Origin: Pacificispira spongiicola
GTDB lineage: Bacteria; Pseudomonadota; Alphaproteobacteria; UBA8366; Aestuariispiraceae
Direction: 5' to 3'
Length of the DNA stretch: 64,000 bases
Assembly: GCF_012926505.1 (NCBI RefSeq)
Contig: NZ_JABBNT010000001.1
Location: forward strand, 930,001-994,000
This document shows, one piece after another, positions 1-64,000 of the stretch. The notes beneath the pieces are model-generated. The model saw only the letters and a list, made by a program, of their open reading frames with translations, did no database searches and had not been told where the DNA came from. How positions within the stretch are numbered: the first letter of the stretch is position 1; the number at the start of each line of letters is the position of its first letter. A program made the translations under genes and the position numbers.

Positions 1-43
1 TCGCGAAGGCACCGGCCGCCGCAAGTGTACGGATACGATACAT
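1..43 (-). CDS. Start of a secreted protein, probably a solute-binding protein (partial)
   Basis: Only the first 14 codons are inside the window, reading leftward from an ATG at 43. The peptide begins MYRIRTLAAAGAFA, a basic start followed by an Ala-rich hydrophobic stretch as in a Sec signal peptide. A good ribosome binding site (GGGAGGAT on the minus strand) lies just upstream. The gene is divergent from the GntR regulator at 235 and borders an acid-sugar catabolic island, so a TRAP or ABC solute-binding protein for that substrate is a reasonable inference. The visible sequence cannot settle the family. Confidence 0.5.
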   Translation of the reverse strand, partial: MYRIRTLAAAGAFA

Positions 44-119
44 TTGATCCTCCCTAATGGAATTTTTATGTCGCGCAGTCTGTCCTTTGAATAATTTTCA
101 GTCAATCAATTTTACAACT

Positions 120-151
120 TTTTACCAACTGGTATGATGATTAATGGTACA
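120..151. promoter_or_regulatory. Candidate GntR operator in the divergent promoter region
   Basis: This 130-bp region separates a leftward secreted-protein gene from a rightward GntR gene. It contains TACCA-N2-TGGTA (123-134) running into TGATGATTAATGGTAC. The 15-mer CAACTGGTATGATGA at 126-140 recurs exactly at 4363-4377, in the second divergent promoter of the same island. FCD-type GntR proteins commonly bind short inverted repeats with TGGT/ACCA half-sites. The site call is inferred from position and recurrence. Confidence 0.55.
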
Positions 152-234
152 TTTCCGCGCGTGGACACTGGGCTATGGACCGCAAAGCCAGCGCCGCCTA
201 TGCTTTTCGGCCAACTTCGTATCGATTGAACGCC

Positions 235-1011
235 ATGAATAAAGAAGATCAGACAGCCTGGCCGGCAGGCCTTTCCTTCGCCGACATGCAACAAAGCAAG
301 GCGGAGCGGCTATCCGATCGGGTATATGAAAATCTTTTTCACGCCATCGTTTCCGGCATGATTCCAACCGGAACGCGCCTTCCGTCGGAAAACGCACTTG
401 CCGGGGAATTCGATGTTTCCCGCCCGGTTCTACGAGAAGCTCTGGACAAGCTTCGGATCGAAGGGTTGATCTATTCCGTTCGCGGATCCGGCAATTACGT
501 CCAGAACGCCAGCATCGACGAGACGCAGGTCAGCGACCCCAGCGACGACGCGGACCGGGAGGCGATGGAACGTGTCGGCGAGTTTCTGAATGGCCTGGAG
601 CTACGCTTGATCGTCGAACCGCAAGCGGCGTATTTGGCCGCCATGCGCCGTGGCCCGCGCGATCTGGAACGAATGCGCGCCGCCCTGGACCGGTATGACG
701 AGGCACTCGCCACCAACGCGATCCTGCATTATCACGATTATGCTTTTCATGAGGCCATCGCGACCGCGACCGGGAATCCGCGGATTGTCGAAACGTTGAA
801 ATCTCTGGAATACGACGTTTCCCGCTCCGTGAACCTGATGCGGCTTCTGGTGAAGTACCAACCTCTTGTTCGCGCCGAGATCGTCAAGGAAGAGCACCGG
901 GAAATCTATCGTCATATTGAGGCGGGCGCCGCCAACCGCGCCAAACGGGCGATGCGCCGCCACATCGAACATGCGCGCATGAGAACGATGAACGGCACGC
1001 CAACAATCTGA
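235..1011 (+). CDS. FadR-family (FCD) GntR transcriptional regulator
   Basis: The protein has an N-terminal winged helix (ERLSDRVYENLFHAIVSGMI, then LPSENALAGEFDVSRPVLREAL) and a C-terminal all-helical FCD ligand-binding domain with spaced His residues (HDYAFHEAI, EEHREIYRHIE, HIEHAR) that usually hold a metal near the effector site. An in-frame ATG at 175 would add 20 residues that do not resemble the family. The ATG at 235 is used here, and 286 is also possible; none has a strong ribosome binding site. It is divergent from the partial secreted protein and sits beside a candidate operator. It probably senses an organic or sugar acid and controls this island. Confidence 0.85.
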   Translation: MNKEDQTAWPAGLSFADMQQSKAERLSDRVYENLFHAIVSGMIPTGTRLPSENALAGEFDVSRPVLREALDKLRIEGLIYSVRGSGNYVQNASIDETQVSDPSDDADREAMERVGEFLNGLELRLIVEPQAAYLAAMRRGPRDLERMRAALDRYDEALATNAILHYHDYAFHEAIATATGNPRIVETLKSLEYDVSRSVNLMRLLVKYQPLVRAEIVKEEHREIYRHIEAGAANRAKRAMRRHIEHARMRTMNGTPTI

Positions 1012-1061
1012 CGGGCCGCTCGTTTGTTCCGACGTCTGCCGCGCCGCACGGGCCGAATGGA

Positions 1062-2519
1062 TCACCCGTGCTTCAACACCACCGTCTTGATCGTGGTGAA
1101 GCTGATCATGCCCTCGAAAGCCTTTTCCCGACCGTAACCGGACCGCTTCATGCCACCGAAGGGTAGTTCGATCCCGCCGCCAGCGCCGTAGTTGTTGATG
1201 AAGACCTGACCGGATTCGATCGCGTTGGCGCATCGCATCTGCCGCCCGCCGTCGCGCGTCCAAACCGCAGCCGTCAGGCCATACGGCGTCGCATTGGCCA
1301 GCCGGATCGCATCGGCTTCGTCTTCGAACGGAAAGGCAGCAAGAACGGGTCCGAAAACCTCGTCCTGGGCCAACCGGCTTTCCGGGGCCGCGCCGTCCAG
1401 CAGCATCGGCGGATAATAAAATCCGCCGCTCGGCGCTTGCTCGTCCAATTGTGCCCGCGCCACGACGCGCGCGCCATCGGCGAGGGCGGCATCGACCAGT
1501 GAATTGACCCGCGCGAGCTGCTTCGCGCTGATGATCGGACCGCAATCCAGATCCTTCGCGCCATCCCCCGTTTTCAGGGAGGCGAAGCGTTCCGCCAACC
1601 GGGCCACGACGTCGTCGTAAATCGACTTTTCGATCAACACACGGCTTCCGGCGGCGCAGGTCTGTCCGGCATTCTGAACAATCGCATTCACGACAACCGG
1701 CAGGGCCTCGTCCAGATCCGCATCGGCGAAAATCACCTGGGGCGACTTGCCGCCCAATTCCAGCGTCACGGGAACATGATTGACCGCCGCCGCCTGCGCC
1801 ACGGAAGTCCCGGTCTGCGGCGAGCCGGTGAAGGAAATATGGTTGATGCCCGGATGCGACGCCAAGGCCGCGCCGGCCTCCATCCCGAGGCCGCAGACGA
1901 TATTCAGCGCCCCCGCCGGAAGTCCGGCTTCCAGCGCCAATTCGCTCATGCGAAGGGGCGTCAGGCAAGCATCTTCCGCGGGCTTCACCACGCAGGCATT
2001 GCCCGCCGCCAGCGCACCGCCGATGGACCGTCCATAAATCTGCGCCGGATAGTTCCAGGGGATGATATGGCCGGTCACGCCATGCGGCACGCGCAGCGCC
2101 ATGACCGTCATGCCCGGCGTATAGGGGATCGTTTCCCCATGCAACTTGTCGGCGGCCGTGCCGTAATATTCGAAATACCGGGCCGCCGCCGTGATATCTG
2201 CCCGCGCCTGCTTCAGCGGCTTGCCGGTATCACGGGATTCCAACGATACGAGTTCGTCGAAATTATCCATCACAAGCGCGGACAGCCGTATCAGGATGCG
2301 ACCGCGCTCCAATGCCGATTTCGCCCCCCACTCGCCTTCGAACGCCTTACGCGCGGCGGCGACGGCCGCGTCTACGTCGGCCTTGGTCCCGCGCGGCAGA
2401 CGCGCGAAACCGTCACCGGTCGACGGATCCAGAACGTCGATGCCGCCGTCATTCGCACGGTCGACAATTTTACCGTCAATAAGGTGGCCCATCGCCATTA
2501 CAGGGGTATCGTCCAGCAT
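1062..2519 (-). CDS. NAD(P)-dependent aldehyde dehydrogenase
   Basis: At 485 residues this is a full-length ALDH-superfamily enzyme oxidising an aldehyde to an acid. Visible landmarks are the cofactor/transition-state motif PWNYP (Asn156), the nucleotide-binding FTGSPQTG, the general base in LELGGKSP (Glu254) and the catalytic cysteine in GQTCAAGSR (Cys288). It resembles betaine-aldehyde and gamma-aminobutyraldehyde-type dehydrogenases, but substrate specificity cannot be read from sequence. It is the last gene of a leftward run apnO-like, GntR, ALDH, so it likely serves the same sugar-acid pathway, for example oxidising an upstream sugar aldehyde or glycolaldehyde. That role is inference. 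Confidence 0.92.
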   Translation of the reverse strand: MLDDTPVMAMGHLIDGKIVDRANDGGIDVLDPSTGDGFARLPRGTKADVDAAVAAARKAFEGEWGAKSALERGRILIRLSALVMDNFDELVSLESRDTGKPLKQARADITAAARYFEYYGTAADKLHGETIPYTPGMTVMALRVPHGVTGHIIPWNYPAQIYGRSIGGALAAGNACVVKPAEDACLTPLRMSELALEAGLPAGALNIVCGLGMEAGAALASHPGINHISFTGSPQTGTSVAQAAAVNHVPVTLELGGKSPQVIFADADLDEALPVVVNAIVQNAGQTCAAGSRVLIEKSIYDDVVARLAERFASLKTGDGAKDLDCGPIISAKQLARVNSLVDAALADGARVVARAQLDEQAPSGGFYYPPMLLDGAAPESRLAQDEVFGPVLAAFPFEDEADAIRLANATPYGLTAAVWTRDGGRQMRCANAIESGQVFINNYGAGGGIELPFGGMKRSGYGREKAFEGMISFTTIKTVVLKHG

Positions 2520-2648
2520 CGTTTCCAGCCCTTCGTTTCGCGTATCGGACGCCGCTCTCGAACGTCTCTCGGATTATGCTTCATCTGCGGGCAACCCTAG
2601 TCGGGTTCTCGCCACATCTGCCGATGAGTAAATTGATTTTACTAATTG

Positions 2649-3383
2649 TCAATTATCGTCACGATGTCGATACAATGTATCCGACCGATCCAGATGGGCA
2701 CCCATCGCAGCCGCCGCCCCTTCCGGATCGCCAGCCGCCAGATTGTCCACAATGATCCCGTGCTCCACGAGGGTTTTTTCTTCGCCGCCCGTCCACAACA
2801 GTAATTCCGCATGGTACTGGAATAACCAATCCAGCAAGGCGACGCTGACCGCCGCGAAAATGGGATTCCCTGAAAGCTCGGCGATTTTGCGGTGAAACGC
2901 CATATCCGCGGCGATGAAGGCAGTCGCATCCCCCAGTGCCGCACGCTGGGTATCCACCAGATCACGCAGGATGCCGATATCCTCCGGCCGAACACGAGTC
3001 GCCGCAATACGAACCATGCCTATTTCGAAAAAGCGGCGCGCTTCCTTCAGATGTTCGAGGTTTTCCGGCGACGACGACAACAACATCCGGGCGACTTCGT
3101 CGATCTGCCGCATGGCGGTATCGGCGGTCAACGGCAGAACCCTGGCGCGTTCGCCATGGGAAATGCTGATAAACCCCATGGTTTCCAAAGTCTGCAACGC
3201 TTCCCGAACCGCCGGGCGGCCGACCCCGAAACGTTCCATGAGATCGCGTTCCGACGGCATCGCCTCCCCAGGCGCGATCTCACCGCCGCGGATCATGCCC
3301 ATCAACTTTTCAAGAACAAGGTCGGAAAGCTTCCGCCGCACGACCTTGTCACCGGCTAGGTCCAGCGCCTCTCGTCTCGTCAT
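2649..3383 (-). CDS. FadR-family (FCD) GntR transcriptional regulator, second in the island
   Basis: The protein has a winged-helix N-terminus (KLSDLVLEKLMGMIRGGEI, MPSERDLMERFGVGRPAVREAL) and an FCD effector domain (MAFHRKIAELSGNPIF and a C-terminal HLDRSDTLYRH). The upstream reading frame extends to a GTG at 3440, but the ATG at 3383 has a clear AAAGGGA ribosome binding site and starts at MTRREALD, giving 244 residues. It lies between the ApnO-like gene and the ALDH gene in one leftward unit. It probably regulates the divergent promoter at 4313-4440, where a candidate operator is visible. Confidence 0.88.
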   Translation of the reverse strand: MTRREALDLAGDKVVRRKLSDLVLEKLMGMIRGGEIAPGEAMPSERDLMERFGVGRPAVREALQTLETMGFISISHGERARVLPLTADTAMRQIDEVARMLLSSSPENLEHLKEARRFFEIGMVRIAATRVRPEDIGILRDLVDTQRAALGDATAFIAADMAFHRKIAELSGNPIFAAVSVALLDWLFQYHAELLLWTGGEEKTLVEHGIIVDNLAAGDPEGAAAAMGAHLDRSDTLYRHRDDN

Positions 3384-3487
3384 ACCGTTCCCTTTGTTTG
3401 TGGATACCGACAATTCGCATCGGTACCCCACCCCCGTCACAATGGAACGCGATTCTCGTTCACTTGCCGACCGCCGTTATCCGAAGA

Positions 3488-4312
3488 TCACGTGATCGCG
3501 CGAATACTTTCGGCGATTTCCGCGTGTTCGAACACACCTTTCCAATCGTCGCGCAGCAACCGGCGTTTGCCGTTTTCAATGGCGCGATTGCAGGCATCCG
3601 AAAAGGCCCCCTGCACCTCGCCCATCACAACGGCACCCAGAATATTCATATGGCCCAGCAGGAAGTCGCGCGCGGCCACCGGGTCCACACCCCGGGCGAC
3701 CACGTCGTCCATGGCCTCCCGCATCGCGACGAGAAGGGTGGCGCAAACCGTCTCGGACAGACCGGGCTCCAGCAACGCCATTTGATCCACCGTCACGCGG
3801 TGTACCCGCAAGATCGGTCGGAAAATCGTCTTGGCGACGGCCTCGCCAATATCGAAATGCTCTTCCGGACCCTGCATAAGGGCGCTGACGATGGATTGCT
3901 TCGCGGCGATACCGCCGAAGAAATCGCGCTTCGCGGCTTCCTCCGTTTCGTCATTGAAAATCGGCGGATGGCAGGGATGCGACACGAAATAGGTCACATC
4001 ATCGCGTTCCGGCAAGTGACCGGCAAACGGCGCCGCCGCATCCAGCGCCATCACGATGGTGCCCGGCGCAACCAGCGGGACAACCTTTGCCGAAATCGCC
4101 TTGATCGCGTTATCCGGCACAGCAAGGATGACGACACCGGCCCCATCCACTGCTTCTTCCATATCGACGCAATCGACATCCACTGCGTCTTTCAGGCGCT
4201 GACGGCCGGCTTCACTGATTTCGACATGCGCCACATCATACGCCGACCCTTTCAGGTTCGTGGCGAGACGCACGCCCATTTTTCCACCGGCACCAAGCAA
4301 AGCGATTTTCAT
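3488..4312 (-). CDS. apnO: ApnO-like NAD-dependent oxidoreductase, probable D-apionate oxidoisomerase
   Basis: At 274 residues it has an N-terminal Rossmann motif GAGGKMG (residues 7-13) and a helical C-terminal half typical of phosphogluconate-dehydrogenase-like enzymes (VDQMALLEPGLSETVCATL). In the published D-apiose/D-apionate work, enzymes of this type oxidise and isomerise D-apionate to 3-oxo-isoapionate. The match rests on this architecture plus its neighbours: a RuBisCO-like protein and a DUF1537 kinase diverge from it, the two enzymes that complete that route. Another branched or C4 acid sugar is possible. The start ATG at 4312 is preceded by an AGGAGG-type site. Confidence 0.6.
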   Translation of the reverse strand: MKIALLGAGGKMGVRLATNLKGSAYDVAHVEISEAGRQRLKDAVDVDCVDMEEAVDGAGVVILAVPDNAIKAISAKVVPLVAPGTIVMALDAAAPFAGHLPERDDVTYFVSHPCHPPIFNDETEEAAKRDFFGGIAAKQSIVSALMQGPEEHFDIGEAVAKTIFRPILRVHRVTVDQMALLEPGLSETVCATLLVAMREAMDDVVARGVDPVAARDFLLGHMNILGAVVMGEVQGAFSDACNRAIENGKRRLLRDDWKGVFEHAEIAESIRAIT

Positions 4313-4349
4313 TGGGTTCCTCCTGTATTGCCCGGATTATTTCGAATAA

Positions 4350-4385
4350 CCCATCATGTTGTCAACTGGTATGATGACATGATAT
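4350..4385. promoter_or_regulatory. Candidate operator in the apnO/oiaX divergent promoter
   Basis: The 128-bp gap between the leftward apnO-like gene and the rightward RuBisCO-like gene contains nested inverted repeats. ATCATG (4353-4358) pairs with CATGAT (4378-4383), and TGTCA (4360-4364) pairs with TGACA (4375-4379). The core CAACTGGTATGATGA at 4363-4377 is identical to 126-140. This is good evidence for one regulator acting on both promoter regions; which of the two GntR proteins binds is not shown by the sequence. Confidence 0.6.
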
Positions 4386-4440
4386 TCAATCAACGATGAA
4401 TAGCGGCGGGGCCTTCACTATCCCGCAGGGGAAACCGGAC

Positions 4441-5697
4441 ATGGAACGGCTGCAAGCCAGATACGAGATTGAGACGCCACTCAGCCTGGAACGTGCGGCA
4501 GAAGTGATTGCCGGGGAGCAATCCTGCGGCACGTTTATGCGACTGCCGGGTGAAACCGATGTCTTGAGGGACCGGGCCGGGGCCCGGATCGAGTCGCTGG
4601 TCGAAACGGGGCAATCAGACCACCCCTCCTTGCCCTGCCGCCTTTCCGGGGATGTCTATCGCCGTGGAGAAGTGGTGCTTTCCTGGCCGTTGGACAATTT
4701 CGGTCCCTCATTGACCAATACCCTCGCGACGGTTGCCGGAAACCTTTTCGAATTGGCGGAAGTTTCGGCGATCCGCCTTCTGGACATCGTCTTCCCGCAA
4801 AGCTTCGCGAATGCCTACCCCGGCCCCGCCTTCGGCATTTCCGGTACACGACGATTGGCGGGCGTCGTGGATCGCCCCATGATCGGCACGATCATCAAGC
4901 CAAGCGTCGGCTATTCTCCCGAGGAAACCGCCCAGATCGTCAACCGGTTGGTGGATGGGGGCATCGACTTCATCAAGGACGACGAACTTCAAGCAAACGG
5001 ACCGCATTGTCCGTTGTTCGCGCGGATCGATGCCGTCATGGACGTCATCAACCGTTACGCCGACCGAACCGGCCGCAAGCCGATGGTCGCCTTCAACATT
5101 ACCGGTGAAGTCGACGAAATGCGGCGCGCCGCGGACCATGTAAGCGCCGTCGGCGGGACTTGCGTGATGGTCAGCCTGCATTCCGTCGGTTTGGCGGGAT
5201 TGGGTGCCCTTCGGCGTCATGCCAATCTGCCGATCCATGCACACCGCAACGGCTGGGGCCTATTTTCCCGGTCCCCGGATATCGGGATCACCTATCCGGC
5301 TTGGCAGAAGTTTTGGCGCTTGGCCGGTGCGGACCATCTGCATGTAAACGGTATCGCGAACAAGTTTACCGAAACCGACGCATCGGTCATCGCTTCCGCA
5401 CAGTCCGTCGTCTCGCCGCTTTTCGCACAGGGGCCGGGATATGAAGCACTACCCGTTTTTTCGTCCGGACAGACGGCGGTGCAAATGGAACCGACCTTCC
5501 ACGCCGTCGGATCGGGGGATTTCCTGTTCTGCGCGGGTGGCGGCATCATGGGGCATCCCGATGGTATCGAAGGCGGGGTCATGAGTCTGCGTCAGGCTGC
5601 CGACGCCGCGATGCAGGGTATCCCCCTCGACCGCTACGCCGAAGATCATCGCGCCCTGGCCGCGGCCCTAAATCAGTTTGCGAGCAAGCGCATATGA
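4441..5697 (+). CDS. oiaX: RuBisCO-like protein, probable 3-oxo-isoapionate-4-phosphate transcarboxylase/hydrolase
   Basis: This is a 418-residue RuBisCO large-chain homologue that should not fix CO2 (form IV). The carbamylated metal-binding motif is intact as FIKDDE, with Lys179, Asp181 and Glu182. The first phosphate-strand motif reads GTIIKPSVG, keeping the first active-site lysine (Lys153) but with Ser155 where RuBisCO has the second. HAHRNG gives His268 and Arg269, and a loop-6 lysine (Lys308) is present. The ATG at 4441 has an AGGGGA site; an upstream ATG at 4396 would add 15 residues. The stop overlaps the kinase start (ATGA). By family and context it likely splits 3-oxo-isoapionate 4-phosphate to 3-phosphoglycerate and glycolate; other RLP reactions are possible. 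Confidence 0.7.
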   Translation: MERLQARYEIETPLSLERAAEVIAGEQSCGTFMRLPGETDVLRDRAGARIESLVETGQSDHPSLPCRLSGDVYRRGEVVLSWPLDNFGPSLTNTLATVAGNLFELAEVSAIRLLDIVFPQSFANAYPGPAFGISGTRRLAGVVDRPMIGTIIKPSVGYSPEETAQIVNRLVDGGIDFIKDDELQANGPHCPLFARIDAVMDVINRYADRTGRKPMVAFNITGEVDEMRRAADHVSAVGGTCVMVSLHSVGLAGLGALRRHANLPIHAHRNGWGLFSRSPDIGITYPAWQKFWRLAGADHLHVNGIANKFTETDASVIASAQSVVSPLFAQGPGYEALPVFSSGQTAVQMEPTFHAVGSGDFLFCAGGGIMGHPDGIEGGVMSLRQAADAAMQGIPLDRYAEDHRALAAALNQFASKRI

Positions 5698-6998
5698 GAA
5701 AACCGCCGCTGATCGCCTATTACGGCGACGATTTTACCGGATCGACGGATGTGATGGAGGCCCTGAGCGCGAACGGCGTCGAAACCGTTCTCTTCACAAG
5801 AATACCGAGCGATGCGTTCCGGTCGCGATTTGCCTCTTGCCGGGCGGTCGGTTTGGCCGGCACGAGCCGCAGCAGATCGCCGGACTGGATGGATGCGGAA
5901 CTGCCCGCTATTTTCGATTGGCTCGCCGCGACGGGCGCACGCTTCCTGCATTACAAGGTCTGTTCGACATTCGACAGCGCGCCCCGGCGCGGCAATATCG
6001 GGCGCGCCGTCGAAATCGGCCGCCGTCAGTTTCGCCAAGATACCGTTCCGATCCTCGTCGGTGCGCCCCAATTACGACGCTATACCTTCGCCGGTCATCT
6101 TTTTGCCGCTTATCGGGGCAAAATCTACCGTATCGATCGCCATCCCGTTATGAGCCAACACCCGGCGACTCCGATGACGGAATCCGATTTGTTGCTGCAT
6201 CTGGCGGCACAGACGGACCTTGATTCAACCTTGATATGCGACGCGGACGAACCGGTGACGACGTCGGCCATGGTTCTTTTGGACGTTCGCGACGAAGCTA
6301 CCCAACACCGGGCAGGCGCATGGCTGGAACGGTTTGCGGAAAGACTGAAGGGCACCCCCGGACCGTTTATTGTTGGATCGTCCGGGGTCGAATACGCACT
6401 CTTGCCCAATTGGGCGGCTAACGGCGACGCCGCGCCCCGTCCAAGCTACCGCCCTCTCCCCACACAGCCCCGTATCGCCGTGGTGTCCGGGAGCTGTTCA
6501 CCGACAACGGCGCGCCAGATCGAAACAGCATCAAACTGCGGGTTTTCTTGCATTCCGGTTGATTACAAAGCGCTCGTCTCCGGAACGGGTGCCGAAGCCG
6601 CATATGAAAAGGCGATGATTGCGGCGGCGGCCGCTCTTTCCGACGGCCGCAGCACGATCGTCTACACCGCGCTCGGCCCGGCGGAAGCCCTCACCGAACC
6701 AGAGGCCGGAAACGACGATCGCGTGGGAAAAGCGTTGGGGCGGATGATCTCAACCCTACGCCTTCAACACGGATTGGATAGAATTGTCGTCGCCGGCGGC
6801 GATACATCCAGCCATGCCTTGGGAGAAATGGAGATCGGCGCCCTGACGCTGCGTCATCCGATAGCGGAAAGTCCCGGGTCGCCGGTCTGCTGCGCCCATC
6901 CTGACGGCACCGAGACGGAACCATTCGAATTGGTTCTAAAAGGCGGCCAAATCGGCGGCGACGACTATTTCATCCGAATGAGGGACGGAAACGTTTAG
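5694..6998 (+). CDS. oiaK: DUF1537 four-carbon-acid-sugar kinase family, probable 3-oxo-isoapionate kinase
   Basis: The 434-residue protein has both hallmark regions of the family: an N-terminal substrate domain starting YYGDDFTGSTD (residues 9-19) and a C-terminal ATP-binding domain with VVSGSCSPTTARQ and VVAGGDTSSHAL. These kinases phosphorylate oxidised acid sugars such as 3-oxo-tetronates and 3-oxo-isoapionate. Its start overlaps the stop of the RuBisCO-like gene by 4 bp, so the two are translationally coupled, which favours the 3-oxo-isoapionate kinase assignment. It ends 113 bp before a convergent gene; no obvious intrinsic terminator is visible between them. Confidence 0.75.
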   Translation: MRKPPLIAYYGDDFTGSTDVMEALSANGVETVLFTRIPSDAFRSRFASCRAVGLAGTSRSRSPDWMDAELPAIFDWLAATGARFLHYKVCSTFDSAPRRGNIGRAVEIGRRQFRQDTVPILVGAPQLRRYTFAGHLFAAYRGKIYRIDRHPVMSQHPATPMTESDLLLHLAAQTDLDSTLICDADEPVTTSAMVLLDVRDEATQHRAGAWLERFAERLKGTPGPFIVGSSGVEYALLPNWAANGDAAPRPSYRPLPTQPRIAVVSGSCSPTTARQIETASNCGFSCIPVDYKALVSGTGAEAAYEKAMIAAAAALSDGRSTIVYTALGPAEALTEPEAGNDDRVGKALGRMISTLRLQHGLDRIVVAGGDTSSHALGEMEIGALTLRHPIAESPGSPVCCAHPDGTETEPFELVLKGGQIGGDDYFIRMRDGNV

Positions 6999-7111
6999 CC
7001 GCTTTTCCAGGTCGCCTTAAAAAACACCGAATGCCCCAACGGCACGGCGCCGACACTCAACCGGCGCGCCCCGATTGGAAGACAGCCTTTCACATATCGG
7101 CAAATGCCTAG

Positions 7112-8485
7112 TCAGGCGCTCATCCGCAGCGGGGCCCGGTCCGGATTGGGCGCCTTGTGGAATTTCCCATCCTGCATGATCGCGACGATCCGGCTGGGGT
7201 CTTGCAGCATCTTCACGTCGGTCAGCGGGTCGCCGTCGACCAACAACATATCCGCCAGATACCCTTCCTTGATCTGTCCCAATTCGTTGCCCATGCCCAT
7301 GATCTGACCGCCGTAATAGGTCCCGGCCCGGATAGCGTCCATCGGGGAGAAACCGACCATGTCCACGAAATATTCCAGATCTTTCGCATTCGTGCCGTGC
7401 GGGGTCCAGGCGAAGCCATAATCGCCGCCGATCAGAACCCGAATCCCGCGTTTATGCATCTTCTGCATGCTGTCGATCGCGTGTTCCAATTCGCGCTCAT
7501 AGGCGTCGGTCAGGGGCGTGCCCGGCTTGATGCCGTATTCCGCGGCATTGCGTGCGGTATTGATCAACCAAGCGAGTCCGGGCGCGACGAAGTGTTTGTC
7601 CTTGTTCGCTTCCAGCATGTCCAAGGTCTGCTCGTCCGTATAGGACGCATGATAGATGATCTCGATCCCGTGCTTGATACAGCGTTGAACGGATTCCTTC
7701 GAACGGGCATGGGCCGCGACGCGGCGTCCGCGCATCTTCGCTTCGGAAACGGCGCAGGCGACTTCTTCCTCCGTGAACTGGTTTTCCTCGCCGCCCATTC
7801 CGGCGATTTCTTCCCCGGACAGGTTGATCTTGATCGTATCGACGCCCCATTTCATCAACTCGCGCACCTTGCGGCGGACGTCTTCGACACCGCAGACGAC
7901 GATGCCCAAGTTCAAGCCTTCATGCGGAATATGCGGCAGGCTGGCATCGCCCAACCCGCCGAGGGCCGTAATCTCCGGCCCCGCCGCCGTGTAGCGCGGT
8001 CCCGGCACCTTCCCGGACCGGATCGCGTCCCGGATCACGACGTCCAGACGCGGTTTCGCCGCCGCCGCGCCATATCCGGCGGTAAACCCGGCATCCAGCA
8101 CCGTTTTCGCCATATAGACGCAGTTCAGCATATGCTCTTCGATCGGCATCATCTGGATCGGGTTCACGCCCGGCGCGTTGTTCCAGCTGAGATGCAGATG
8201 CGCGTCGATCAATCCGGGCATCAGTGTCATGCCGCGACCATCGACCGTGTGCCGTCCGCTTGCGGAAGAGCCCCAGGACGATCCGCTGCCGAAGCTGCTG
8301 CCGTATCCGCTGCCGCCGCCCGACCGGGCGATCGTCTTGATCCGGTTCCCGGCAACCGTGACGTCGGCGGTAAAGGGCTGTTGGCCCGTTCCGTCCAGAA
8401 CACGCACATTCGTGAACACGATTTCAGGGGTCGTGCGCCCGTTGCCGGACGACCCGCCCCAACCGCCAAATCCAGATTCCGCCAT
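7112..8485 (-). CDS. Metal-dependent amidohydrolase family protein
   Basis: At 457 residues it has the amidohydrolase TIM-barrel landmarks: PGLIDAHLHLSW with the HxH metal pair, later HARSKE and YHASYTD histidines, and LIGGDYGFAW with a C-terminal Asp. It resembles the imidazolonepropionase/prolidase-like branch that hydrolyses cyclic or peptidic C-N bonds; the substrate is unknown. It is the last gene of the long leftward ABC-transporter operon. A Gly/Ser-rich insert (roughly residues 56-78, rich in SGYGSS and GSGSSWG) interrupts the N-terminal beta-sandwich, and the N-terminus is also Gly/Ser-rich, which is unusual for the family. The start has a GGGAG site. Confidence 0.85.
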   Translation of the reverse strand: MAESGFGGWGGSSGNGRTTPEIVFTNVRVLDGTGQQPFTADVTVAGNRIKTIARSGGGSGYGSSFGSGSSWGSSASGRHTVDGRGMTLMPGLIDAHLHLSWNNAPGVNPIQMMPIEEHMLNCVYMAKTVLDAGFTAGYGAAAAKPRLDVVIRDAIRSGKVPGPRYTAAGPEITALGGLGDASLPHIPHEGLNLGIVVCGVEDVRRKVRELMKWGVDTIKINLSGEEIAGMGGEENQFTEEEVACAVSEAKMRGRRVAAHARSKESVQRCIKHGIEIIYHASYTDEQTLDMLEANKDKHFVAPGLAWLINTARNAAEYGIKPGTPLTDAYERELEHAIDSMQKMHKRGIRVLIGGDYGFAWTPHGTNAKDLEYFVDMVGFSPMDAIRAGTYYGGQIMGMGNELGQIKEGYLADMLLVDGDPLTDVKMLQDPSRIVAIMQDGKFHKAPNPDRAPLRMSA

Positions 8486-8513
8486 GGTCGTTCTCCCTAT
8501 CGATGCCGCGAAT

Positions 8514-9293
8514 TCAAGCCGCGGTCTTTTCCAGATGTTTGCGCAGAAGTTCCCCCGTCCGCGACGGGGCTTCCATCGTCATCCAATGGGCAATGCCCGG
8601 TATGATTTCCAATTCCGCCGCCACGATGCGGGATTTGAGAGTTTCCGCCATCGCCACCGGGGCGACCGGGTCTTTCTCCCCCGCCACCAGCAGCGTCGGG
8701 CAGGCAATCGCCGTGTGATCCACGGCAATGGCGTCGGACAAGGCCTCGCAATGGGCGGCATAACCTTCGGGACTTTGGCGCATCAGGCTTTCGCGGACGA
8801 AGGCCTTCACCACCGGATTGGCCTGTCGACAGGCCTCGGACACGCTGCCTGTCGATACCGCGTCCGCAATTCCGGCCATGCCGTCCTTCCGCGCCGCGGC
8901 CGCACGATCCTTCAATCCCTGACGGGCGGCGGGCGGCGGTTCCAGGATGGGCCCCAGCAGCGTCATGCCGCACACCATCTCCGGATGGTCCGCCGCCAGA
9001 TACTGACAAACCACGGTCCCCATGGAATGGCCGACAAGATACGCCCTGTTCGCACCGACGGCGCGCATCCCGTCCCGCACGGCGGCGGCCAATGCCGCGA
9101 TCCCCGGTCGGCCCGGTTTCAAGGGCGACCGGCCCGCGCCGGGCAGATCGAAACGGATCACCCGATAGCCATCCAGCATCGGCATGATCGTTTCAAATGT
9201 ATTCGAATCCCCGCCGAGCCCGTGGATCAGGACGACGGTCGGGCCCTCGCCCGACACTTCCATCACCATGCCGCCCAGTCTGGTATCCGCCAT
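8514..9293 (-). CDS. Alpha/beta hydrolase
   Basis: The protein has 259 residues. The oxyanion region is HGLGGDSNTF, the nucleophile elbow GHSMG supplies the catalytic Ser, VAGEKDPV supplies a candidate Asp, and GIAHWMTMEAP supplies the His. It resembles the 3-oxoadipate enol-lactonase/C-C bond hydrolase group, which opens lactones or cleaves ring-fission products. It starts 3 bp after the fumarylacetoacetate-hydrolase-fold gene and precedes the amidohydrolase by 28 bp, so it is one step in the catabolic end of the operon. The exact substrate cannot be assigned. Confidence 0.88.
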   Translation of the reverse strand: MADTRLGGMVMEVSGEGPTVVLIHGLGGDSNTFETIMPMLDGYRVIRFDLPGAGRSPLKPGRPGIAALAAAVRDGMRAVGANRAYLVGHSMGTVVCQYLAADHPEMVCGMTLLGPILEPPPAARQGLKDRAAAARKDGMAGIADAVSTGSVSEACRQANPVVKAFVRESLMRQSPEGYAAHCEALSDAIAVDHTAIACPTLLVAGEKDPVAPVAMAETLKSRIVAAELEIIPGIAHWMTMEAPSRTGELLRKHLEKTAA

Positions 9294-9296
9294 GGT

Positions 9297-10163
9297 TCAA
9301 ACCTCCGAAATCGGGTTTTCCAGGGTGCCGATGCCGCTGATTTCCACCCGTACCGTATCGCCCGGCATCAGATAGCGTGGCGGCTTGAACCCGATCCCCA
9401 CTCCGGCGGGCGTCCCCGTGGCGATCACGTCGCCGGGCATCAAGGTGATCCCGTTCGAAATCGCCGCGATGATCGTCGGCACATCGAAGATCAAAAGCGC
9501 CGTGTTGGAATCCTGCCGGAGCTCGTCATTCACCCAGCATTTGACCGTCGTATCGGCCAGATCGATTTCGTCCGCCGTGACCGCCACCGGCCCCATCGGG
9601 CAGAACGTGTCCTGGGATTTCCCGATCAGCCATTGGCTGTGCTTACCTTGCAGATCGCGGGCGGTCACATCGTTGATGACCGTATAGCCCCAGACATGGG
9701 ACATCGCGTCCGCCTTGGAGATATTGCGGCCCGCCTTCCCGATGATGACGCCCAGTTCCGCCTCGTAGTCGACGGCGGTCGTAACCGACGCGTCCATCAA
9801 AACCTTGTCGCCGTCTGCGACGACGCTTTCCGGCAGTTTGGAAAACACGATCGGCGCTTCCGGTATCGCGCCCTTCGCCGCGGAGCTGTCGAAACCCGAA
9901 TTGGCGAATTCATGCGCATGTTCGTGGTAGTTCTTACCGACGCAGAAGATATTGCGGCGCGGGCGCGGCACCGGGGCCTGCACGACGACGTCCGACAAGG
10001 GGATCGCCGCCCCCGTCGCGGGTAGGGATTTGCCGATCAGGGCGCCGACCCCAATCTCATCGACCGCGCCGGCGGGCAGGTCGAAGGGTTCGACCGATTG
10101 GCCGTCGTCCGATACGCGGCCGACATGACGGCTGCCATTCCAATCGAAAACCGCGAGTTTCAT
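9297..10163 (-). CDS. Fumarylacetoacetate hydrolase (FAH) family protein
   Basis: At 288 residues this is a typical FAH-fold enzyme. The core includes FCVGKNYHEHAHEF, PIVFSKLPESVV, VDYEAELGVIIGKAGRNIS with the metal-binding acidic residues, and GDVIATGTPAGVG near the C-terminus. Family members hydrolyse C-C bonds in diketo acids, decarboxylate oxaloacetate-like acids, or dehydrate acid sugars. The ATG at 10163 has a GGAGAG site and overlaps the preceding stop as ATGA; the ATG at 10178 would add five residues. Its place in the operon suggests cleavage or decarboxylation of a keto-acid intermediate. Confidence 0.88.
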   Translation of the reverse strand: MKLAVFDWNGSRHVGRVSDDGQSVEPFDLPAGAVDEIGVGALIGKSLPATGAAIPLSDVVVQAPVPRPRRNIFCVGKNYHEHAHEFANSGFDSSAAKGAIPEAPIVFSKLPESVVADGDKVLMDASVTTAVDYEAELGVIIGKAGRNISKADAMSHVWGYTVINDVTARDLQGKHSQWLIGKSQDTFCPMGPVAVTADEIDLADTTVKCWVNDELRQDSNTALLIFDVPTIIAAISNGITLMPGDVIATGTPAGVGIGFKPPRYLMPGDTVRVEISGIGTLENPISEV

Positions 10164-11638
10164 ACTGTATCTCTCCATTGCTCGTCGGGAATAAGGACGG
10201 TCGACGCCGTGGTCTCCCGCGATTCAAGCGCACGATGGGCGGATGCCGCGTCGCTCAATTTGAACCGCTGGCCGATTTCGACCGTGATAATGCCGCGCCG
10301 GATGGCGTCGAACAGGCGATCCGTGGATGCCTTCACCTTGTCCGGCGTGTCTGTGTAATCTCCGTAATTGGGCCGGGACAAAGTCGCGGAACGGCTGGCG
10401 AGCGCGCCGATATCCCGCGGACCGATATCGCCGGATGCCTGACCAAAGCTGACCAGATGCCCGCAGGTCGAAAGCGCCGCCACCGAATGGTCGAACGTAT
10501 CCCGACCGACCGCGTCATAAATAACGTCTGCACCCTTGCCGCCGGTCAGGTCTCGGACCTGATCCTCCAGGCTTTTTTTACCCGGCAGAATAACATGACG
10601 CGCGCCGTTCGCCTGCGCGATACGCGCCTTTTCCGGTGTGGACGTCGCGCCGATTACTGTCGCGCCCAACCGGTTCGCCCATTGGCACAGCATCCGTCCG
10701 ACCCCGCCCGCGGGCGCAAAGACCAGAACCGTCTCGCCCGGCTGCACGGCATGGACGCGATGCAGCAGGAATTCCGCCGTGATACCTTTCAGCAATCCCG
10801 CCGCCGCCGTTTCGTCGTCCAACCATTCCGGCAACGGCACGACCAACGCCGCATCCATCGTCCGAACCGTGGCATAGGAACCGGCGGGCGGACAGGCATA
10901 GCCCACGCGCTGCCCCGATCGCAGATGCGACACATCCGGCCCGACATCGACGACAGTTCCCACCGCCTCCATCCCCAGGACACCGGGGGGTGTCAGCAAT
11001 TTGAAATATCCGGTGCGACAATAGACGTCGATGAAGTTCACACCGATGGCCGTCTGCCGCAGGCGGATCTCGCCCCGGCCCGGTAGCGGCGCAGTTACCG
11101 GCATGACCGTCAGTTCCGACGCGTCGCCATAGCGCGCGATGCCGATCCCCTGCCCCTTGATCTCGCCCTGAACCGGGGCTTGGGAGAAACCGCCGGACTT
11201 TTCCCGGACAACCCGGTCGCGTACGGCTGCAAACCCGGCCTCATACACGCCTTCCGCCACCAGCTTTTCCAGGTGTTTTTCCTGGCCCGGCGGTGTGCGG
11301 AAACTGGATGTCCAGCGCCAGAAGGTCTTGTTCCCGTCCGTGACCGGCTTCAACACCACTTCCGACACGTAATCCAGCAACGGCACATCGGCATCGACGA
11401 TGGTGTATCGGAAGGAATGCGTGCGGTCGTCCAAGGACAAAAGGCGTTCGCGGATATTGTCCCCGCTTTCCAGATCGAAATTGCGCACGCAGCCGACCTG
11501 ATCGGTTTTGCGCCCGTCTTCCAGCAGGCTTTTCCGCACGGCAGGATGCCAGCGATCATGCCCGTTGAAGTCGCGCAAGACCTCCCAGACCGCCCCGATG
11601 GGCGCGTCGATCACGGTGCTGCGGGAAATCCGAACCAT
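10160..11638 (-). CDS. Fusion of an SRPBCC domain with a zinc-independent quinone oxidoreductase
   Basis: The 492-residue protein has two parts. Residues about 1-150 form an SRPBCC/polyketide-cyclase-like ligand-binding domain (MVRISRSTVIDAPIGAVWE, DRWHPAVR). Residues about 165-490 are a medium-chain NADPH:quinone oxidoreductase with GVNFIDVYCRTGYF, the Rossmann stretch VFAPAGGVGRMLCQW and GADVIYDAVGRDTF, and no structural zinc Cys cluster. These domains are usually encoded separately. The next upstream gene is a stand-alone SRPBCC protein resembling this N-terminus, suggesting duplication followed by fusion. Likely role: NADPH-dependent reduction of a hydrophobic or cyclic intermediate held by the SRPBCC domain (inference). 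Confidence 0.85.
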   Translation of the reverse strand: MVRISRSTVIDAPIGAVWEVLRDFNGHDRWHPAVRKSLLEDGRKTDQVGCVRNFDLESGDNIRERLLSLDDRTHSFRYTIVDADVPLLDYVSEVVLKPVTDGNKTFWRWTSSFRTPPGQEKHLEKLVAEGVYEAGFAAVRDRVVREKSGGFSQAPVQGEIKGQGIGIARYGDASELTVMPVTAPLPGRGEIRLRQTAIGVNFIDVYCRTGYFKLLTPPGVLGMEAVGTVVDVGPDVSHLRSGQRVGYACPPAGSYATVRTMDAALVVPLPEWLDDETAAAGLLKGITAEFLLHRVHAVQPGETVLVFAPAGGVGRMLCQWANRLGATVIGATSTPEKARIAQANGARHVILPGKKSLEDQVRDLTGGKGADVIYDAVGRDTFDHSVAALSTCGHLVSFGQASGDIGPRDIGALASRSATLSRPNYGDYTDTPDKVKASTDRLFDAIRRGIITVEIGQRFKLSDAASAHRALESRETTASTVLIPDEQWRDTV

Positions 11639-11645
11639 CGCCGTT

Positions 11646-12083
11646 TCAGCCCCCGAACCGACGCTTCAAGTTATCGAACGCGGCCTGGAACACATTGGTC
11701 CCGATAGTCGACACAAGGTCGTTTTCGGCGGCGGGGTCGCAGTCGAATTCCGCCGTCCATTCCGCGAAGGTCTTGTTGCCGTCGGTGATCGGCGCCAGCC
11801 GCAGGGTCGCGACATAGTTTTCGACCCCCATCGGGCTTTCCAGGATGGCATAGGTGACGGTGAAATCGTAGTCGGACAGAGCCAACAGTTTCTCCCGCAG
11901 GAACCCGCCGTCCTGCAACCGGAAGGCCCTGACGCAGCCGATCTGGTCCGCCGGTTGCCCGCCTTCGATCCGGCTTTCCGCAACTGCCGGAACCCAGTCC
12001 GGCAGCGCATTGAAGTCTCGGACGGAATCCCAGATACGGTCGGCAGGCGCCCCGATGACGGAAGATACGTAGACCTTGGTCAT
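11646..12083 (-). CDS. SRPBCC family protein
   Basis: This is a 145-residue single-domain protein of the START/polyketide-cyclase-like fold, opening with VYVSSVIGAPADRIWDSVRD, the typical first strand and helix. Phrases such as DQIGCVRAF and TDGNKTFAEW recur nearly unchanged in the N-terminal domain of the downstream fusion protein, so the two are paralogues. Members bind hydrophobic ligands in a deep cavity, and some act as cyclases or dehydratases. It starts 3 bp after the flotillin stop and lies 7 bp before the fusion gene, so it is co-transcribed with them. Confidence 0.85.
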   Translation of the reverse strand: MTKVYVSSVIGAPADRIWDSVRDFNALPDWVPAVAESRIEGGQPADQIGCVRAFRLQDGGFLREKLLALSDYDFTVTYAILESPMGVENYVATLRLAPITDGNKTFAEWTAEFDCDPAAENDLVSTIGTNVFQAAFDNLKRRFGG

Positions 12084-12086
12084 GGC

Positions 12087-14156
12087 CTAGCTATCCTCCG
12101 ACTTCTTCGGTGCAGCGACTTCCTTGCCGGTCCCGCTATTGGACCCGCCCTTATTGGCCACGTCCTTGGCCAGGCTGGCCGCGTCTTTCGCCGACCGGAA
12201 GATATCGCCCATCTTCGACACGCCCGCGTTTTCGATGCCGATTTCCTTCATCATCTCATCGATCAACGGGGCCTGGGCACGATAACGCAGGGCGCTCTCG
12301 ATCACCTCGTCCGTCGGGCTGCGGGATCCGCCGCCCGAACCGCCAGTCAGGCCGTCGACATGCAGAATCTTGATGCCCTCGATCTTTTCCATCGGACGAA
12401 CGCTTTCGCGCACGATGCCTTCCAGACGGTCGATCATCTTTTCGCGCAGGCGGCCCGCACGGGCATCCTCGCTCAAGATATTTTCCGCCTCGTTCCGCAG
12501 ACGCTGCGCTTCCGCCGCAACGGCCGCGGTCAGCTTGTCGGCTTCCGCCGCGATCCGCGCGGTATCCGCATCCTTCGCCGCGATCAGACGGTCGACAGCA
12601 GCCAGACGTTCGGCAATTTCCGTCTCGCGGACGGTGGTGACCTTCTCCGCCGCCGCAATGGCCTTCGCCTTCGCGCCTTCCGTTTCGGTCTGGGACGCCG
12701 CTTCTTCCGCGGACTTCTTCAGAACTTCGATCCGACCCGCAATTTCCGCCAGTTCGATCGCCATTTCCCGTTCGACGTCCAGACGGCGCAGATCGCGCTG
12801 CTGAATGATGCGGGCTTCTTCCAAACCGCGATCGGAGGCAATGCGCGACCGCTCCACTTCCTCACGGGCCGCGATTTCCGCCTCTTCAATGGATTGACGC
12901 TGGGCAATCTGCTGCGCGCGCAATTGGCGATCGCGTTCGATCCGGGCCTTGTCGAGAACCTGATCCAGCGCGATCCGGGCCGTGTCGGTATCCTTCTGCG
13001 CGGCGATGCGCGCCGTATCCAATTGCTTACCGCGTGCAATCTCGCGGGTTTCGGTTTCCTCCTCCGCGATGATCTGCGCCTCCCGAAGCTGCCGCTGGGA
13101 CAGGATACGGGCACGCTCGACATCCTCATTGGCCGTGATTTCGGCGCTTTCGATATCGTGGCGCTGCTGAATCTGTTCGTGCCGCAAGGCGCGTTCCTGG
13201 GCAATCCGGGCGCGTTCGATTTCCTCATGCGCCTTGATTTCCGCCTCTTCCAGCGCCCGGCGCCGCTCAATTTCGAAACTGCGCGTTTCCTGCTGGCTGG
13301 CGATGCGGGCCTTTTCCGCCTCGCTTTCGTTGGAAACCTGCGTCCGCAGGATTTCCGCACGCTGTTGGGCCCGCAGGGCTTCTATGGCGCGCTGCTGTGC
13401 CAGTCGCGCGTCTTCGCTTTCCTGTTCCAGTTTCAGGGTTTCGCGTTCCGCCTCCAGATTGCGGGCACGGATCGCCAGCATGGAAGATTGCTCGATATCG
13501 TTGCGAAGCTTGCGCCGCGCTTCGATCGTTTCGATCAACTGGGTCAGACCTTCCGCATCGAACCGGTTGGACGGATCGAAAAATTCCAGATGCGTCTGGT
13601 CCAGATCGGTAATGGCGACCGATTCAAGTTCCAACCCGTTCTGCGCCAGGGCGGACGCCGCGCGTTCCTCAACGGTCGCCACGAAATCGCCGCGCTTCTC
13701 ATGCATCTCATCCAGGGTGCGTTCCGCGGCGACGGAGCGCAGCGCCCCGATGAACTTCCCGGACAACAGACCGGACAATCCGTCCGCATCCAGCGTTCGC
13801 CGACCGAGGGTCGAGGCTGCCGCCGCCACCGCGTCCTTCTTCTGGACGACGCGGACAAAGAATTCCGCTTCGATATCGACGCGCATGCGATCGCGGGTAA
13901 TGACCGCCTGTTCCTTCGTCCGCGTGATCGGGATCCGCACGACGTTCAGATTGACCGGCGTCACCTCGTGCACAATCGGCAGGACAAGCGCCCCGCCGTT
14001 TATCACGACCTTTTCCCCGCCGAGGCCGGTACGCACGAAGGCGACTTCCTTCGTCGATCGGTGATACAGCCAGTTAAGCAGATAGACGACCACCACGATC
14101 GCGATGATCGCCACGATGAGCCACAGGATAATGCTCCCTATCAGGCTTCCCGTCAT
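12087..14156 (-). CDS. Flotillin-like SPFH/band 7 membrane scaffold protein
   Basis: The 689-residue protein starts at MTGSLIGS (ATG at 14156 with a GGGAGG site). It has an N-terminal membrane segment (about 10-30), an SPFH domain (about 35-200) and a very long coiled coil (about 230-540) built of recurring units like ERARIAQERAL, ERARILSQRQL and DTARIALDQVL. A C-terminal segment carries a Gly/Ser patch and a Lys/Ser-rich tail. Flotillins organise membrane microdomains and associate with transport or signalling complexes. Here the gene sits inside an ABC-importer operon between the TIM-barrel and SRPBCC genes, suggesting it scaffolds that system. Confidence 0.9.
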   Translation of the reverse strand: MTGSLIGSIILWLIVAIIAIVVVVYLLNWLYHRSTKEVAFVRTGLGGEKVVINGGALVLPIVHEVTPVNLNVVRIPITRTKEQAVITRDRMRVDIEAEFFVRVVQKKDAVAAAASTLGRRTLDADGLSGLLSGKFIGALRSVAAERTLDEMHEKRGDFVATVEERAASALAQNGLELESVAITDLDQTHLEFFDPSNRFDAEGLTQLIETIEARRKLRNDIEQSSMLAIRARNLEAERETLKLEQESEDARLAQQRAIEALRAQQRAEILRTQVSNESEAEKARIASQQETRSFEIERRRALEEAEIKAHEEIERARIAQERALRHEQIQQRHDIESAEITANEDVERARILSQRQLREAQIIAEEETETREIARGKQLDTARIAAQKDTDTARIALDQVLDKARIERDRQLRAQQIAQRQSIEEAEIAAREEVERSRIASDRGLEEARIIQQRDLRRLDVEREMAIELAEIAGRIEVLKKSAEEAASQTETEGAKAKAIAAAEKVTTVRETEIAERLAAVDRLIAAKDADTARIAAEADKLTAAVAAEAQRLRNEAENILSEDARAGRLREKMIDRLEGIVRESVRPMEKIEGIKILHVDGLTGGSGGGSRSPTDEVIESALRYRAQAPLIDEMMKEIGIENAGVSKMGDIFRSAKDAASLAKDVANKGGSNSGTGKEVAAPKKSEDS

Positions 14157-14169
14157 GATCCGGTCCTCC

Positions 14170-15006
14170 CTATTTCGCCATTTTGACGGCCTTGAAGGCC
14201 TTGGTCTGTTCTGTGAGCGCGACTTCCGTCGGCAGCCTTTCCATCGAAGAGGCACCGTAGAAGCCATGACAATTTTCCGTCCGGGTGAGGACGTATTCGG
14301 CATCCGCGGGCATCGCGACCGGCCCGCCATGGACGAGGATGATCGCGTCCTTGTTTACCTTCAGCGCCGCCGCGGCCCAGGCATCGACCAGTGCCGGGCA
14401 ATCTTCCAGCTTCAGCGACGTTTCCGCGCCGATGGATCCGCCGGTCGTCAGCCCCAGATGGCAGACGATGATATCGGCCCCTGCCGTCGCCATGGCGGCC
14501 GCATCGTCCTCGCAGAAGACATAGGGCGTGGTCAGAAGATCCTTTTCGCGGGCCATCCGGATCATGTCGACTTCCTGGCCATAGGACATGCCCGTTTCTT
14601 CCAGATTGGCGCGGAAAGTACCGTCGATCAGGCCGACCGTCGGGAAATTCTGCACGCCAGAAAAACCGATGGCCTTCACCCGATTCAGATAGTCGTCGAA
14701 GATGCAAAATGGATCGGTGCCGTTCACGCCCGCCAGAACCGGCGTCTTCTTCACCACCGGCAAGACCTCATGACCCATTTCCATGACGACGTCATTGGCA
14801 TTGCCATAGGCCATCAACCCCGACAGCGAGCCGCGCCCCGCCATGCGGTAGCGACCGGAATTGTAGATCACGATCAGGTCGATGCCGCCCGCTTCCTCGC
14901 ATTTCGCGGACAGGCCGGTCCCGGCACCGCCGCCGACGATGGGCGTGCCCGCCTTTTTCATCGCCTGAAACCGTTCCATCAGGTCCTTGCGTTCAAATCG
15001 CGGCAT
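14170..15006 (-). CDS. PEP-hydrolase family TIM-barrel protein
   Basis: The 278-residue protein belongs to the phosphoenolpyruvate-hydrolase/TIM-barrel signal-transduction family. It shows [52 protein letters not shown] and [10 protein letters not shown]. The start overlaps the end of the ABC/Tm-1 fusion gene by 14 bp and has a GAGGA site. In other bacteria and in fungi this family is found next to or fused with Tm-1-like (UPF0261) domains, as here. The reaction is not firmly established for most members. Two further proteins at this locus (22795-23457 and 23461-25185) carry related barrels. Confidence 0.85.
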
Positions 15007-17248
15007 GTCGTTGGGTCCTCTTCATCGGGTGTACGTCTTCCAATGCGTCGGCCGCCGCCTGGGCGAAGGCCGGGTCGTTGATGTGGTAGGGCAGACGGAT
15101 CAGCTTCCGGTCCACCGTTTCGCGGAAGGTTGCCGCGATCGCGTCGAACAGGGCCTTATCCGCCTCCGGCGAATGGAACGGCTGTCCCGGCGCATCCAGG
15201 GCGGAAACGCCCCCTTGCGGGATAAGGAAGCGAACCGGGCCGGTCATCTGGTTCAAGCGCCCGGCGATCCATTCGCCCATCCGCCTGTTTTCGTCGGGCG
15301 TCGTGCGCATCAAGGTGACTTGCGGATTATGTTCCACAAAGGTCCGGCCCTGATATTTTTCCGGCACCGTCGCGCGGGGACCGAAATTCACCATATCCAG
15401 CGCCCCGACGGAACCGACATAGGGAATGCGCGTGCGAATGAATGCGCCGAAGCGGTCTTCGGTCGCCGCGAAAACGCCCCCCATCATCATGTCGCAGACT
15501 TCGGTCGTGGTGAGGTCCAGGGCTGCGGTCAGCATGCCGCTATCCGCCAGCTTTTCCATCGACTGGCCGCCCGTGCCCGTCGCATGGAAAACCAAACAAT
15601 CGTAGCGATCCTCAACCAAAGAAACGACCTGTTGCACGGCGGTGGTCGTGACCCCGAACATGGTCAGGCCGAGACCGGGCTTATCGCCCTCATTCGCGGC
15701 GTCCCGACGCTTGCGCCGTTCCGAGACCATTCCGGCGAGCGCATTCGCGCCATTGGCCAGGACTGTCCGGCTGATCCGGTTCAATCCCTGCACATCGGTG
15801 ACGGAATACATCATCATGATATCCGCCGGACCGACATATTGGCCGACATCGCCGGAGGCCACGGTCGAAATCATCACCTTCGGAATGCCGATCGGAAGCG
15901 CCCGCATCCCCGGGGTCACCAGCGCGGTCCCGCCGGACCCACCGGCGGAAATCAGGCCCCCGATCCCGCGTTGCCGTACCAGCCAGGCCTCGAACGCCTC
16001 CGCCATGGCACGCACGGATTCGCCGCGATCGCCGGTGAAGACACCCGCTGCGCCGCGCCGGTGATAGGCCGCGACGACATGCGGCGGAATATCCGCCGAA
16101 GACGGTTTCCCGCTGGTCGACAGATCGACCGTCCGCGCCGCAAGGCCCATCGCCTTCAGCCGGTCGCGGATGAACCCGAGTTCCCGGCCCTTTGTATCGA
16201 AGGTGCCCACGACATAGACCGCATCGCCTTCCAGCGCCTCCAGGCGGGTCGGCGGTTCCCGGTAGACCGGTTCCGGCACGCTGTCGAATGGCCGCGACGG
16301 CGGGCCCGGTTCGGAACCGCCGGTGCCTTCGCGCCATGCCGCCCCCGACCAGCGTGTCGGCGGAACATAAACCTGTTTGTTTGGTTTCATCGCCGTCGCC
16401 ATCGGCGTCAGGTCTTCGGAAACAGGCTCCGGCGATGCTTCGCCGCTGGTCGGCTCAGCCTCCGTCGCGGGCGGCGGCGTGAGTTCCGCGACCATGTCGG
16501 CATCATCATGGGAATGGCGGCCGACCCCCAGCAACCGTTCCTGCAGGGCGCGATCCGCGGCCAGTTCCTTGGCAGGCATGGTGCGGCTGATACGTCCGTT
16601 CACCATGATCCCCACATCCTCGGAAATCGAGGTCGCGACGGCGATATTCTGCTCGATCAGGAGGACCGCGACATCACTTTCCGCCGCCAGGGTCGCCAGC
16701 AGCTTTTCGACCTGATCGACGATAACGGGGGCAAGGCCTTCCGTCGGTTCGTCCAGGACCAGAAGCTGCGGGTCCTGAAGCAGGGCACGCGCGATGGCCA
16801 GCATCTGCTGTTCCCCGCCGGACAGTTGCGCCCCACCGTTGTTCCGTCGTTCCGCCAGGCGTGGGAAGGTTTCGTAGACCCGGTCCACCGACCAGGACCC
16901 GCTGCCGCTGTCGAACAGTTTCAAATGTTCATGAACGGTCAGGGACGGCCAAAGACGGCGCCCCTGCGGCGTGTAGCCGATCCCTTTCTGCGCGATCTTG
17001 AAGGACGGAACGCCGACAAGTTCCTCCCCCCGGAAACGGATCGATCCGCGCCGGATGGGCAGCATCCCCATAATCGCATTGCACAGCGTGGTTTTGCCCA
17101 TGCCGTTGCGCCCGACGACGGCATGCACACCCGCATCCAGGGTCAGGTCGACGCCCTGCAAGGCGTGCGACTGACCGTAATAGACATGCAGCCCCTTGAC
17201 CTGAAGGATCGGCGCATTGGCGTTCCGGCGGTTCGTGCGATCAGCCAC
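14993..17248 (-). CDS. Branched-chain-type ABC ATPase (LivF-like) fused to a Tm-1-like UPF0261 domain
   Basis: The 751-residue fusion has an ABC ATPase at about 12-245, with Walker [10 protein letters not shown], signature LSGGEQQ and Walker B LLVLDEP. An acidic, proline-rich linker (about 250-335) follows. From about 340 to the end is a Tm-1-like/UPF0261 domain starting [19 protein letters not shown], with [21 protein letters not shown] and [14 protein letters not shown] chose the GTG at 17248: it overlaps the upstream stop as GTGGCTGA and has a perfect GGGAGG site, whereas the longer frame begins at a TTG. The ATPase half should pair with the upstream LivG. The fused domain may couple transport to TIM-barrel enzyme activity (inference). 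Confidence 0.88.
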
Positions 17249-18110
17249 GGCTGCCTCCCGTCCGATCCTGGGCGGTATAGTCCTGCCCAAGATAGAGCTG
17301 CTGCACTTCCGGGTCGTTTTCGATTTCTTCGGGCGTGCCTTCCTTAAAGATCCGACCGTTGTGCATCATGGTCACGCTTTCCGCGACGCGCAGTGCGACG
17401 TCCATGTCGTGTTCGATGATGATGAAGCCTATATGTTCCGGCAGTGCCTGCAGAATTTCGACCAGTTCCGTACGTTCCGTCGGCGACAGGCCCGCGGCCG
17501 GTTCGTCGAACAGGATCAGGCGCGGCGCGCCGGACAGGGCCAACGCGATTTCAAGCTGGCGCTGCTGGCCGTAGCTCAATTCCGCGACCATCGTGTCCCG
17601 GCGGTCGTCCAGATGGACGGCATGCAGCAGCGTTTCCGCCATTTCCATGGCCCCGTCGTCCTTCTTCGGTCGCAGCAGGGAAAACCGACCGCGCCCGACG
17701 CCCCGACAGGCCAGGAAGATATTGTCTATGACGCTGAGCCCATTGAAGAGCAGCGAGATTTGGTACGTCCGGCGAAGGCCGCGACGAATCCGCTCATACG
17801 CCGGCAGAGTCGTCACGTCCTCCCCGAACAGACGCACGCGACCGGTGGTCGGCGGAAAGTCGCCGGTGATCGCGTTGAACAAGGTGGTCTTGCCCGCCCC
17901 GTTGGACCCCAGGACCGCGCGGCGTTCACCCGCACGGACGGCCAGATTGATATCCGCCAGAGCGACCAGCGCACCGAAATGGCGGCTGACGGCCTCCAGT
18001 TCCAGGGCGAACCGCCCCGTTTCCTGAAGCCGGGACAGCGCATCCGTTCCCCGGTTCTGCTCCCGGTTCCGGCCCCGCTTCGGGCTGTGCGTGATATCAA
18101 TCTGTGCCAT
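17241..18110 (-). CDS. Branched-chain-type ABC transporter ATPase (LivG-like)
   Basis: At 289 residues the ATPase has Walker [11 protein letters not shown], signature [10 protein letters not shown], Walker B LILFDEP and the LivG-type C-terminal [20 protein letters not shown]. About 30 N-terminal residues precede the domain, rich in Arg/Asn and slightly longer than usual. It follows the solute-binding gene and overlaps the next ATPase gene by 8 bp, so the two ATPases are made together as expected for a LivFG heterodimer. The transported compound is not determined; systems of this class carry amino acids, amides, urea or aromatic acids. Confidence 0.92.
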
Positions 18111-18145
18111 CGGGCAATTCCTATACTGCTACCGATCCGACCGGC

Positions 18146-19393
18146 TTATTCGCAGGACGGGTTTTCGCGACCGACCTGGCCGTATTTCAGGAAGTCGTCA
18201 TAGGACAGACCCAAGGTCTGGCTGACCTGCGGGATGACCTTGATCGTCTTGTTCACCAGATTGCCGTCCGGACCTTCCACGACTTCGGTCAGGAAGATGT
18301 CGGCAATCGCCTGACGGCGTTCGTCCAGGGACACCATGCCGGTCGGTGTATCGAAGTTGAGCTTCGACAGCGCCGCCCGGTATTTCGCACCGCCGTCCGA
18401 CAGATCCCCGCCGACTTCATCCAGGGCCAGCAGCGCGGCCTTGGTGTTGATGTAATAGGCATGGGCGAACAGCGACGGCGACGGGAAACCGTCTGGGAAC
18501 TGCTTCTTGTACGCATCGACATAGGCCGCCCAGCGCGGGTCGTCCCAGGTGTCCGAAACCGGACCGGCGGACGGTGTGCCGATGATGAAATCGCGCGTCC
18601 GGCCCTTGGACCCCAGAACCGTCTGGTCCACGGTGATAGAACCGCCGATCAGCGGCAGTTCGCCGCCGGCCTGTTCGTATTGCGTCAGGAAGTTGACGGC
18701 ATCCGCGCCGCCCAGCGCGACATAGATCGCGTCGACATCATCCGGCAGCGCGGCGATGACGGACGAATAGTCCTTGTTGCCGATCGGCACCCAGAAGCGC
18801 GCGTCCACCGGGGCATGACCGCCCAGACGGCAGAACGGCTCCAGGAAACCGAAGACCTGCGTGTAGGGGAAGGAATAGTCTTCCGCCAGAACCGCGACCT
18901 TGCGATAGCCTTTCTCGTTATAAACATACTCGCCCAGACCGGCCATCCACTGGGCCCCTTCCGTCGAGAAACGGAAGAAATTGTCCGCCGGATTGCGCAA
19001 CGTCGTATCCTGCGCCGCCGACGACCCGTTCACGAAAGTCACATCCGGCTGGGTCTTGGCGTAATCCTTGACCGCCAGGCCTTCCGACCCGGACAACGGC
19101 CCGACGAGAATTTGAACGCCGTCCTGTTCCACCAGCTTGCGGGTCGCCCGTACCGCGCTGTCCGGGGAAGCGTCGGACGAACCGGTGACCAGTTCGATCT
19201 TCTTGCCGCCCGCCGTGTAGCCGAATTCTTCCAGCGCCATTTTGACGCCGCGCATGCCGTCCTCGCCCAGGACGGTAAATGCGCCTTCGAGCGTCGCCAG
19301 GGCGCCCATCTTGATCGTGTCCTGCGCCATTGCGGGGCTGGCAACCGCCGCCACCGCCGCGGCCAACAATGTCCTTCTCGCTATCTTGAACAT
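18146..19393 (-). CDS. Periplasmic substrate-binding protein of a branched-chain-type ABC transporter
   Basis: The 415-residue precursor has a signal peptide MFKIARRTLLAAAVAAVASP with likely cleavage after AMA. The mature part is a Leu/Ile/Val-binding-protein-like fold (IKMGALATLEGAFTVLGEDG, NGSSAAQDTTLR, DDVDAIYVALGGADAVNF). The ATG at 19393 with a GGGAGG site is preferred over an upstream frame extension lacking signal features. It lies between the LivM and LivG genes. The ligand cannot be named from sequence; co-encoded hydrolases and a reductase suggest an organic acid or cyclic compound rather than a plain amino acid. Confidence 0.92.
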   Translation of the reverse strand: MFKIARRTLLAAAVAAVASPAMAQDTIKMGALATLEGAFTVLGEDGMRGVKMALEEFGYTAGGKKIELVTGSSDASPDSAVRATRKLVEQDGVQILVGPLSGSEGLAVKDYAKTQPDVTFVNGSSAAQDTTLRNPADNFFRFSTEGAQWMAGLGEYVYNEKGYRKVAVLAEDYSFPYTQVFGFLEPFCRLGGHAPVDARFWVPIGNKDYSSVIAALPDDVDAIYVALGGADAVNFLTQYEQAGGELPLIGGSITVDQTVLGSKGRTRDFIIGTPSAGPVSDTWDDPRWAAYVDAYKKQFPDGFPSPSLFAHAYYINTKAALLALDEVGGDLSDGGAKYRAALSKLNFDTPTGMVSLDERRQAIADIFLTEVVEGPDGNLVNKTIKVIPQVSQTLGLSYDDFLKYGQVGRENPSCE

Positions 19394-19412
19394 CTTCAAC
19401 CTCCCTAAATCG

Positions 19413-20483
19413 TTATGGTGATTGTTCGAGAGAACCGGGGGAATTCCGGTCGCCCCGTGTTTCACGGCCGTCTTTCGTGGAGACGGCGTGCGGAAGCCGG
19501 ATCTTTGTCTTGAACCGGTTCCAAAGCCCCAGAAGTCCATCGGGGGAGAACAGGACCACGAGCAGGAACGCCAGACCGATCACGGTGTTGAAACGTTCCC
19601 GATCGATGAGGTCGATCGCAAAATTTTCCAGAAGCACAAAGGCAATCGCGCCGAGATAGGGCCCGATCGGGCGGCGCATACCGCCGACGACAGCGATGAC
19701 CAGGATATCGATCGCCACGTCGATCCCGACGGAACCGGGCGAAATCCGGCCATTGAACCAAACAAGCAGGACGCCCGCCGTTCCGGCAATCAGGCCGGAC
19801 AGGAAATACGCGGCAACGCGATGCAGCGTGACGTCGTAACCCAAAGCCCGCATCCGGCGGGGATTGTCCCGGATTGCCTGCAGACTGAGGCCGAAGGTCG
19901 ACCGTGCACCATAGGTCACGGCGAAGAAGAAGAAACCGGAGACGACCAGCGTCAGGTAATAGAACGGTGTCGCATCGCGCCAGTAGACGCCCAGCAAGGT
20001 CGGCGGTTCAATCCCCGCATATCCTGTGAACCCGTTGAACAGCGCATAGTTCTGCCGCACGAAGTAGAAGAAGGCGACGGCGATGGCGAGGGTGATCATG
20101 ATCGTATAGATCCCCTCCGTCCGGACCGCGATGGCGCCGATAAAGGCACTGAACAGCGCCGCCGTCAGGATCGATGCGATGACGGTCAACCACCACGGCC
20201 ATCCCAGCCCCATGACGCCCATGCTGTTTTCGCCCAGGATCGCCATCATATATCCGGCGACGCCCGCGACCGTCAGCTGCGCGAGGCTGACCATGCCGCC
20301 ATAACCGGCCAGCATCATCAGCGAAAGGCCGATCGTCCCGAGGATCAGAGAATAGGCACCGATCTGGAATACGAAGAAATCGGACGCGAACCAGGGATAG
20401 GCCAGCAGGAATACACCGGCCACGATCATCGCGGGATGAAGCCCGAACGGATGTCCGGTATCGGTGCGGGTCAGACGGAACAT
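19413..20483 (-). CDS. Branched-chain-type ABC permease (LivM-like)
   Basis: The 356-residue membrane protein has about 8-10 hydrophobic segments. It shows the LivM signature stretches SLMMLAGYGGMVSLAQ near residue 55, the EAA-like region with LQAIRDNPRRMRALGYDV, and RRPIGPYLGAIAFVLLEN near the C-terminus. It starts 1 bp after the LivH stop and precedes the solute-binding gene by 19 bp. With the LivH-like protein it should form the membrane channel powered by the two ATPases. Confidence 0.92.
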   Translation of the reverse strand: MFRLTRTDTGHPFGLHPAMIVAGVFLLAYPWFASDFFVFQIGAYSLILGTIGLSLMMLAGYGGMVSLAQLTVAGVAGYMMAILGENSMGVMGLGWPWWLTVIASILTAALFSAFIGAIAVRTEGIYTIMITLAIAVAFFYFVRQNYALFNGFTGYAGIEPPTLLGVYWRDATPFYYLTLVVSGFFFFAVTYGARSTFGLSLQAIRDNPRRMRALGYDVTLHRVAAYFLSGLIAGTAGVLLVWFNGRISPGSVGIDVAIDILVIAVVGGMRRPIGPYLGAIAFVLLENFAIDLIDRERFNTVIGLAFLLVVLFSPDGLLGLWNRFKTKIRLPHAVSTKDGRETRGDRNSPGSLEQSP

Positions 20484-20484
20484 G

Positions 20485-21495
20485 TCAGCGCCCCCCCATG
20501 ATGCCCTGCGGGCGCACGGCCAGCACGACCACCATGATCAGGAAGGTCAGCACCACCCCGTATGTCGGGAAATAGGCGAGCCCGAACTGTTCCGCCAAAC
20601 CGATCAGCAAGGCCCCGATCGCCGCGCCGGAAACGGAGCCCAGCCCGCCGACGATGACGACGACGAGCGACGCCAGCAGGTATCGAATATCCTCCCCCGG
20701 CGCGATGGAAAGCGCCGTGCCGCCGACGACGCCGGCAAAGCCCGCCAGCCCGGCCCCGATCGCGAAGACCAGGGCGAAGACCAGTTGCACATTGACGCCG
20801 GACGCGGCCAGCATTTCCCGGTCGTTCACACCGGCGCGGATCATCATGCCGATCCGCGTCCGGTTCAGGAACAACCACAGACCGATGCCGACCCCGACGG
20901 CCGCCGCCAACACGGCAAGGCGGTAGACGGGATATTTCACGAAAACGGCGTCGCCGGACGATTTAAGGACGGATACGATCGGCAGGGTCGCCGCCCCGAA
21001 CAGCCATTCCGGCGGCTGGAACTGATAGGTCGTCCCGGTCCAGATCGCCAACATGATATCCGCCGCAACAATCGAAATACCGATGGTCACCAGGGTCTGG
21101 CGCAGATCGTCCCCTTCCATCCGGCGGAAAATCAGCACCTGCAGCAACACGCCGCTTGCGGCGACCGACAGGAAGGCAACGGCGAGTCCCAGGAACCAAC
21201 TACCGCTGGCATCCGCGACCTCGTAACCGATATAGGCGCCCAGAAGATACATGGAGCCATGCGCCAGATTGACGTTGCGCATCAGGCCGAAGACCAATGT
21301 AAAACCGCTCGCCACCAGGAAGTAGAGGCCGCCGAGCGTGATCCCGTTCAGCAACGTGTTTACGAAGGTCTTCTTCCGGCCGATGGCGTCGACCAACCAA
21401 TCCGGCCATACGGCAAAAATCATCCACAGACCGACGGCAAGCATCAGCCCGATGACAATCGCCCAGAAGGTGTGCCGTTCAATGAAACTGCGCAT
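20485..21495 (-). CDS. Branched-chain-type ABC permease (LivH-like), first gene of the operon
   Basis: The 336-residue membrane protein has LivH hallmarks: NGITLGGLYFLVASGFTLVFG followed by RNVNLAHGSMYLLGAY, and VLTFLIMVVVLAVRPQGIMG at the end. The ATG at 21495 is used; a GTG at 21504 with a close GGAG is an alternative adding three residues. It is the first gene of a leftward operon running to 7112, where successive genes are separated by at most about 35 bp or overlap. The promoter should lie in the AT-rich region to its right, shared with a divergent GntR gene. Confidence 0.92.
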   Translation of the reverse strand: MRSFIERHTFWAIVIGLMLAVGLWMIFAVWPDWLVDAIGRKKTFVNTLLNGITLGGLYFLVASGFTLVFGLMRNVNLAHGSMYLLGAYIGYEVADASGSWFLGLAVAFLSVAASGVLLQVLIFRRMEGDDLRQTLVTIGISIVAADIMLAIWTGTTYQFQPPEWLFGAATLPIVSVLKSSGDAVFVKYPVYRLAVLAAAVGVGIGLWLFLNRTRIGMMIRAGVNDREMLAASGVNVQLVFALVFAIGAGLAGFAGVVGGTALSIAPGEDIRYLLASLVVVIVGGLGSVSGAAIGALLIGLAEQFGLAYFPTYGVVLTFLIMVVVLAVRPQGIMGGR

Positions 21496-21504
21496 CGGTG
21501 CCAC

Positions 21505-22087
21505 CGTCTCCGTCCGTACGGGAAGATACGGCGGACCACCTGCCGGCCCGACGGGACCATGGCATCCGATTACTCCTCCCTGTCGCGCCGCATCCTCGCG
21601 GCACAGCGATTTTTCGCGCGTCCGATCGGTCTAAATCGAACTCCCGGTCTGTCGCCGGTTGCGTACTGTAGCTTGACCCGTCTCCAATCGCGCCGCAACG
21701 GGCGGATTTAATTATTTGGGTAATTTTGGGTATTCTATGTACCAAATTTTGCGATTCCCCGGAGTCTTGCACTGCAGCAAAAAACCCGGAAAAACCGCCT
21801 TTATATGTTCCTCTTTGGGAGAACACGCCGCGTGAACGGCCCCAAACAACCCGCATTTCCGCCACTTCCACCCTCACAACTGATCCAATTATTGAACCAA
21901 TTCTCTATTTATTGGGTTCAATAGAACCAATATGGTTTATTTAATCAAGAAGATTTCACAATTTTTTTGACAAACTAGACCAATTGAACCTATTCTAATC
22001 CCAGAAACATCCCGTGGTTCTCTTGGATTTTCGGCACTCCGCCGCCGCACACGGGCATTGGACGACAGGGTAAGGACCAGAAACCGG
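21505..22087. promoter_or_regulatory. AT-rich divergent promoter region with repeated operator-like half-sites
   Basis: This gap of about 580 bp separates the leftward transporter operon from a rightward GntR gene. From about 21710 to 22000 it is much richer in A+T than its surroundings. It contains ATTGAACCAAT (21891-21901), the inverted pair GGTTC (21915-21919) and GAACC (21924-21928) within a near-palindrome, and CCAATTGAACC (21980-21990). These share a GAACCAAT-type half-site and are the natural candidates for binding by the adjacent GntR protein. A short tandem TTTGGGTA repeat occurs at 21715-21732. No convincing sigma-54 promoter was seen. Confidence 0.6.
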
Positions 22088-22795
22088 ATGTCGGTGACAC
22101 TTTCCGTCAGAATCGCCGATCAACTGCGCAGCGACATCCAGGGCGGGGCGTTTTCCCGTGATGGACGCCTGCCGACGGAACGCGATCTTGCTGCACGATT
22201 CGATGTTGCCCGTAACACGGTCCGCCGCGCGATAGAGAACCTGCGGGATGAAGGGTTGGTGGTCTGCCATGTCGGACGCGGCACCTTTATCGCCCGCCAG
22301 GACACTTTCCAGACCGCGTCTCTCGCCTCTACGGCGCCGTCTCTTGCCAAGGCATTGTCGGCAACCGTGATCGCCGATATCAGCCCGCGTGACTTAATTG
22401 AGGCCCGTCTGATGATTGAGCCCGCGGTGGCCGCCGCCGCCGCCGCCAATGCGACGGAAGGCGACATCCAGAAACTCCTTCACGCCCAGGCCGCCTCCGC
22501 CGCGACCGAGGAAATGGAGGAGTTCGAGCATCACGATGCGGAAATCCATAAGCTCCTCTTCGCCATGGCACAGAACCAGGTCGTCATTCTGGTCGACGAT
22601 ATGCTGGCGTCCCTGCGGGCGAATGCCGACTGGCTTGCTGCCAAGCGCCGGGCCTATTCGCCCGCGTTGAAGGCGCGTTACGTCGCGCAACATGCGGATA
22701 TCATCGAGGCTATTCGTCAGCGATCGCCGAAAGCCGCACGGGCGGCGATGGTTGTCCATTTGGAAGAAGTACGCCGCGTTCTGCTGGAACTCTGA
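22088..22795 (+). CDS. FadR-family (FCD) GntR transcriptional regulator of the ABC/TIM-barrel locus
   Basis: The 235-residue protein starts at the ATG at 22088 (the frame extends to a TTG at 22058). It has an N-terminal winged helix (LSVRIADQLRSDIQGGAF, LPTERDLAARFDVARNTVRRAIENL) and a C-terminal FCD domain with conserved acidic and His positions (EARLMIEPAVAAAAA, EEFEHHDAEIHKLLF, QHADIIEAIRQRSPKAARAAM). It is divergent from the transporter operon across a region with repeated GAACCAAT half-sites, so it probably represses that operon and itself. Its stop overlaps the next start (TGATG), coupling it to the small TIM-barrel protein. Confidence 0.9.
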   Translation: MSVTLSVRIADQLRSDIQGGAFSRDGRLPTERDLAARFDVARNTVRRAIENLRDEGLVVCHVGRGTFIARQDTFQTASLASTAPSLAKALSATVIADISPRDLIEARLMIEPAVAAAAAANATEGDIQKLLHAQAASAATEEMEEFEHHDAEIHKLLFAMAQNQVVILVDDMLASLRANADWLAAKRRAYSPALKARYVAQHADIIEAIRQRSPKAARAAMVVHLEEVRRVLLEL

Positions 22796-23457
22796 TGCCG
22801 GTTCTGACATGGGAAATCGCCGCACGAGCGCCGTCGGAATCGCTGCCGTCCCGGATTGTGACGGAACGCCCGCCGCTGCCCCCCGACCGTTTCCCGCCGG
22901 AAATCGGTCTACTGTTACCCGCCGCGCGTGAAGGGAACGGTATTCAATCCTTTATGACCGACATGCCCGACCCGGGAGGTACGGCCGTCGGGATGTTCTT
23001 GGCCAATCCATTTCTAAATGTGTCCCGAACCGCCCGGCACCTGATCGACAGCGGCATTCAATGGATCAGTAACTTTCCCAGTATCGATCAACAGGACATC
23101 GACTTCGGACAACAATTGGACGATGTCGGGTTGGACCGGACCTTCGAATTCCGAACGCTGAAAACCTTTGCCGACACGGGACTCAAATCCCTGGCCGTGT
23201 TGTGCGATCCGGCAGGCGTTCCAGGGGCATTGGCGTCCCGGCCCGCGGCGGTCCTGACCGTCCCCCGGGTAGCGGACTTTGCGGCGGGCCTTCCATCGAT
23301 GCGCTATCGGGGCACCCTCGCCGATACGATCATGGCGGCACTGCGCGAGGCTGGCTGGAACGGGCCGGTTCTGGCAATCGGGACACGGATCGAGGCCACC
23401 TCGCCGACGCTTTGGCCTGATATGATCGATGGATTGCTGCTGCGCCCCGCGCCGTAA
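22795..23457 (+). CDS. Short, diverged PEP-hydrolase-like TIM-barrel protein
   Basis: The 220-residue protein has no obvious catalytic assignment. The middle (about residues 85-175) aligns by eye with the PEP-hydrolase-family protein of this locus: ANPF for TDPF, GIQWISNFPSID for [12 protein letters not shown], and LDDVGLDRTFEFRTL for the [16 protein letters not shown] region, followed by LAVLCDP for YVFCED. The Gly-rich first strand and the GGP/ERxP motifs of the C-terminal third are missing, so it may be a partial or non-catalytic barrel. It is translationally coupled to the GntR regulator and ends 3 bp from the convergent barrel-NtrC fusion gene. Confidence 0.6.
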   Translation: MPVLTWEIAARAPSESLPSRIVTERPPLPPDRFPPEIGLLLPAAREGNGIQSFMTDMPDPGGTAVGMFLANPFLNVSRTARHLIDSGIQWISNFPSIDQQDIDFGQQLDDVGLDRTFEFRTLKTFADTGLKSLAVLCDPAGVPGALASRPAAVLTVPRVADFAAGLPSMRYRGTLADTIMAALREAGWNGPVLAIGTRIEATSPTLWPDMIDGLLLRPAP

Positions 23458-23460
23458 GCT

Positions 23461-25185
23461 TCAGCCGGACAAGCCGTACCGCTTGATCTTGTTGTAGAGC
23501 GTCTTGCGCGACATGCCGAGAGATTCCGCCGTCCGGCTTCGATTGAAACCGTTCCGCCAAAGGGCATCCAATATGCGTTCCTTCTCCCCGCCCCGCGCGA
23601 CCCGGCCCGCCGCCCCGCTAACCGGATCGGATGCCGCCAACCGCGCCAGCACCGCGTCTTCCGGGATCGGACCGGACCGCGCCATTGCCGACAGATCGCC
23701 GATGACGGCGTCCAACTCCGCCTCGTTTCCCGGCCAGGCATGCGCGGACAAACGTTGTACCGCCGCCGCGGTGAAGGCAGTCCGTGTCAGGGACGGCTTC
23801 CGGTCTTCCAGCAAATCGAACAGGTCTTCCACACGTTCGCGCAAAGGCGGCAGGCGTAGCACGTTCCCGCCGACGATATCGAGAAGCCCTTCGTCCAATC
23901 CGGAAATCGGCATCCCGGGCACTTGATCCGCCTGTTGTTCGTGGATCAAGGCAACACGCGGCAAAACGGGAAGTCGCCTCCACGTGCCGGGCGCACGAAA
24001 CGCCCCATCCGCAAGCGCCCGCGCCAAACGCCGCTGAACCGTCAGAGGCAACCGGTTCACATGACGGATGGTCAACAGCCCGACAGCGGGATCGGCAAGG
24101 CCCGGTCGACGCTTTTCCACCGTATCCCGGTGCCCGAACAACAGCGTCCGAGCCCGTCCGGGATGCTCTTCCGCGCCGACATCGATCCCTACGACAGATC
24201 CGTCCTTTTCCTTCTGCAATGCGGACAAGACGGTCGCCTCCGGGCTTCCCCGCTCGACAATCAGCAAAATCGGTCCGTCCGATTCCTGGACCAGCTTCAG
24301 CTTTCGTAGAAACTCGATCAGCGCCGGGGAACGGCCCTTGAACCCGTTCTGTCGCCCCCAGCTCAACAGGCGTTCTGTTTGCATGTCTCTCGCGTTCCGG
24401 CTACGGCTCGCGTGCCGAAACCTGTCGATCTGATCGGCAATCGACGCTTCCAACGGCATCCGTTCGAAGGTGGATCCCCCGACATAACCGTCTATGTCGG
24501 TTAGGCGGTTCACCCGCGACAGGTCCTCCGCGGTCTCAATGGGCCCGCCTTCCAACAAAAACCGCGTCTCCGGATTGATCTTTTTGACGAGACGCCCGAC
24601 CTCTCGCGCCACAGAGGCGACTTCTTCCAGTGAGGCACGGCGTCGATGACCGACCATACCGCCGACATTCCACCCCAAATTCAGGCAGATCATGTCGATC
24701 CCGGCATCCGCCGCCAGCCGCGCCTGCATGCGCGTGGCACAATAGAACATGGCCGTCATGCCGCGATCCTGAACCGCCCGCAGCAAGGCGACTTCCGCCT
24801 CGATACCGCGGCCCGCAGCGGACAACAATTGCTGCATCGGCCGGGAGTAATGCATGCCGCTTGGAAAGTTCGTAACCCCCGCGAAACCGGACGCACTCAC
24901 GGATTCCGCGAGGCGCTCGACATCCCAGTCCGCGTCCCATACGGCACAGCCCAACAGCACCGGCACTTTGCAACGTGGCAACAGTTCTTCCTCGGCAAAC
25001 GCGCGCGTCAGCCGGTTCGCATCGAAGATCGGCAACATGCAGGCAATCGACGGCGCCCCCATCGCCCGCAAGCGACCGGCATTGATCGCCAACAGAAAGT
25101 CGACACCGCCGCGTTCCGCCGCAAGCGCCGTACTACCGGAGCCGATGGCCGCGCCGATTAAAAAGTCTTTGTGCTTCCGGCTCAT
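23461..25185 (-). CDS. PEP-hydrolase-like TIM barrel fused to a degenerate NtrC-type AAA+ module and Fis HTH
   Basis: The protein has 574 residues. Residues 1-258 form a TIM barrel of the PEP-hydrolase family (GVTNFPSGMHYS, LEGGPIETAEDL, GGSTFERMPLEASI). Residues about 285-505 resemble the sigma-54 activator AAA+ domain but are degenerate. The Walker A site reads ERGSPEAT (311-318) without Gly-Lys, LFGH (349-352) survives but the GAFTGA loop is absent, and the Walker B acidic pair is replaced (TIRHV). PPLRER (446-451) and WPGN (484-487) remain. Residues 533-572 are a Fis-type HTH (RTAESLGMSRKTLYNKIKRYG). It likely binds DNA and senses a ligand through the barrel, without ATP-driven sigma-54 activation. 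Confidence 0.85.
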   Translation of the reverse strand: MSRKHKDFLIGAAIGSGSTALAAERGGVDFLLAINAGRLRAMGAPSIACMLPIFDANRLTRAFAEEELLPRCKVPVLLGCAVWDADWDVERLAESVSASGFAGVTNFPSGMHYSRPMQQLLSAAGRGIEAEVALLRAVQDRGMTAMFYCATRMQARLAADAGIDMICLNLGWNVGGMVGHRRRASLEEVASVAREVGRLVKKINPETRFLLEGGPIETAEDLSRVNRLTDIDGYVGGSTFERMPLEASIADQIDRFRHASRSRNARDMQTERLLSWGRQNGFKGRSPALIEFLRKLKLVQESDGPILLIVERGSPEATVLSALQKEKDGSVVGIDVGAEEHPGRARTLLFGHRDTVEKRRPGLADPAVGLLTIRHVNRLPLTVQRRLARALADGAFRAPGTWRRLPVLPRVALIHEQQADQVPGMPISGLDEGLLDIVGGNVLRLPPLRERVEDLFDLLEDRKPSLTRTAFTAAAVQRLSAHAWPGNEAELDAVIGDLSAMARSGPIPEDAVLARLAASDPVSGAAGRVARGGEKERILDALWRNGFNRSRTAESLGMSRKTLYNKIKRYGLSG

Positions 25186-25413
25186 CCGAATCTTCGCCTG
25201 AGGGGCATCACGATAAATGTCAGCGCCAGCCTAGATCGGAAATGTCGGAAGATCACTTCGATACAAGGCTCCACGACACGGAAAGCGCACTGTTCCACCA
25301 CGTCTCATATCGGAACCGAGTAATACCGATTGCGACCATACCTACAAAGCAAAGCCGCCGACGCCGCCATACAGACGCAGGCGGCACTCTCATTGAAATT
25401 AATTAGGGAGAAG

Positions 25414-25489
25414 TGGTGGGCCATGTAGGATTCGAACCTACGACCTGCCGATTAAGAGTCGGATGCTCTACCAACTGAGCTAATGGCCC
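25414..25489 (-). tRNA. tRNA-Lys (anticodon CTT)
   Basis: Read leftward, the sequence folds as a cloverleaf. The acceptor arm GGGCCAT pairs with ATGGCCC, the D arm is GCTC...GAGC, the anticodon loop CTCTTAA gives anticodon CTT (lysine, AAG codons), and the T arm CGTAGGTTCGAATCCTACG is intact. The discriminator is A and the CCA end is encoded (25414-25416). The outermost pair of the anticodon stem is mismatched. It stands alone between the regulatory gene at 23461-25185 and rodA, on the same strand as both. Confidence 0.95.
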
Positions 25490-25596
25490 ACATGTCCGGA
25501 TCGTCACGGACCGCGGGGATATACAGACTGGATTCCGGCTTGTCGAGCCCCATTCCGACCGTTTTCGGAAAAAGTACCGACGGCGGACCCGATCTT

Positions 25597-26751
25597 TCAG
25601 CCGCCGGCGTCGCCCTGTCGGCCGATGCGGATATCGCGATGCACATAGACGTTCATGATCAGGGCGAAACCCAGCATGACCGCCATCAGGGCGGACCCGC
25701 CGTAACTGACCAACGGCAGGGGCAGCCCGACGACCGGAATGACCCCCATTACCATCGCGATATTGATAAAGACATAGAAGGAGAAGGTCACCATGCAGCC
25801 CATCGCGAGCAGACGCCCGAACTGGCTTTTTGCGCGCAGGGCGACGACGAAGCCATAATACATCAGGATCAGATAAAGCCCCATCAGCACCAGACAGCCG
25901 AGCAGCCCGAATTCTTCCGCCAGCATGGTGAAGATAAAGTCGGTCTGCTTTTCCGGCAGGAAGTTGAGATGGCTTTGCGAGCCCTTGGTGAAGCCGCGCC
26001 CGCTGATGCCGCCCGCCCCCATCGCGATCTTGGACTGCAGGATGTGATAACCGCTGTTCAGCGGATCGGATTCCGGATTCAACAGGACCAGAATGCGTCG
26101 TTTCTGATAATCGTGCAGCATCCCCCAGATGAAGGGGCTGGAGGCCACGATCGCCCCGCCGATCAAGGCGAATTTCCACCATCGTACCCCGGCCAGGATA
26201 AACATGACGGCCCCGCCGCCGGCGATCACGATCGCGGTGCCCAGATCGGGCTGCCGCAGAACCAAGAGCATCGGCGCCGCGATCAGCAAGGCCGGTGTGA
26301 TCAGATACGTGACGCGGCCCACATCTTCATAGGACAGTTTGTGGAAGTAGCGCGCCAGGGCCAGAACCAAAACGAATTTCATGGTTTCGGACGGCTGGAA
26401 CGTGCCCAGGAACGGGATCGAAATCCACCGCATCGCACCGCCGCCCATGGCGCCCTTCACCTCCACGAAGATCAGGAGCATCAGATTGAGCGCGTAGACG
26501 ACATAAGCATATCGCAACACGACCCGGATATCGGTGACCGCGAGGACCAGCATGGCGACGGCAAAAACAGCGTATTTCGAGAATTGGCGGCTGGCCCAGG
26601 GATCCCAACTGCCATTCGCGGCGGAAAACTGCATGGCGAGGCCGACTCCGACGCATAGGCCGACCAACAGCCACATGGACCAGTTGATCTGAAATATCTT
26701 CTGGATCAGCGTCAGTTCAGGCTGGCGCAATTCCCCATGCCGTATTGCCAT
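25597..26751 (-). CDS. rodA: RodA, SEDS-family peptidoglycan glycosyltransferase
   Basis: The 384-residue polytopic membrane protein has about ten membrane segments and SEDS motifs including GAMRWISIPFLGTFQPSETMK, RQPDLGTAIVIAGGG, FLPEKQTDFIFTMLAEEFG and LPLVSYGGSALM. RodA polymerises glycan strands for cell elongation together with PBP2. Its start overlaps the mrdA stop (ATGA), and it is the last gene of the mreB-mreC-mreD-mrdA-rodA operon, the conserved elongation cluster. The presence of the full set predicts a rod-shaped cell. Confidence 0.95.
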   Translation of the reverse strand: MAIRHGELRQPELTLIQKIFQINWSMWLLVGLCVGVGLAMQFSAANGSWDPWASRQFSKYAVFAVAMLVLAVTDIRVVLRYAYVVYALNLMLLIFVEVKGAMGGGAMRWISIPFLGTFQPSETMKFVLVLALARYFHKLSYEDVGRVTYLITPALLIAAPMLLVLRQPDLGTAIVIAGGGAVMFILAGVRWWKFALIGGAIVASSPFIWGMLHDYQKRRILVLLNPESDPLNSGYHILQSKIAMGAGGISGRGFTKGSQSHLNFLPEKQTDFIFTMLAEEFGLLGCLVLMGLYLILMYYGFVVALRAKSQFGRLLAMGCMVTFSFYVFINIAMVMGVIPVVGLPLPLVSYGGSALMAVMLGFALIMNVYVHRDIRIGRQGDAGG

Positions 26752-28745
26752 CAGCCCGTCCCATCCTTAGGCCCCGCACCGCCGGAATCGGCGGTTGCGA
26801 AGCCTTGCAGGCGCAGCACCTCCTCCAACAGATCGCGGGCGATCGGGGCGGCGGCGCGAGAACCGCCTTCCGCGTGTTCGACGACAACGGATACCGCATA
26901 ACGGGGATTGTCCACAGGCGCGAAACCGACGAACAAGGCATGATCCCGAAGGCGCCACGCAATGTCCTCGCCGCTTCGGATGCCTGCATCGCGTTCCGCC
27001 TGGGAAATCCGGCGGACCTGACTGGTTCCCGTTTTGCCGCCCATGGTGAATTCCGACAGGCGCAGGGCCGATTTCCGTGCCGTCCCCCGGTCGCCGTTGA
27101 CGACCTCGTCCATCGCATGGCGCAGAATATCCAAATGTTCCTGCCGAAATCCCAGGGACGGGAAGGAATCCGCCGTCGGACCGCTCCCCGCAAGGGTGGC
27201 GGTTGCCTCGCTGAGGCTGGTGGCCGCGTTTTCCACCTCATGGTCGAAGCGCGACGCCGTCGTGACCGGGCTGTCCGCATCCTGAATCGGATTCCCGTCG
27301 GTATCGAACCCGTCGACCGGATAGGCGAGGCGCGGCACGACCGCGCGCCCGCCATTGACCAGACGCGCCGTCATAATCGCCAATTGCAGCGGCGTCGTCA
27401 GCACGAAGCCCTGTCCGATGCCGACGACGAGCGTTTCGCCCATATGCCATGGTTGACCGCGGGCTTCCCGCTTCCATTTCCGGGTCGGGATCAAGCCGGC
27501 CTTTTCCCCCAGGAGCTCGATCCCGGAGGCCGCCCCCAGGCCCAGCCGGTTGGACACTTCCGCAATCCGGTCGACGCCGACGCGCCGGGCGACGTCGTAG
27601 AACCAGACGTCGCAGGATTGGGCGATCGCCGACGTCATATCCATCGAACCATGCCCGTGGCGCTTCCAGCAATGAAAACGGCGGTCCCCCAGTTCCATAT
27701 GCCCGGGGCAATAGACGGTGTGGTCGGGACCGATGCCGTTTTCCAAGGCCGCCAGAGCCACCGCCATCTTGTAGGTCGATCCCGGCGAGTATTGACCCGC
27801 GATCGCCTTGTTGGTCAGCGGTCCATACGGGTTTTTCACCAGCTTTTCCCAATCCGACGCACCGATGCCTTCGCTGAATGCATTCGGATCGTAAGCCGGG
27901 ACGGAAACCAGCGAGAGGATATCGCCGTTGTGAATATCCATGACAACGGCAGAGGCCGCCTTCTCGTTACGCAGCCGCGCGCCGGTGAAGTCCTGCAGAC
28001 GCATATCGAGCGTCAGGCGAAGCTCCCGCCCGGGATGACCTTCCTGACGGTCAATCTCCCGGATAACACGGCCCAGAGCGTTGACTTCGACCTTGCTGGT
28101 CCCTGCAGTCCCGCGCAAGGCGAGGTCATAGTGCTTTTCGATGCCGTTCTTGCCGACCTTGAAGCCGGGAAGCTCCAATAACGGGTCGCCGGACAAATCC
28201 TTTTCCGTCACGCCGGACACATAGCCGACGACATGCGCCATATGTTCGGCATAGGGATAGTGTCTGGATTGACCGACATCGATACTGACCCCCGGCAGGT
28301 CCGGCTGATTGACGCCGATCCGGCTTACTTCCTGCCAGCTTAAATTCTCGACAACCGTGATCGGAACGAAGGCGAGACGCCGTTCCGCCTCCCGCATTAC
28401 GCGTTGGGCGGTGTGTTCGTCGATATCGATCAGCGTCGCCAGCTTCCGCATCACCGCCGCGACACCGCCGGCGCTTTCCGCCTGTTCCCGTACCAGAACG
28501 ACGCGATAGTTGTGGATATTAATCGCAAGGTAATCGCCGTTGCGATCGACGATGAAGCCGCGCGGTGGGGCGATCAGCCGGAAGTTGATACGGTTTTCTT
28601 CGGCCAATGTCGCATAGCGTTCGCTTTCCACCACCTGCAGGTAATAGAGCCGCGCCGCCAATCCGCCCATAACGAGGGTCTGGCCGCCAACAAAAAGGGC
28701 CGCGCGCCTGCTGAAAACCCGTGTTCTGGTCTTTTCCGGATTCAT
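26751..28745 (-). CDS. mrdA: Penicillin-binding protein 2 (elongasome transpeptidase)
   Basis: The 664-residue class B PBP has an N-terminal membrane anchor (about residues 12-32) and a dimerisation region. The transpeptidase domain shows the active-site SxxK in SPGSTYKMA, a SxN-type motif SCD in AQSCDVWFYDVA, and KTGTS in GGKTGTSQVRR. It crosslinks lateral-wall peptidoglycan with RodA. It overlaps mreD upstream and rodA downstream by 4 bp each. The C-terminus ends shortly after VLRLQGFATADSG and is of usual length for alphaproteobacterial PBP2. Confidence 0.95.
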   Translation of the reverse strand: MNPEKTRTRVFSRRAALFVGGQTLVMGGLAARLYYLQVVESERYATLAEENRINFRLIAPPRGFIVDRNGDYLAINIHNYRVVLVREQAESAGGVAAVMRKLATLIDIDEHTAQRVMREAERRLAFVPITVVENLSWQEVSRIGVNQPDLPGVSIDVGQSRHYPYAEHMAHVVGYVSGVTEKDLSGDPLLELPGFKVGKNGIEKHYDLALRGTAGTSKVEVNALGRVIREIDRQEGHPGRELRLTLDMRLQDFTGARLRNEKAASAVVMDIHNGDILSLVSVPAYDPNAFSEGIGASDWEKLVKNPYGPLTNKAIAGQYSPGSTYKMAVALAALENGIGPDHTVYCPGHMELGDRRFHCWKRHGHGSMDMTSAIAQSCDVWFYDVARRVGVDRIAEVSNRLGLGAASGIELLGEKAGLIPTRKWKREARGQPWHMGETLVVGIGQGFVLTTPLQLAIMTARLVNGGRAVVPRLAYPVDGFDTDGNPIQDADSPVTTASRFDHEVENAATSLSEATATLAGSGPTADSFPSLGFRQEHLDILRHAMDEVVNGDRGTARKSALRLSEFTMGGKTGTSQVRRISQAERDAGIRSGEDIAWRLRDHALFVGFAPVDNPRYAVSVVVEHAEGGSRAAAPIARDLLEEVLRLQGFATADSGGAGPKDGTG

Positions 28746-29284
28746 GCATCCAACTCCCGCACCGGAACCAGCTTATGCGCCTGGCTGAGCAGCGCCGCAA
28801 AGGGAGGATACAACAGAATGGTGAGAACCCAAGAAATGCCAGCCCCTTTCGGGTCGATCCAGGCATTCAACACAAACATGTTCGATATCCAGGTCAGCAG
28901 CGCCGCCCCGAAGGCGATCAGCATGAAGCCCCACCAGACGACACCGAAGCTCTTGCCGTGAAAGAACCGTCGTTGGGACACGACGACCAAATAGGACAGC
29001 AACAGGATAAACGACGTGACGCCGGGGGCCGACCCGATCAGGAGGTCCTGAAACAGCCCGATCGCCAAGATGAAGAAGCCGCGCAATAGATCCGGTCGGT
29101 AGATCGACCAATAATAGATCGCGATCAGGGTCAGCGCCGGGGCGACCAGGGCAAACATCGGCAGACGGCTGGGCACCGCGCTCAACACGACGCACATCAA
29201 GGCCGTCAGCAGCGGCAGCAAGCCTCTGGCGAAATGGTCCATCCTTGCGAGAAGGCCGCTTCTCATCGTCGTCGCGAATGCCAT
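28742..29284 (-). CDS. mreD: Rod shape-determining protein MreD
   Basis: The 180-residue membrane protein has about five hydrophobic segments and the diagnostic central stretch YYWSIYRPDLLRGFFILAIGLFQDLLIGSAPG (residues about 58-90), matching the YW...RPxLxP...G...DxL pattern of MreD. It sits between mreC and mrdA and overlaps mrdA by 4 bp. The protein links MreC and the cytoplasmic MreB filaments to the wall-synthesis enzymes. Confidence 0.92.
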   Translation of the reverse strand: MAFATTMRSGLLARMDHFARGLLPLLTALMCVVLSAVPSRLPMFALVAPALTLIAIYYWSIYRPDLLRGFFILAIGLFQDLLIGSAPGVTSFILLLSYLVVVSQRRFFHGKSFGVVWWGFMLIAFGAALLTWISNMFVLNAWIDPKGAGISWVLTILLYPPFAALLSQAHKLVPVRELDA

Positions 29285-29322
29285 GTTTCTACCGAAAAAC
29301 GTATCGTCAGCCCAAATCCGCC

Positions 29323-30231
29323 TTATGGGCGGACTGGGCGCATATCTGATCCGACGGACCGGGTCGGCGCCACGCCCTGCGGCGCGGAACCGAGAATACC
29401 GTCGAGACCGAAATCCATCAGGCGGACCAATTCGGGCCGCTCATCGGAAGAATAAAGTTGTACGCGCACACCGCTTTCGTCCGCCGTCGCAACCACCCCG
29501 ATCGGCAGCCCCGGCGGGAAGGCCCCCGCATCGCCGGAGGTGACGACACGCTGGCCCGGTTGCAGGTCCGAATTCGCGGCGCCGTAGATCAGGCGCGGAA
29601 AGGCGGTGTTGTCCCCGGCGAGAATGGCACGGGCACGCGAGCTTTCAATCTGCACCGGCACACGGCTGTTAAGGTCCGTCAGCAGCAGGATGCGGGACGA
29701 ATGCAGCCCGACTTCCGCGACACGGCCGATCAGACCCGTTCCGATCACGGCGGCCTGCCCCTTCCGGGCGCCCTGGATTTCACCAACATTCAACAGCAAG
29801 GACCGAACAAAGGTCCCGCCCGTACCGATGACGCGTCCCGTCACGAAGCGCTTCACCGTTTCGCGCCGAAATGTCAGAAGCTCACGCATCTGCGAATTCT
29901 CGACCTCCAGACGGCGAGCGACGGCCTGCCATTGCATCAGGCGTTCGACTTCCTGCCGCAGGCGTTCGTTTTCCTGATAGAGATAGAGAAGATCGTAACC
30001 GTGTTCGACCAGCGCGTTCATCGCGTCGACGGGTCTGACAAGAACGTCCAAGATCGGCGCGGCCGCATCCGTGACCTGCATCCGCGCCCGCTCAAAGGAG
30101 TCGGGATCCGTCCGACCCAAAACCATCAGGGCGATGGAACACGCCAAAAAAATGAGAAAGACAGCCCGCTGCGCAAATGTCCGAAGCGGCTGCGCCGTTC
30201 TGGTATCCGGCCCTTTCGCGCGTTTCGCCAC
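29323..30231 (-). CDS. mreC: Rod shape-determining protein MreC
   Basis: This is a bitopic periplasmic scaffold of the elongasome of about 302 residues. A membrane anchor (AQRAVFLIFLACSIALMVLG) is followed by a coiled coil (YLYQENERLRQEVERLMQW) and the beta-rich MreC domain with GTGGTFVRSLLLNVG, IGTGLIGRVAEVGLHSSRILLLTD and the ILAGDNT region. The start is uncertain: a GTG at 30231 with a GAGGGG element is used, and a TTG at 30267 with poor signals would add 12 residues. It lies 85 bp downstream of mreB. Confidence 0.93.
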   Translation of the reverse strand: MAKRAKGPDTRTAQPLRTFAQRAVFLIFLACSIALMVLGRTDPDSFERARMQVTDAAAPILDVLVRPVDAMNALVEHGYDLLYLYQENERLRQEVERLMQWQAVARRLEVENSQMRELLTFRRETVKRFVTGRVIGTGGTFVRSLLLNVGEIQGARKGQAAVIGTGLIGRVAEVGLHSSRILLLTDLNSRVPVQIESSRARAILAGDNTAFPRLIYGAANSDLQPGQRVVTSGDAGAFPPGLPIGVVATADESGVRVQLYSSDERPELVRLMDFGLDGILGSAPQGVAPTRSVGSDMRPVRP

Positions 30232-30316
30232 CTTGGCGTCGCCCCTCTCGCTTCCGTCCCGGCCCAATCACCCGATAACCGAAGCCCGCGATCCGAACGG
30301 ACCGCACGGCAGCGGC

Positions 30317-31477
<1,161 letters not shown>

Positions 31478-31604
31478 TTAAGCGATTGGATTACGCTGAT
31501 TCAGCCTGTCCGGCAAACGTTTTTTCCCCGAATTTCCGGGCAAAATTAAGGCATTTAAGGTAAATCCCAAGCCGCCTTGCCGTCAGCCGATGGGCAACCA
31601 TGCC

Positions 31605-32207
31605 CTATCCGTCTTGTACCGGAACCATCGGGCGGTCGTCGGTGCGAAGGATGCCGAACGTATCATGATCCTGCCATCGGCCGTTGATGCACAGATACTT
31701 TCGTGCCCGTCCCTCCGCCTGGAATCCCGCCTTGATCAAGAGGGTCCGACTGGCATGATTGTCAACGAGGCATGCCGCTTCGACGCGATGCAGGTTCAAC
31801 TTGCGGAAGGCAAAGTCCAGGATGATTTGGACCGCCTCTCCGCCATAGCCCCTGCGGATAAAAGGTTCGCCCACCCAGTACCCGATACTGCCGGATTCCA
31901 CGACGCCATGCCGGACATTGGTCAGGGTGATTCCCCCGACCAGTGTCCCGCCGCCATTTTCCCAAATAAAGAAACCGAAACTCGTCCCTTGCCGCCACTC
32001 TTGCGCGACCCGTCGCACACGTCGGCGATAAGCACCGGGGGTCAGCGCATCCCGCGACCAGGCGGGTTCCCAAGGTTCTAGGAAGGTCTTCGATTTGCTG
32101 CGTATATCGATCCAATGCCGCAGGTCGGCCCGCCGGGGCGGCCGCAAGGTAACGGTCGGGCCGACGAAGCTGCATCGCGGCGGTATGGGACTAAACAGTT
32201 TCAGCAT
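31605..32207 (-). CDS. GNAT-family N-acetyltransferase, RimJ/RimL type
   Basis: The 200-residue protein has the GNAT core. VGGITLTNVRHGVVESGSIGYWV is followed by the acetyl-CoA loop RRGYGGEAVQ, then NLHRVEAACLVDNHASRTLLIKAGF. The sequence resembles ribosomal-protein S5 alanine N-acetyltransferase (RimJ) and relatives. It is the last gene of the long leftward cox-thrC-M16 run, 20 bp after the peptidase gene, a position common in alphaproteobacteria. The actual acceptor protein or small molecule is unknown. Confidence 0.88.
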   Translation of the reverse strand: MLKLFSPIPPRCSFVGPTVTLRPPRRADLRHWIDIRSKSKTFLEPWEPAWSRDALTPGAYRRRVRRVAQEWRQGTSFGFFIWENGGGTLVGGITLTNVRHGVVESGSIGYWVGEPFIRRGYGGEAVQIILDFAFRKLNLHRVEAACLVDNHASRTLLIKAGFQAEGRARKYLCINGRWQDHDTFGILRTDDRPMVPVQDG

Positions 32208-32227
32208 CGGTAGCGCGTGCGTTGCGA

Positions 32228-33490
32228 TCAGGCTCGCAAACGATCCGCGATACGCTCGTAAGTTTCAAGTTTCGAAACGGGACCGATGGCCGCCACGGTC
32301 GGTGCGGTGGTAAACATGCGCCGGGCCAGCGCTTGCAGCGCGGTCTTGTCGACGGCTTCAACGGCCGCAACCTGCTCCTCCACGGACATCGGGCGACCGT
32401 GGATAAGGATTTGATTGCCCAACTGGTCGGACCGTGCGCCGGAGCTTTCCCGCGCCATGATCAAGGAGGCGCGCATCTGTGTGATCGCGCGCTCGATCTC
32501 TTCGTCCGTCAACGTGTCCGCCAGCGTCGTGATCTCGTCCGCGACAACCGGGACGAGTTCGACCACATCGTCCTCTCCCGTCCCCGCATAGATACCGAAC
32601 AGACCGCTATCGGCAAAGGTCCAGGCGAAGGAATAGATCGAATAGACGAGGCCGCGCTCCTCCCGGATCGACTGAAACAGCCGGGACGACATACCGCCGC
32701 CCAGCAGCGCCGATAGAACGCCCGCCGTATAGTAGTCGCGGCCTTCGAAGCTGGGGCCTTCGAACCCCAACAGCAGATGCACCTGCTCGCTGTCGCGGTC
32801 CTCCCGGTATTCGCCACCGGTATAGCGGGACGGGGTGATATCGGTGTCCCGCGCGGGACCGACCGTCTTGAATTTTTCCCGTGCCAGATCGACGAAGCTG
32901 TCGTGATCGACCTTCCCCGCCGCACACAGGACCATATTTTCCCCGGCATACCGGTTCGTCATGAAGCCCTGGATGGACTCCCGCGGCATGGCCTTGACGG
33001 TATCGACCGTCCCCAGCACGGGCCGCCCCATCGCCTGATCCGGATAGGCGACTTCCTGAAACCGGTCATAGACGATGTCGTCCGGCGTATCGAAACACTG
33101 GCCGATTTCCTGAAGAATCACACCGCGCTCGCGTTCCAGCTCCTGAGGATCGAAGCTTGGATTCTGCAGGATGTCCGCAACGATATCGACGGCCAGCGGC
33201 AGGTCGTCCGCCAGCACCTTGGCGTAATAAGCGGTGTTTTCGCGCGCGGTATAGGCGTTCAGGTGACCACCGACCGCCTCGATTTCCTCCGCGATGCGAC
33301 GGGCCGTACGTGTCGCCGTACCTTTAAAAGCCATATGCTCCAGGAAATGCGCGACACCGTTGATTTCCTTGGGTTCCGCCCGCGTACCCGCGCCGACCCA
33401 AACACCGATACTGGCCGTGCCGACACCGGGCATCGAATCCGTTGCGACCCGAAGGCCGGAGTCCAGGGTGCTGACACGTGCCGTCGTCAT
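32228..33490 (-). CDS. M16-family zinc peptidase (mitochondrial processing peptidase-like)
   Basis: The 420-residue protein has the inverted zinc motif HFLEHMAFKG near residue 48 (HxxEH) and a downstream glutamate about 75 residues later in RERGVILQEIGQ. The C-terminal half carries the domain-pairing arginine/tyrosine-type sequence GGGMSSRLFQSIREERGLVYSIYSF. It resembles the beta subunit of the mitochondrial processing peptidase, which descends from such alphaproteobacterial proteins. It overlaps the thrC stop by 1 bp (ATGA arrangement). It probably degrades or processes peptides. Confidence 0.92.
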   Translation of the reverse strand: MTTARVSTLDSGLRVATDSMPGVGTASIGVWVGAGTRAEPKEINGVAHFLEHMAFKGTATRTARRIAEEIEAVGGHLNAYTARENTAYYAKVLADDLPLAVDIVADILQNPSFDPQELERERGVILQEIGQCFDTPDDIVYDRFQEVAYPDQAMGRPVLGTVDTVKAMPRESIQGFMTNRYAGENMVLCAAGKVDHDSFVDLAREKFKTVGPARDTDITPSRYTGGEYREDRDSEQVHLLLGFEGPSFEGRDYYTAGVLSALLGGGMSSRLFQSIREERGLVYSIYSFAWTFADSGLFGIYAGTGEDDVVELVPVVADEITTLADTLTDEEIERAITQMRASLIMARESSGARSDQLGNQILIHGRPMSVEEQVAAVEAVDKTALQALARRMFTTAPTVAAIGPVSKLETYERIADRLRA

Positions 33491-34896
33491 CAGACGCCAC
33501 CTGCCCGGTTGGACGCGGTGCGCACATGGTCCTGGATCGCGTTCAGGCTGTTCGGCAGCCGGATGTAGCGTTCTTCCCGGTCATACAGGTCTGACAGGAA
33601 CGGCGGCAATGCTGGCCGGATGCCGGTCGCGGCTTCAACCGCATCGGGGAATTTCGCCGGATGCGCCGTCGCCGCCACCACAAGCGGCACGTCCGTTTCC
33701 GTCCGGCGCGTCCAGCCCGCGACGATCCCGATCGCGCTGTGCGGATCGACCAATTCGCCCGTGGATTCAAGAACGGCCTTCATCGCCGCCAGGGTTTCTT
33801 CGTTCGACAAGCGGTGGCCGGAGAAAAGTTGCAGCGCGCGATGCCAGCGGTCGTCATCGATTTCCAATTTGCCGGACGCCCGGAAGGTCTGCATCAGATG
33901 CGCCGTCGCGGGACCGTCCCGGTCCATCAATTCGAACAGGAGGCGTTCGAAGTTGCTGGATACCTGAATGTCCATGCTGGGCGAATGCGTCGGCACGACA
34001 CCATGGACGGACATGTCGTTGTCCTGGAGGAACCGAGCCAGGATGTCGTTTTCGTTCGACCCGACGATCAGTTGCTGGATCGGCAGGCCCATCTGCCGGG
34101 CGGCATATCCGGCGAAGACATTGCCGAAATTGCCGGTCGGCACCGCAAAGGATACCTCCCGATCCGGCGCGCCCAGGGACAGGGCCGCATGGACGTAATA
34201 GACGATCTGGCACATGATCCGCGCCCAGTTGATCGAATTCACCGCCGACAGGTTCATCGTGTCGCGGAAGGCCGCGTCGTTGAACATCGCCTTCACGAGG
34301 TCCTGGCAATCGTCGAACGTCCCGTCGACGGCGACGTTATGAACGTTCATCGCCGCAACGGTCGTCATCTGCCGACGCTGAACCTCCGAGCACCGTTCAA
34401 AGGGGTGCAGGATAAAGATATCGATGGAATCGCGGTCGCGGCAGGCCTCGATCGCGGCGGACCCCGTATCGCCGGAGGTCGCGCCGACGATGCAGATGCG
34501 TTCCCCCCGCTGTTTCAGAACATGGTCGAACATCCGCCCGACCAGTTGCAATGCATAGTCCTTAAAACTCAGCGTCGGGCCGTGAAACAGTTCCATCAGC
34601 CAACTATCGGCGTTCAATTGCTTCAGGGGCGCGACGGCATCATGATCGAATCCGGCATAGGCCTCCGACGCCATATCGGCGAAGGCATCCTCGTCGATGG
34701 AATCGCCCAGGAAGGGCAGGCAGACCCGCGTCGCCAGTTCGTCATAGGGCAGGCCGCGCATCGCCCGCCATTCGTCGGCGGTGAACCGCGGCCAGTCGGC
34801 GGGCACGTAAAGGCCGCCGTCTCGCGCTAGGCCGGTCAAAAGGACATCGGCGAAGCCGAGATCCGGTGCTTCGCCGCGCGTACTGATATATCTCAT
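33490..34896 (-). CDS. thrC: Threonine synthase
   Basis: The 468-residue PLP enzyme converts O-phospho-L-homoserine to threonine. The N-terminus MRYISTRGEAPDLGFADVLLTGLARDGGLYVP is characteristic. The PLP lysine lies in GPTLSFKDYALQ, and the phosphate-binding loop is GATSGDTGSAAIEA. Length matches the long form found in Gram-negative bacteria and fungi. It is followed by the M16 peptidase with a 4-bp overlap, a conserved alphaproteobacterial pair. Confidence 0.96.
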   Translation of the reverse strand: MRYISTRGEAPDLGFADVLLTGLARDGGLYVPADWPRFTADEWRAMRGLPYDELATRVCLPFLGDSIDEDAFADMASEAYAGFDHDAVAPLKQLNADSWLMELFHGPTLSFKDYALQLVGRMFDHVLKQRGERICIVGATSGDTGSAAIEACRDRDSIDIFILHPFERCSEVQRRQMTTVAAMNVHNVAVDGTFDDCQDLVKAMFNDAAFRDTMNLSAVNSINWARIMCQIVYYVHAALSLGAPDREVSFAVPTGNFGNVFAGYAARQMGLPIQQLIVGSNENDILARFLQDNDMSVHGVVPTHSPSMDIQVSSNFERLLFELMDRDGPATAHLMQTFRASGKLEIDDDRWHRALQLFSGHRLSNEETLAAMKAVLESTGELVDPHSAIGIVAGWTRRTETDVPLVVAATAHPAKFPDAVEAATGIRPALPPFLSDLYDREERYIRLPNSLNAIQDHVRTASNRAGGV

Positions 34897-34941
34897 GATA
34901 CCGTCCCGCGCCCAATAGGACGCTTAATCTAAATTGGGCGC

Positions 34942-35784
34942 TTAGGCGTCCGCCTTCGCCGCGATCATGTGCACGTCGCGTTGCGGGAACGGAATGCTGA
35001 GTCCGCCCTCTTCGATCTTTTCCTTCGACCAGCGGGTCATGTCCCATTTCAGCGCCCAGAAATCGGCGCTCTTCGCCCAGAACCGCATGGTGATGTTGAC
35101 GGAACTGTCGCCCAGGGTCGTCACCATTGTCTGCGGCGCCGGGTCCTTGAGCACCCGGTCGTCCTTTTCCATCAATCCGTTCAGGATTTCCAGAGCCTTG
35201 CCGATATCGTCCTCGTAGGAAATGCCGACAACCAGATCCATGCGACGCTGACCGTTGCGCGAATAGTTGGTGATCTTGGAATTCCACAGATTGCTGTTCG
35301 GGCAGGAAACGTAGATGCCGTCCACGGTGGTGAATTGCGTCGTGAACAGACCGATTTCATCGACCGTCGCGGAAACCGGGCCCGCATCGACGAAATCGCC
35401 GACCTTGAAGGGACGCAGGATCAACAACATGATCCCGGCGGCGATGTTCTGCAGCGTGCCTTGCAGCGAAAGGCCGATGGCCAAACCGGCGGCACCCAGA
35501 ACGGCGATGATGCTGGCCGTCTGGACCCCGAACTGATTCAGGATCGCAATGACGGTGATGATCACCACAAGATAACGCACCATGCTGGCGAACAGAGGCT
35601 TCAGCGTGCTGTCGATGCGTTCGAAACGGCTGAGCGACGATCGGACCCAGTTCGACAGACGGCCCGCGATCCAAAGACCGATGAGCAGAATCACCAGGGC
35701 ACCGACAATGTTCGTGCCGTATTCGAGCGCCTGGGGAACCATCCATTCCCAGGCTTCCTGGGCCAGTTTCGTCGTCTCTTCCAT
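34942..35784 (-). CDS. mscS: MscS-family small-conductance mechanosensitive channel
   Basis: The 280-residue protein has three N-terminal membrane helices (the first near residues 20-42). The pore-lining third helix AVLGAAGLAIGLSLQGTLQNIAAG carries the Ala/Gly packing pattern of MscS, followed by the beta domain (RPFKVGDFVDAG, VSCPNSNLWNSKITNYS) and the alpha/beta C-terminal domain. It releases solutes on hypo-osmotic shock. It begins 1 bp past the stop of the upstream M32 gene and has an AAGGA site inside that gene. Confidence 0.92.
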   Translation of the reverse strand: MEETTKLAQEAWEWMVPQALEYGTNIVGALVILLIGLWIAGRLSNWVRSSLSRFERIDSTLKPLFASMVRYLVVIITVIAILNQFGVQTASIIAVLGAAGLAIGLSLQGTLQNIAAGIMLLILRPFKVGDFVDAGPVSATVDEIGLFTTQFTTVDGIYVSCPNSNLWNSKITNYSRNGQRRMDLVVGISYEDDIGKALEILNGLMEKDDRVLKDPAPQTMVTTLGDSSVNITMRFWAKSADFWALKWDMTRWSKEKIEEGGLSIPFPQRDVHMIAAKADA

Positions 35785-35785
35785 C

Positions 35786-37273
35786 CTAGTTTTCCTTCAG
35801 ATAGCGTGTCGTCAGATGCCGTTTGAACGCCGACGCGTCGAGCGGTCGCCCGGTTGCGCCCTCTATCAAGGCATCGGCGGACAGGTAACTGCCTTTTGAA
35901 TGAATGGCACCACCCAGCCAGCGCATCAAGGGTGAAAACTCGCCACGCCCCAGGAATTCGGGGATTTCCGGCAGATCGGCATGGGCCGCTTCGGCCAATT
36001 GCGCCGCCAGCATGGCCCCCAGACTATAGGTCGGGAAATACCCGATCGCGCCGTCATACCAATGGATATCCTGCAGGCATCCGCGCCGGTCGTCCGGCAC
36101 ATCGATACCCAGCAAGGTTTTCATTCCCTCGTTCCAGGCACCGGGCAGGTCCGCGACGACAAGGTCCCCGGACAGCAAGGCGCGTTCCAGCCGTGTGCGC
36201 AGGATGACATGCGCCGGATAGGTCACCTCATCCGCCGTTACCCGGATAAATCCCGGTTCGACCCATTGCTGATACCGTTTGAAATTCTCGACGTCGAAGG
36301 CGGGGTCGTCGCCCAGAACCTCCCGCGCCTGACCCGCGAGCCATGTCAGAAACGCGTCGGAACGGCTGGCCTGCATCTCGATGCTGAGCGACTGGCTTTC
36401 ATGCACGACCATCCCCAGCGACGCGCCGACGGGCTGACGCGCCCATTCCTTCGGCAGGCCCGCCTCATAGGCGGCATGACCGCATTCATGCAGCACCGCC
36501 ATGACCGCGTTCGTCGGATCGGCCGGGTCAAATGTGACGGTGATCCGTTGATCGCCGGGATAGCCCGTCGAGAACGGATGAGCGCTGACATCGATCCGGC
36601 CTCCCTTCTCATTGAAACCAACCGCGACCGCAAGACGGTCGATCAGGGCTTTCTGATGCACGGGGTCGGCAGCCCGAGGCGCGATCGGCTTTCCGCCTTC
36701 CGCTTCCTGACGTGTCAGGACCTTTTCCAGGAAACCCGGCAGAAACGCGGCGTAATCGTCGAAAATCGGATCGATGCGGGCCGCACGCATACCGGGGGCG
36801 TAAGCCTCCAGCAGGGCGTCATAAGGGGCCAGATCGAACGCCGCGGCATAAGCGGCGGCACTTTCGCGTGTCAGATCCAGAACATCGTCCAACAGCGGTG
36901 CGACAGATTTGAAATCGCTGCCGGCGCGCGCGCCTCGCCAGGCATGTTCACAGGCGCTACAAGCCTTCGACAGGTCTTCGACCAGCCGATCGTCCAAGGC
37001 GGTTTCAAAGCGATATTCGCGGCGCATCTGACGCAGGTTTGCGGCCTGCCAATCGGTCAGGTTCTCCGCTTCCGCATCGTCCAGCAGCCGCCCGATATCC
37101 GGGTCGCTCAACAGCCGGTGGCGCAGCAGTTTCAATTCTGCCAATTGATCGCCGCGCGGACCCGCCGCCGTTTCGGGCATCATGGTCGACGCGTCCCAAT
37201 GCAGGACCGTCTGGACCTCCCCGAAGATCGCGATGCGACGGAACCGCGATTCCAGCTCCGAATAGCCCCCCAC
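35786..37273 (-). CDS. Carboxypeptidase of family M32
   Basis: The 495-residue metallocarboxypeptidase has zinc motif HECGHAAYE (HExxH type) with a following helix, and the family stretches DPTNAVMAVLHE, GASLGMVVHESQSLSIEMQ and the C-terminal LMRWLGGAIHSKGSYLSADALIE. It releases C-terminal residues of peptides. The start is a GTG at 37273, 3 bp downstream of the surf1 stop; no better in-frame start is nearby. It lies between surf1 and mscS in the leftward run. Confidence 0.93.
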   Translation of the reverse strand: MGGYSELESRFRRIAIFGEVQTVLHWDASTMMPETAAGPRGDQLAELKLLRHRLLSDPDIGRLLDDAEAENLTDWQAANLRQMRREYRFETALDDRLVEDLSKACSACEHAWRGARAGSDFKSVAPLLDDVLDLTRESAAAYAAAFDLAPYDALLEAYAPGMRAARIDPIFDDYAAFLPGFLEKVLTRQEAEGGKPIAPRAADPVHQKALIDRLAVAVGFNEKGGRIDVSAHPFSTGYPGDQRITVTFDPADPTNAVMAVLHECGHAAYEAGLPKEWARQPVGASLGMVVHESQSLSIEMQASRSDAFLTWLAGQAREVLGDDPAFDVENFKRYQQWVEPGFIRVTADEVTYPAHVILRTRLERALLSGDLVVADLPGAWNEGMKTLLGIDVPDDRRGCLQDIHWYDGAIGYFPTYSLGAMLAAQLAEAAHADLPEIPEFLGRGEFSPLMRWLGGAIHSKGSYLSADALIEGATGRPLDASAFKRHLTTRYLKEN

Positions 37274-37276
37274 GGA

Positions 37277-38017
37277 TTACGCCTCGTCGGTACCGTCGTC
37301 GCGACGGCGTTGCGATATGACGTAAATTACGAGCAGACCGACCGCCAAGGCGAACCAGGTCAGCGCGTATTGCAGATGATCGTTTCGGATATTCAGCGTC
37401 CACTGATGCCCGACCGGATAGCCGCCCGGCACGGCGTCGTTGCCGTCCACGACATAGAAATTCGCGAAGGGTTCTCCCCGCACCGCTTCCATTTCCGGGA
37501 CATTGACGGAATACCACATGTTCCGGGCCGGTTCGTTTTCAGGCAGGAAGACGCGTTGCAGCCCGGTGATCGGACGTTGGAACCGCACGATGCCTTCCAC
37601 GGTCACCTCGCCGGTGATCAGGCCTTCCTTGCGCGTCATCGGGTCCTTCGCATCGAACGGCACCCAGCCGCGATCGACCAAGACCAACGGTGCGTCGGGT
37701 ACATCCGTGCGGCGGAAGGGCGTAATAATATGCAGACCGGGATTGCCGTTCAGCGACCGATTCAGCAGATGCATTTCCTGATCGTGCAGAAACTGACCGA
37801 CCAGGGTAACGCGCCGGAATTCCCATTCTTCGATATCCAGGTCGCCGGGCGGCAGGCTTTCCGCGCGCATCTCCGCGCGCGACTGCAATCGGTCGATCAG
37901 CGTTTCCTTCCAGGTCAGACGTTGCAATTGCCAGACGCCCAGCCCGATCAAAACGATCAGGGCGGCAAGGCTGAAAAGGGTCGGTACCAGTTTCGGTCGG
38001 AACGCCATTCGTTTCAT
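37277..38017 (-). CDS. surf1: SURF1-family cytochrome c oxidase assembly protein
   Basis: The 246-residue protein has two terminal membrane segments. The N-terminal one reads PTLFSLAALIVLIGLGVWQLQRLTWKE, with the typical GxWQxxRxxWK signature, and the C-terminal one is LTWFALAVGLLVIYVIS. Between them are the periplasmic motifs LVDRGWVP and NHLQYA-like NDHLQYA. It assists heme a insertion or subunit I maturation. It lies 15 bp after the DUF983 gene at the end of the cox cluster. An ATG at 38008 is an alternative start. Confidence 0.93.
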   Translation of the reverse strand: MKRMAFRPKLVPTLFSLAALIVLIGLGVWQLQRLTWKETLIDRLQSRAEMRAESLPPGDLDIEEWEFRRVTLVGQFLHDQEMHLLNRSLNGNPGLHIITPFRRTDVPDAPLVLVDRGWVPFDAKDPMTRKEGLITGEVTVEGIVRFQRPITGLQRVFLPENEPARNMWYSVNVPEMEAVRGEPFANFYVVDGNDAVPGGYPVGHQWTLNIRNDHLQYALTWFALAVGLLVIYVISQRRRDDGTDEA

Positions 38018-38032
38018 CAATCCTAAAAGTCG

Positions 38033-38401
38033 TTACTCGTCGATCGCATCGGTGCCCGTATCGCCCGCCGCATTCACATATTGCAGGGCGATCAACAGAC
38101 CCTTCGCCTTGGGCAACAGGAAAAGCGTCAACAGAATGACCACCGGCACGGTTACCAAGATGGGTGCCAGAACGCCGGTGTCAAAGGCCAGCAGAACCCA
38201 GGCGCCCAAACCAACACCGATCCCGCCGATGATCAGGATCAGGAAGGGTACCGCCCCGTCGCCCGCATTTTCGAAATCGTATTTCAGACCGCAATAGGTG
38301 CAGCCGTCCGCAACCTTCAGGAAACTGGAATACAGCTTACCCTCACCGCAGCGCGGGCAGCGGCCGCGATATCCGGTTTTCCAGGGAGACGGGGGCAGCA
38401 T
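38033..38401 (-). CDS. DUF983 membrane protein of the cox cluster
   Basis: The 122-residue protein has an N-terminal zinc-ribbon-like module (RCPRCGEGKLYSSFLKVADGCTYCGL; two CxxC pairs, residues about 14-38) and two C-terminal membrane helices (FLILIIGGIGVGLGAWVLLAF and LVTVPVVILLTLFLLP). DUF983 proteins regularly sit between coxC and surf1 in alphaproteobacteria and are thought to help oxidase biogenesis, but no biochemical role is established. It is separated from coxC by a hairpin terminator, so it may be expressed partly apart. Confidence 0.9.
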   Translation of the reverse strand: MLPPSPWKTGYRGRCPRCGEGKLYSSFLKVADGCTYCGLKYDFENAGDGAVPFLILIIGGIGVGLGAWVLLAFDTGVLAPILVTVPVVILLTLFLLPKAKGLLIALQYVNAAGDTGTDAIDE

Positions 38402-38487
38402 GGATCGGTCCTTTCGGTACGGGGTGCGATATCGGTCATGTCTTCAATGCGGAGGGGGCCCGCAGGACGACAGGAACCCTAAAACGA

Positions 38488-38520
38488 AACGGGCCGCCCG
38501 TGTTCCGGGCGGCCCGCCTT
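38488..38520 (-). terminator. Intrinsic terminator after coxC
   Basis: A perfect 10-bp inverted repeat, GGGCCGCCCG (38491-38500) and CGGGCGGCCC (38506-38515), encloses a 5-base loop. Read leftward it is followed by GTTTCGTTTTAGG. It lies 20 bp after the coxC stop and before the DUF983 gene, so it likely ends or attenuates the coxB-to-coxC transcript. Confidence 0.8.
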
Positions 38521-38535
38521 TAATCGGCTAGGCTA

Positions 38536-39375
38536 TCAACCGCCCCACCAGTAGACGCAGACGAAGAGGAACAGCCACACGACATCGACGAAGTGCCAAT
38601 ACCAAGCCGCAGCCTCGAAGCCGAAATGCTGGGTCGGCGTGAAATCGCCGCGATAGACACGGGCAAGGCAAACAGCCAGGAAGATCGTGCCGACAATAAC
38701 ATGGAAACCGTGAAAACCGGTCGCCATGAAGAAGGTCGAGGAGTAAATCCCGTCCGCGAAGCCGAAGGCCGCGTGCGAATATTCGTAAGCCTGAAGCAGG
38801 CTGAACGACACACCCAGCAGAACCGTCAGCCACAGCCCCTGGATCACCTGCTTGCGCTTGCCTTCACGCAGGGCATGGTGCGCCCAGGTCACCGTGCAGC
38901 CGGACAGCAACAGGATCATCGTGTTCATCAACGGCAGGTGGAACGGGTCGAAGGTTTCGACGCCGACCGGCGGCCATTGACCGCCCAGCACGTTGAAGCG
39001 CTGGAACTGAATGTCCTCAACACCGAACAGGCTGGCGTCGAAGAACGCCCAGAAGAAGGCGGCGAAGAACATCACCTCGGACGCGATGAACAGCGACATG
39101 CCGTAGCGCAGGCCGAGCTGTACGATCGGCTTGTGATCGCCGGAATTCGCCTCGCGAACGACGTCGCGCCACCAGAAGAACATGGTGCAGAGAACCATGA
39201 TCAGGCCAAGCGCCGTACCGGCCAGACCGATCGAGAACCCGCCGAACATATCCGGATGCAGGTACCAAACCGTCCCGAACGCGAGCACAAAGCCGCTGAG
39301 CGCACCGAACGCCGGCCACGGGCTCGGATTTACCAGGTGATAGTCGTGCTCGACCGCGTGATGATCACCAGCCAT
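38536..39375 (-). CDS. coxC: Cytochrome c oxidase subunit III
   Basis: The 279-residue integral membrane protein has seven predicted helices. It shows YHLVNPSPWPAFGALSG at the N-terminus, the FWAFFDASL region, MNTMILLLSGCTVTWAHHAL, GFHGFHVIVGTIFL and the terminal AAWYWHFVDVVWLFLFVCVYWWGG. The ATG at 39375 has a strong AAGGGGG site; the frame runs further upstream but without family similarity. It completes the aa3-type oxidase with CoxA and CoxB. Confidence 0.96.
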   Translation of the reverse strand: MAGDHHAVEHDYHLVNPSPWPAFGALSGFVLAFGTVWYLHPDMFGGFSIGLAGTALGLIMVLCTMFFWWRDVVREANSGDHKPIVQLGLRYGMSLFIASEVMFFAAFFWAFFDASLFGVEDIQFQRFNVLGGQWPPVGVETFDPFHLPLMNTMILLLSGCTVTWAHHALREGKRKQVIQGLWLTVLLGVSFSLLQAYEYSHAAFGFADGIYSSTFFMATGFHGFHVIVGTIFLAVCLARVYRGDFTPTQHFGFEAAAWYWHFVDVVWLFLFVCVYWWGG

Positions 39376-39474
39376 TTCAACCCCCTTCTTGTCGACGCGG
39401 CACCCCGCCGGTCGCGCTGAAAGCCACATTCATGCCGCCGGACGATACCGACGGCAAGTCCCTTGGCGCCGGTG

Positions 39475-40095
39475 TCAGTTCACCGTCGTCGCCTGATCCA
39501 ATGCCGCCGTTTGGTCGGCATCGCCCTCTACACCCGTCAACTCTTCGGCATCCGCATCGTCTTCGGCGCGGAAGAAAGTATATGACAGGGTAATCGTATT
39601 CGTATCGTCCAGATTGCGATCGTCCATAATCGCCGGATCGACATAAAAGCTGACCGGCATTTCCGCAGTCTGTTCAGGATTCAACGTTTGCTCGTCGAAG
39701 CAGAAGCACTGAGTCTTTACAAAATATTGTCCGGCCTTCAGCGGCGTTACGTTGAACGTCGCCGCCCCGGTGGTCCGCTGGCCGGACAGCGACTGCGCGC
39801 GATAGAAGGCCATGCCGACTTCACCGACCTTCAGCGTCACCGACTTCTGTTCCGGATGGAAGCGCCAGGGCAGTGCCGGATTGACGGTGGAATCGAACCG
39901 GATGGTGATTTCGCGGCTGCCGATCACGGGGGCCGGTCCGGCTTCGGCGACCTGCGTCGTGCCGCCATAGCCGGTGACGCGGCAAAACAGATTGTAGAGC
40001 GGAACCGCCGCAAAGCTAAGACCGACCATGCCCGCCACCGTGAAGACACAGGCGGCGAGAATACGGCGGTTCTTGCGGGCGAGGTTCTGGTCCAT
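39475..40095 (-). CDS. ctaG: Cytochrome c oxidase assembly protein CtaG/Cox11 (CuB insertion)
   Basis: The 206-residue protein has one N-terminal membrane helix (ILAACVFTVAGMVGLSFAAVPLYNLFCRVTGYGGT, about 12-45) and a periplasmic Ig-like domain containing the copper-binding CFCF motif in KTQCFCFDEQ. It delivers copper to the CuB site of subunit I. The ATG at 40095 with a GAGGA site is used, 8 bp after the small membrane protein gene. The acidic tail (EDDADAEELTGVEGDAD) is longer than in many homologues. Confidence 0.95.
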   Translation of the reverse strand: MDQNLARKNRRILAACVFTVAGMVGLSFAAVPLYNLFCRVTGYGGTTQVAEAGPAPVIGSREITIRFDSTVNPALPWRFHPEQKSVTLKVGEVGMAFYRAQSLSGQRTTGAATFNVTPLKAGQYFVKTQCFCFDEQTLNPEQTAEMPVSFYVDPAIMDDRNLDDTNTITLSYTFFRAEDDADAEELTGVEGDADQTAALDQATTVN

Positions 40096-40103
40096 TGCTG
40101 TCC

Positions 40104-40274
40104 TCAACTTCCCATCGAAGCCTGGATACCGGCCTGAATGCGCACGATCGTCACGGCGAACACAATGCCGATGAAGGCGACGACGGCCAGCGCCACGGCC
40201 ACGTTGCGGCTGCGCTGGCGGCGACGGATTTCGTCATCCGTCATATCCAGATCGGAACGTTTCTGCGCGGTCAT
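40104..40274 (-). CDS. Small single-span membrane protein of the cox cluster (CoxF/CtaF-like)
   Basis: The 56-residue protein has a charged N-terminus (MTAQKRSDLDMTDDEIRRRQRSRN) followed by one membrane helix (VAVALAVVAFIGIVFAVTIV) and a short tail. The ATG at 40274 has an AAAGGA site. Small proteins of this form sit between ctaB and ctaG in many alphaproteobacterial cox operons and are annotated CoxF or CtaF. Function is unproven, and assignment rests on size, topology and position. Confidence 0.75.
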   Translation of the reverse strand: MTAQKRSDLDMTDDEIRRRQRSRNVAVALAVVAFIGIVFAVTIVRIQAGIQASMGS

Positions 40275-40309
40275 AACATTTCCTTTCACGGGCCGATCTC
40301 CTTGAAGGA

Positions 40310-41248
40310 TCAAAGAGCGCCCGGCGCCCGGTCGAGGATCATCGCCCCGAACAGCGCGAACAGGTAAAAGATCGAGAAAGCGAACATCCGCTTCGCCGAC
40401 TTGTCGGTTTCATCGAACCAGACGGCAATCGCGGACATCAGGAACAAGCCCCCCAGAACCGCCGCCGCCATCAGATAGAGCTGTCCGGTCATGCCCAGGA
40501 AATAGGGCGCAACGGCCAGCGGCAGCAGCAGCACGGTGTAGATCAGCATTTGCAGTTTCGTCGCGCGCGCGCCGGCCACGACAGGCAGCATCGGCACCCC
40601 GGCCTTTTCGTAGTCGCCGCGCCGATACAGCGCCAGCGCCCAGAAATGCGGCGGTGTCCAGAAAAAGATCAGGGCGAACAGCAGCAGGGATTCGACGGAC
40701 ACACCGCCGGTCACCGCGGCCCAGCCGATCATCGGCGGGAAGGCGCCCGCCGCGCCACCGATCACGATGTTCTGCGGCGTCGACCGCTTCAGCCACATCG
40801 TATAGACGAAGACGTAGAATAGGATGGTGATGGCCAGAATCGCGGCAGCGACATAGTTCACGGCCAGCACCATCAGGAAGACGGACCCCGACGCCAGAAT
40901 AGAGCCGAACGCCAGAGCATCGTCCGGCGCCACACGGCCGCGCGGAATCGGTCGGCCGCGCGTGCGGCTCATCACCGCGTCGATATCGCGGTCGTACCAC
41001 ATGTTGATCGCCCCGGAGGCACCGGCGCCGACGGCGATACAGAGGACCGCAACCGCGGCCAGGACGGGATGGATGCTGCCCGGCGCCATGATCATGCCGG
41101 CAAACCCGGAAAACACGACGAGGGACATAACACGCGGCTTCAGCAGGCTGATGAAATCACGGACCTCCGCGCCTTTCGAACCGGCCATGCCGGACGTCCG
41201 GACGAAACCGCCGCTTTCCATGCGTTCCTGGAGTGCCGTATCGCTCAC
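40310..41248 (-). CDS. ctaB: Protoheme IX farnesyltransferase (heme O synthase)
   Basis: The 312-residue UbiA-superfamily membrane enzyme attaches a farnesyl group to heme b to make heme o, the precursor of heme a. It has the polyprenyl-diphosphate-binding motif [23 protein letters not shown], the Asp-rich second loop region ending [19 protein letters not shown], and about eight membrane helices. Its start is a GTG at 41248, with ATG at 41221 as an alternative. It lies between coxA and the small membrane protein gene. Confidence 0.95.
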
Positions 41249-41307
41249 GTATCCAATCCCTAACTGTACTCTATACTTTGTTATTTCAACGCTTCATCCG
41301 ATCCGGT

Positions 41308-41342
41308 CCGCCGCCGTCCCCGCATATCCGGGGACGGCGGAC
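41308..41342 (-). other. Intercistronic hairpin between coxA and ctaB
   Basis: A perfect 12-bp inverted repeat (CCGCCGTCCCCG at 41311-41322, CGGGGACGGCGG at 41329-41340) with a 6-base loop lies 12 bp after the coxA stop. No U-tract follows on either strand, so it is unlikely to be a simple intrinsic terminator. An mRNA-stabilising or processing stem protecting the coxBA part of the transcript is a plausible inference. Confidence 0.6.
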
Positions 41343-41352
41343 GGAAATCGGA

Positions 41353-42987
<1,635 letters not shown>

Positions 42988-43033
42988 CTAAACAATCCGC
43001 CTCCCGGACGGATTTCGTTACGACCCCGCGTTC

Positions 43034-43906
43034 TTACTGAACGGCAGGGGTCGACGAAACAGCCAGCGCCTCGGAAACCGGCAGGGCCGCTTCCTCGACG
43101 GGGTCGTATTCTTCCTTGGCCTGCGCAGCCCAGGCTTCGAACTCTTCCTTCGGCACGACCGTGATTTCGATCGGCATGAAGGCATGGTCGATGCCGCACA
43201 GTTCAGAGCAGAAACCGTAATAGGTCCCCGGCTTCTCGATCAGCGTCCAGGCTTCGTTCAGGCGCCCCGGAACCGTGTCGAGACGCACGCCGAAATCGCT
43301 GAGCGACCAGTTGTGCAGCACGTCGGCCGAGGTGAACTGCAGGCGGATTTTCGTATCCGCCGGGAACACGATTTTCTCATCTGTCGACATCAGGCGCTTC
43401 ACGCCCTGTTCCTGGGCTTCTTCCGTGGTGCGGGCGGCGACGCGGGCGTCTATGTAGAAATTGCCGTGATCGGGGTACTGGTATTCCCAATACCACTGAT
43501 GTCCGACGATCTTGATCGTCATGTCGGAGTCTTCCACCGCGTCCGTGGCGTAGAGCAGCTTGAGCGACGGGAAGGCCAGGACCACCAGGATCAGCACCGG
43601 AACACCGGTCCACAGGACCTCCAGTACCGCATTATGCGTGGTTCTCGAAGGCACCGGGTTCGCGCTTTCGCGGAAGCGGAAACAGACGTAGAGCAGCAGC
43701 AGCAGCACGAAGACCGTGATGATGGTGATGACCGGCATCAGCCAGAGATCGTGGAATTCGATCATCTGACGCGCCAGCGGCGAAACCGGCTCCGGCAGGT
43801 GATAATGCCACGGCTGCGGATCCGCGGCCATGGCTTGCCCGGCGCCGGCGAGAGCCATGCTGCCCAGGGCACACAACCCGGAAACTTTAGTGAAGAGCTT
43901 GCGCAC
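43034..43906 (-). CDS. coxB: Cytochrome c oxidase subunit II
   Basis: The 290-residue precursor has a signal peptide (KLFTKVSGLCALGSMALAGA), two membrane helices and a periplasmic cupredoxin domain. The binuclear CuA centre is visible in CSELCGIDHAFMPIEI plus the upstream His in DVLHNWSLSDFG. It accepts electrons from cytochrome c. The start is a GTG at 43906 with GGGAG 10 bp upstream. It is the first gene of the cox operon. Confidence 0.97.
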   Translation of the reverse strand: MRKLFTKVSGLCALGSMALAGAGQAMAADPQPWHYHLPEPVSPLARQMIEFHDLWLMPVITIITVFVLLLLLYVCFRFRESANPVPSRTTHNAVLEVLWTGVPVLILVVLAFPSLKLLYATDAVEDSDMTIKIVGHQWYWEYQYPDHGNFYIDARVAARTTEEAQEQGVKRLMSTDEKIVFPADTKIRLQFTSADVLHNWSLSDFGVRLDTVPGRLNEAWTLIEKPGTYYGFCSELCGIDHAFMPIEITVVPKEEFEAWAAQAKEEYDPVEEAALPVSEALAVSSTPAVQ

Positions 43907-44343
43907 CTTTAAGATCTCCCATCATTACCCCGCAAGCGCGGCATCGGGCGCGTCCCCGGTACCGCGTGCAACCTTTTGAACCGTCGGCATCGGGACTGCG
44001 TATCGTCACGCGCCCCGTGCCCATCCGACCGAAAGCCGGGTCCAATACCAAATGCCCGAACGCTGGACAGACTCTTCCGGGCAAGCCGCATACTAGCCGC
44101 GCCCGTCCCTGGCGCAAGTCACCTTGCGGTCGGTAAGCTCGACCGGGGCGTCCATTACCCCTTTTGCAGCCGGTTTGCCAATAGCACGAACAGCGCCGAT
44201 TCATCAACGAATATCAGGGAATTGGCCGATTTCATACCGACGCACCGCGCAACCACGTCAGCAAAAGCTCCGGCGGGGGTCGCGACAGAATGTAGCACCC
44301 CCTGGCATGGTCTTTCGGGCACCCCACGGATGGCCGTACCGGG
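43907..44343. other. Intergenic region upstream of coxB, no gene seen
   Basis: This 437-bp gap separates the coxB start from the stop of the DUF3422 gene, both leftward. I found no convincing reading frame, RNA fold or repeat in it. It should hold the cox operon promoter and possibly the end of the DUF3422 transcript, but no promoter elements are clear enough to mark. Confidence 0.5.
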
Positions 44344-45735
44344 TCAGTCTTCATGCCCGATATGCCGCCGAACCCGTCGCAAACCGAGCCAGACCGCGAT
44401 CGCGACCAACGGCACCGCAGCCCCTTGGATATAGGCGGGCGGGATCGGCAGGCCCAAACCGAACAGTCCCTTCGCCGCATAACCGACCAGCCCGACCGAA
44501 TAATAGGTGATCGCCGCGACGGACAGGCCCTCGACCGTTTGCTGCAGGCGAAGCTGCAGTTTCGCCCGCCGGTCCATGGAGGTCAGGAGCCCTTGATTCT
44601 GCTGTTCGAGAATGTAGTCGACTCGCGTGCGCAGCAGGTTCGCCGCCCGCGTGGCGCGGCGGGACAGGTTGGCCATGCGGTCTTCCACGGATTCGCAGGT
44701 GCGCATCGCGGGCCAAAGACGGCGTTCCAGAAACTCCTCGATGGTTTGATACCCCTCATGCCGTTCCTCGCGCAATTCCGACAGGCGGGACCGGACCAGG
44801 GCGAAATAGGCCCGTGCGGCGGAAAACCGGTAACTGTGCCGCGCATTGAGCTGTTCGATTTCCGCCGACAGTCGCATCAACTCGCTCAACAGAATCGATT
44901 CGCGTTTCGCCAGCGTATCGGCGCCATCGGATTCCATCCCGGATTCCACCCCGGATTCCACCAAAGACGACATTTCCGCCGTCAGGGCGGCCAGCCCCGC
45001 ATCGATGCGCGTCAGTTCGGGCCCGACCTCCCGCGCCGCCGGCAGGGCAAGCAGCGCGAAGTTCCGATAGGCCGCGATTTCCAGCAACCGCTGCACCACC
45101 CGCCCCGCCTTCGCGGGCGGCAGGTCGCGGGGTTTCAGCAGGATGCGGTTATGCTTGTCGCCATGGATGCGAAGGTCGGTCCATACTTGAGCGGACCCGC
45201 CGGACAGGGTGCTGGTCACCAAGCTTTCCGGGACGAAATAGTCTTCCAGGACCTCCGCCGACGGATCCGGCCCGTCGACCGGCAGGACCGCCAGATGGGT
45301 CGCAACCAGCATTTCGCCCGGCAAGCCTTCCAACCAATCGGCGGGAAGCTGATCCGCCGCCGATTTGTCGAAGGGATGATCGAACTTTCCCGCCCGGATG
45401 ACGGTGAAGGAATCGAATTCCGTATGCCGCTCATACCGAAGCCGAAAGGCGCCGAAATCCGCCGTGAAGTGATTCATCCCCGGCTGCGGCGGGTTGACGC
45501 CGAAACGCGCGCACAGTTTCGACAGGTGCCGATGCGTCGCCGACGCGGCGGTTTCGGCGGACACGACACAGGCATACATCGACGCCTGCACCGGCGGCGT
45601 CAGCATTTCGAACGGGCGGGCATGCAACTCGTTCGTCAGGCTGTATCGCAGCGCGTGTTCCTTGGGCAATGCCAGCCGACCCGCCGACGCACCGTCCGGT
45701 CTTTTCATTTCCGCGTTCACCAGGGTCTTGCCCAT
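44344..45735 (-). CDS. DUF3422 family membrane-anchored protein
   Basis: The 463-residue protein starts near MGKTLVNAE (ATG at 45735; ATG at 45708 also possible). The N-terminal half carries the family signature LRYSLTNELHARPFEML and HFTADFGAFRLRYERHTEFDSF. The middle is a helical, coiled-coil-like region, and the C-terminus has two membrane helices (VAAITYYSVGLVGYAAKGLFG and GAAVPLVAIAVWLGL). The family is common in alphaproteobacteria with no assigned role. A 12-bp in-frame triplication (44929-44964) encodes ESGxESGxES. The gene is divergent from tldD. Confidence 0.88.
   Translation of the reverse strand: MGKTLVNAEMKRPDGASAGRLALPKEHALRYSLTNELHARPFEMLTPPVQASMYACVVSAETAASATHRHLSKLCARFGVNPPQPGMNHFTADFGAFRLRYERHTEFDSFTVIRAGKFDHPFDKSAADQLPADWLEGLPGEMLVATHLAVLPVDGPDPSAEVLEDYFVPESLVTSTLSGGSAQVWTDLRIHGDKHNRILLKPRDLPPAKAGRVVQRLLEIAAYRNFALLALPAAREVGPELTRIDAGLAALTAEMSSLVESGVESGMESDGADTLAKRESILLSELMRLSAEIEQLNARHSYRFSAARAYFALVRSRLSELREERHEGYQTIEEFLERRLWPAMRTCESVEDRMANLSRRATRAANLLRTRVDYILEQQNQGLLTSMDRRAKLQLRLQQTVEGLSVAAITYYSVGLVGYAAKGLFGLGLPIPPAYIQGAAVPLVAIAVWLGLRRVRRHIGHED
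44929..44964. repeat. Three 12-bp tandem repeats inside the DUF3422 gene
   Basis: GGATTCCATCCC, GGATTCCACCCC and GGATTCCACCAA follow each other without a gap. The unit is four codons, so copy-number change would keep the frame. The encoded stretch lies in a low-conservation linker. Confidence 0.8.
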
Positions 45736-45904
45736 GTCGTTTTCAATCCCACCTGTTTCATTATGTATGCGGCCCCCTCCTTGCATGGGGGGCGTCTGCC
45801 GGTATGGTAACGGTCCGGATCGCAGTTTGTCCTGCGGCATTCCGCGCATCCGCGTCCCATCATGACAGGCCGTCCGAAAGTCTCTGGCCGAAAGGAACCG
45901 TAAA

Positions 45905-47338
45905 ATGAGCGATATCGCGACCACCGACGCGCTTTTCTTCGACAATACCGGACTGGACCGGTCCCGCGTCGAATCCCTGGTCGCCGACAGCCTGCACGGC
46001 GCGGAAGACGGCGAAATCTATATGGAATACGTTCAAAGCGAGAACCTGTTCCTGGAAGACGGCAAGATCAAAAGCGCCAGTTTCGACACGTCGCAGGGTT
46101 TCGGCTTGCGGTCCGTGATCGGCGAGGTTTCCGGCTATGCCCATTCAGGCGAATTGAGCGAGGAAGCGATCAAACGCGCCGGCGAGGCCGTCCGTGCCGT
46201 GCATTCCGGTCATTCGGGCACCTTGGCAGGGCCGCCGCCGCGCACGAACATGGCGCTGTATTCCGACGTGAACCCGCTGGAAACGCTGGGCTTTGACGCG
46301 AAAGTCGGCATCCTGTCCGAAATCGACGCCTATGCCCGGGCGAAAGACCCGCGCGTGAAGCAGGTTTTCGCGTCGCTGGCGGCGGAGTGGTCCGCGATCC
46401 AGATCATCCGCCCGGACGGCGAGCGCGCGGCGGATATCCGCCCCCTTGTCCGCGTCAATATCAGCGTCGCGGTGGAAGAAAACGGCCGCATGGAAACCGG
46501 TAGCCAGGGATGCGGCGGGCGCCTGGATTTCGCGGGTTTCGTCACGCCGGACCAGTGGAAAGCCCAAGTCGACGAAGCCCTGCGGCAAGCCTTGGTCAAT
46601 CTGGCGGCGGAACCCGCCCCCGCCGGAGAGATGACCGTCGTCCTGGGTCCGGGCTGGCCCGGCGTTCTGCTGCATGAAGCGGTCGGTCACGGTCTGGAAG
46701 GCGACTTCAACCGCAAGGGCACGTCCGCCTTCGCCGGTCTGATCGGCGAGCGGGTCGCCGCGCCGGGCGTCACCGTCGTCGACAATGGCACCTTGAAAGA
46801 TCGCCGCGGGTCGCTGACCGTCGATGACGAAGGCACCCCGACCAGCGAAACCATGCTGATCGAGGACGGTATCCTGAAAGGCTATATGCAGGATCGCATG
46901 AATGCCCGCCTGATGGGCGTTCAGTCGACCGGCAACGGCCGCCGCCAATCCTATGCCCACTGCCCGATGGTGCGCATGACCAACACCTATATGCTGGCTG
47001 GCGACCGCGATCCGGGCGAAATCCTGGCGTCGGTCGATAAGGGCGTTTACGCCGTCAATTTCGGCGGCGGCCAGGTCGACATCACCAACGGCAAATTCGT
47101 GTTTTCTTGCACGGAGGCCTACCGTATCGAGAATGGCAAGCTGGGCGCACCACTGAAAGGCGCAACGCTGATCGGAAACGGCGCCGATGCATTGACTAAA
47201 GTGTCCATGATCGGCAACGATCTGAAATTGGATGACGGTATCGGGACCTGCGGCAAGGAAGGCCAAGGGGTTCCGGTCGGCGTCGGCCAGCCGACATTGC
47301 GGCTGGATGGCCTGACCGTCGGAGGGACGGCCGCCTGA
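45905..47338 (+). CDS. tldD: TldD, metalloprotease subunit of the TldD/TldE pair
   Basis: The 477-residue protein has the zinc motif LLHEAVGHGLEGDFNRKG (HExxxH), the N-terminal DGKIKSASFDTSQGFGLR region and the C-terminal GxxxPVGVGQPTLRLDGLTVGG. TldD with TldE degrades or trims unfolded peptides, for example in microcin maturation and antitoxin turnover; only TldD is encoded here. An AAAGGA site precedes the ATG. It is divergent from the DUF3422 gene across 169 bp. Confidence 0.96.
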   Translation: MSDIATTDALFFDNTGLDRSRVESLVADSLHGAEDGEIYMEYVQSENLFLEDGKIKSASFDTSQGFGLRSVIGEVSGYAHSGELSEEAIKRAGEAVRAVHSGHSGTLAGPPPRTNMALYSDVNPLETLGFDAKVGILSEIDAYARAKDPRVKQVFASLAAEWSAIQIIRPDGERAADIRPLVRVNISVAVEENGRMETGSQGCGGRLDFAGFVTPDQWKAQVDEALRQALVNLAAEPAPAGEMTVVLGPGWPGVLLHEAVGHGLEGDFNRKGTSAFAGLIGERVAAPGVTVVDNGTLKDRRGSLTVDDEGTPTSETMLIEDGILKGYMQDRMNARLMGVQSTGNGRRQSYAHCPMVRMTNTYMLAGDRDPGEILASVDKGVYAVNFGGGQVDITNGKFVFSCTEAYRIENGKLGAPLKGATLIGNGADALTKVSMIGNDLKLDDGIGTCGKEGQGVPVGVGQPTLRLDGLTVGGTAA

Positions 47339-47376
47339 TTTTTTGATTAAATTATTGAGAGGTCCGGGAAGATATC

Positions 47377-47877
47377 ATGAAAACACGATTGCTACCGGTC
47401 CTCCTCTCAATGGCGGTTCTTGTGGGCTGTGACGACGACGCGCAGAACAAGGACACGACCGTCGACGTTCAGGCGGGCGGCATTTCCACGGCTTGCCTGA
47501 TCGATCTGCCGGAACCGTCTGCAAAGACTGGGTCCGCGATTCCGTCGCTGACGGTCAGCAATTTCACCTATTCCTTCGAGGAAGACCGGCACCGCTACAG
47601 CCATGACCGGCGCTTCAAGGATTCCGGTGGGGTCGGCTTTTACATCTATCGCGGCAAGGTCTGCGTGGAGGATGCGGAAGTCTGCGCCGACGCCTGTGTC
47701 CGATATCGGGTGGATGCGGGCGGCAGTTTGACGCAGCACGGCCACCATGTCGCAACGCCGCTCAGCCAGGACCGGATCACGCTGCAATACTGGCTGCGGG
47801 ACGATGCCGGGAATCTGTTCACCCTGGAACAGGAAATCCAGACGGACGGCACGACGGCGACCGCCGTAGCTGAATAA
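47377..47877 (+). CDS. Putative lipoprotein of unknown function
   Basis: The 166-residue protein has a lipoprotein signal peptide: MKTRLLPVLLSMAVLVGCDDD has a lipobox LVGC, and the Asp after Cys could favour inner-membrane retention. The mature part is polar with four further Cys residues (TACLID, GKVCVEDAEVCADACVRY), suggesting disulfides or metal binding. I do not recognise a family. It follows tldD by 38 bp on the same strand and is convergent with the TVP38-type gene, so it may be co-transcribed with tldD. Confidence 0.75.
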   Translation: MKTRLLPVLLSMAVLVGCDDDAQNKDTTVDVQAGGISTACLIDLPEPSAKTGSAIPSLTVSNFTYSFEEDRHRYSHDRRFKDSGGVGFYIYRGKVCVEDAEVCADACVRYRVDAGGSLTQHGHHVATPLSQDRITLQYWLRDDAGNLFTLEQEIQTDGTTATAVAE

Positions 47878-47905
47878 CCGACAGCGGACTATCGATCAAA
47901 ATCTG

Positions 47906-48655
47906 TTACCGGGCGTCACCCGCGGGCGGTCGCCGCCGTCGAATATGCTTCACAGCCACAGGGATCATGGACAAGATCCCCAGGCCGACAAGGGCGATCA
48001 GGATTTCCGGCGTCAACACGTCGCCCAGGTCGAAATCGCCGCAATCCCCGAACACGCTGCCCAGCCCGGTGCCGACCTGCGCATAGACAAACGTCCCCGG
48101 TAATATGCCCAACAGCGTCGTCACCACATAAACCCGAAGCGGGACGCCCGCAAAGGCTGGGGCGATATTGACCACGAAGAACGGGAACAGCGGTACCAGC
48201 CGCAGGAACAGAAGGTAGCTAAACGCGTTTTCGCGAAATCCGGATAGCAGGGCATCGACCCGTCCGCCGCCGCGCCGCCGCAGGATATCGCCGAGCGCGG
48301 TGCGCGCGATCAGGAAGATCAGCGTCGCCCCGATCGTCGCCCCGATCAATGTCAGCCCGGTTGCGACGAGGCTGCCGAACAGGAACCCGGCCCCGACGGT
48401 CAATACCGTCGCACCGGGAACGGACGCCGCAACGACCGCGATATAGATCAGAATATAAATCGCTGCGGCCTGGATGAAATTCTGCCGAGTGAAAGACTCC
48501 AACGCCTCGTGATTCCGACAAAGCGCCTCGTAACTCAAAAAACGACCCGCGTCGAAAATGAAGAAGGCCGCGATCAAGATCATCACCAACCCGACCGGAA
48601 TCAGCCGTCCCCGCCACCGTGTCGGGGTTGCTCCTACATTCTTGCTGCGGCCCAT
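47906..48655 (-). CDS. TVP38/TMEM64 (DedA-like) family membrane protein
   Basis: The 249-residue integral membrane protein has about six hydrophobic segments. The family region is visible in VAASVPGATVLTVGAGFLFG, then ATGLTLIGATIGATLIFLIARTALG, FLRLVPLFPFFVVNIAPAFAGV and LLGILPGTFVYAQVGTGLG. Members are likely lipid scramblase or transport proteins of the SNARE-associated superfamily; substrate unknown. The C-terminus is basic and cytoplasmic (HIRRRRP). The gene stands alone, convergent with the lipoprotein gene. Confidence 0.88.
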   Translation of the reverse strand: MGRSKNVGATPTRWRGRLIPVGLVMILIAAFFIFDAGRFLSYEALCRNHEALESFTRQNFIQAAAIYILIYIAVVAASVPGATVLTVGAGFLFGSLVATGLTLIGATIGATLIFLIARTALGDILRRRGGGRVDALLSGFRENAFSYLLFLRLVPLFPFFVVNIAPAFAGVPLRVYVVTTLLGILPGTFVYAQVGTGLGSVFGDCGDFDLGDVLTPEILIALVGLGILSMIPVAVKHIRRRRPPAGDAR

Positions 48656-48865
48656 GGTGTTGTTCGCACGGTAATGATTTTGACGAGACGAACATTATCC
48701 CGCGCAGCCCGAAAGACCACCGGTCTTGCATGACAAATGCGTGAGCGCCGGAACGCAAGCATCAGACCGACGCATGGACACGACCGTCAAGCGTTCACAC
48801 GTCCGAACCGACCCTGACACCCATTCGAGTCGCCGAAACCGATCCCTGCACCGCTTCGGCATGGG

Positions 48866-50236
48866 TCAGTAACGGCACTCCGCATAGACCGGGTCGATTT
48901 CGCCGTTCCATCGGGTTTCATAGGCTTCCAGCAGGTTTTCCGCGATCGTCCGGCCCGTGGATACGACCTCGTCCAGTGGCTTCAGATACATGGTTTCGTC
49001 CAGGCCCGACGTCGGGTTCAGGCGCGCCCGGCGTTTCATGCCGCCGTGGCAGATTTCCATAACCTTCCGGGCGATATCCAAAACGGTCCCATCACGGAAC
49101 GGCGCCTTGAGAGCCAGCGTCGGCACGGCATCCCGCATGGCTGAAATTTCTTCGACGCTCCAATCCGCGATCAGGTCGGCGGCTTCGGCGCGGGCCTGAT
49201 CGTCGTACAGCAGACCGACCCACAGCGCGGGCAAGGCGCACAGGTTGCCCCACGGTCCACCGTCCGCACCGCGCATTTCGATGAACTTCTTAAGGCGTAC
49301 CTCCGGGAAAGCCGTCGTCATATGGTCAGACCAGTCGGTCATCGTCGGCAACTGGCCTTCAAAACCTTCCAGCTTGCCGTCCATATAGTCGCGGAAGCTC
49401 TTGCCCGACACATCGTGATAAACGCCGTCGCGGTAGACGAAGTACATCGGCACATCGAGGATATAGTCGACCCAGCGCTCATACCCGAAACTATCGTCGA
49501 AGACGAAGGGCAGCATCCCGCACCGATCGGGGTCGGTGTCGGTCCAGATATGGCTGCGATAGCTCAGATACCCGTTCGGCTTGCCTTCCTTGAACGGGGA
49601 ATTGGCGAACAGCGCGGTGGCAACCGGCTGCAGCGCCAAGGAGATGCGCATCTTCTGGATCATGTCGGCTTCGGACGAATAATCCAGGTTCACCTGCACC
49701 GTACAGGTACGCTTCATCATGTCGATGCCCAGATTGCCCTTTTTCGGCATGTATTCGCGCATGATCTTGTAGCGGCCCTTGGGCATCCACGGCACGTCGT
49801 CGCGTTTCCAGATCGGATTGAATCCCAGGCCGGCAGTACCGGCGCCGATCGCCTCGCACGCATCGACGACCTGACGCAGATGGCGATGCACCTCGCTACA
49901 GGTCTGATGGATGTTTTCGAGGGGCGCGCCGGACAATTCCAATTGTCCGCCCGGTTCCAGCGTGACCGACCCGCCGTCGCTGCCTTTCAGCGCGATGATA
50001 TTGCCGGACTCGTAAACCGGTTGCCATTCCGGACCGGCCAGCCGTTCCAGCAACGCCTTGACGCCCGGCACCCCGTCATAGGGCAATGGGCGCAGGCTGC
50101 GCGCGTCGAACAGGAACTTTTCGTGTTCCGTACCGATACGCCAGTCCTTTGCGGGCTTTTCGCCCGAAGCGATGTATTCGATCAACTGGCTCTTGGAATC
50201 GACGCGGGTATCGTCCGTCGCGGCCGGTGAAGACAT
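48866..50236 (-). CDS. gshA: Glutamate-cysteine ligase (plant/proteobacterial type)
   Basis: The 456-residue enzyme makes gamma-glutamylcysteine, the first step of glutathione synthesis. Landmarks are DWRIGTEHEKFLF, VTLEPGGQLELSGAPLENIHQTC, the MPKGRYKIMREYMPKKGNLG region, TVQVNLDYSSEADMIQKMR and FIEMRGADGGPWGNLCALPALWVG. This class forms redox-controlled dimers in plants. It lies 75 bp downstream of rsmE on the same strand, a conserved alphaproteobacterial order with ubiA divergent. Confidence 0.95.
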   Translation of the reverse strand: MSSPAATDDTRVDSKSQLIEYIASGEKPAKDWRIGTEHEKFLFDARSLRPLPYDGVPGVKALLERLAGPEWQPVYESGNIIALKGSDGGSVTLEPGGQLELSGAPLENIHQTCSEVHRHLRQVVDACEAIGAGTAGLGFNPIWKRDDVPWMPKGRYKIMREYMPKKGNLGIDMMKRTCTVQVNLDYSSEADMIQKMRISLALQPVATALFANSPFKEGKPNGYLSYRSHIWTDTDPDRCGMLPFVFDDSFGYERWVDYILDVPMYFVYRDGVYHDVSGKSFRDYMDGKLEGFEGQLPTMTDWSDHMTTAFPEVRLKKFIEMRGADGGPWGNLCALPALWVGLLYDDQARAEAADLIADWSVEEISAMRDAVPTLALKAPFRDGTVLDIARKVMEICHGGMKRRARLNPTSGLDETMYLKPLDEVVSTGRTIAENLLEAYETRWNGEIDPVYAECRY

Positions 50237-50311
50237 GTGTGGGCCTTCTTTCCTCTTCGGCCCGAGGGCCCGTTACAATCCTAAACCGGCACGCCGCCCA
50301 GAACCGCGGCG

Positions 50312-51052
50312 TCACCCCCGCGGTGGAGGTCGCCCCCCCCAATCACCCGACACGGCCTGCCAGACAGCCAAAGCGGCCATAGCGGCGGTTTCAGCCCGCA
50401 GGATTCGCGGACCCAAACTGATGGGCTGGACTAAGGGAGACCGCCGCATCAAGTCAAGTTCCTGTTGGGAAAAACCGCCTTCCGGTCCGGTCACAAATGC
50501 CGCTGGTCCAGGTTTTGCGGCACTTGCAAGCGGTTGGGCGTCCCCAGCTTCGGCACAGAGATAGAGCATCCGGTCCGTCGGCCAAGTGTCGATCAGACGA
50601 TCCAAACGGATCGGTTCAACCACCACCGGCACATCCAGACGTTCGCACTGTTCCGCCGCCTCCACCGCCGTGGCGGTCAAGCGGTCCGTGCGGACCCGTT
50701 CCGACTGTGTACGGTCCGTCAGGATCGGGATCAGGCGCGACACCCCCAATTCCGTCGCCTTCTGAACGATGAAATCGGTCTGCGTCTTCTTCACCGGGGC
50801 AAAGGCCAGCCAGACATCCGGTGACGATACTTGTGCCCTTCGTTGGGTTTCCGGCCTCAGGGTCGCGCGGTTCTTGCCGATTTCCGTCACGACGGCATCC
50901 CATTCTCCATCCCGCCCATTGAACAGGACAAGCGGCGCGCCCGCACCCAAACGCAGGACGCGGCTCAGGTAATGTGCCTGGTCCGGATCTGCCTCGACGG
51001 GCCGTCCGGCCTGCAAATCCTGGGGAATGAAGAGACGGGTTGCGGTAGCCAT
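50312..51052 (-). CDS. rsmE: 16S rRNA (uracil1498-N3)-methyltransferase RsmE
   Basis: The 246-residue SPOUT-class methyltransferase has an N-terminal PUA-like domain (RLFIPQDLQ, DQAHYLSRVLRLGAG), then FIVQKATELGVSRLIPILTDRTQ, and the knotted SAM-binding region ending FVTGPEGGFSQQELDL and SLGPRILRAETAAMAAL. The ATG at 51052 matches the family start; the longer frame upstream overlaps the divergent ubiA gene. It methylates U1498 of 16S rRNA. Confidence 0.95.
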   Translation of the reverse strand: MATATRLFIPQDLQAGRPVEADPDQAHYLSRVLRLGAGAPLVLFNGRDGEWDAVVTEIGKNRATLRPETQRRAQVSSPDVWLAFAPVKKTQTDFIVQKATELGVSRLIPILTDRTQSERVRTDRLTATAVEAAEQCERLDVPVVVEPIRLDRLIDTWPTDRMLYLCAEAGDAQPLASAAKPGPAAFVTGPEGGFSQQELDLMRRSPLVQPISLGPRILRAETAAMAALAVWQAVSGDWGGRPPPRG

Positions 51053-51120
51053 GGCCGAGACTATTCTGGCGCCGTCGCCAAAGGCAAGAAACCAGTTGGA
51101 CTTTAAGGAAGCAATCGACC

Positions 51121-52086
51121 ATGGCCGGAAAACACAGCCCGGACCGGATGGCGGGAACACGCGCGGAACGCAGCGACATCGTCCGGGACAACTGGGTCGA
51201 CCGATGGTTGCCGCGCGGTATTCGCCCCTATGCCCTGCTGGCCCGCTGGGACCGGCCGATCGGCACATGGTTGTTGCTGCTGCCGTGCTGGTGGGGGCTG
51301 GCGCTGGCGGTGCACGGGTCCCAGACATCGCCGCTGCAAGCCGTCTGGTACGGCGCTTTGATGGGGATCGGCGCATTGGCCATGCGCGGCGCCGGGTGCA
51401 CCTGGAACGACATTACCGACCGCGACTTCGACGGCAAGGTCGCCCGCACGGCGACCCGCCCGATCCCGGCAGGCGATGTTTCGGTAAAGCAGGCGCTGGC
51501 CTTCATCGTCTTGCAGGCGCTGGTCGGGCTGGCGGTTCTCAGTCAGTTCACCCTCTATGCCGGACTCGTCGCCGTCGCCTCGCTGGGCGTCGTCGCGATC
51601 TATCCCTTCATGAAGCGCTTTACCTATTTTCCGCAGGCCTTCCTGGGCCTCGCGTTCAATTGGGGTGTCCTGGTTTCCGGCGCGCTGCTGATGGATAGGA
51701 TCGCACCGGAAATCATCCTGCTCTACATCGCCGGGATTTCCTGGACTATGTCGTATGACACGATCTACGCCCATATGGACAAAGACGACGACATCCTGAT
51801 CGGGATCAAGTCGACGGCGTTGAAATTCGGGGAGCGCACCCGCCCGATCATCGGCGGGTTTTTGCTCCTGACCGTGTCGCTGATCGCCGTCGCCGCCTGG
51901 ATGCATGGCAGCGCGGGGCCCTTGTTCTGGATCGGTCTTGCTGCCGCCGGCGCACATTTTATCTGGCAGTTGAAAACGCTGGATTTGAACGACCCGAAGA
52001 AACTGATCAAACATTTCAAGAGCAACCGGGATGCCGGATTGCTGATTACGCTGGCATTCGCTTTCGGTGGAGTTGGTTTTCAATAA
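51121..52086 (+). CDS. ubiA: 4-hydroxybenzoate octaprenyltransferase
   Basis: The 321-residue membrane enzyme of ubiquinone synthesis attaches the polyprenyl chain to 4-hydroxybenzoate. It has the two Asp-rich motifs NDITDRDFDGKVARTATRPIPAG and DTIYAHMDKDDDILIG, and about eight membrane helices starting ARWDRPIGTWLLLLPCWWGL. An AAGGA site precedes the ATG. It is divergent from rsmE and its stop overlaps the next start (TAATG). Confidence 0.95.
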   Translation: MAGKHSPDRMAGTRAERSDIVRDNWVDRWLPRGIRPYALLARWDRPIGTWLLLLPCWWGLALAVHGSQTSPLQAVWYGALMGIGALAMRGAGCTWNDITDRDFDGKVARTATRPIPAGDVSVKQALAFIVLQALVGLAVLSQFTLYAGLVAVASLGVVAIYPFMKRFTYFPQAFLGLAFNWGVLVSGALLMDRIAPEIILLYIAGISWTMSYDTIYAHMDKDDDILIGIKSTALKFGERTRPIIGGFLLLTVSLIAVAAWMHGSAGPLFWIGLAAAGAHFIWQLKTLDLNDPKKLIKHFKSNRDAGLLITLAFAFGGVGFQ

Positions 52087-52745
52087 TGCTTGGTTCTTCC
52101 TGGAGCGGTCTGATCCGCGACAATACCCGTATTCAATCCCCCCGCCTGTTACCCGAAATGCAGTTGCATTTGGCGCAGGACGACGTGCCGCTCTATCGCA
52201 TGGGGGAGGACGAGCTGTATGCCCTGGGTATCGGCACGCCCTATTGGGCCTTTGCCTGGGCCGGAGGACAGGCGTTGGGGCGCTATCTTCTGGATAATCC
52301 CACGGCGGTGCGCGGCCGCAAGGTTCTGGATTTCGGGGCCGGATCGGGCATGGTCGGGATCGCCGCCGCCATGGCGGGCGCTTTCGACGTCTTCGGCAAC
52401 GATATCGATCCCGTTGCGGGTGAGGCGATGCGCCTGAACGCTGAATTGAACGACGTCCATCTGGATATCCTGACGGAAGATGTCATCGGGCGGACCGACC
52501 GCGAATTCGAGGTCGTGCTGGTCGGCGACGTCTTTTACGATAAGGGCATCGCCGACCTGGTCCTGCCCTGGCTGCGCGACTTGAAAGCCATGGGCCGGAC
52601 GATCCTGATCGGTGATCCGGATCGATTCTACCTGCCCAATCTGGGACTGGAGCGCATCGCGCGCTACGCGTCCGAAACCACGGGGTTGATGGAAGACACC
52701 GACCTGCGCAATGCGGGCGTGTGGACATTGGCGGATAGCGCCTGA
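52086..52745 (+). CDS. Class I SAM-dependent methyltransferase (ETFB-lysine methyltransferase-like)
   Basis: At 219 residues, SAM-binding motif I is KVLDFGAGSGMVGIAAAMAGA followed by the acidic residue in FGNDIDPVAGEA; later strands are VVLVGDVFYDKGIADLVLPWL and RTILIGDPDRFYLP. The order YWAFAWAGGQALGRYLL before motif I is typical of the methyltransferase-16/ETFB-lysine methyltransferase group that modifies lysines on proteins. It overlaps ubiA by 1 bp. The target is not proven by sequence. Confidence 0.85.
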   Translation: MLGSSWSGLIRDNTRIQSPRLLPEMQLHLAQDDVPLYRMGEDELYALGIGTPYWAFAWAGGQALGRYLLDNPTAVRGRKVLDFGAGSGMVGIAAAMAGAFDVFGNDIDPVAGEAMRLNAELNDVHLDILTEDVIGRTDREFEVVLVGDVFYDKGIADLVLPWLRDLKAMGRTILIGDPDRFYLPNLGLERIARYASETTGLMEDTDLRNAGVWTLADSA

Positions 52746-52815
52746 CGCTTTCCATCGCCCGTTGCTCATATTTCCGTGGTATTCTCGGAATGGTTGGCAA
52801 CGGGGGGATGCAGAT

Positions 52816-53862
52816 ATGACCTTTCGCTACGATTTTTCCGCCGTCGGGCCGGATTTTCCGACGTCGCGCGTCGCCAAATCGATCCTGCGCTTCAAGGAAT
52901 ATGCCGCCGTGAAGGGGTTGCCGCGCAAAACCCTGGAGCATTCACTGTTGATGGCCAGTTGGAACATCAAGCATCTGGGCGGTGTCGGGCGGACGCAGGA
53001 AGCGCTTTGGTACATAGCCGAGATCCTGTCCAGTTTCGACATCATCGCCGTGCAGGAGGTGAAGCGAAAGCTGGACGATCTGGAAGCCGTCCTGTCCCTG
53101 ATGGGCCCCTGGTGGCGCTATGTCGTCACGGATGTGACCGAAGGCACGGACGGCAACGACGAACGGCTGGCCTATGTCTACGATTCCCGGAAGGTGGAGT
53201 TTTCCGGCCTTGCGGGCGAATTGGTCGTGCCGCCCATCGAAAACGCCGACGGCACCGAAACGCCCGCGATACAGTTCGACCGGTCGCCCTTTTTGGCGGG
53301 GTTCAGCGCGGGCTGGTTCAAATTTCAGCTCGCGACCGTGCATCTTGCCTGGGCGACGGCGGAATTCGAGGACCCGGACCGGGTGCGAGAAGCGGATACG
53401 CTGGCCGCCTTCATGAAGCGCCGAGCCGAAACCGATATCGGCACCTGGGCGCGCAATGTCTTCTTGATCGGCGATTTCAATTTCTTCAATCCGACCAGCC
53501 AGGCCTTCCGGGCAATGATCGACCATGGATTCACGATCCCGGTGGGTCGTCAGGAACTGGAACAATCGAATGCGGGGGCGAAGGCGCGATTCTACGATCA
53601 GATCGCCTATTATCTGAAGGATGCGGATATCGCACCGTCCCGGATGGGCGTTCTGAATCTGTTTGAGGCGTTCTACACCGATGCGCAGTTCGAAGCGGAT
53701 TTCGAACCCTGGATTACGAAAGCGGACGGCAGTATCCCGTCCGATAAGAGAAAATATTATCGCACCTATTATCGTCGGGATCAGTTGTCCGATCACTTCC
53801 CGCTTTGGATCGAACTGCCCATCGATTTCGGCAATGCCTATCTTAAACGGCACATCGAATAA
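52816..53862 (+). CDS. Endonuclease/exonuclease/phosphatase family protein
   Basis: The 348-residue protein shows the EEP metal-site strands: MASWNIKHLGG (Asn), IIAVQEVKRKLDDLE (Glu), VFLIGDFNFFNP (Asp/Asn) and a C-terminal QLSDHFPLWIEL (Asp-His). The fold covers DNases, phosphodiesterases and lipid phosphatases, and the substrate is unknown. No signal peptide is evident, so it should be cytoplasmic. The ATG at 52816 with GGGGGG upstream is preferred; a longer frame would overlap the methyltransferase gene. Confidence 0.85.
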   Translation: MTFRYDFSAVGPDFPTSRVAKSILRFKEYAAVKGLPRKTLEHSLLMASWNIKHLGGVGRTQEALWYIAEILSSFDIIAVQEVKRKLDDLEAVLSLMGPWWRYVVTDVTEGTDGNDERLAYVYDSRKVEFSGLAGELVVPPIENADGTETPAIQFDRSPFLAGFSAGWFKFQLATVHLAWATAEFEDPDRVREADTLAAFMKRRAETDIGTWARNVFLIGDFNFFNPTSQAFRAMIDHGFTIPVGRQELEQSNAGAKARFYDQIAYYLKDADIAPSRMGVLNLFEAFYTDAQFEADFEPWITKADGSIPSDKRKYYRTYYRRDQLSDHFPLWIELPIDFGNAYLKRHIE

Positions 53863-54022
53863 CGATTTTTGCACCGTCAGGAATAAATCCCGCCGCGGAC
53901 ATCATCTCATCAAAGCCAGAGATTCTTGAAGCGTCGAATTCATGCGGCACCCTATATTCTACCCTCGACGTGCGGGGGTTTGATGTATATAACAGCGATA
54001 AACTGGAAATTAGGAGGATTCA

Positions 54023-55312
54023 ATGGCAAACGATCAATTCGGCTTCGAAACCCTGGCCCTGCATGCGGGCGCCGCACCGGACAGCGCGACGGGCGCGCGA
54101 CAGGTCCCGATCTATCAAAATACCTCCTACGTTTTCAACAGTGCGGACCATGCCGCCGCCCTGTTCAATCTGCAGGAATTGGGCTTCATCTATTCCCGCC
54201 TGACCAACCCGACCGTGTCGGTTCTGGAAGAACGCATGGCGGCCCTGGAAGGCGGTGTCGGCGGCACGGCGACCGCGTCGGGTCACGCCGCACAGATGCT
54301 GGCGCTGCTGCCGCTGATGGGGCCGGGCGATCATATCGTCGCGTCGTCCAAGCTTTACGGCGGCTCGATCAATCAGATGGGCCACACCTACAAGAAATTC
54401 GATTGGCAGGTCGATTTTGTCGATCCGTCCGACCCGGAAAACTTCCGCTGCGCGCTGACCCCTCGGACAAAGGCGATTTTCGTCGAATGCCTCGCCAATC
54501 CGGGTGGCGTCGTGGTCGATTTGGAAAAGGTCGCCGCCATCGCCCATGAAGCCGAAATCCCGCTGATCGTCGACAACACGCTGGCCTCCCCCTATCTGTG
54601 CCGTCCGAAGGAATTCGGCGCCGATATCGTCGTCCATTCAACGACGAAATTCCTGGCGGGACAGGGACAGGCGCTGGGCGGTGTGATCGTCGATTGTGAC
54701 AGTTTCGACTTCCACAAGCCGGAGAAATTCCCCAGCCTCGCCACCCCCGCGCCGGAATATCATGGCCTGACCTTCACGGAGAGTTTCGGCAATCTGGCCT
54801 ATACGTTCTATGGGCATGCGATCGGTCTGCGCGATATCGGCCCGGCACAACAGCCGATGAACGCCTTCCTGACGATCCTGGGCATTGAAACCCTGCCGCT
54901 GCGCATGGAACGACATGTGGAGAACGCATTGAAGGTCGCGGAATTCCTGGAAGGGCATCCGGCGGTCGACACAGTCAATTATGCGGGTCTGCCATCCAGC
55001 CCATATCACGGTCTGGCGCAGAAATACTTGCCGAAGGGCGCCGGTTCCGTTTTCACCGTCGCCTTGAAGGGCGGCTACGATGTCGGTAAGAAGGTCGTGG
55101 AATCGGTTGAACTCTTCAGCCATTTGGCAAATATCGGGGATGCGAAATCGCTGCTTCTCCATCCGGCGTCCACCACGCATAATCAGCTGACGGACGATCA
55201 GAAAGCCGCCGCGGGCGCCGGACCGGAAGTGTTGCGGCTATCCATCGGTCTGGAAACCGTTTCGGACCTGATCCGCGATCTGGACCGCGCATTGGCCATC
55301 GCCTCGAAATAG
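54023..55312 (+). CDS. metY: O-acetylhomoserine sulfhydrylase (aminocarboxypropyltransferase)
   Basis: The 429-residue Cys/Met-metabolism PLP enzyme makes homocysteine from O-acetylhomoserine and sulfide. The PLP lysine is Lys209 in VHSTTKFLAGQGQALGG. Other landmarks are FGFETLALHAGAAPDSATGARQVPIYQ at the start, SRLTNPTVSVLEERMAALEGG and HPASTTHNQL near the end. A strong TTAGGAGGA site precedes the ATG. It is followed 31 bp later by a homocysteine methyltransferase gene, giving a two-step route to methionine. Confidence 0.96.
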   Translation: MANDQFGFETLALHAGAAPDSATGARQVPIYQNTSYVFNSADHAAALFNLQELGFIYSRLTNPTVSVLEERMAALEGGVGGTATASGHAAQMLALLPLMGPGDHIVASSKLYGGSINQMGHTYKKFDWQVDFVDPSDPENFRCALTPRTKAIFVECLANPGGVVVDLEKVAAIAHEAEIPLIVDNTLASPYLCRPKEFGADIVVHSTTKFLAGQGQALGGVIVDCDSFDFHKPEKFPSLATPAPEYHGLTFTESFGNLAYTFYGHAIGLRDIGPAQQPMNAFLTILGIETLPLRMERHVENALKVAEFLEGHPAVDTVNYAGLPSSPYHGLAQKYLPKGAGSVFTVALKGGYDVGKKVVESVELFSHLANIGDAKSLLLHPASTTHNQLTDDQKAAAGAGPEVLRLSIGLETVSDLIRDLDRALAIASK

Positions 55313-55343
55313 GCGGCGGCCCAAAACGAAAAGGCATTGTGAC

Positions 55344-56393
55344 ATGACCGACAATCTATTCCTGAAGCTGATGGCGGAACGGGATCACCTGATCGCCGAC
55401 GGTGCGATGGGCACGAACCTTTTCGCCCGGGGTCTTCAGTCCGGCGACGCGCCGGAACTGTGGAACGTCGACCATCCGGACCGGGTGGCCAGCGTGCATC
55501 AGGAATTTGTCGATGCCGGTGCGGACATCATCCTGACCAACAGCTTCGGCGGGAACAGCTTTCGCCTGAAGCTGCACAATGCCCAGGACCGCGCCTACGA
55601 ATTGTGCAAGCGGGCGGCGGAAATCGCGCGCGAGGTCGCGGACAAGGCCGGACGCCCCGTCGTCGTCGCCGGATCCATCGGCCCGACGGGCGAACTGTTC
55701 GAACCGGTCGGCCCCGTCACCTTTGAAGACGGCAAGGCGGCCTTCGCCGAGCAGGCGCGCGGTCTGGTCGACGGCGGCGCGGACATCCTGTGGATCGAAA
55801 CCATTTCGTCGCGCGAAGAAAGCGCGGCGGCGGTCGCCGGTGCCGCAACGACGGGGAAGCCGGTCGTGTCGACCATGACCTTCGATACAGTCGGGCGCAC
55901 CATGATGGGCGTGACCCCGGCGGATGCCTATCGCCACCTGACCAGCCTGCCGGTCGCACCGACGGCCATCGGTGCGAATTGCGGCCTGGGCGCGACGGAA
56001 AACGTCCTGTCCATTCTGGGCATGAAAGACGCCGTCAGCCCAGACGCGATCATCGTGGCGAAAGCCAATTGCGGTGTGCCGGAATTCAAGAACGGTGCCT
56101 TCACCTATACCGGGACGCCCGAACTGATGGCGGACTACGCGCGGCTTGCGCGGGATTCCGGGGCGCGCATCATCGGCGGCTGCTGCGGGACGACCGGCGT
56201 CGTTCTAAAGGCGATTCACGATGCCCTGGAAGGCTATGTCCCTGGCGAGGCCCCGACGATGGAAGCCATTGTCGAAAAACTGGGCCCGCTGGCCGGTGTC
56301 ACGGATCGCCCGGCCCATGGGCACGGCCATGGTGCGCCCTGCGCCCCGGAAGGCGGAGAAGGCGGCGGTCGTCGCCGCCGTCGCCGGGGTTAA
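55344..56393 (+). CDS. bmt: Homocysteine S-methyltransferase (betaine-homocysteine methyltransferase type)
   Basis: The 349-residue zinc-dependent methyltransferase has a TIM barrel with the zinc Cys pair in GGCCGTTGVVLKA and the third Cys in AIGANCGLGATENVL. Substrate-side motifs are DGAMGTNLFARGLQ and GADIILTNSFGGNSFRL. The methyl donor is likely betaine or S-methylmethionine rather than folate. After the barrel comes an odd tail: a His/Gly/Cys stretch (HGHGHGAPCAP) then GGEGGGRRRRRRG, probably linked to the tandem DNA repeat spanning the stop codon. It is co-directional with metY. Confidence 0.88.
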   Translation: MTDNLFLKLMAERDHLIADGAMGTNLFARGLQSGDAPELWNVDHPDRVASVHQEFVDAGADIILTNSFGGNSFRLKLHNAQDRAYELCKRAAEIAREVADKAGRPVVVAGSIGPTGELFEPVGPVTFEDGKAAFAEQARGLVDGGADILWIETISSREESAAAVAGAATTGKPVVSTMTFDTVGRTMMGVTPADAYRHLTSLPVAPTAIGANCGLGATENVLSILGMKDAVSPDAIIVAKANCGVPEFKNGAFTYTGTPELMADYARLARDSGARIIGGCCGTTGVVLKAIHDALEGYVPGEAPTMEAIVEKLGPLAGVTDRPAHGHGHGAPCAPEGGEGGGRRRRRRG

Positions 56394-56426
56394 TCGCCGC
56401 CGGGGTTAATTGGCGGCAGGGTTAAC
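56383..56426. repeat. Three imperfect 16-bp tandem repeats across the bmt stop codon
   Basis: GCCGGGGTTAAT occurs at 56383-56394 and 56399-56410, and a diverged copy GGCAGGGTTAAC at 56415-56426, all with 16-bp spacing. The bmt stop codon TAA lies in the first copy, so repeat expansion has shaped the gene end. No terminator fold is evident. Confidence 0.8.
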
Positions 56427-56428
56427 CC

Positions 56429-57478
56429 TTACCGATCTGGCAAATAGGCCAGCGGATCGTCGATTCCGATTTCCGCGCCGATCAGGCCGCACAGCGCCGC
56501 ATGTGTGCAATAGGCGGTGTAGGTTCTGGCGTATCCGCCTTCCTGGACGGTCAGCAGTTTACCACCGCACAGTTCCTGCGCCGCCTCGCGAAGGCGCGAC
56601 GCCATCCAGTGATAACCCGCCATGGTCAGGCACATCCGGCCGTTCGGATCGAACTGGTTTCCGTCCTGCCCGGCGGCGATGACGATCAATTCCGGCTTAT
56701 AATCCGTCAGGCGCGGCAGCACGACATTGGAAAACGCCATCCGATAGGTCGCATCGCCATAGCCGAGCGGCAGCGGAATGTTGACGTTATACCCCTTCCC
56801 CAGCCCGACACCGTCTTCGTCCGGCTGTCCGGTTTCGGGATGGGCGTCGCCTTCCCAGGCGCCGTGGTCCATATGGAGGGAAATCGTCAGCACATCGCCG
56901 CGATCGTAAAAGCCGGTCTGTGTGCCGTTGCCGTGATGCACGTCCCAATCGACGACGGCGACGCGCTTCAGCCCGGAGGCAATAGCCGCTTCTACAGCAA
57001 CGCCGATATTGTTCACGAAGCAATAGCCGTCGGTCGTCGTTCGCGACGCATGATGCCCCGGCGGCCGAACCAGGGAATAGGCAGGCCCCTTGCCCGCGCG
57101 AACATGGTCCATCGCCGCCAGGGTCGTGCCCGCCGCGGCCAGAACCGGCGTCCAACTGCCCTTGCCGAAGACCGTCGTGCCGGTCACCCGTGCGCCGGTG
57201 GCGTCCAGCGCCTGCAATCGATCCAGATAATCCGCGGCATGGAAGCGTTCCAGTTCCGCGCGGTCGGCCAGCCGTCCGTCATGCCAATCGATCCGTGACG
57301 ATAACGGCCCGTTTTCCAGCACTGTCTTGATATTGCGAACCCGTTCCGCCGATTCCGGATGGGGTTCGTATATCCCAAGATCGGGCATGGCCGCCGCTTC
57401 CAGAACGCCGGAACCGGTATCGTGGTCGAGAACGGCAGGGTGCCAAAATACGGAGAGTCTATTGATCGCATCTGTCAT
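56429..57478 (-). CDS. Histone deacetylase-like amidohydrolase (acetylpolyamine amidohydrolase type)
   Basis: The 349-residue zinc deacylase of the HDAC/AcuC/APAH superfamily has the catalytic His pair in RPPGHHASR, the zinc and charge-relay motif VVDWDVHHGNGTQTGFYD, ISLHMDHGAWEG, and the second zinc Asp in VIAAGQDGNQFDP. It removes acetyl groups from polyamines or proteins. The ATG at 57478 is used; a GTG at 57523 with a GGAAGAA site is an alternative. It is convergent with bmt. Confidence 0.9.
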   Translation of the reverse strand: MTDAINRLSVFWHPAVLDHDTGSGVLEAAAMPDLGIYEPHPESAERVRNIKTVLENGPLSSRIDWHDGRLADRAELERFHAADYLDRLQALDATGARVTGTTVFGKGSWTPVLAAAGTTLAAMDHVRAGKGPAYSLVRPPGHHASRTTTDGYCFVNNIGVAVEAAIASGLKRVAVVDWDVHHGNGTQTGFYDRGDVLTISLHMDHGAWEGDAHPETGQPDEDGVGLGKGYNVNIPLPLGYGDATYRMAFSNVVLPRLTDYKPELIVIAAGQDGNQFDPNGRMCLTMAGYHWMASRLREAAQELCGGKLLTVQEGGYARTYTAYCTHAALCGLIGAEIGIDDPLAYLPDR

Positions 57479-57743
57479 GGCGGCACTCTGGCCGAATTCA
57501 ACCCTTGCGCCAAGCGTCTCCACACGGCTTCTTCCGACGTCACGGTAGGGGGCTACCGGCGTTGCCGAAATGCCCTTGATTCCCGTTTAGATTCCAAGGC
57601 GTTGCGTTAAACGCGCGGCTGATGGGTCGAGCTATGCGTTATTTTTCTGTCAGATTTGTGAATGTGACAGTGGTATTTAAAAAATGGCTGGGCTATATAA
57701 CCCGCCGACGTTTGGTTTTTCCAACAATCATACGGATGAAGAA

Positions 57744-57914
57744 ATGAGCGACTCAAGCAAGAATAAAAAGCCGGAGTCGGACCGGAAGTACGAAGCGAAG
57801 ACGCGTAAGTGTCTGATGTGCCGGTCTGAATTCAAAAGCTCCTGGCCGGGTGAGCGCGTCTGCTCCAATTGCAAGCAGACCAGCGCGTGGAACGAACCGT
57901 CCATCGCCGCTTAA
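57744..57914 (+). CDS. Zinc-ribbon miniprotein, unknown function
   Basis: The 56-residue protein has a lysine-rich N-terminus (MSDSSKNKKPESDRKYEAKT) and a single zinc-ribbon-like module RKCLMCRSEFKSSWPGERV followed by CSNCK (Cys-x2-Cys-x13-Cys-x2-Cys). The ATG at 57744 is preceded by GGATGAAGA. It is an isolated unit with an AT-rich upstream region and strong terminators downstream, which supports real, possibly abundant expression. Size and composition suggest a nucleic-acid- or ribosome-associated protein, but no function is assigned. Confidence 0.8.
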   Translation: MSDSSKNKKPESDRKYEAKTRKCLMCRSEFKSSWPGERVCSNCKQTSAWNEPSIAA

Positions 57915-57948
57915 CGCCCGCGTTCCGGTGCCATCGCACCGGACGATG

Positions 57949-57974
57949 AGCCGCCTTTGGGCGGCTTCGTTTTT
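57949..57974 (+). terminator. Intrinsic terminator of the zinc-ribbon gene
   Basis: AGCCGCC (57949-57955) pairs with GGCGGCT (57960-57966) around a TTTG loop, followed by TCGTTTTT. It lies 35 bp after the miniprotein stop. Confidence 0.9.
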
Positions 57975-57975
57975 C

Positions 57976-58010
57976 AAAAGGCCCAGTCTCCGGACTGGGC
58001 CTTTTGCTTT
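57976..58010 (+). terminator. Second, back-to-back intrinsic terminator
   Basis: A perfect 13-bp stem, AAAAGGCCCAGTC (57976-57988) and GACTGGGCCTTTT (57993-58005), with a 4-base loop, is followed by GCTTTT. The A-run on the left arm could also terminate leftward transcription. It starts 2 bp after the first terminator. Confidence 0.9.
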
Positions 58011-58095
58011 TCCGCTATCGCGTTGACAGTCGATCCCGGTCGGGATGAACTGCGCCGCGACCCTGCCCCTAACCCGTCCTACCTTGGAGACATAG

Positions 58096-58794
58096 ATGAA
58101 TCCCGTTCTTGTTATCGGCGATAGAACCTATTCCAGCTGGTCCCTGCGCGGCTGGCTTCTCATGGCTCTTTCCGGACTCGATTTCGACGAGGAAATGCAC
58201 TGGCTGGACGCCCCGAATTATAAGGAAGGGCTGCTGGCCGCGACCGGCGGCGGGGGCGGTGTGCCGACTGTTCGCCTGGGATCGCGGATCATCGCCGACA
58301 GCATGGCGATCGCGGAATATGCCGCGGAAGCGGCCCCCGATGCCGGGTTATGGCCGAAGGACCCGTTGGACCGGGCGGAAGCCCGCTCGCTTGCCGCGCA
58401 GATGCATTCCGGCTTTGCCGCCCTGCGCAAGGCCTGCCCCATGAACCTGTCCAACCGCTTCCCGGACTTTGTGCCGGACGACGCGGTCAAGGCAGACCTC
58501 GCCCGTCTGGAACAGCTGTGGCTGCCCTGCCTGGAACGATCGGGCGGGCCGTTCCTGTTCGGCGCTTTCGGGGCGGTCGATGCCTTCTTCGCCCCGGTCG
58601 CAACGCGAATCGATACGTTCTGCCTACCGGTTTCCCCGACGGCACGGGCCTATGCCGATGCGATCCTGGACCATCCGTTGATGCGCCAGTGGATCGCGGA
58701 CGCGAGACTGGAAGCGGATATGGCGCGGGACAGGACCGGGCGGTTTTCCGAAGGCGGCTTCACCCCGGGGGATTGGCCGCTGCTGAATCGCTGA
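58096..58794 (+). CDS. Glutathione S-transferase family protein
   Basis: The 232-residue protein has an N-terminal thioredoxin-like domain, with VLVIGDRTYSSWSLRGWLLMALSGL containing the likely catalytic Ser/Tyr region, and GGGGVPTVRLGSRIIADSMAIAEYAAE, the cis-Pro and SNAIL-like region. A helical C-terminal domain follows. It should conjugate or reduce substrates with glutathione, which the cell makes via GshA. A TTGGAGA site precedes the ATG. It is not in an obvious operon. Confidence 0.9.
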   Translation: MNPVLVIGDRTYSSWSLRGWLLMALSGLDFDEEMHWLDAPNYKEGLLAATGGGGGVPTVRLGSRIIADSMAIAEYAAEAAPDAGLWPKDPLDRAEARSLAAQMHSGFAALRKACPMNLSNRFPDFVPDDAVKADLARLEQLWLPCLERSGGPFLFGAFGAVDAFFAPVATRIDTFCLPVSPTARAYADAILDHPLMRQWIADARLEADMARDRTGRFSEGGFTPGDWPLLNR

Positions 58795-58926
58795 GGGCCG
58801 GGGATCGCGTCACACTCTCGCGATTCGCCTTTGACCTGTCGGAAATTACCGTTAGGCTTGGCCCTCCGCGCAGCCTAAATAAGGCGTGCGGAATGAAGCG
58901 CGAGCAATTTACCCCCATCCGACGGG

Positions 58927-59484
58927 ATGACGATGAACGAGGACTTACTCGGCTATAACGAAATGGTGGAACAGGCCATGCGGTCCGTTGTCCGCAAGGC
59001 GTTGGAACGTGCGGCCAAGGGCGGCCTTCCCGGCAACCACCATTTCTATATTACCTTTCGCACCGACCATCCGGACGTGATGATTCCGCGGCGGCTGGCG
59101 GAACAGTATCAGGAAGAAATGACGATCGTGCTCCAGCATCAGTTCTGGGGCCTGCAGCCGGATGACGAAGGGTTCGATGTCGAACTCAGTTTCAACCGCC
59201 GTCACGAACATCTGCGCATTCCCTATGCCGCGCTGATCACCTTCGCCGACCCGTCCGTGAATTTCGGCCTGCAATTCCATGTGGAAGTGGAAGACGACGA
59301 CCATATCGTCGCCCATACGGCGGAAGCCGCATCCGACGAAAAAGGTCCCGGTCGCGGCGACATGGAAATCGCCGAAAACAGCGACGACACCCCGATATCG
59401 GACGATGACGCGGATGGGGATGACGACGATCCGGCGGAGAACGGCGGCAATGTCGTTACCCTGGACTTCACGCGAAAAAAATAA
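58927..59484 (+). CDS. sspB: SspB-family ClpXP adaptor (SspB-alpha type)
   Basis: The 185-residue protein has an N-terminal SspB fold (YNEMVEQAMRSVVRKALERAA, NHHFYITFRTDHPDVMIPRRL, IPYAALITFADPSVNFGLQF). It is followed by a long acidic tail (SDDDADGDDDDPAENG) ending in VVTLDFTRKK, the short hydrophobic/basic motif that docks onto ClpX. SspB delivers ssrA-tagged proteins to ClpXP. The gene directly precedes fumarase, as in many alphaproteobacteria. Confidence 0.93.
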   Translation: MTMNEDLLGYNEMVEQAMRSVVRKALERAAKGGLPGNHHFYITFRTDHPDVMIPRRLAEQYQEEMTIVLQHQFWGLQPDDEGFDVELSFNRRHEHLRIPYAALITFADPSVNFGLQFHVEVEDDDHIVAHTAEAASDEKGPGRGDMEIAENSDDTPISDDDADGDDDDPAENGGNVVTLDFTRKK

Positions 59485-59558
59485 ATCGATAGGACGCCTT
59501 CTCGCCATGGGAATTTCGGCGTCCGCCCCTCACTTGATGAGCTGAAAGGACCCATCCG

Positions 59559-61181
<1,623 letters not shown>

Positions 61182-61202
61182 GCCGTCGGCGCTGACAAAC
61201 GA

Positions 61203-61240
61203 AAAGGGCCCCACGATATTCGCGGGGCCCTTTCTCGTTC
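61203..61240. terminator. Bidirectional terminator between fumarase and the CheW-fusion gene
   Basis: AAAGGGCCCC (61203-61212) pairs with GGGGCCCTTT (61224-61233) around an 11-base loop. T-rich TTTCTCGTTC follows on the right, and an A-run flanks the left arm, so it can serve both convergent genes. Confidence 0.85.
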
Positions 61241-61255
61241 AGTGTGCCTGATGGA

Positions 61256-62278
61256 TCAGCTGACTTCGCTGCGCAGCTTGTCCGCAGCGGTCATGACCTC
61301 GTCGATCAGTTCCGGCGGTAGGCCCATCTGGTTCAACGTGTCGGCCAGATATCCGGCGAAGGCGATGACATGACCGTCGTCCATGTCCTTTTCCCGCACC
61401 AGGGACTGGTAAACCTTTTTCGGTGCCGGACCGGTATAGGCGGACGCGCCGCCCAGCATCTTGGTCGCAAAGGTCTTCAACTGCTTCGGATCGGCCCCGG
61501 CCAGCAAGTCGGTCAGTCTGTCGTCCGCGCCGGCCTTTTCCAGGAACAGGTCGACCGCCGCATCGATGCTGACCTCGCCACCAACGCGCTTGAACAGGCT
61601 GCTGCTACCCTCGGCGGGTTTCCCAGCCGGCTTCGCCGCAGCGGGTTTCTTATCGGATTGGGACTTCGCGGCAGCCGCAGCGCCATCCTCGGAATCGGAT
61701 TTCGCATCCTTCTTCGCCGACTTCTTCTTGTCGCTGCGCGTGGTTTCCGTTTTGCCTGCCGGGCTTTTCTTCACCCGTTTCAGCGGACGGCGCTTCGGGG
61801 CCTCGTCAATCGTGCTGGGGTCTAGAACACGATCCACATCCAAGACCGCCAATAGGTCGTCCTGCAGACGGAAAACGCCGGAACACAGACGGCGCATGCG
61901 CGGGTCGAGGGTTTGCGGCGGCTTGTCCAGATCGCGACGCGGCAAGGATCGCACATCGCCGATGGAATCGACCAGGATCGTGTAAAGATCGCCCTTATAT
62001 TCAACGGTGACGGACATCGGACGGTCTTCCAGGTTCTTCGGCTCCGCCCCCAGGCAGACCCGCAAGTCGATGACCGTGACGATCCGCCCGCGCAGGTTCA
62101 ACACACCCGCGATGGCCGACGATGCCAGCGGCACCGGCGTGATCTGTTGTGGTTCAACGATATCCTGGACTTGCAGGATCGGGATACCGAACAGCTGATT
62201 GTCGACCGTCATGGTGACCAGTTGTTCTTCGTCCCCCGCCGTCAGGCTGGAGAACCCTGCGATTGCCAAGTCAGACAT
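61256..62278 (-). CDS. CheW domain fused to a truncated-globin-like domain
   Basis: The 340-residue protein has a CheW/SH3-like coupling domain at about residues 18-165 (QLVTMTVDNQLFGIPILQVQ, GVLNLRGRIVTVIDLR). A Lys/Ala/Ser-rich linker (about 170-224) follows, then residues 225-340 match group-I truncated globins by pattern: LFKRVGGEVSIDAAVDLFLEK, MLGGASAYTGP and a final GLPPELIDEVM helix. The proximal heme His of truncated globins falls on Tyr290 (KKVYQSL), so normal heme binding is doubtful. The ATG at 62278 is used. It may tie a chemoreceptor array to an oxygen/redox or protein signal (inference). Confidence 0.8.
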   Translation of the reverse strand: MSDLAIAGFSSLTAGDEEQLVTMTVDNQLFGIPILQVQDIVEPQQITPVPLASSAIAGVLNLRGRIVTVIDLRVCLGAEPKNLEDRPMSVTVEYKGDLYTILVDSIGDVRSLPRRDLDKPPQTLDPRMRRLCSGVFRLQDDLLAVLDVDRVLDPSTIDEAPKRRPLKRVKKSPAGKTETTRSDKKKSAKKDAKSDSEDGAAAAAKSQSDKKPAAAKPAGKPAEGSSSLFKRVGGEVSIDAAVDLFLEKAGADDRLTDLLAGADPKQLKTFATKMLGGASAYTGPAPKKVYQSLVREKDMDDGHVIAFAGYLADTLNQMGLPPELIDEVMTAADKLRSEVS

Positions 62279-62416
62279 TCCGTCCGTCCCTTCCCTAAAG
62301 AACCGCTGTTGCCGACGCATAGCTTATACGCTTTTGCGCGAAAAATCATGATACTCATTCCACAAGAAAGTTAACAACCTCTTGACGTAATTGCTTTCCT
62401 TTCGTTTCGTCGCCTT

Positions 62417-63070
62417 ATGCAGGCTGAATTCGACCTTCCCTTCATCGACACCGGACCCGACGATGCCGCCCATCGGCTGGTCCTTGCCCATGGCGCCGGT
62501 GCGCCGATGGACAGTCCCTTCATGGAAACCATGGCCGCCCTTCTTGCCGGGAAGGGCGTCGCCGTGACCCGGTTCGAATTTCCTTATATGGCTGAACGCC
62601 GACGAGAAGGCCGGAAGAAGCCGCCGGACAGGGCCCCGGTGCTGATCCAGGCCTGGCGGCAAGCGCTTGCCGATTGTCGCCAACGCTTTCCGAGATGCCG
62701 GCTTTCCATCGGCGGAAAATCCATGGGCGGACGGATGGCGACCATGCTGGCAGCCGAACAGGACCGCCCCGACGACCTCGTATCCGTGGTGACGCTGGGC
62801 TATCCCTTTCATCCGCCGGGAAAACCGGAAAAGACCCGGACCGATCATTTTGCCGCCATCGACCGTCCGGTCCTGATGCTGCAAGGGATGCGCGATCCGT
62901 TCGGCACGGAAAGCGAGGTTTCAAAATACCCGCTTCCGGCGAACTCCACTCTTTTCTGGTTGCCGGATGGCGATCATGATTTTAAGCCGCGCAAGGCCTC
63001 CGGATCCACCCATGAGGGCAATCTATCGATCGCCGCCGATAAGGTCGCCGGGTTTTTGGATTCTTATTAA
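62417..63070 (+). CDS. Alpha/beta hydrolase of the KANL3/Tex30 type
   Basis: The 217-residue protein has LAHGAGAPMDSPFM (oxyanion region), nucleophile elbow GGKSMGGRMA with the Ser, VLMLQGMRDPFGT with the Asp, and DGDHDFKPRKASG with the His. This subfamily is widespread; its substrates are unknown. The ATG lacks a clear ribosome binding site. It is divergent from the CheW-fusion gene across 138 bp that includes a TTGACG-like element near 62380. Confidence 0.87.
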   Translation: MQAEFDLPFIDTGPDDAAHRLVLAHGAGAPMDSPFMETMAALLAGKGVAVTRFEFPYMAERRREGRKKPPDRAPVLIQAWRQALADCRQRFPRCRLSIGGKSMGGRMATMLAAEQDRPDDLVSVVTLGYPFHPPGKPEKTRTDHFAAIDRPVLMLQGMRDPFGTESEVSKYPLPANSTLFWLPDGDHDFKPRKASGSTHEGNLSIAADKVAGFLDSY

Positions 63071-63187
63071 AATCGGTAAGTATTCTTTAAGAAGTGCGCC
63101 TTAGTCTCGGCAATCAAGGTGGCTGCACCGCCACTGAGGCGGCCCCTCAGGGTCTTTATAGGTTTTAGCCGTTCCGGAACTCTTGAT

Positions 63188-63466
63188 ATGGTTGAATTGC
63201 GTACTATGAGCGACAGCGACGATGTTGGAAAGTTCGACGCCCGTAACGTCGAAAATCCCGCCGAAATCAAAAAGCGATCCGTTGTAATTTCGGGCCATCG
63301 TACAAGCATTTCTTTGGAGAACGTTTTTTGGAACGCGCTTCGGGAAATTGCCTTGTCCCGCAAGATTTCCGTCAATCAGCTGGTGACGCAGATCGATGAA
63401 GGCCGGACGGGCAATCTGTCCAGCGCGATCCGAACATACGTTTTGCTGCATTCCTATTCGTCCTAA
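63188..63466 (+). CDS. Ribbon-helix-helix domain protein
   Basis: The protein is about 92 residues (start ATG 63188; ATG 63206 also possible). The core KRSVVISGHRTSISLENVFW followed by ALREIALSRKISVNQLVTQI is a ribbon-helix-helix fold of the RHH_4 type common in alphaproteobacteria, ending NLSSAIRTYVLLHSYSS. Such proteins usually bind DNA as dimers through the N-terminal strand, but targets of this family are unknown. It precedes the phasin gene by about 310 bp on the same strand. Confidence 0.85.
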   Translation: MVELRTMSDSDDVGKFDARNVENPAEIKKRSVVISGHRTSISLENVFWNALREIALSRKISVNQLVTQIDEGRTGNLSSAIRTYVLLHSYSS

Positions 63467-63777
63467 TCCGACTTCAGGGTTCGGCGACACTCGCGCCATC
63501 GCGAATTCGCACAAGACTTATCCGCGACATTTTGCCATCATTCCGGTACACGGTGACCGGAACGCGCGCTATTGCGCGCCTTAGGCGCAGGTTGCCGTTT
63601 TGTTGCAATGCACAATTTTCTTGACGTGCGCCGGAAAATCCCCATTTTTGGTCTATGTTGCATTGCAGCATGAACAGTTTTGATGTCGTAACCCTCCGAC
63701 CCTTTGCCGGGTGCGTTCCCGGGCCGTCGGCATCGTTGTGAACCGCAATCCCTGGACCGATTTTTGGGAGGACACCC
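63467..63777 (+). promoter_or_regulatory. Phasin upstream region with TGTTGCA repeats
   Basis: This 311-bp gap holds two near-identical elements, TGTTGCAATGCACAA (63601-63615) and TGTTGCATTGCAGCA (63656-63670), 55 bp apart. A TTGACG element at 63621 lies between them. TGC/GCA-rich repeats upstream of phasin genes are known targets of the PHB-responsive repressor PhaR, so that is the likely role here (inference). A GCGCGC-rich inverted stretch occurs near 63562-63582. No gene was seen. Confidence 0.5.
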
Positions 63778-64000
63778 ATGGCCAAGAAACCGACGTCGAT
63801 TTTCGACACGATGAACAACCCCTTCCTGGACCCGAAAACCAATCCGTTTCTGGACCCGGAAAAGAACCCCTTCCTGCAGACGGACTTCACCAAGATGATG
63901 CAGGGCTTCGATGCACCGGACTTCTCCGGCATCACCGAAGCGCAGCGCAAGAACATGGAAGCCCTGGGCATCGCGAATAAGACCGCCGCCGAAGGCGTGC
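63778..64000 (+). CDS. phaP: Phasin family protein (partial, runs off the window)
   Basis: The visible 74 codons begin MAKKPTSIFDTMNNPFLDPK after a TGGGAGGA site. A triplicated NPFLDP-type unit (NNPFLDPKT, TNPFLDPEK, KNPFLQTDF) is followed by the phasin-like segment DFTKMMQGFDAPDFSGITEAQRKNMEALGIANKTAAEGV, matching the start of the phasin-2 family. Phasins coat polyhydroxyalkanoate granules. The rest of the gene lies to the right, so length cannot be judged. Confidence 0.85.
   Translation, partial: MAKKPTSIFDTMNNPFLDPKTNPFLDPEKNPFLQTDFTKMMQGFDAPDFSGITEAQRKNMEALGIANKTAAEGV

Follow-up and report, generated by a model that had tools for sequence, protein, structure and literature searches.

A UPF0261 domain fused to the ATPase of a branched-chain-type ABC importer in a conserved operon of Pacificispira spongiicola

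The window analysed here, a 64,000-nt stretch of DNA from Pacificispira spongiicola, contains 12 leftward genes (7112-21504) that form one tight operon and include a fusion of a UPF0261 domain to the importer ATPase LivF. On balance, we favour reading the whole as a system dedicated to the uptake and catabolism of one class of small compounds, in which UPF0261 would act as a kinase, the PEP_hydrolase-family barrel PEPH would act next and a barrel would serve as sensor. The substrates are probably small aromatic or enolic compounds. More tentatively, it is possible that the ABC importer has a small-molecule kinase built in, with group-translocation-like trapping, and that a duplicated, altered-site barrel serves as sensor and controls the operon via a direct-repeat box of its own. 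The initial annotation of this DNA had called the system undescribed, and the open literature that we searched, outside which many subscription papers lie, gave no description of the gene cluster, the LivF fusion or the promoter element termed PEP box.

The same annotation had proposed 12 leftward genes with gaps of at most about 35 bp, encoding a full branched-chain-type importer, a flotillin, two SRPBCC modules, a quinone oxidoreductase, an FAH-fold enzyme, an alpha/beta hydrolase and an amidohydrolase. All of these open reading frames are present (Table 1), and every family assignment in the operon is backed by Pfam or NCBIfam profile matches. Intergenic gaps do not exceed 35 bp and other neighbouring genes overlap, figures that are read from the open reading frames and depend on the start codons we chose for the flotillin, the binding protein and LivF-UPF0261. 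The importer is of the HAAT type, with two BPD_transp_2 permeases, two ATPases and a Peripla_BP_6 binding protein in one operon. Some PDB matches of the binding protein, which we take to be aromatic-acid binders of Rhodopseudomonas, were kept out of the evidence. The SRPBCC-QOR protein scores 259 bits against NCBIfam PRK10754, below the cut-off of 348, and the nearest solved relatives of the amidohydrolase include arginine carboxypeptidase and Xaa-Pro dipeptidase, with ochratoxinase lower.

Table 1. Features of the operon and of its upstream region, in window coordinates.
Feature	Coordinates	Strand	Evidence
LivH-type permease, first operon gene	20485..21504	-	Pfam
LivM-type permease	19413..20483	-	Pfam
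Periplasmic binding protein	18146..19540, start ~19393	-	Pfam Peripla_BP_6 180.9 bits
LivG-type ATPase	17241..18110	-	Pfam/NCBIfam
LivF-UPF0261 fusion (Tm-1/UPF0261 domain on ABC importer ATPase)	14993..17290	-	Pfam/NCBIfam, PDB matches
UPF0261 domain of the fusion, residues 357-755	15026..16222	-	Pfam, PDB matches
PEPH, PEP_hydrolase-family barrel with family-invariant residues	14170..15006	-	Pfam 427.2 bits; 2p10 E 1.8e-120
Flotillin	12087..14156 (ORF open from 14330; start 14156 chosen)	-	Pfam Flot 115.1 bits
Stand-alone SRPBCC (Polyketide_cyc2)	11646..12083	-	Pfam 94.3 bits
SRPBCC + NADPH:quinone-reductase-like MDR (QOR) fusion	10160..11638	-	PF10604 + ADH_zinc_N
FAH, fumarylacetoacetate-hydrolase-fold enzyme	9297..10178	-	Pfam 245.6 bits, solved relatives
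ABH, alpha/beta hydrolase, enol-lactonase (PcaD)-like, below PcaD cut-off	8514..9293	-	Pfam, NCBIfam
AMH, amidohydrolase (Amidohydro_1), last operon gene	7112..8485	-	Pfam 112.9 bits
PEP box TACCCAAAATTACCC, direct repeat upstream of livH	21718..21732	-	motif counts
TTGGTTCAA/TTGAACCAA-like repeats, candidate GntR sites	21880..21995	. (unassigned)	motif counts
GntR/FCD regulator, divergent	22058..22795	+	Pfam
PEPhalf, degenerate PEP_hydrolase-like barrel	22795..23457	+	Pfam 20.4 bits, cut-off 33.8; model pLDDT 88.7
PEPreg, PEP_hydrolase barrel + degenerate AAA + Fis-type HTH	23461..25185	-	Pfam, barrel 211 bits

The Tm-1-like fusion of the initial annotation is real, and its partner proves to be the importer ATPase. 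The protein of 765 aa consists of LivF (about residues 28-255), a Pro/Ala/Glu-rich linker and the UPF0261 N and C domains (residues 357-752), which score 206.5 bits (PF06792) and 299.4 bits (PF23189) against cut-offs of 27 each. Fused UPF0261 domains form one clade: all 62 fused rows in our tree fall inside a single clade of 64 rows (100/99). The UPF0261 part is nearer to plant Tm-1 (42-44% identity; model against fold by VIA-align, Z 45.4, rmsd 1.7, 384 aligned) than to Saro_1862 (30-34%), a UPF0261 protein of Novosphingobium aromaticivorans whose structure, solved in 2025, contains acetovanillone as ligand (9mpy). With the latter, the model aligns at Z 31.7 and rmsd 7.1 (387 aligned, 30% identity) and the sequence at 33.7% identity over 386 residues. 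More distant structural kin (PurE, flavodoxin-like proteins, cutinase and others, Z about 9-11) were judged to reflect common arrangements.

Saro_1862 is probably the kinase MarK, a single-component enzyme with which, according to the available part of PMC13101465, acetovanillone catabolism in N. aromaticivorans begins. The acetovanillone-bound structure makes an aromatic substrate more likely for the operon too. For UPF0261 proteins of the Tm-1-like branch, we know of no demonstrated kinase activity. An unlikely alternative is that UPF0261 binds ATP and serves to regulate the importer or to assist its assembly, which would leave PEPH as the sole enzyme of the pair; the fusion to an ATPase would suit such a role, as would plant Tm-1, which binds viral replication proteins and for which the accessible portion of PMC5028733 does not mention catalysis. 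Against it, Saro_1862 shares 36 of the 53 invariant UPF0261 positions, defined after omitting three divergent rows (L029, L052 and L127), at 33.7% identity overall; the other 17 differ, which tells against the kinase reading. Also against the alternative, UPF0261 adjoins PEPH in Vibrio, where the 17 kb examined carry no ABC importer annotation.

PEPH itself exceeds the PF09370 cut-off and keeps the family-invariant residues of PEP_hydrolase (TBST) proteins, and every genome with a PEPH over cut-off also holds UPF0261, in a class sample (38/38) and in a phylum sample that overlaps it (27/27). Twelve of 50 class genomes have UPF0261 without a PEPH over cut-off. Both families are known from bacteria, archaea, fungi and plants, and a tomato gene that carries the two confers virus resistance (PMC5028733, in the part available). 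Sugar-type importers adjoin the pair in NGR234, R. leguminosarum, Qingshengfaniella, Bosea and Terrarubrum; thus such a pair does not always have to act on aromatics. To our knowledge, no joint reaction has been assigned to it. The substrate might be sugar-like or a cyclitol, with the pair working on a keto-sugar or sugar-acid intermediate, a reading which we consider improbable. In those same five places Gfo/Idh/MocA oxidoreductases and cupins also occur nearby, and the region of Bradyrhizobium sp. 184 has GH88 and ribokinase genes as well. The lineage of the window, however, has instead a branched-chain-type importer, SRPBCC, QOR and FAH, and neither a sugar-type importer nor a sugar enzyme family is prominent among the Pfam and NCBIfam matches of the operon. 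A pyruvate kinase gene near the pair in Bradyrhizobium sp. 184 and PEP-utilising genes in Thermomicrobium raised PEP as a product, but two loci were too few to keep the idea.

The operon gene set recurs in many environmental bacteria. Since the same content is found in other genera and families, it is far from chance, as the initial annotation had supposed. The core (importer, PEPH, flotillin and two SRPBCCs) is kept, on a single strand, in 47 of 49 well-covered fused loci. Because each of the two SRPBCC queries, SRPb and SRPq, also hits the genes of the other, SRPBCCs were recounted by distinct places, and at least two such places were again found in 47/49. The fused loci L099 and L100 stand alone, without other core genes. 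Importer, flotillin and enzymes are thus not scattered in relatives, the outcome that the initial annotation had named as fatal to its proposal. The expected company of flotillin, SRPBCC and QOR genes holds for flotillin and the two SRPBCCs in fused loci, and for QOR, ABH and AMH (type A) in 25/49. A further 21/49 carry a molybdenum hydroxylase (type B), and no locus has both. All 19 type-B rows lie inside one clade of 23 rows (99/91), and the two back ends alternate by module exchange.

Flotillin occurs in only one of 23 well-covered unfused loci, L109, which counts as unfused because a masked stretch occupies the expected place of livF. This bears on the notion of a membrane-stress or detoxification unit centred on flotillin, with the importer secondary. 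Presence of flotillin in 47/49 fused loci and two SRPBCCs of lipid-binding type would agree with it, but the near absence from unfused loci, and simpler loci that share importer and UPF0261-PEPH, make it very unlikely. A second flotillin gene is present elsewhere in the genome, outside the operon.

Of the three PEP_hydrolase barrels in the initial annotation, PEPH and the regulator PEPreg hold, whereas the third, PEPhalf, falls short of PF09370 (20.4 bits against 33.8) and is a degenerate relative. Its Foldseek top matches are to 2p10, the solved structure of the family (TM 0.58-0.68 over six chains), and because the model fold proved so close, the name 'half barrel' was dropped as a reading. 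In PEPreg barrels, both histidines that are invariant in PEPH are lost in 31/31; the L027 regulator, short of the length filter and added later, has V and E at these places. D128 and R132 of PEPH are retained in several regulator barrels. The regulator barrel is apparently an altered copy of the pathway enzyme reused as a sensor. The proposal that one barrel family acts as both enzyme and sensor is thereby supported, the sensor role resting on the residue changes and the association with a promoter box. The degenerate AAA domain of PEPreg scores 20.0 bits for Sigma54_activat, just below the cut-off of 20.2. GAFTGA was found in none of 35 PEPreg sequences (0/29 and 0/6 further ones), and a Walker A pattern in 7/35 (5/29 and 2/6), the PEPreg of the window not among them.

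The PEP box, a TACCC-N5-TACCC direct repeat with 10-bp spacing in the operon promoter, has no other exact copy in the window. The box and PEPreg are associated across loci. Among the 19 fused loci that carry PEPreg, in 17 of which the box was first spotted, 14 have an exact copy, versus 0/40 without PEPreg, some of the latter being short contigs; with one mismatch allowed, 18/19 have it. In a second locus set, the counts are 9/12 versus 0/28, or 0/27 once L141, which belongs to the contig of the PEPreg-bearing L033, is dropped. Presence of PEPreg, which is missing in 9/25 type-A loci, was counted with the PEPreg_c query only; PEPreg_b was discarded because PEPH itself matches it and inflates the count. 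The repeats further upstream are weak candidates for GntR sites: the motif is seen in 7/8 loci with a close GntR and in 1/51 others. A pattern search of 19 upstream regions gave no sigma-54 promoter before livH, which fits the absent GAFTGA loop, and none of the simple palindromes listed, considered as operators, was shared.

From all this we infer activities, order of steps, substrate, DNA binding and direction of regulation as follows. The binding protein and LivHMGF would import the substrate, and UPF0261, tethered to LivF, would trap it by ATP-dependent phosphorylation right at the importer mouth. PEPH would act next on the phosphorylated intermediate, by hydrolysis or C-C cleavage. The SRPBCCs, on a flotillin platform, may then pass a hydrophobic intermediate or a quinone on to the redox back end. 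In the window this is QOR, after which FAH, the alpha/beta hydrolase and the amidohydrolase would act; in the sister lineage a molybdenum hydroxylase would take the place of the QOR-type back end. The PEPreg barrel would sense a pathway intermediate and PEPreg would bind the promoter repeat, a control that GntR and PEPhalf may modulate.

The operon physically ties import to a kinase-family domain. Its two natural downstream chemistries narrow the candidate intermediates, and PEPreg with its predicted DNA site offers a handle for finding the inducer. Acetovanillone, the ligand in 9mpy, is a lignin-derived molecule; if the link between UPF0261 and aromatics is true, a so far unrecognised pathway for ring compounds would be widespread among marine and soil bacteria.

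Compared with known systems, the operon shares LivHMGF and a Peripla_BP_6 binding protein with HAAT importers of the branched-chain amino acid and urea type, but its LivF differs by a second, enzyme-like domain. PEPreg has an AAA-derived domain and a Fis-type HTH in common with sigma-54 activators of the NtrC/PspF type, and differs from them in lacking the GAFTGA loop and in having a PEP_hydrolase barrel as sensor. Type-B loci recall CoxG, described as quinone-binding in the available text of PMC13240472, since there, too, an SRPBCC-type protein adjoins a molybdenum hydroxylase, that of CO dehydrogenase. This is kept as an analogy: SRPBCCs of the window and one of type B do not hit the COXG family of Pfam at E 0.001 and, QOR domains aside, match only PF10604 and PF03364. 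In the Hpe/Acv pathway, which comprises a hydroxyphenylethanone kinase, a carboxylase and a phosphatase, substrate phosphorylation opens catabolism (PMC9618137, as far as available), as it may do here; its kinase HpeHI is two-component and related to phenylphosphate synthase, and no biotin-dependent carboxylase of the Hpe type is among the operon families. MarK/Saro_1862 belongs to UPF0261 like the fusion domain, but MarK is described, in the part of its source available, as single-component, whereas the domain in the window shares a polypeptide with an importer ATPase and has PEPH as its partner. Plant Tm-1 and Tm-1L, finally, have the same two domain families, UPF0261 and TBST/PEP_hydrolase, joined to each other (PMC5028733, in part), whereas in the window UPF0261 sits on LivF, with PEPH encoded by its own gene.

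Twelve leftward ORFs, separated by gaps of at most 35 bp, were read in the window. In the order of transcription they encode LivH, LivM, a Peripla_BP_6 binding protein, LivG, a 765-aa LivF-UPF0261 fusion with a Tm-1-like UPF0261 part (Tm-1 is a plant relative), a stand-alone PEP_hydrolase-family barrel (PEPH), a flotillin, an SRPBCC protein, an SRPBCC domain fused to a quinone-reductase-like MDR (QOR), an FAH-fold enzyme (FAH), an alpha/beta hydrolase (ABH) and an amidohydrolase (AMH). Another flotillin gene is found elsewhere in the same genome, and thus the operon has a flotillin of its own. Two overlapping rightward genes encode a GntR/FCD regulator and a 220-aa protein that matches PEP_hydrolase weakly. 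The second of them faces the gene for PEPreg, a 574-aa regulator in which a PEP_hydrolase barrel is combined with a degenerate AAA domain and a Fis-type helix-turn-helix. Convergent with the operon are genes for a RuBisCO-like protein nearest to OiaX (417 bits) and a kinase nearest to OiaK (408 bits), both scored against a cut-off of 700. Ahead of these two lie ORFs named from sequence only.

Positions of the features discussed, in the window and in other sequences
Sequence	Position	Strand	Feature
Window	1062-4312		ORFs resembling aldehyde dehydrogenase, GntR and NAD-binding dehydrogenase
Window	4396-6998	+	OiaX-like and OiaK-like genes
Window	7112-21504	-	Twelve-gene operon
Window	14170-15006	-	PEPH
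Window	21718-21732	-	TACCC-N5-TACCC repeat (PEP box), upstream of livH
Window	22795-23457		220-aa protein
Window	23461-25185	-	PEPreg
Window's genome	G000:C1:229741-230097		Second flotillin gene
Thermomicrobium roseum L130	13377-18908		PEP/pyruvate-binding and PEP-utilising genes near UPF0261-PEPH
Terrarubrum flagellatum L144	9974-12044		UPF0261-PEPH pair
Terrarubrum flagellatum L144	17253-19317		UPF0261-PEPH pair
Bradyrhizobium sp. 184 L155	10813-16332		UPF0261-PEPH, FAD oxidoreductase, pyruvate kinase

Five other genomes of the genus were searched, and each has the fused gene; four have the full cluster, and in the fifth, the contig stops inside it. UPF0261 was found in 50 of 385 genomes sampled from the class (49 over the cut-off), and in 19 of these, including the window's own, it lies within an open frame of at least 765 aa. 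The loci of the other 18 were read, and all carry the LivF-UPF0261 fusion. Moreover, UPF0261 is found in all 38 class-sample genomes having PEPH over the cut-off, and in all 27 PEPH genomes of a phylum sample (398 genomes) that overlaps the class sample. The converse fails, since 12 of 50 (class) and 11 of 38 (phylum) UPF0261 genomes are without PEPH over the cut-off. Named relatives were collected in a single scan of genome contigs. In total, 108 loci were left once duplicates were removed; these were picked by similarity to window proteins or via the class samples, and their counts are not natural frequencies. Fused loci with at least 7.5 kb on either side of the fusion were regarded as well covered (n = 49). 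PEPH, flotillin, at least two SRPBCC places, the binding protein, LivM and LivH are kept in 47 of them and LivG in 48, and no core gene tested is on the opposite strand. The two exceptions (L099 and L100), both on metagenome-assembled chromosomes, have the fusion without the rest of the cluster. Among 23 well-covered unfused loci, PEPH is present in 22, SRPBCC in 12 and flotillin in one (L109), which has a masked stretch at the expected livF place.

Two back ends are found in the 49 fused loci: QOR, ABH and AMH in 25 (with FAH in 23 of these), and a molybdenum hydroxylase of the xanthine-dehydrogenase family, with a split large subunit, in 21 (with a MoxR-type ATPase in 19). Three loci have neither, and none has both. 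In the molybdenum type, as in L080, the SRPBCC nearest to the QOR-fused one is a stand-alone protein encoded immediately ahead of the FAD subunit. A maximum likelihood tree of 93 UPF0261 domains recovers all 62 fused rows in a single clade of 64 (support 100/99); its other two rows are L102, where livF and UPF0261 are separate, and L104, whose contig starts just before UPF0261. The 19 molybdenum-type rows fall into a single clade of 23 (99/91), the remaining four being in no group, and QOR-type rows are found in each of the two remaining parts of the fused clade. Thus, provided that the tree is rooted among the unfused rows, the QOR back end is probably the older one and was exchanged once. 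We read the two back ends as alternative handling of the same kind of intermediate.

The barrel is found both as a putative enzyme and within a regulator. In 102 PEPH sequences, H183 and H226 are each conserved in 100, and D128 and R132 in all. A first set of 23 regulator barrels invariably has N instead of H183 and E instead of H226; S is the commonest residue in place of D128 (12 barrels), and Q replaces R132 in 19. Eight further regulators have N, D, G or V at position 183 and E or G at 226, and both histidines are absent from all 31 regulator barrels. Since R132 is still present in seven of the eight and D128 in five (L071 is gapped at both places), the D128 and R132 losses are limited to part of the family. 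Many other PEPH-invariant residues are still present. This pattern suggests a binding domain derived from an enzyme, with a putative sensing role. The GAFTGA loop is absent in 29 of 29 PEPreg sequences, which count four genomes twice, and in 6 of 6 further sequences; a Walker A pattern is seen in five and two of them, respectively. Therefore, the window's PEPreg is not a normal sigma-54 activator. In L137, a PEPreg relative still has a Sigma54_activat match over the cut-off. For the predicted model of the 220-aa protein (13 sequences, pLDDT 88.7), the best PDB matches are the six chains of 2p10, a PEP_hydrolase-family structure (TM 0.58-0.68). The gene for the 220-aa protein occurs in exactly those 16 of the 49 fused loci that have PEPreg, and small PEP_hydrolase-like genes recur in the PEPreg clusters of Sinorhizobium NGR234, Mesorhizobium japonicum, Azospirillum and Qingshengfaniella.

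TACCC repeats were first noticed by shared-word counts in 19 promoter regions, 17 of them with PEPreg. Among 19 fused loci with PEPreg, 14 have the exact PEP box no more than 600 bp upstream of livH. None is found in 40 fused loci without PEPreg in view, some of which are short contigs with PEPreg possibly out of view (Fisher 9e-10, exact counts). Allowing one mismatch raises the first count to 18 of 19, with L119 as the exception, and leaves the second at 0 of 40. The orientation of the box never varies. Exact boxes in shuffled promoters averaged 0.02 and 0.1 of 19. Because 17 of the 19 PEPreg loci had served discovery, 40 further loci were scanned over their full length. PEPreg is present in 11, and additionally in L146, about 27 kb off on the same plasmid. 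The exact box occurs in 9 of these 12 versus 0 of 28 others (0 of 27 if L141, a piece of L033's contig, is dropped), several positives being close relatives and hence not independent. Two of the three loci lacking the exact box, L143 and L144, carry intergenic boxes with one mismatch, and L027 has no box, exact or one-mismatch, in the three stretches tested. The positives include rhizobial sugar-importer, Qingshengfaniella and Azospirillum clusters, indicating that the box tracks the regulator, not the importer. The window's genome has two exact matches, one being the operon promoter, and ten matches to the reversed control pattern. We propose the PEP box as a candidate PEPreg site, through which PEPreg would activate or repress the operon. 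A weaker case is the TTGGTTCAA-type repeat, which accompanies a close GntR in 7 of 8 loci versus 1 of 51 others.

UPF0261-PEPH pairs are also found beside sugar-type ABC importers, Gfo/Idh/MocA oxidoreductases and cupins, and in Thermomicrobium with a branched-chain importer, FAH, a xanthine dehydrogenase subunit and parts of PEP-utilising enzymes. Near the Vibrio pair no importer is annotated. Given these differing importers and redox enzymes, UPF0261-PEPH is a portable core, whose substrate need not be the same in all contexts. Terrarubrum flagellatum has two pairs in one cluster; in Bradyrhizobium sp. 184 the pair adjoins an FAD oxidoreductase and a pyruvate kinase, and this locus has two exact PEP boxes, with PEPreg about 27 kb off. 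UPF0261 and TBST (PEP_hydrolase) genes have been reported to co-occur and co-evolve, and an interaction was proposed (Yang et al., 2016; PMC5028733); the main text of that paper contains neither 'ABC' nor 'transporter'. The importer-enzyme-regulator system is real and conserved and apparently undescribed so far, as no description of the cluster, the LivF fusion, the back-end exchange or the PEP box was found in the open literature searched.

Both halves of the fusion look intact: in translation, LivF shows Walker A, signature and Walker B sequences of the usual kind, and UPF0261 holds 53 of 53 positions with an invariance of 99% or more among 90 domains, three divergent rows having been dropped beforehand. 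The linker between the two domain matches (median 85 residues, 56-206, in 67 fused loci) has a high content of Ala, Pro and Glu, which fits a flexible tether. Against plant Tm-1, the predicted model of the UPF0261 part (pLDDT 87.4) gives Z 45.4 and rmsd 1.7 with 384 residues aligned; against 9mpy, it gives Z 31.7 and rmsd 7.1 with 387 aligned. The latter, released in September 2025, is the UPF0261 domain protein Saro_1862 of Novosphingobium aromaticivorans with acetovanillone bound; its identity to the window domain is 33.7% over 386 residues. Acetovanillone catabolism in this organism opens with the single-component kinase MarK (PMC13101465), and from organism, ligand and date we infer that MarK is Saro_1862. 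Of the 53 invariant positions, 36 are common to Saro_1862 and 17 differ. It is therefore reasonable to regard the tethered domain as a putative member of a kinase family; it is closer to Tm-1 than to Saro_1862. For the kinase HpeHI, phosphorylation of a hydrophobic aromatic has been suggested to hold the uptake gradient and prevent loss of the compound (PMC9618137). An importer-tethered kinase domain would do so at the point of entry, and an aromatic or enolic compound may be phosphorylated in a step coupled to its import. It is likely that the system is dedicated to uptake and catabolism and that a barrel derived from an enzyme is its sensor. By their names only, the PEP genes of the Thermomicrobium roseum locus recall two-component kinases of the HpeHI type.
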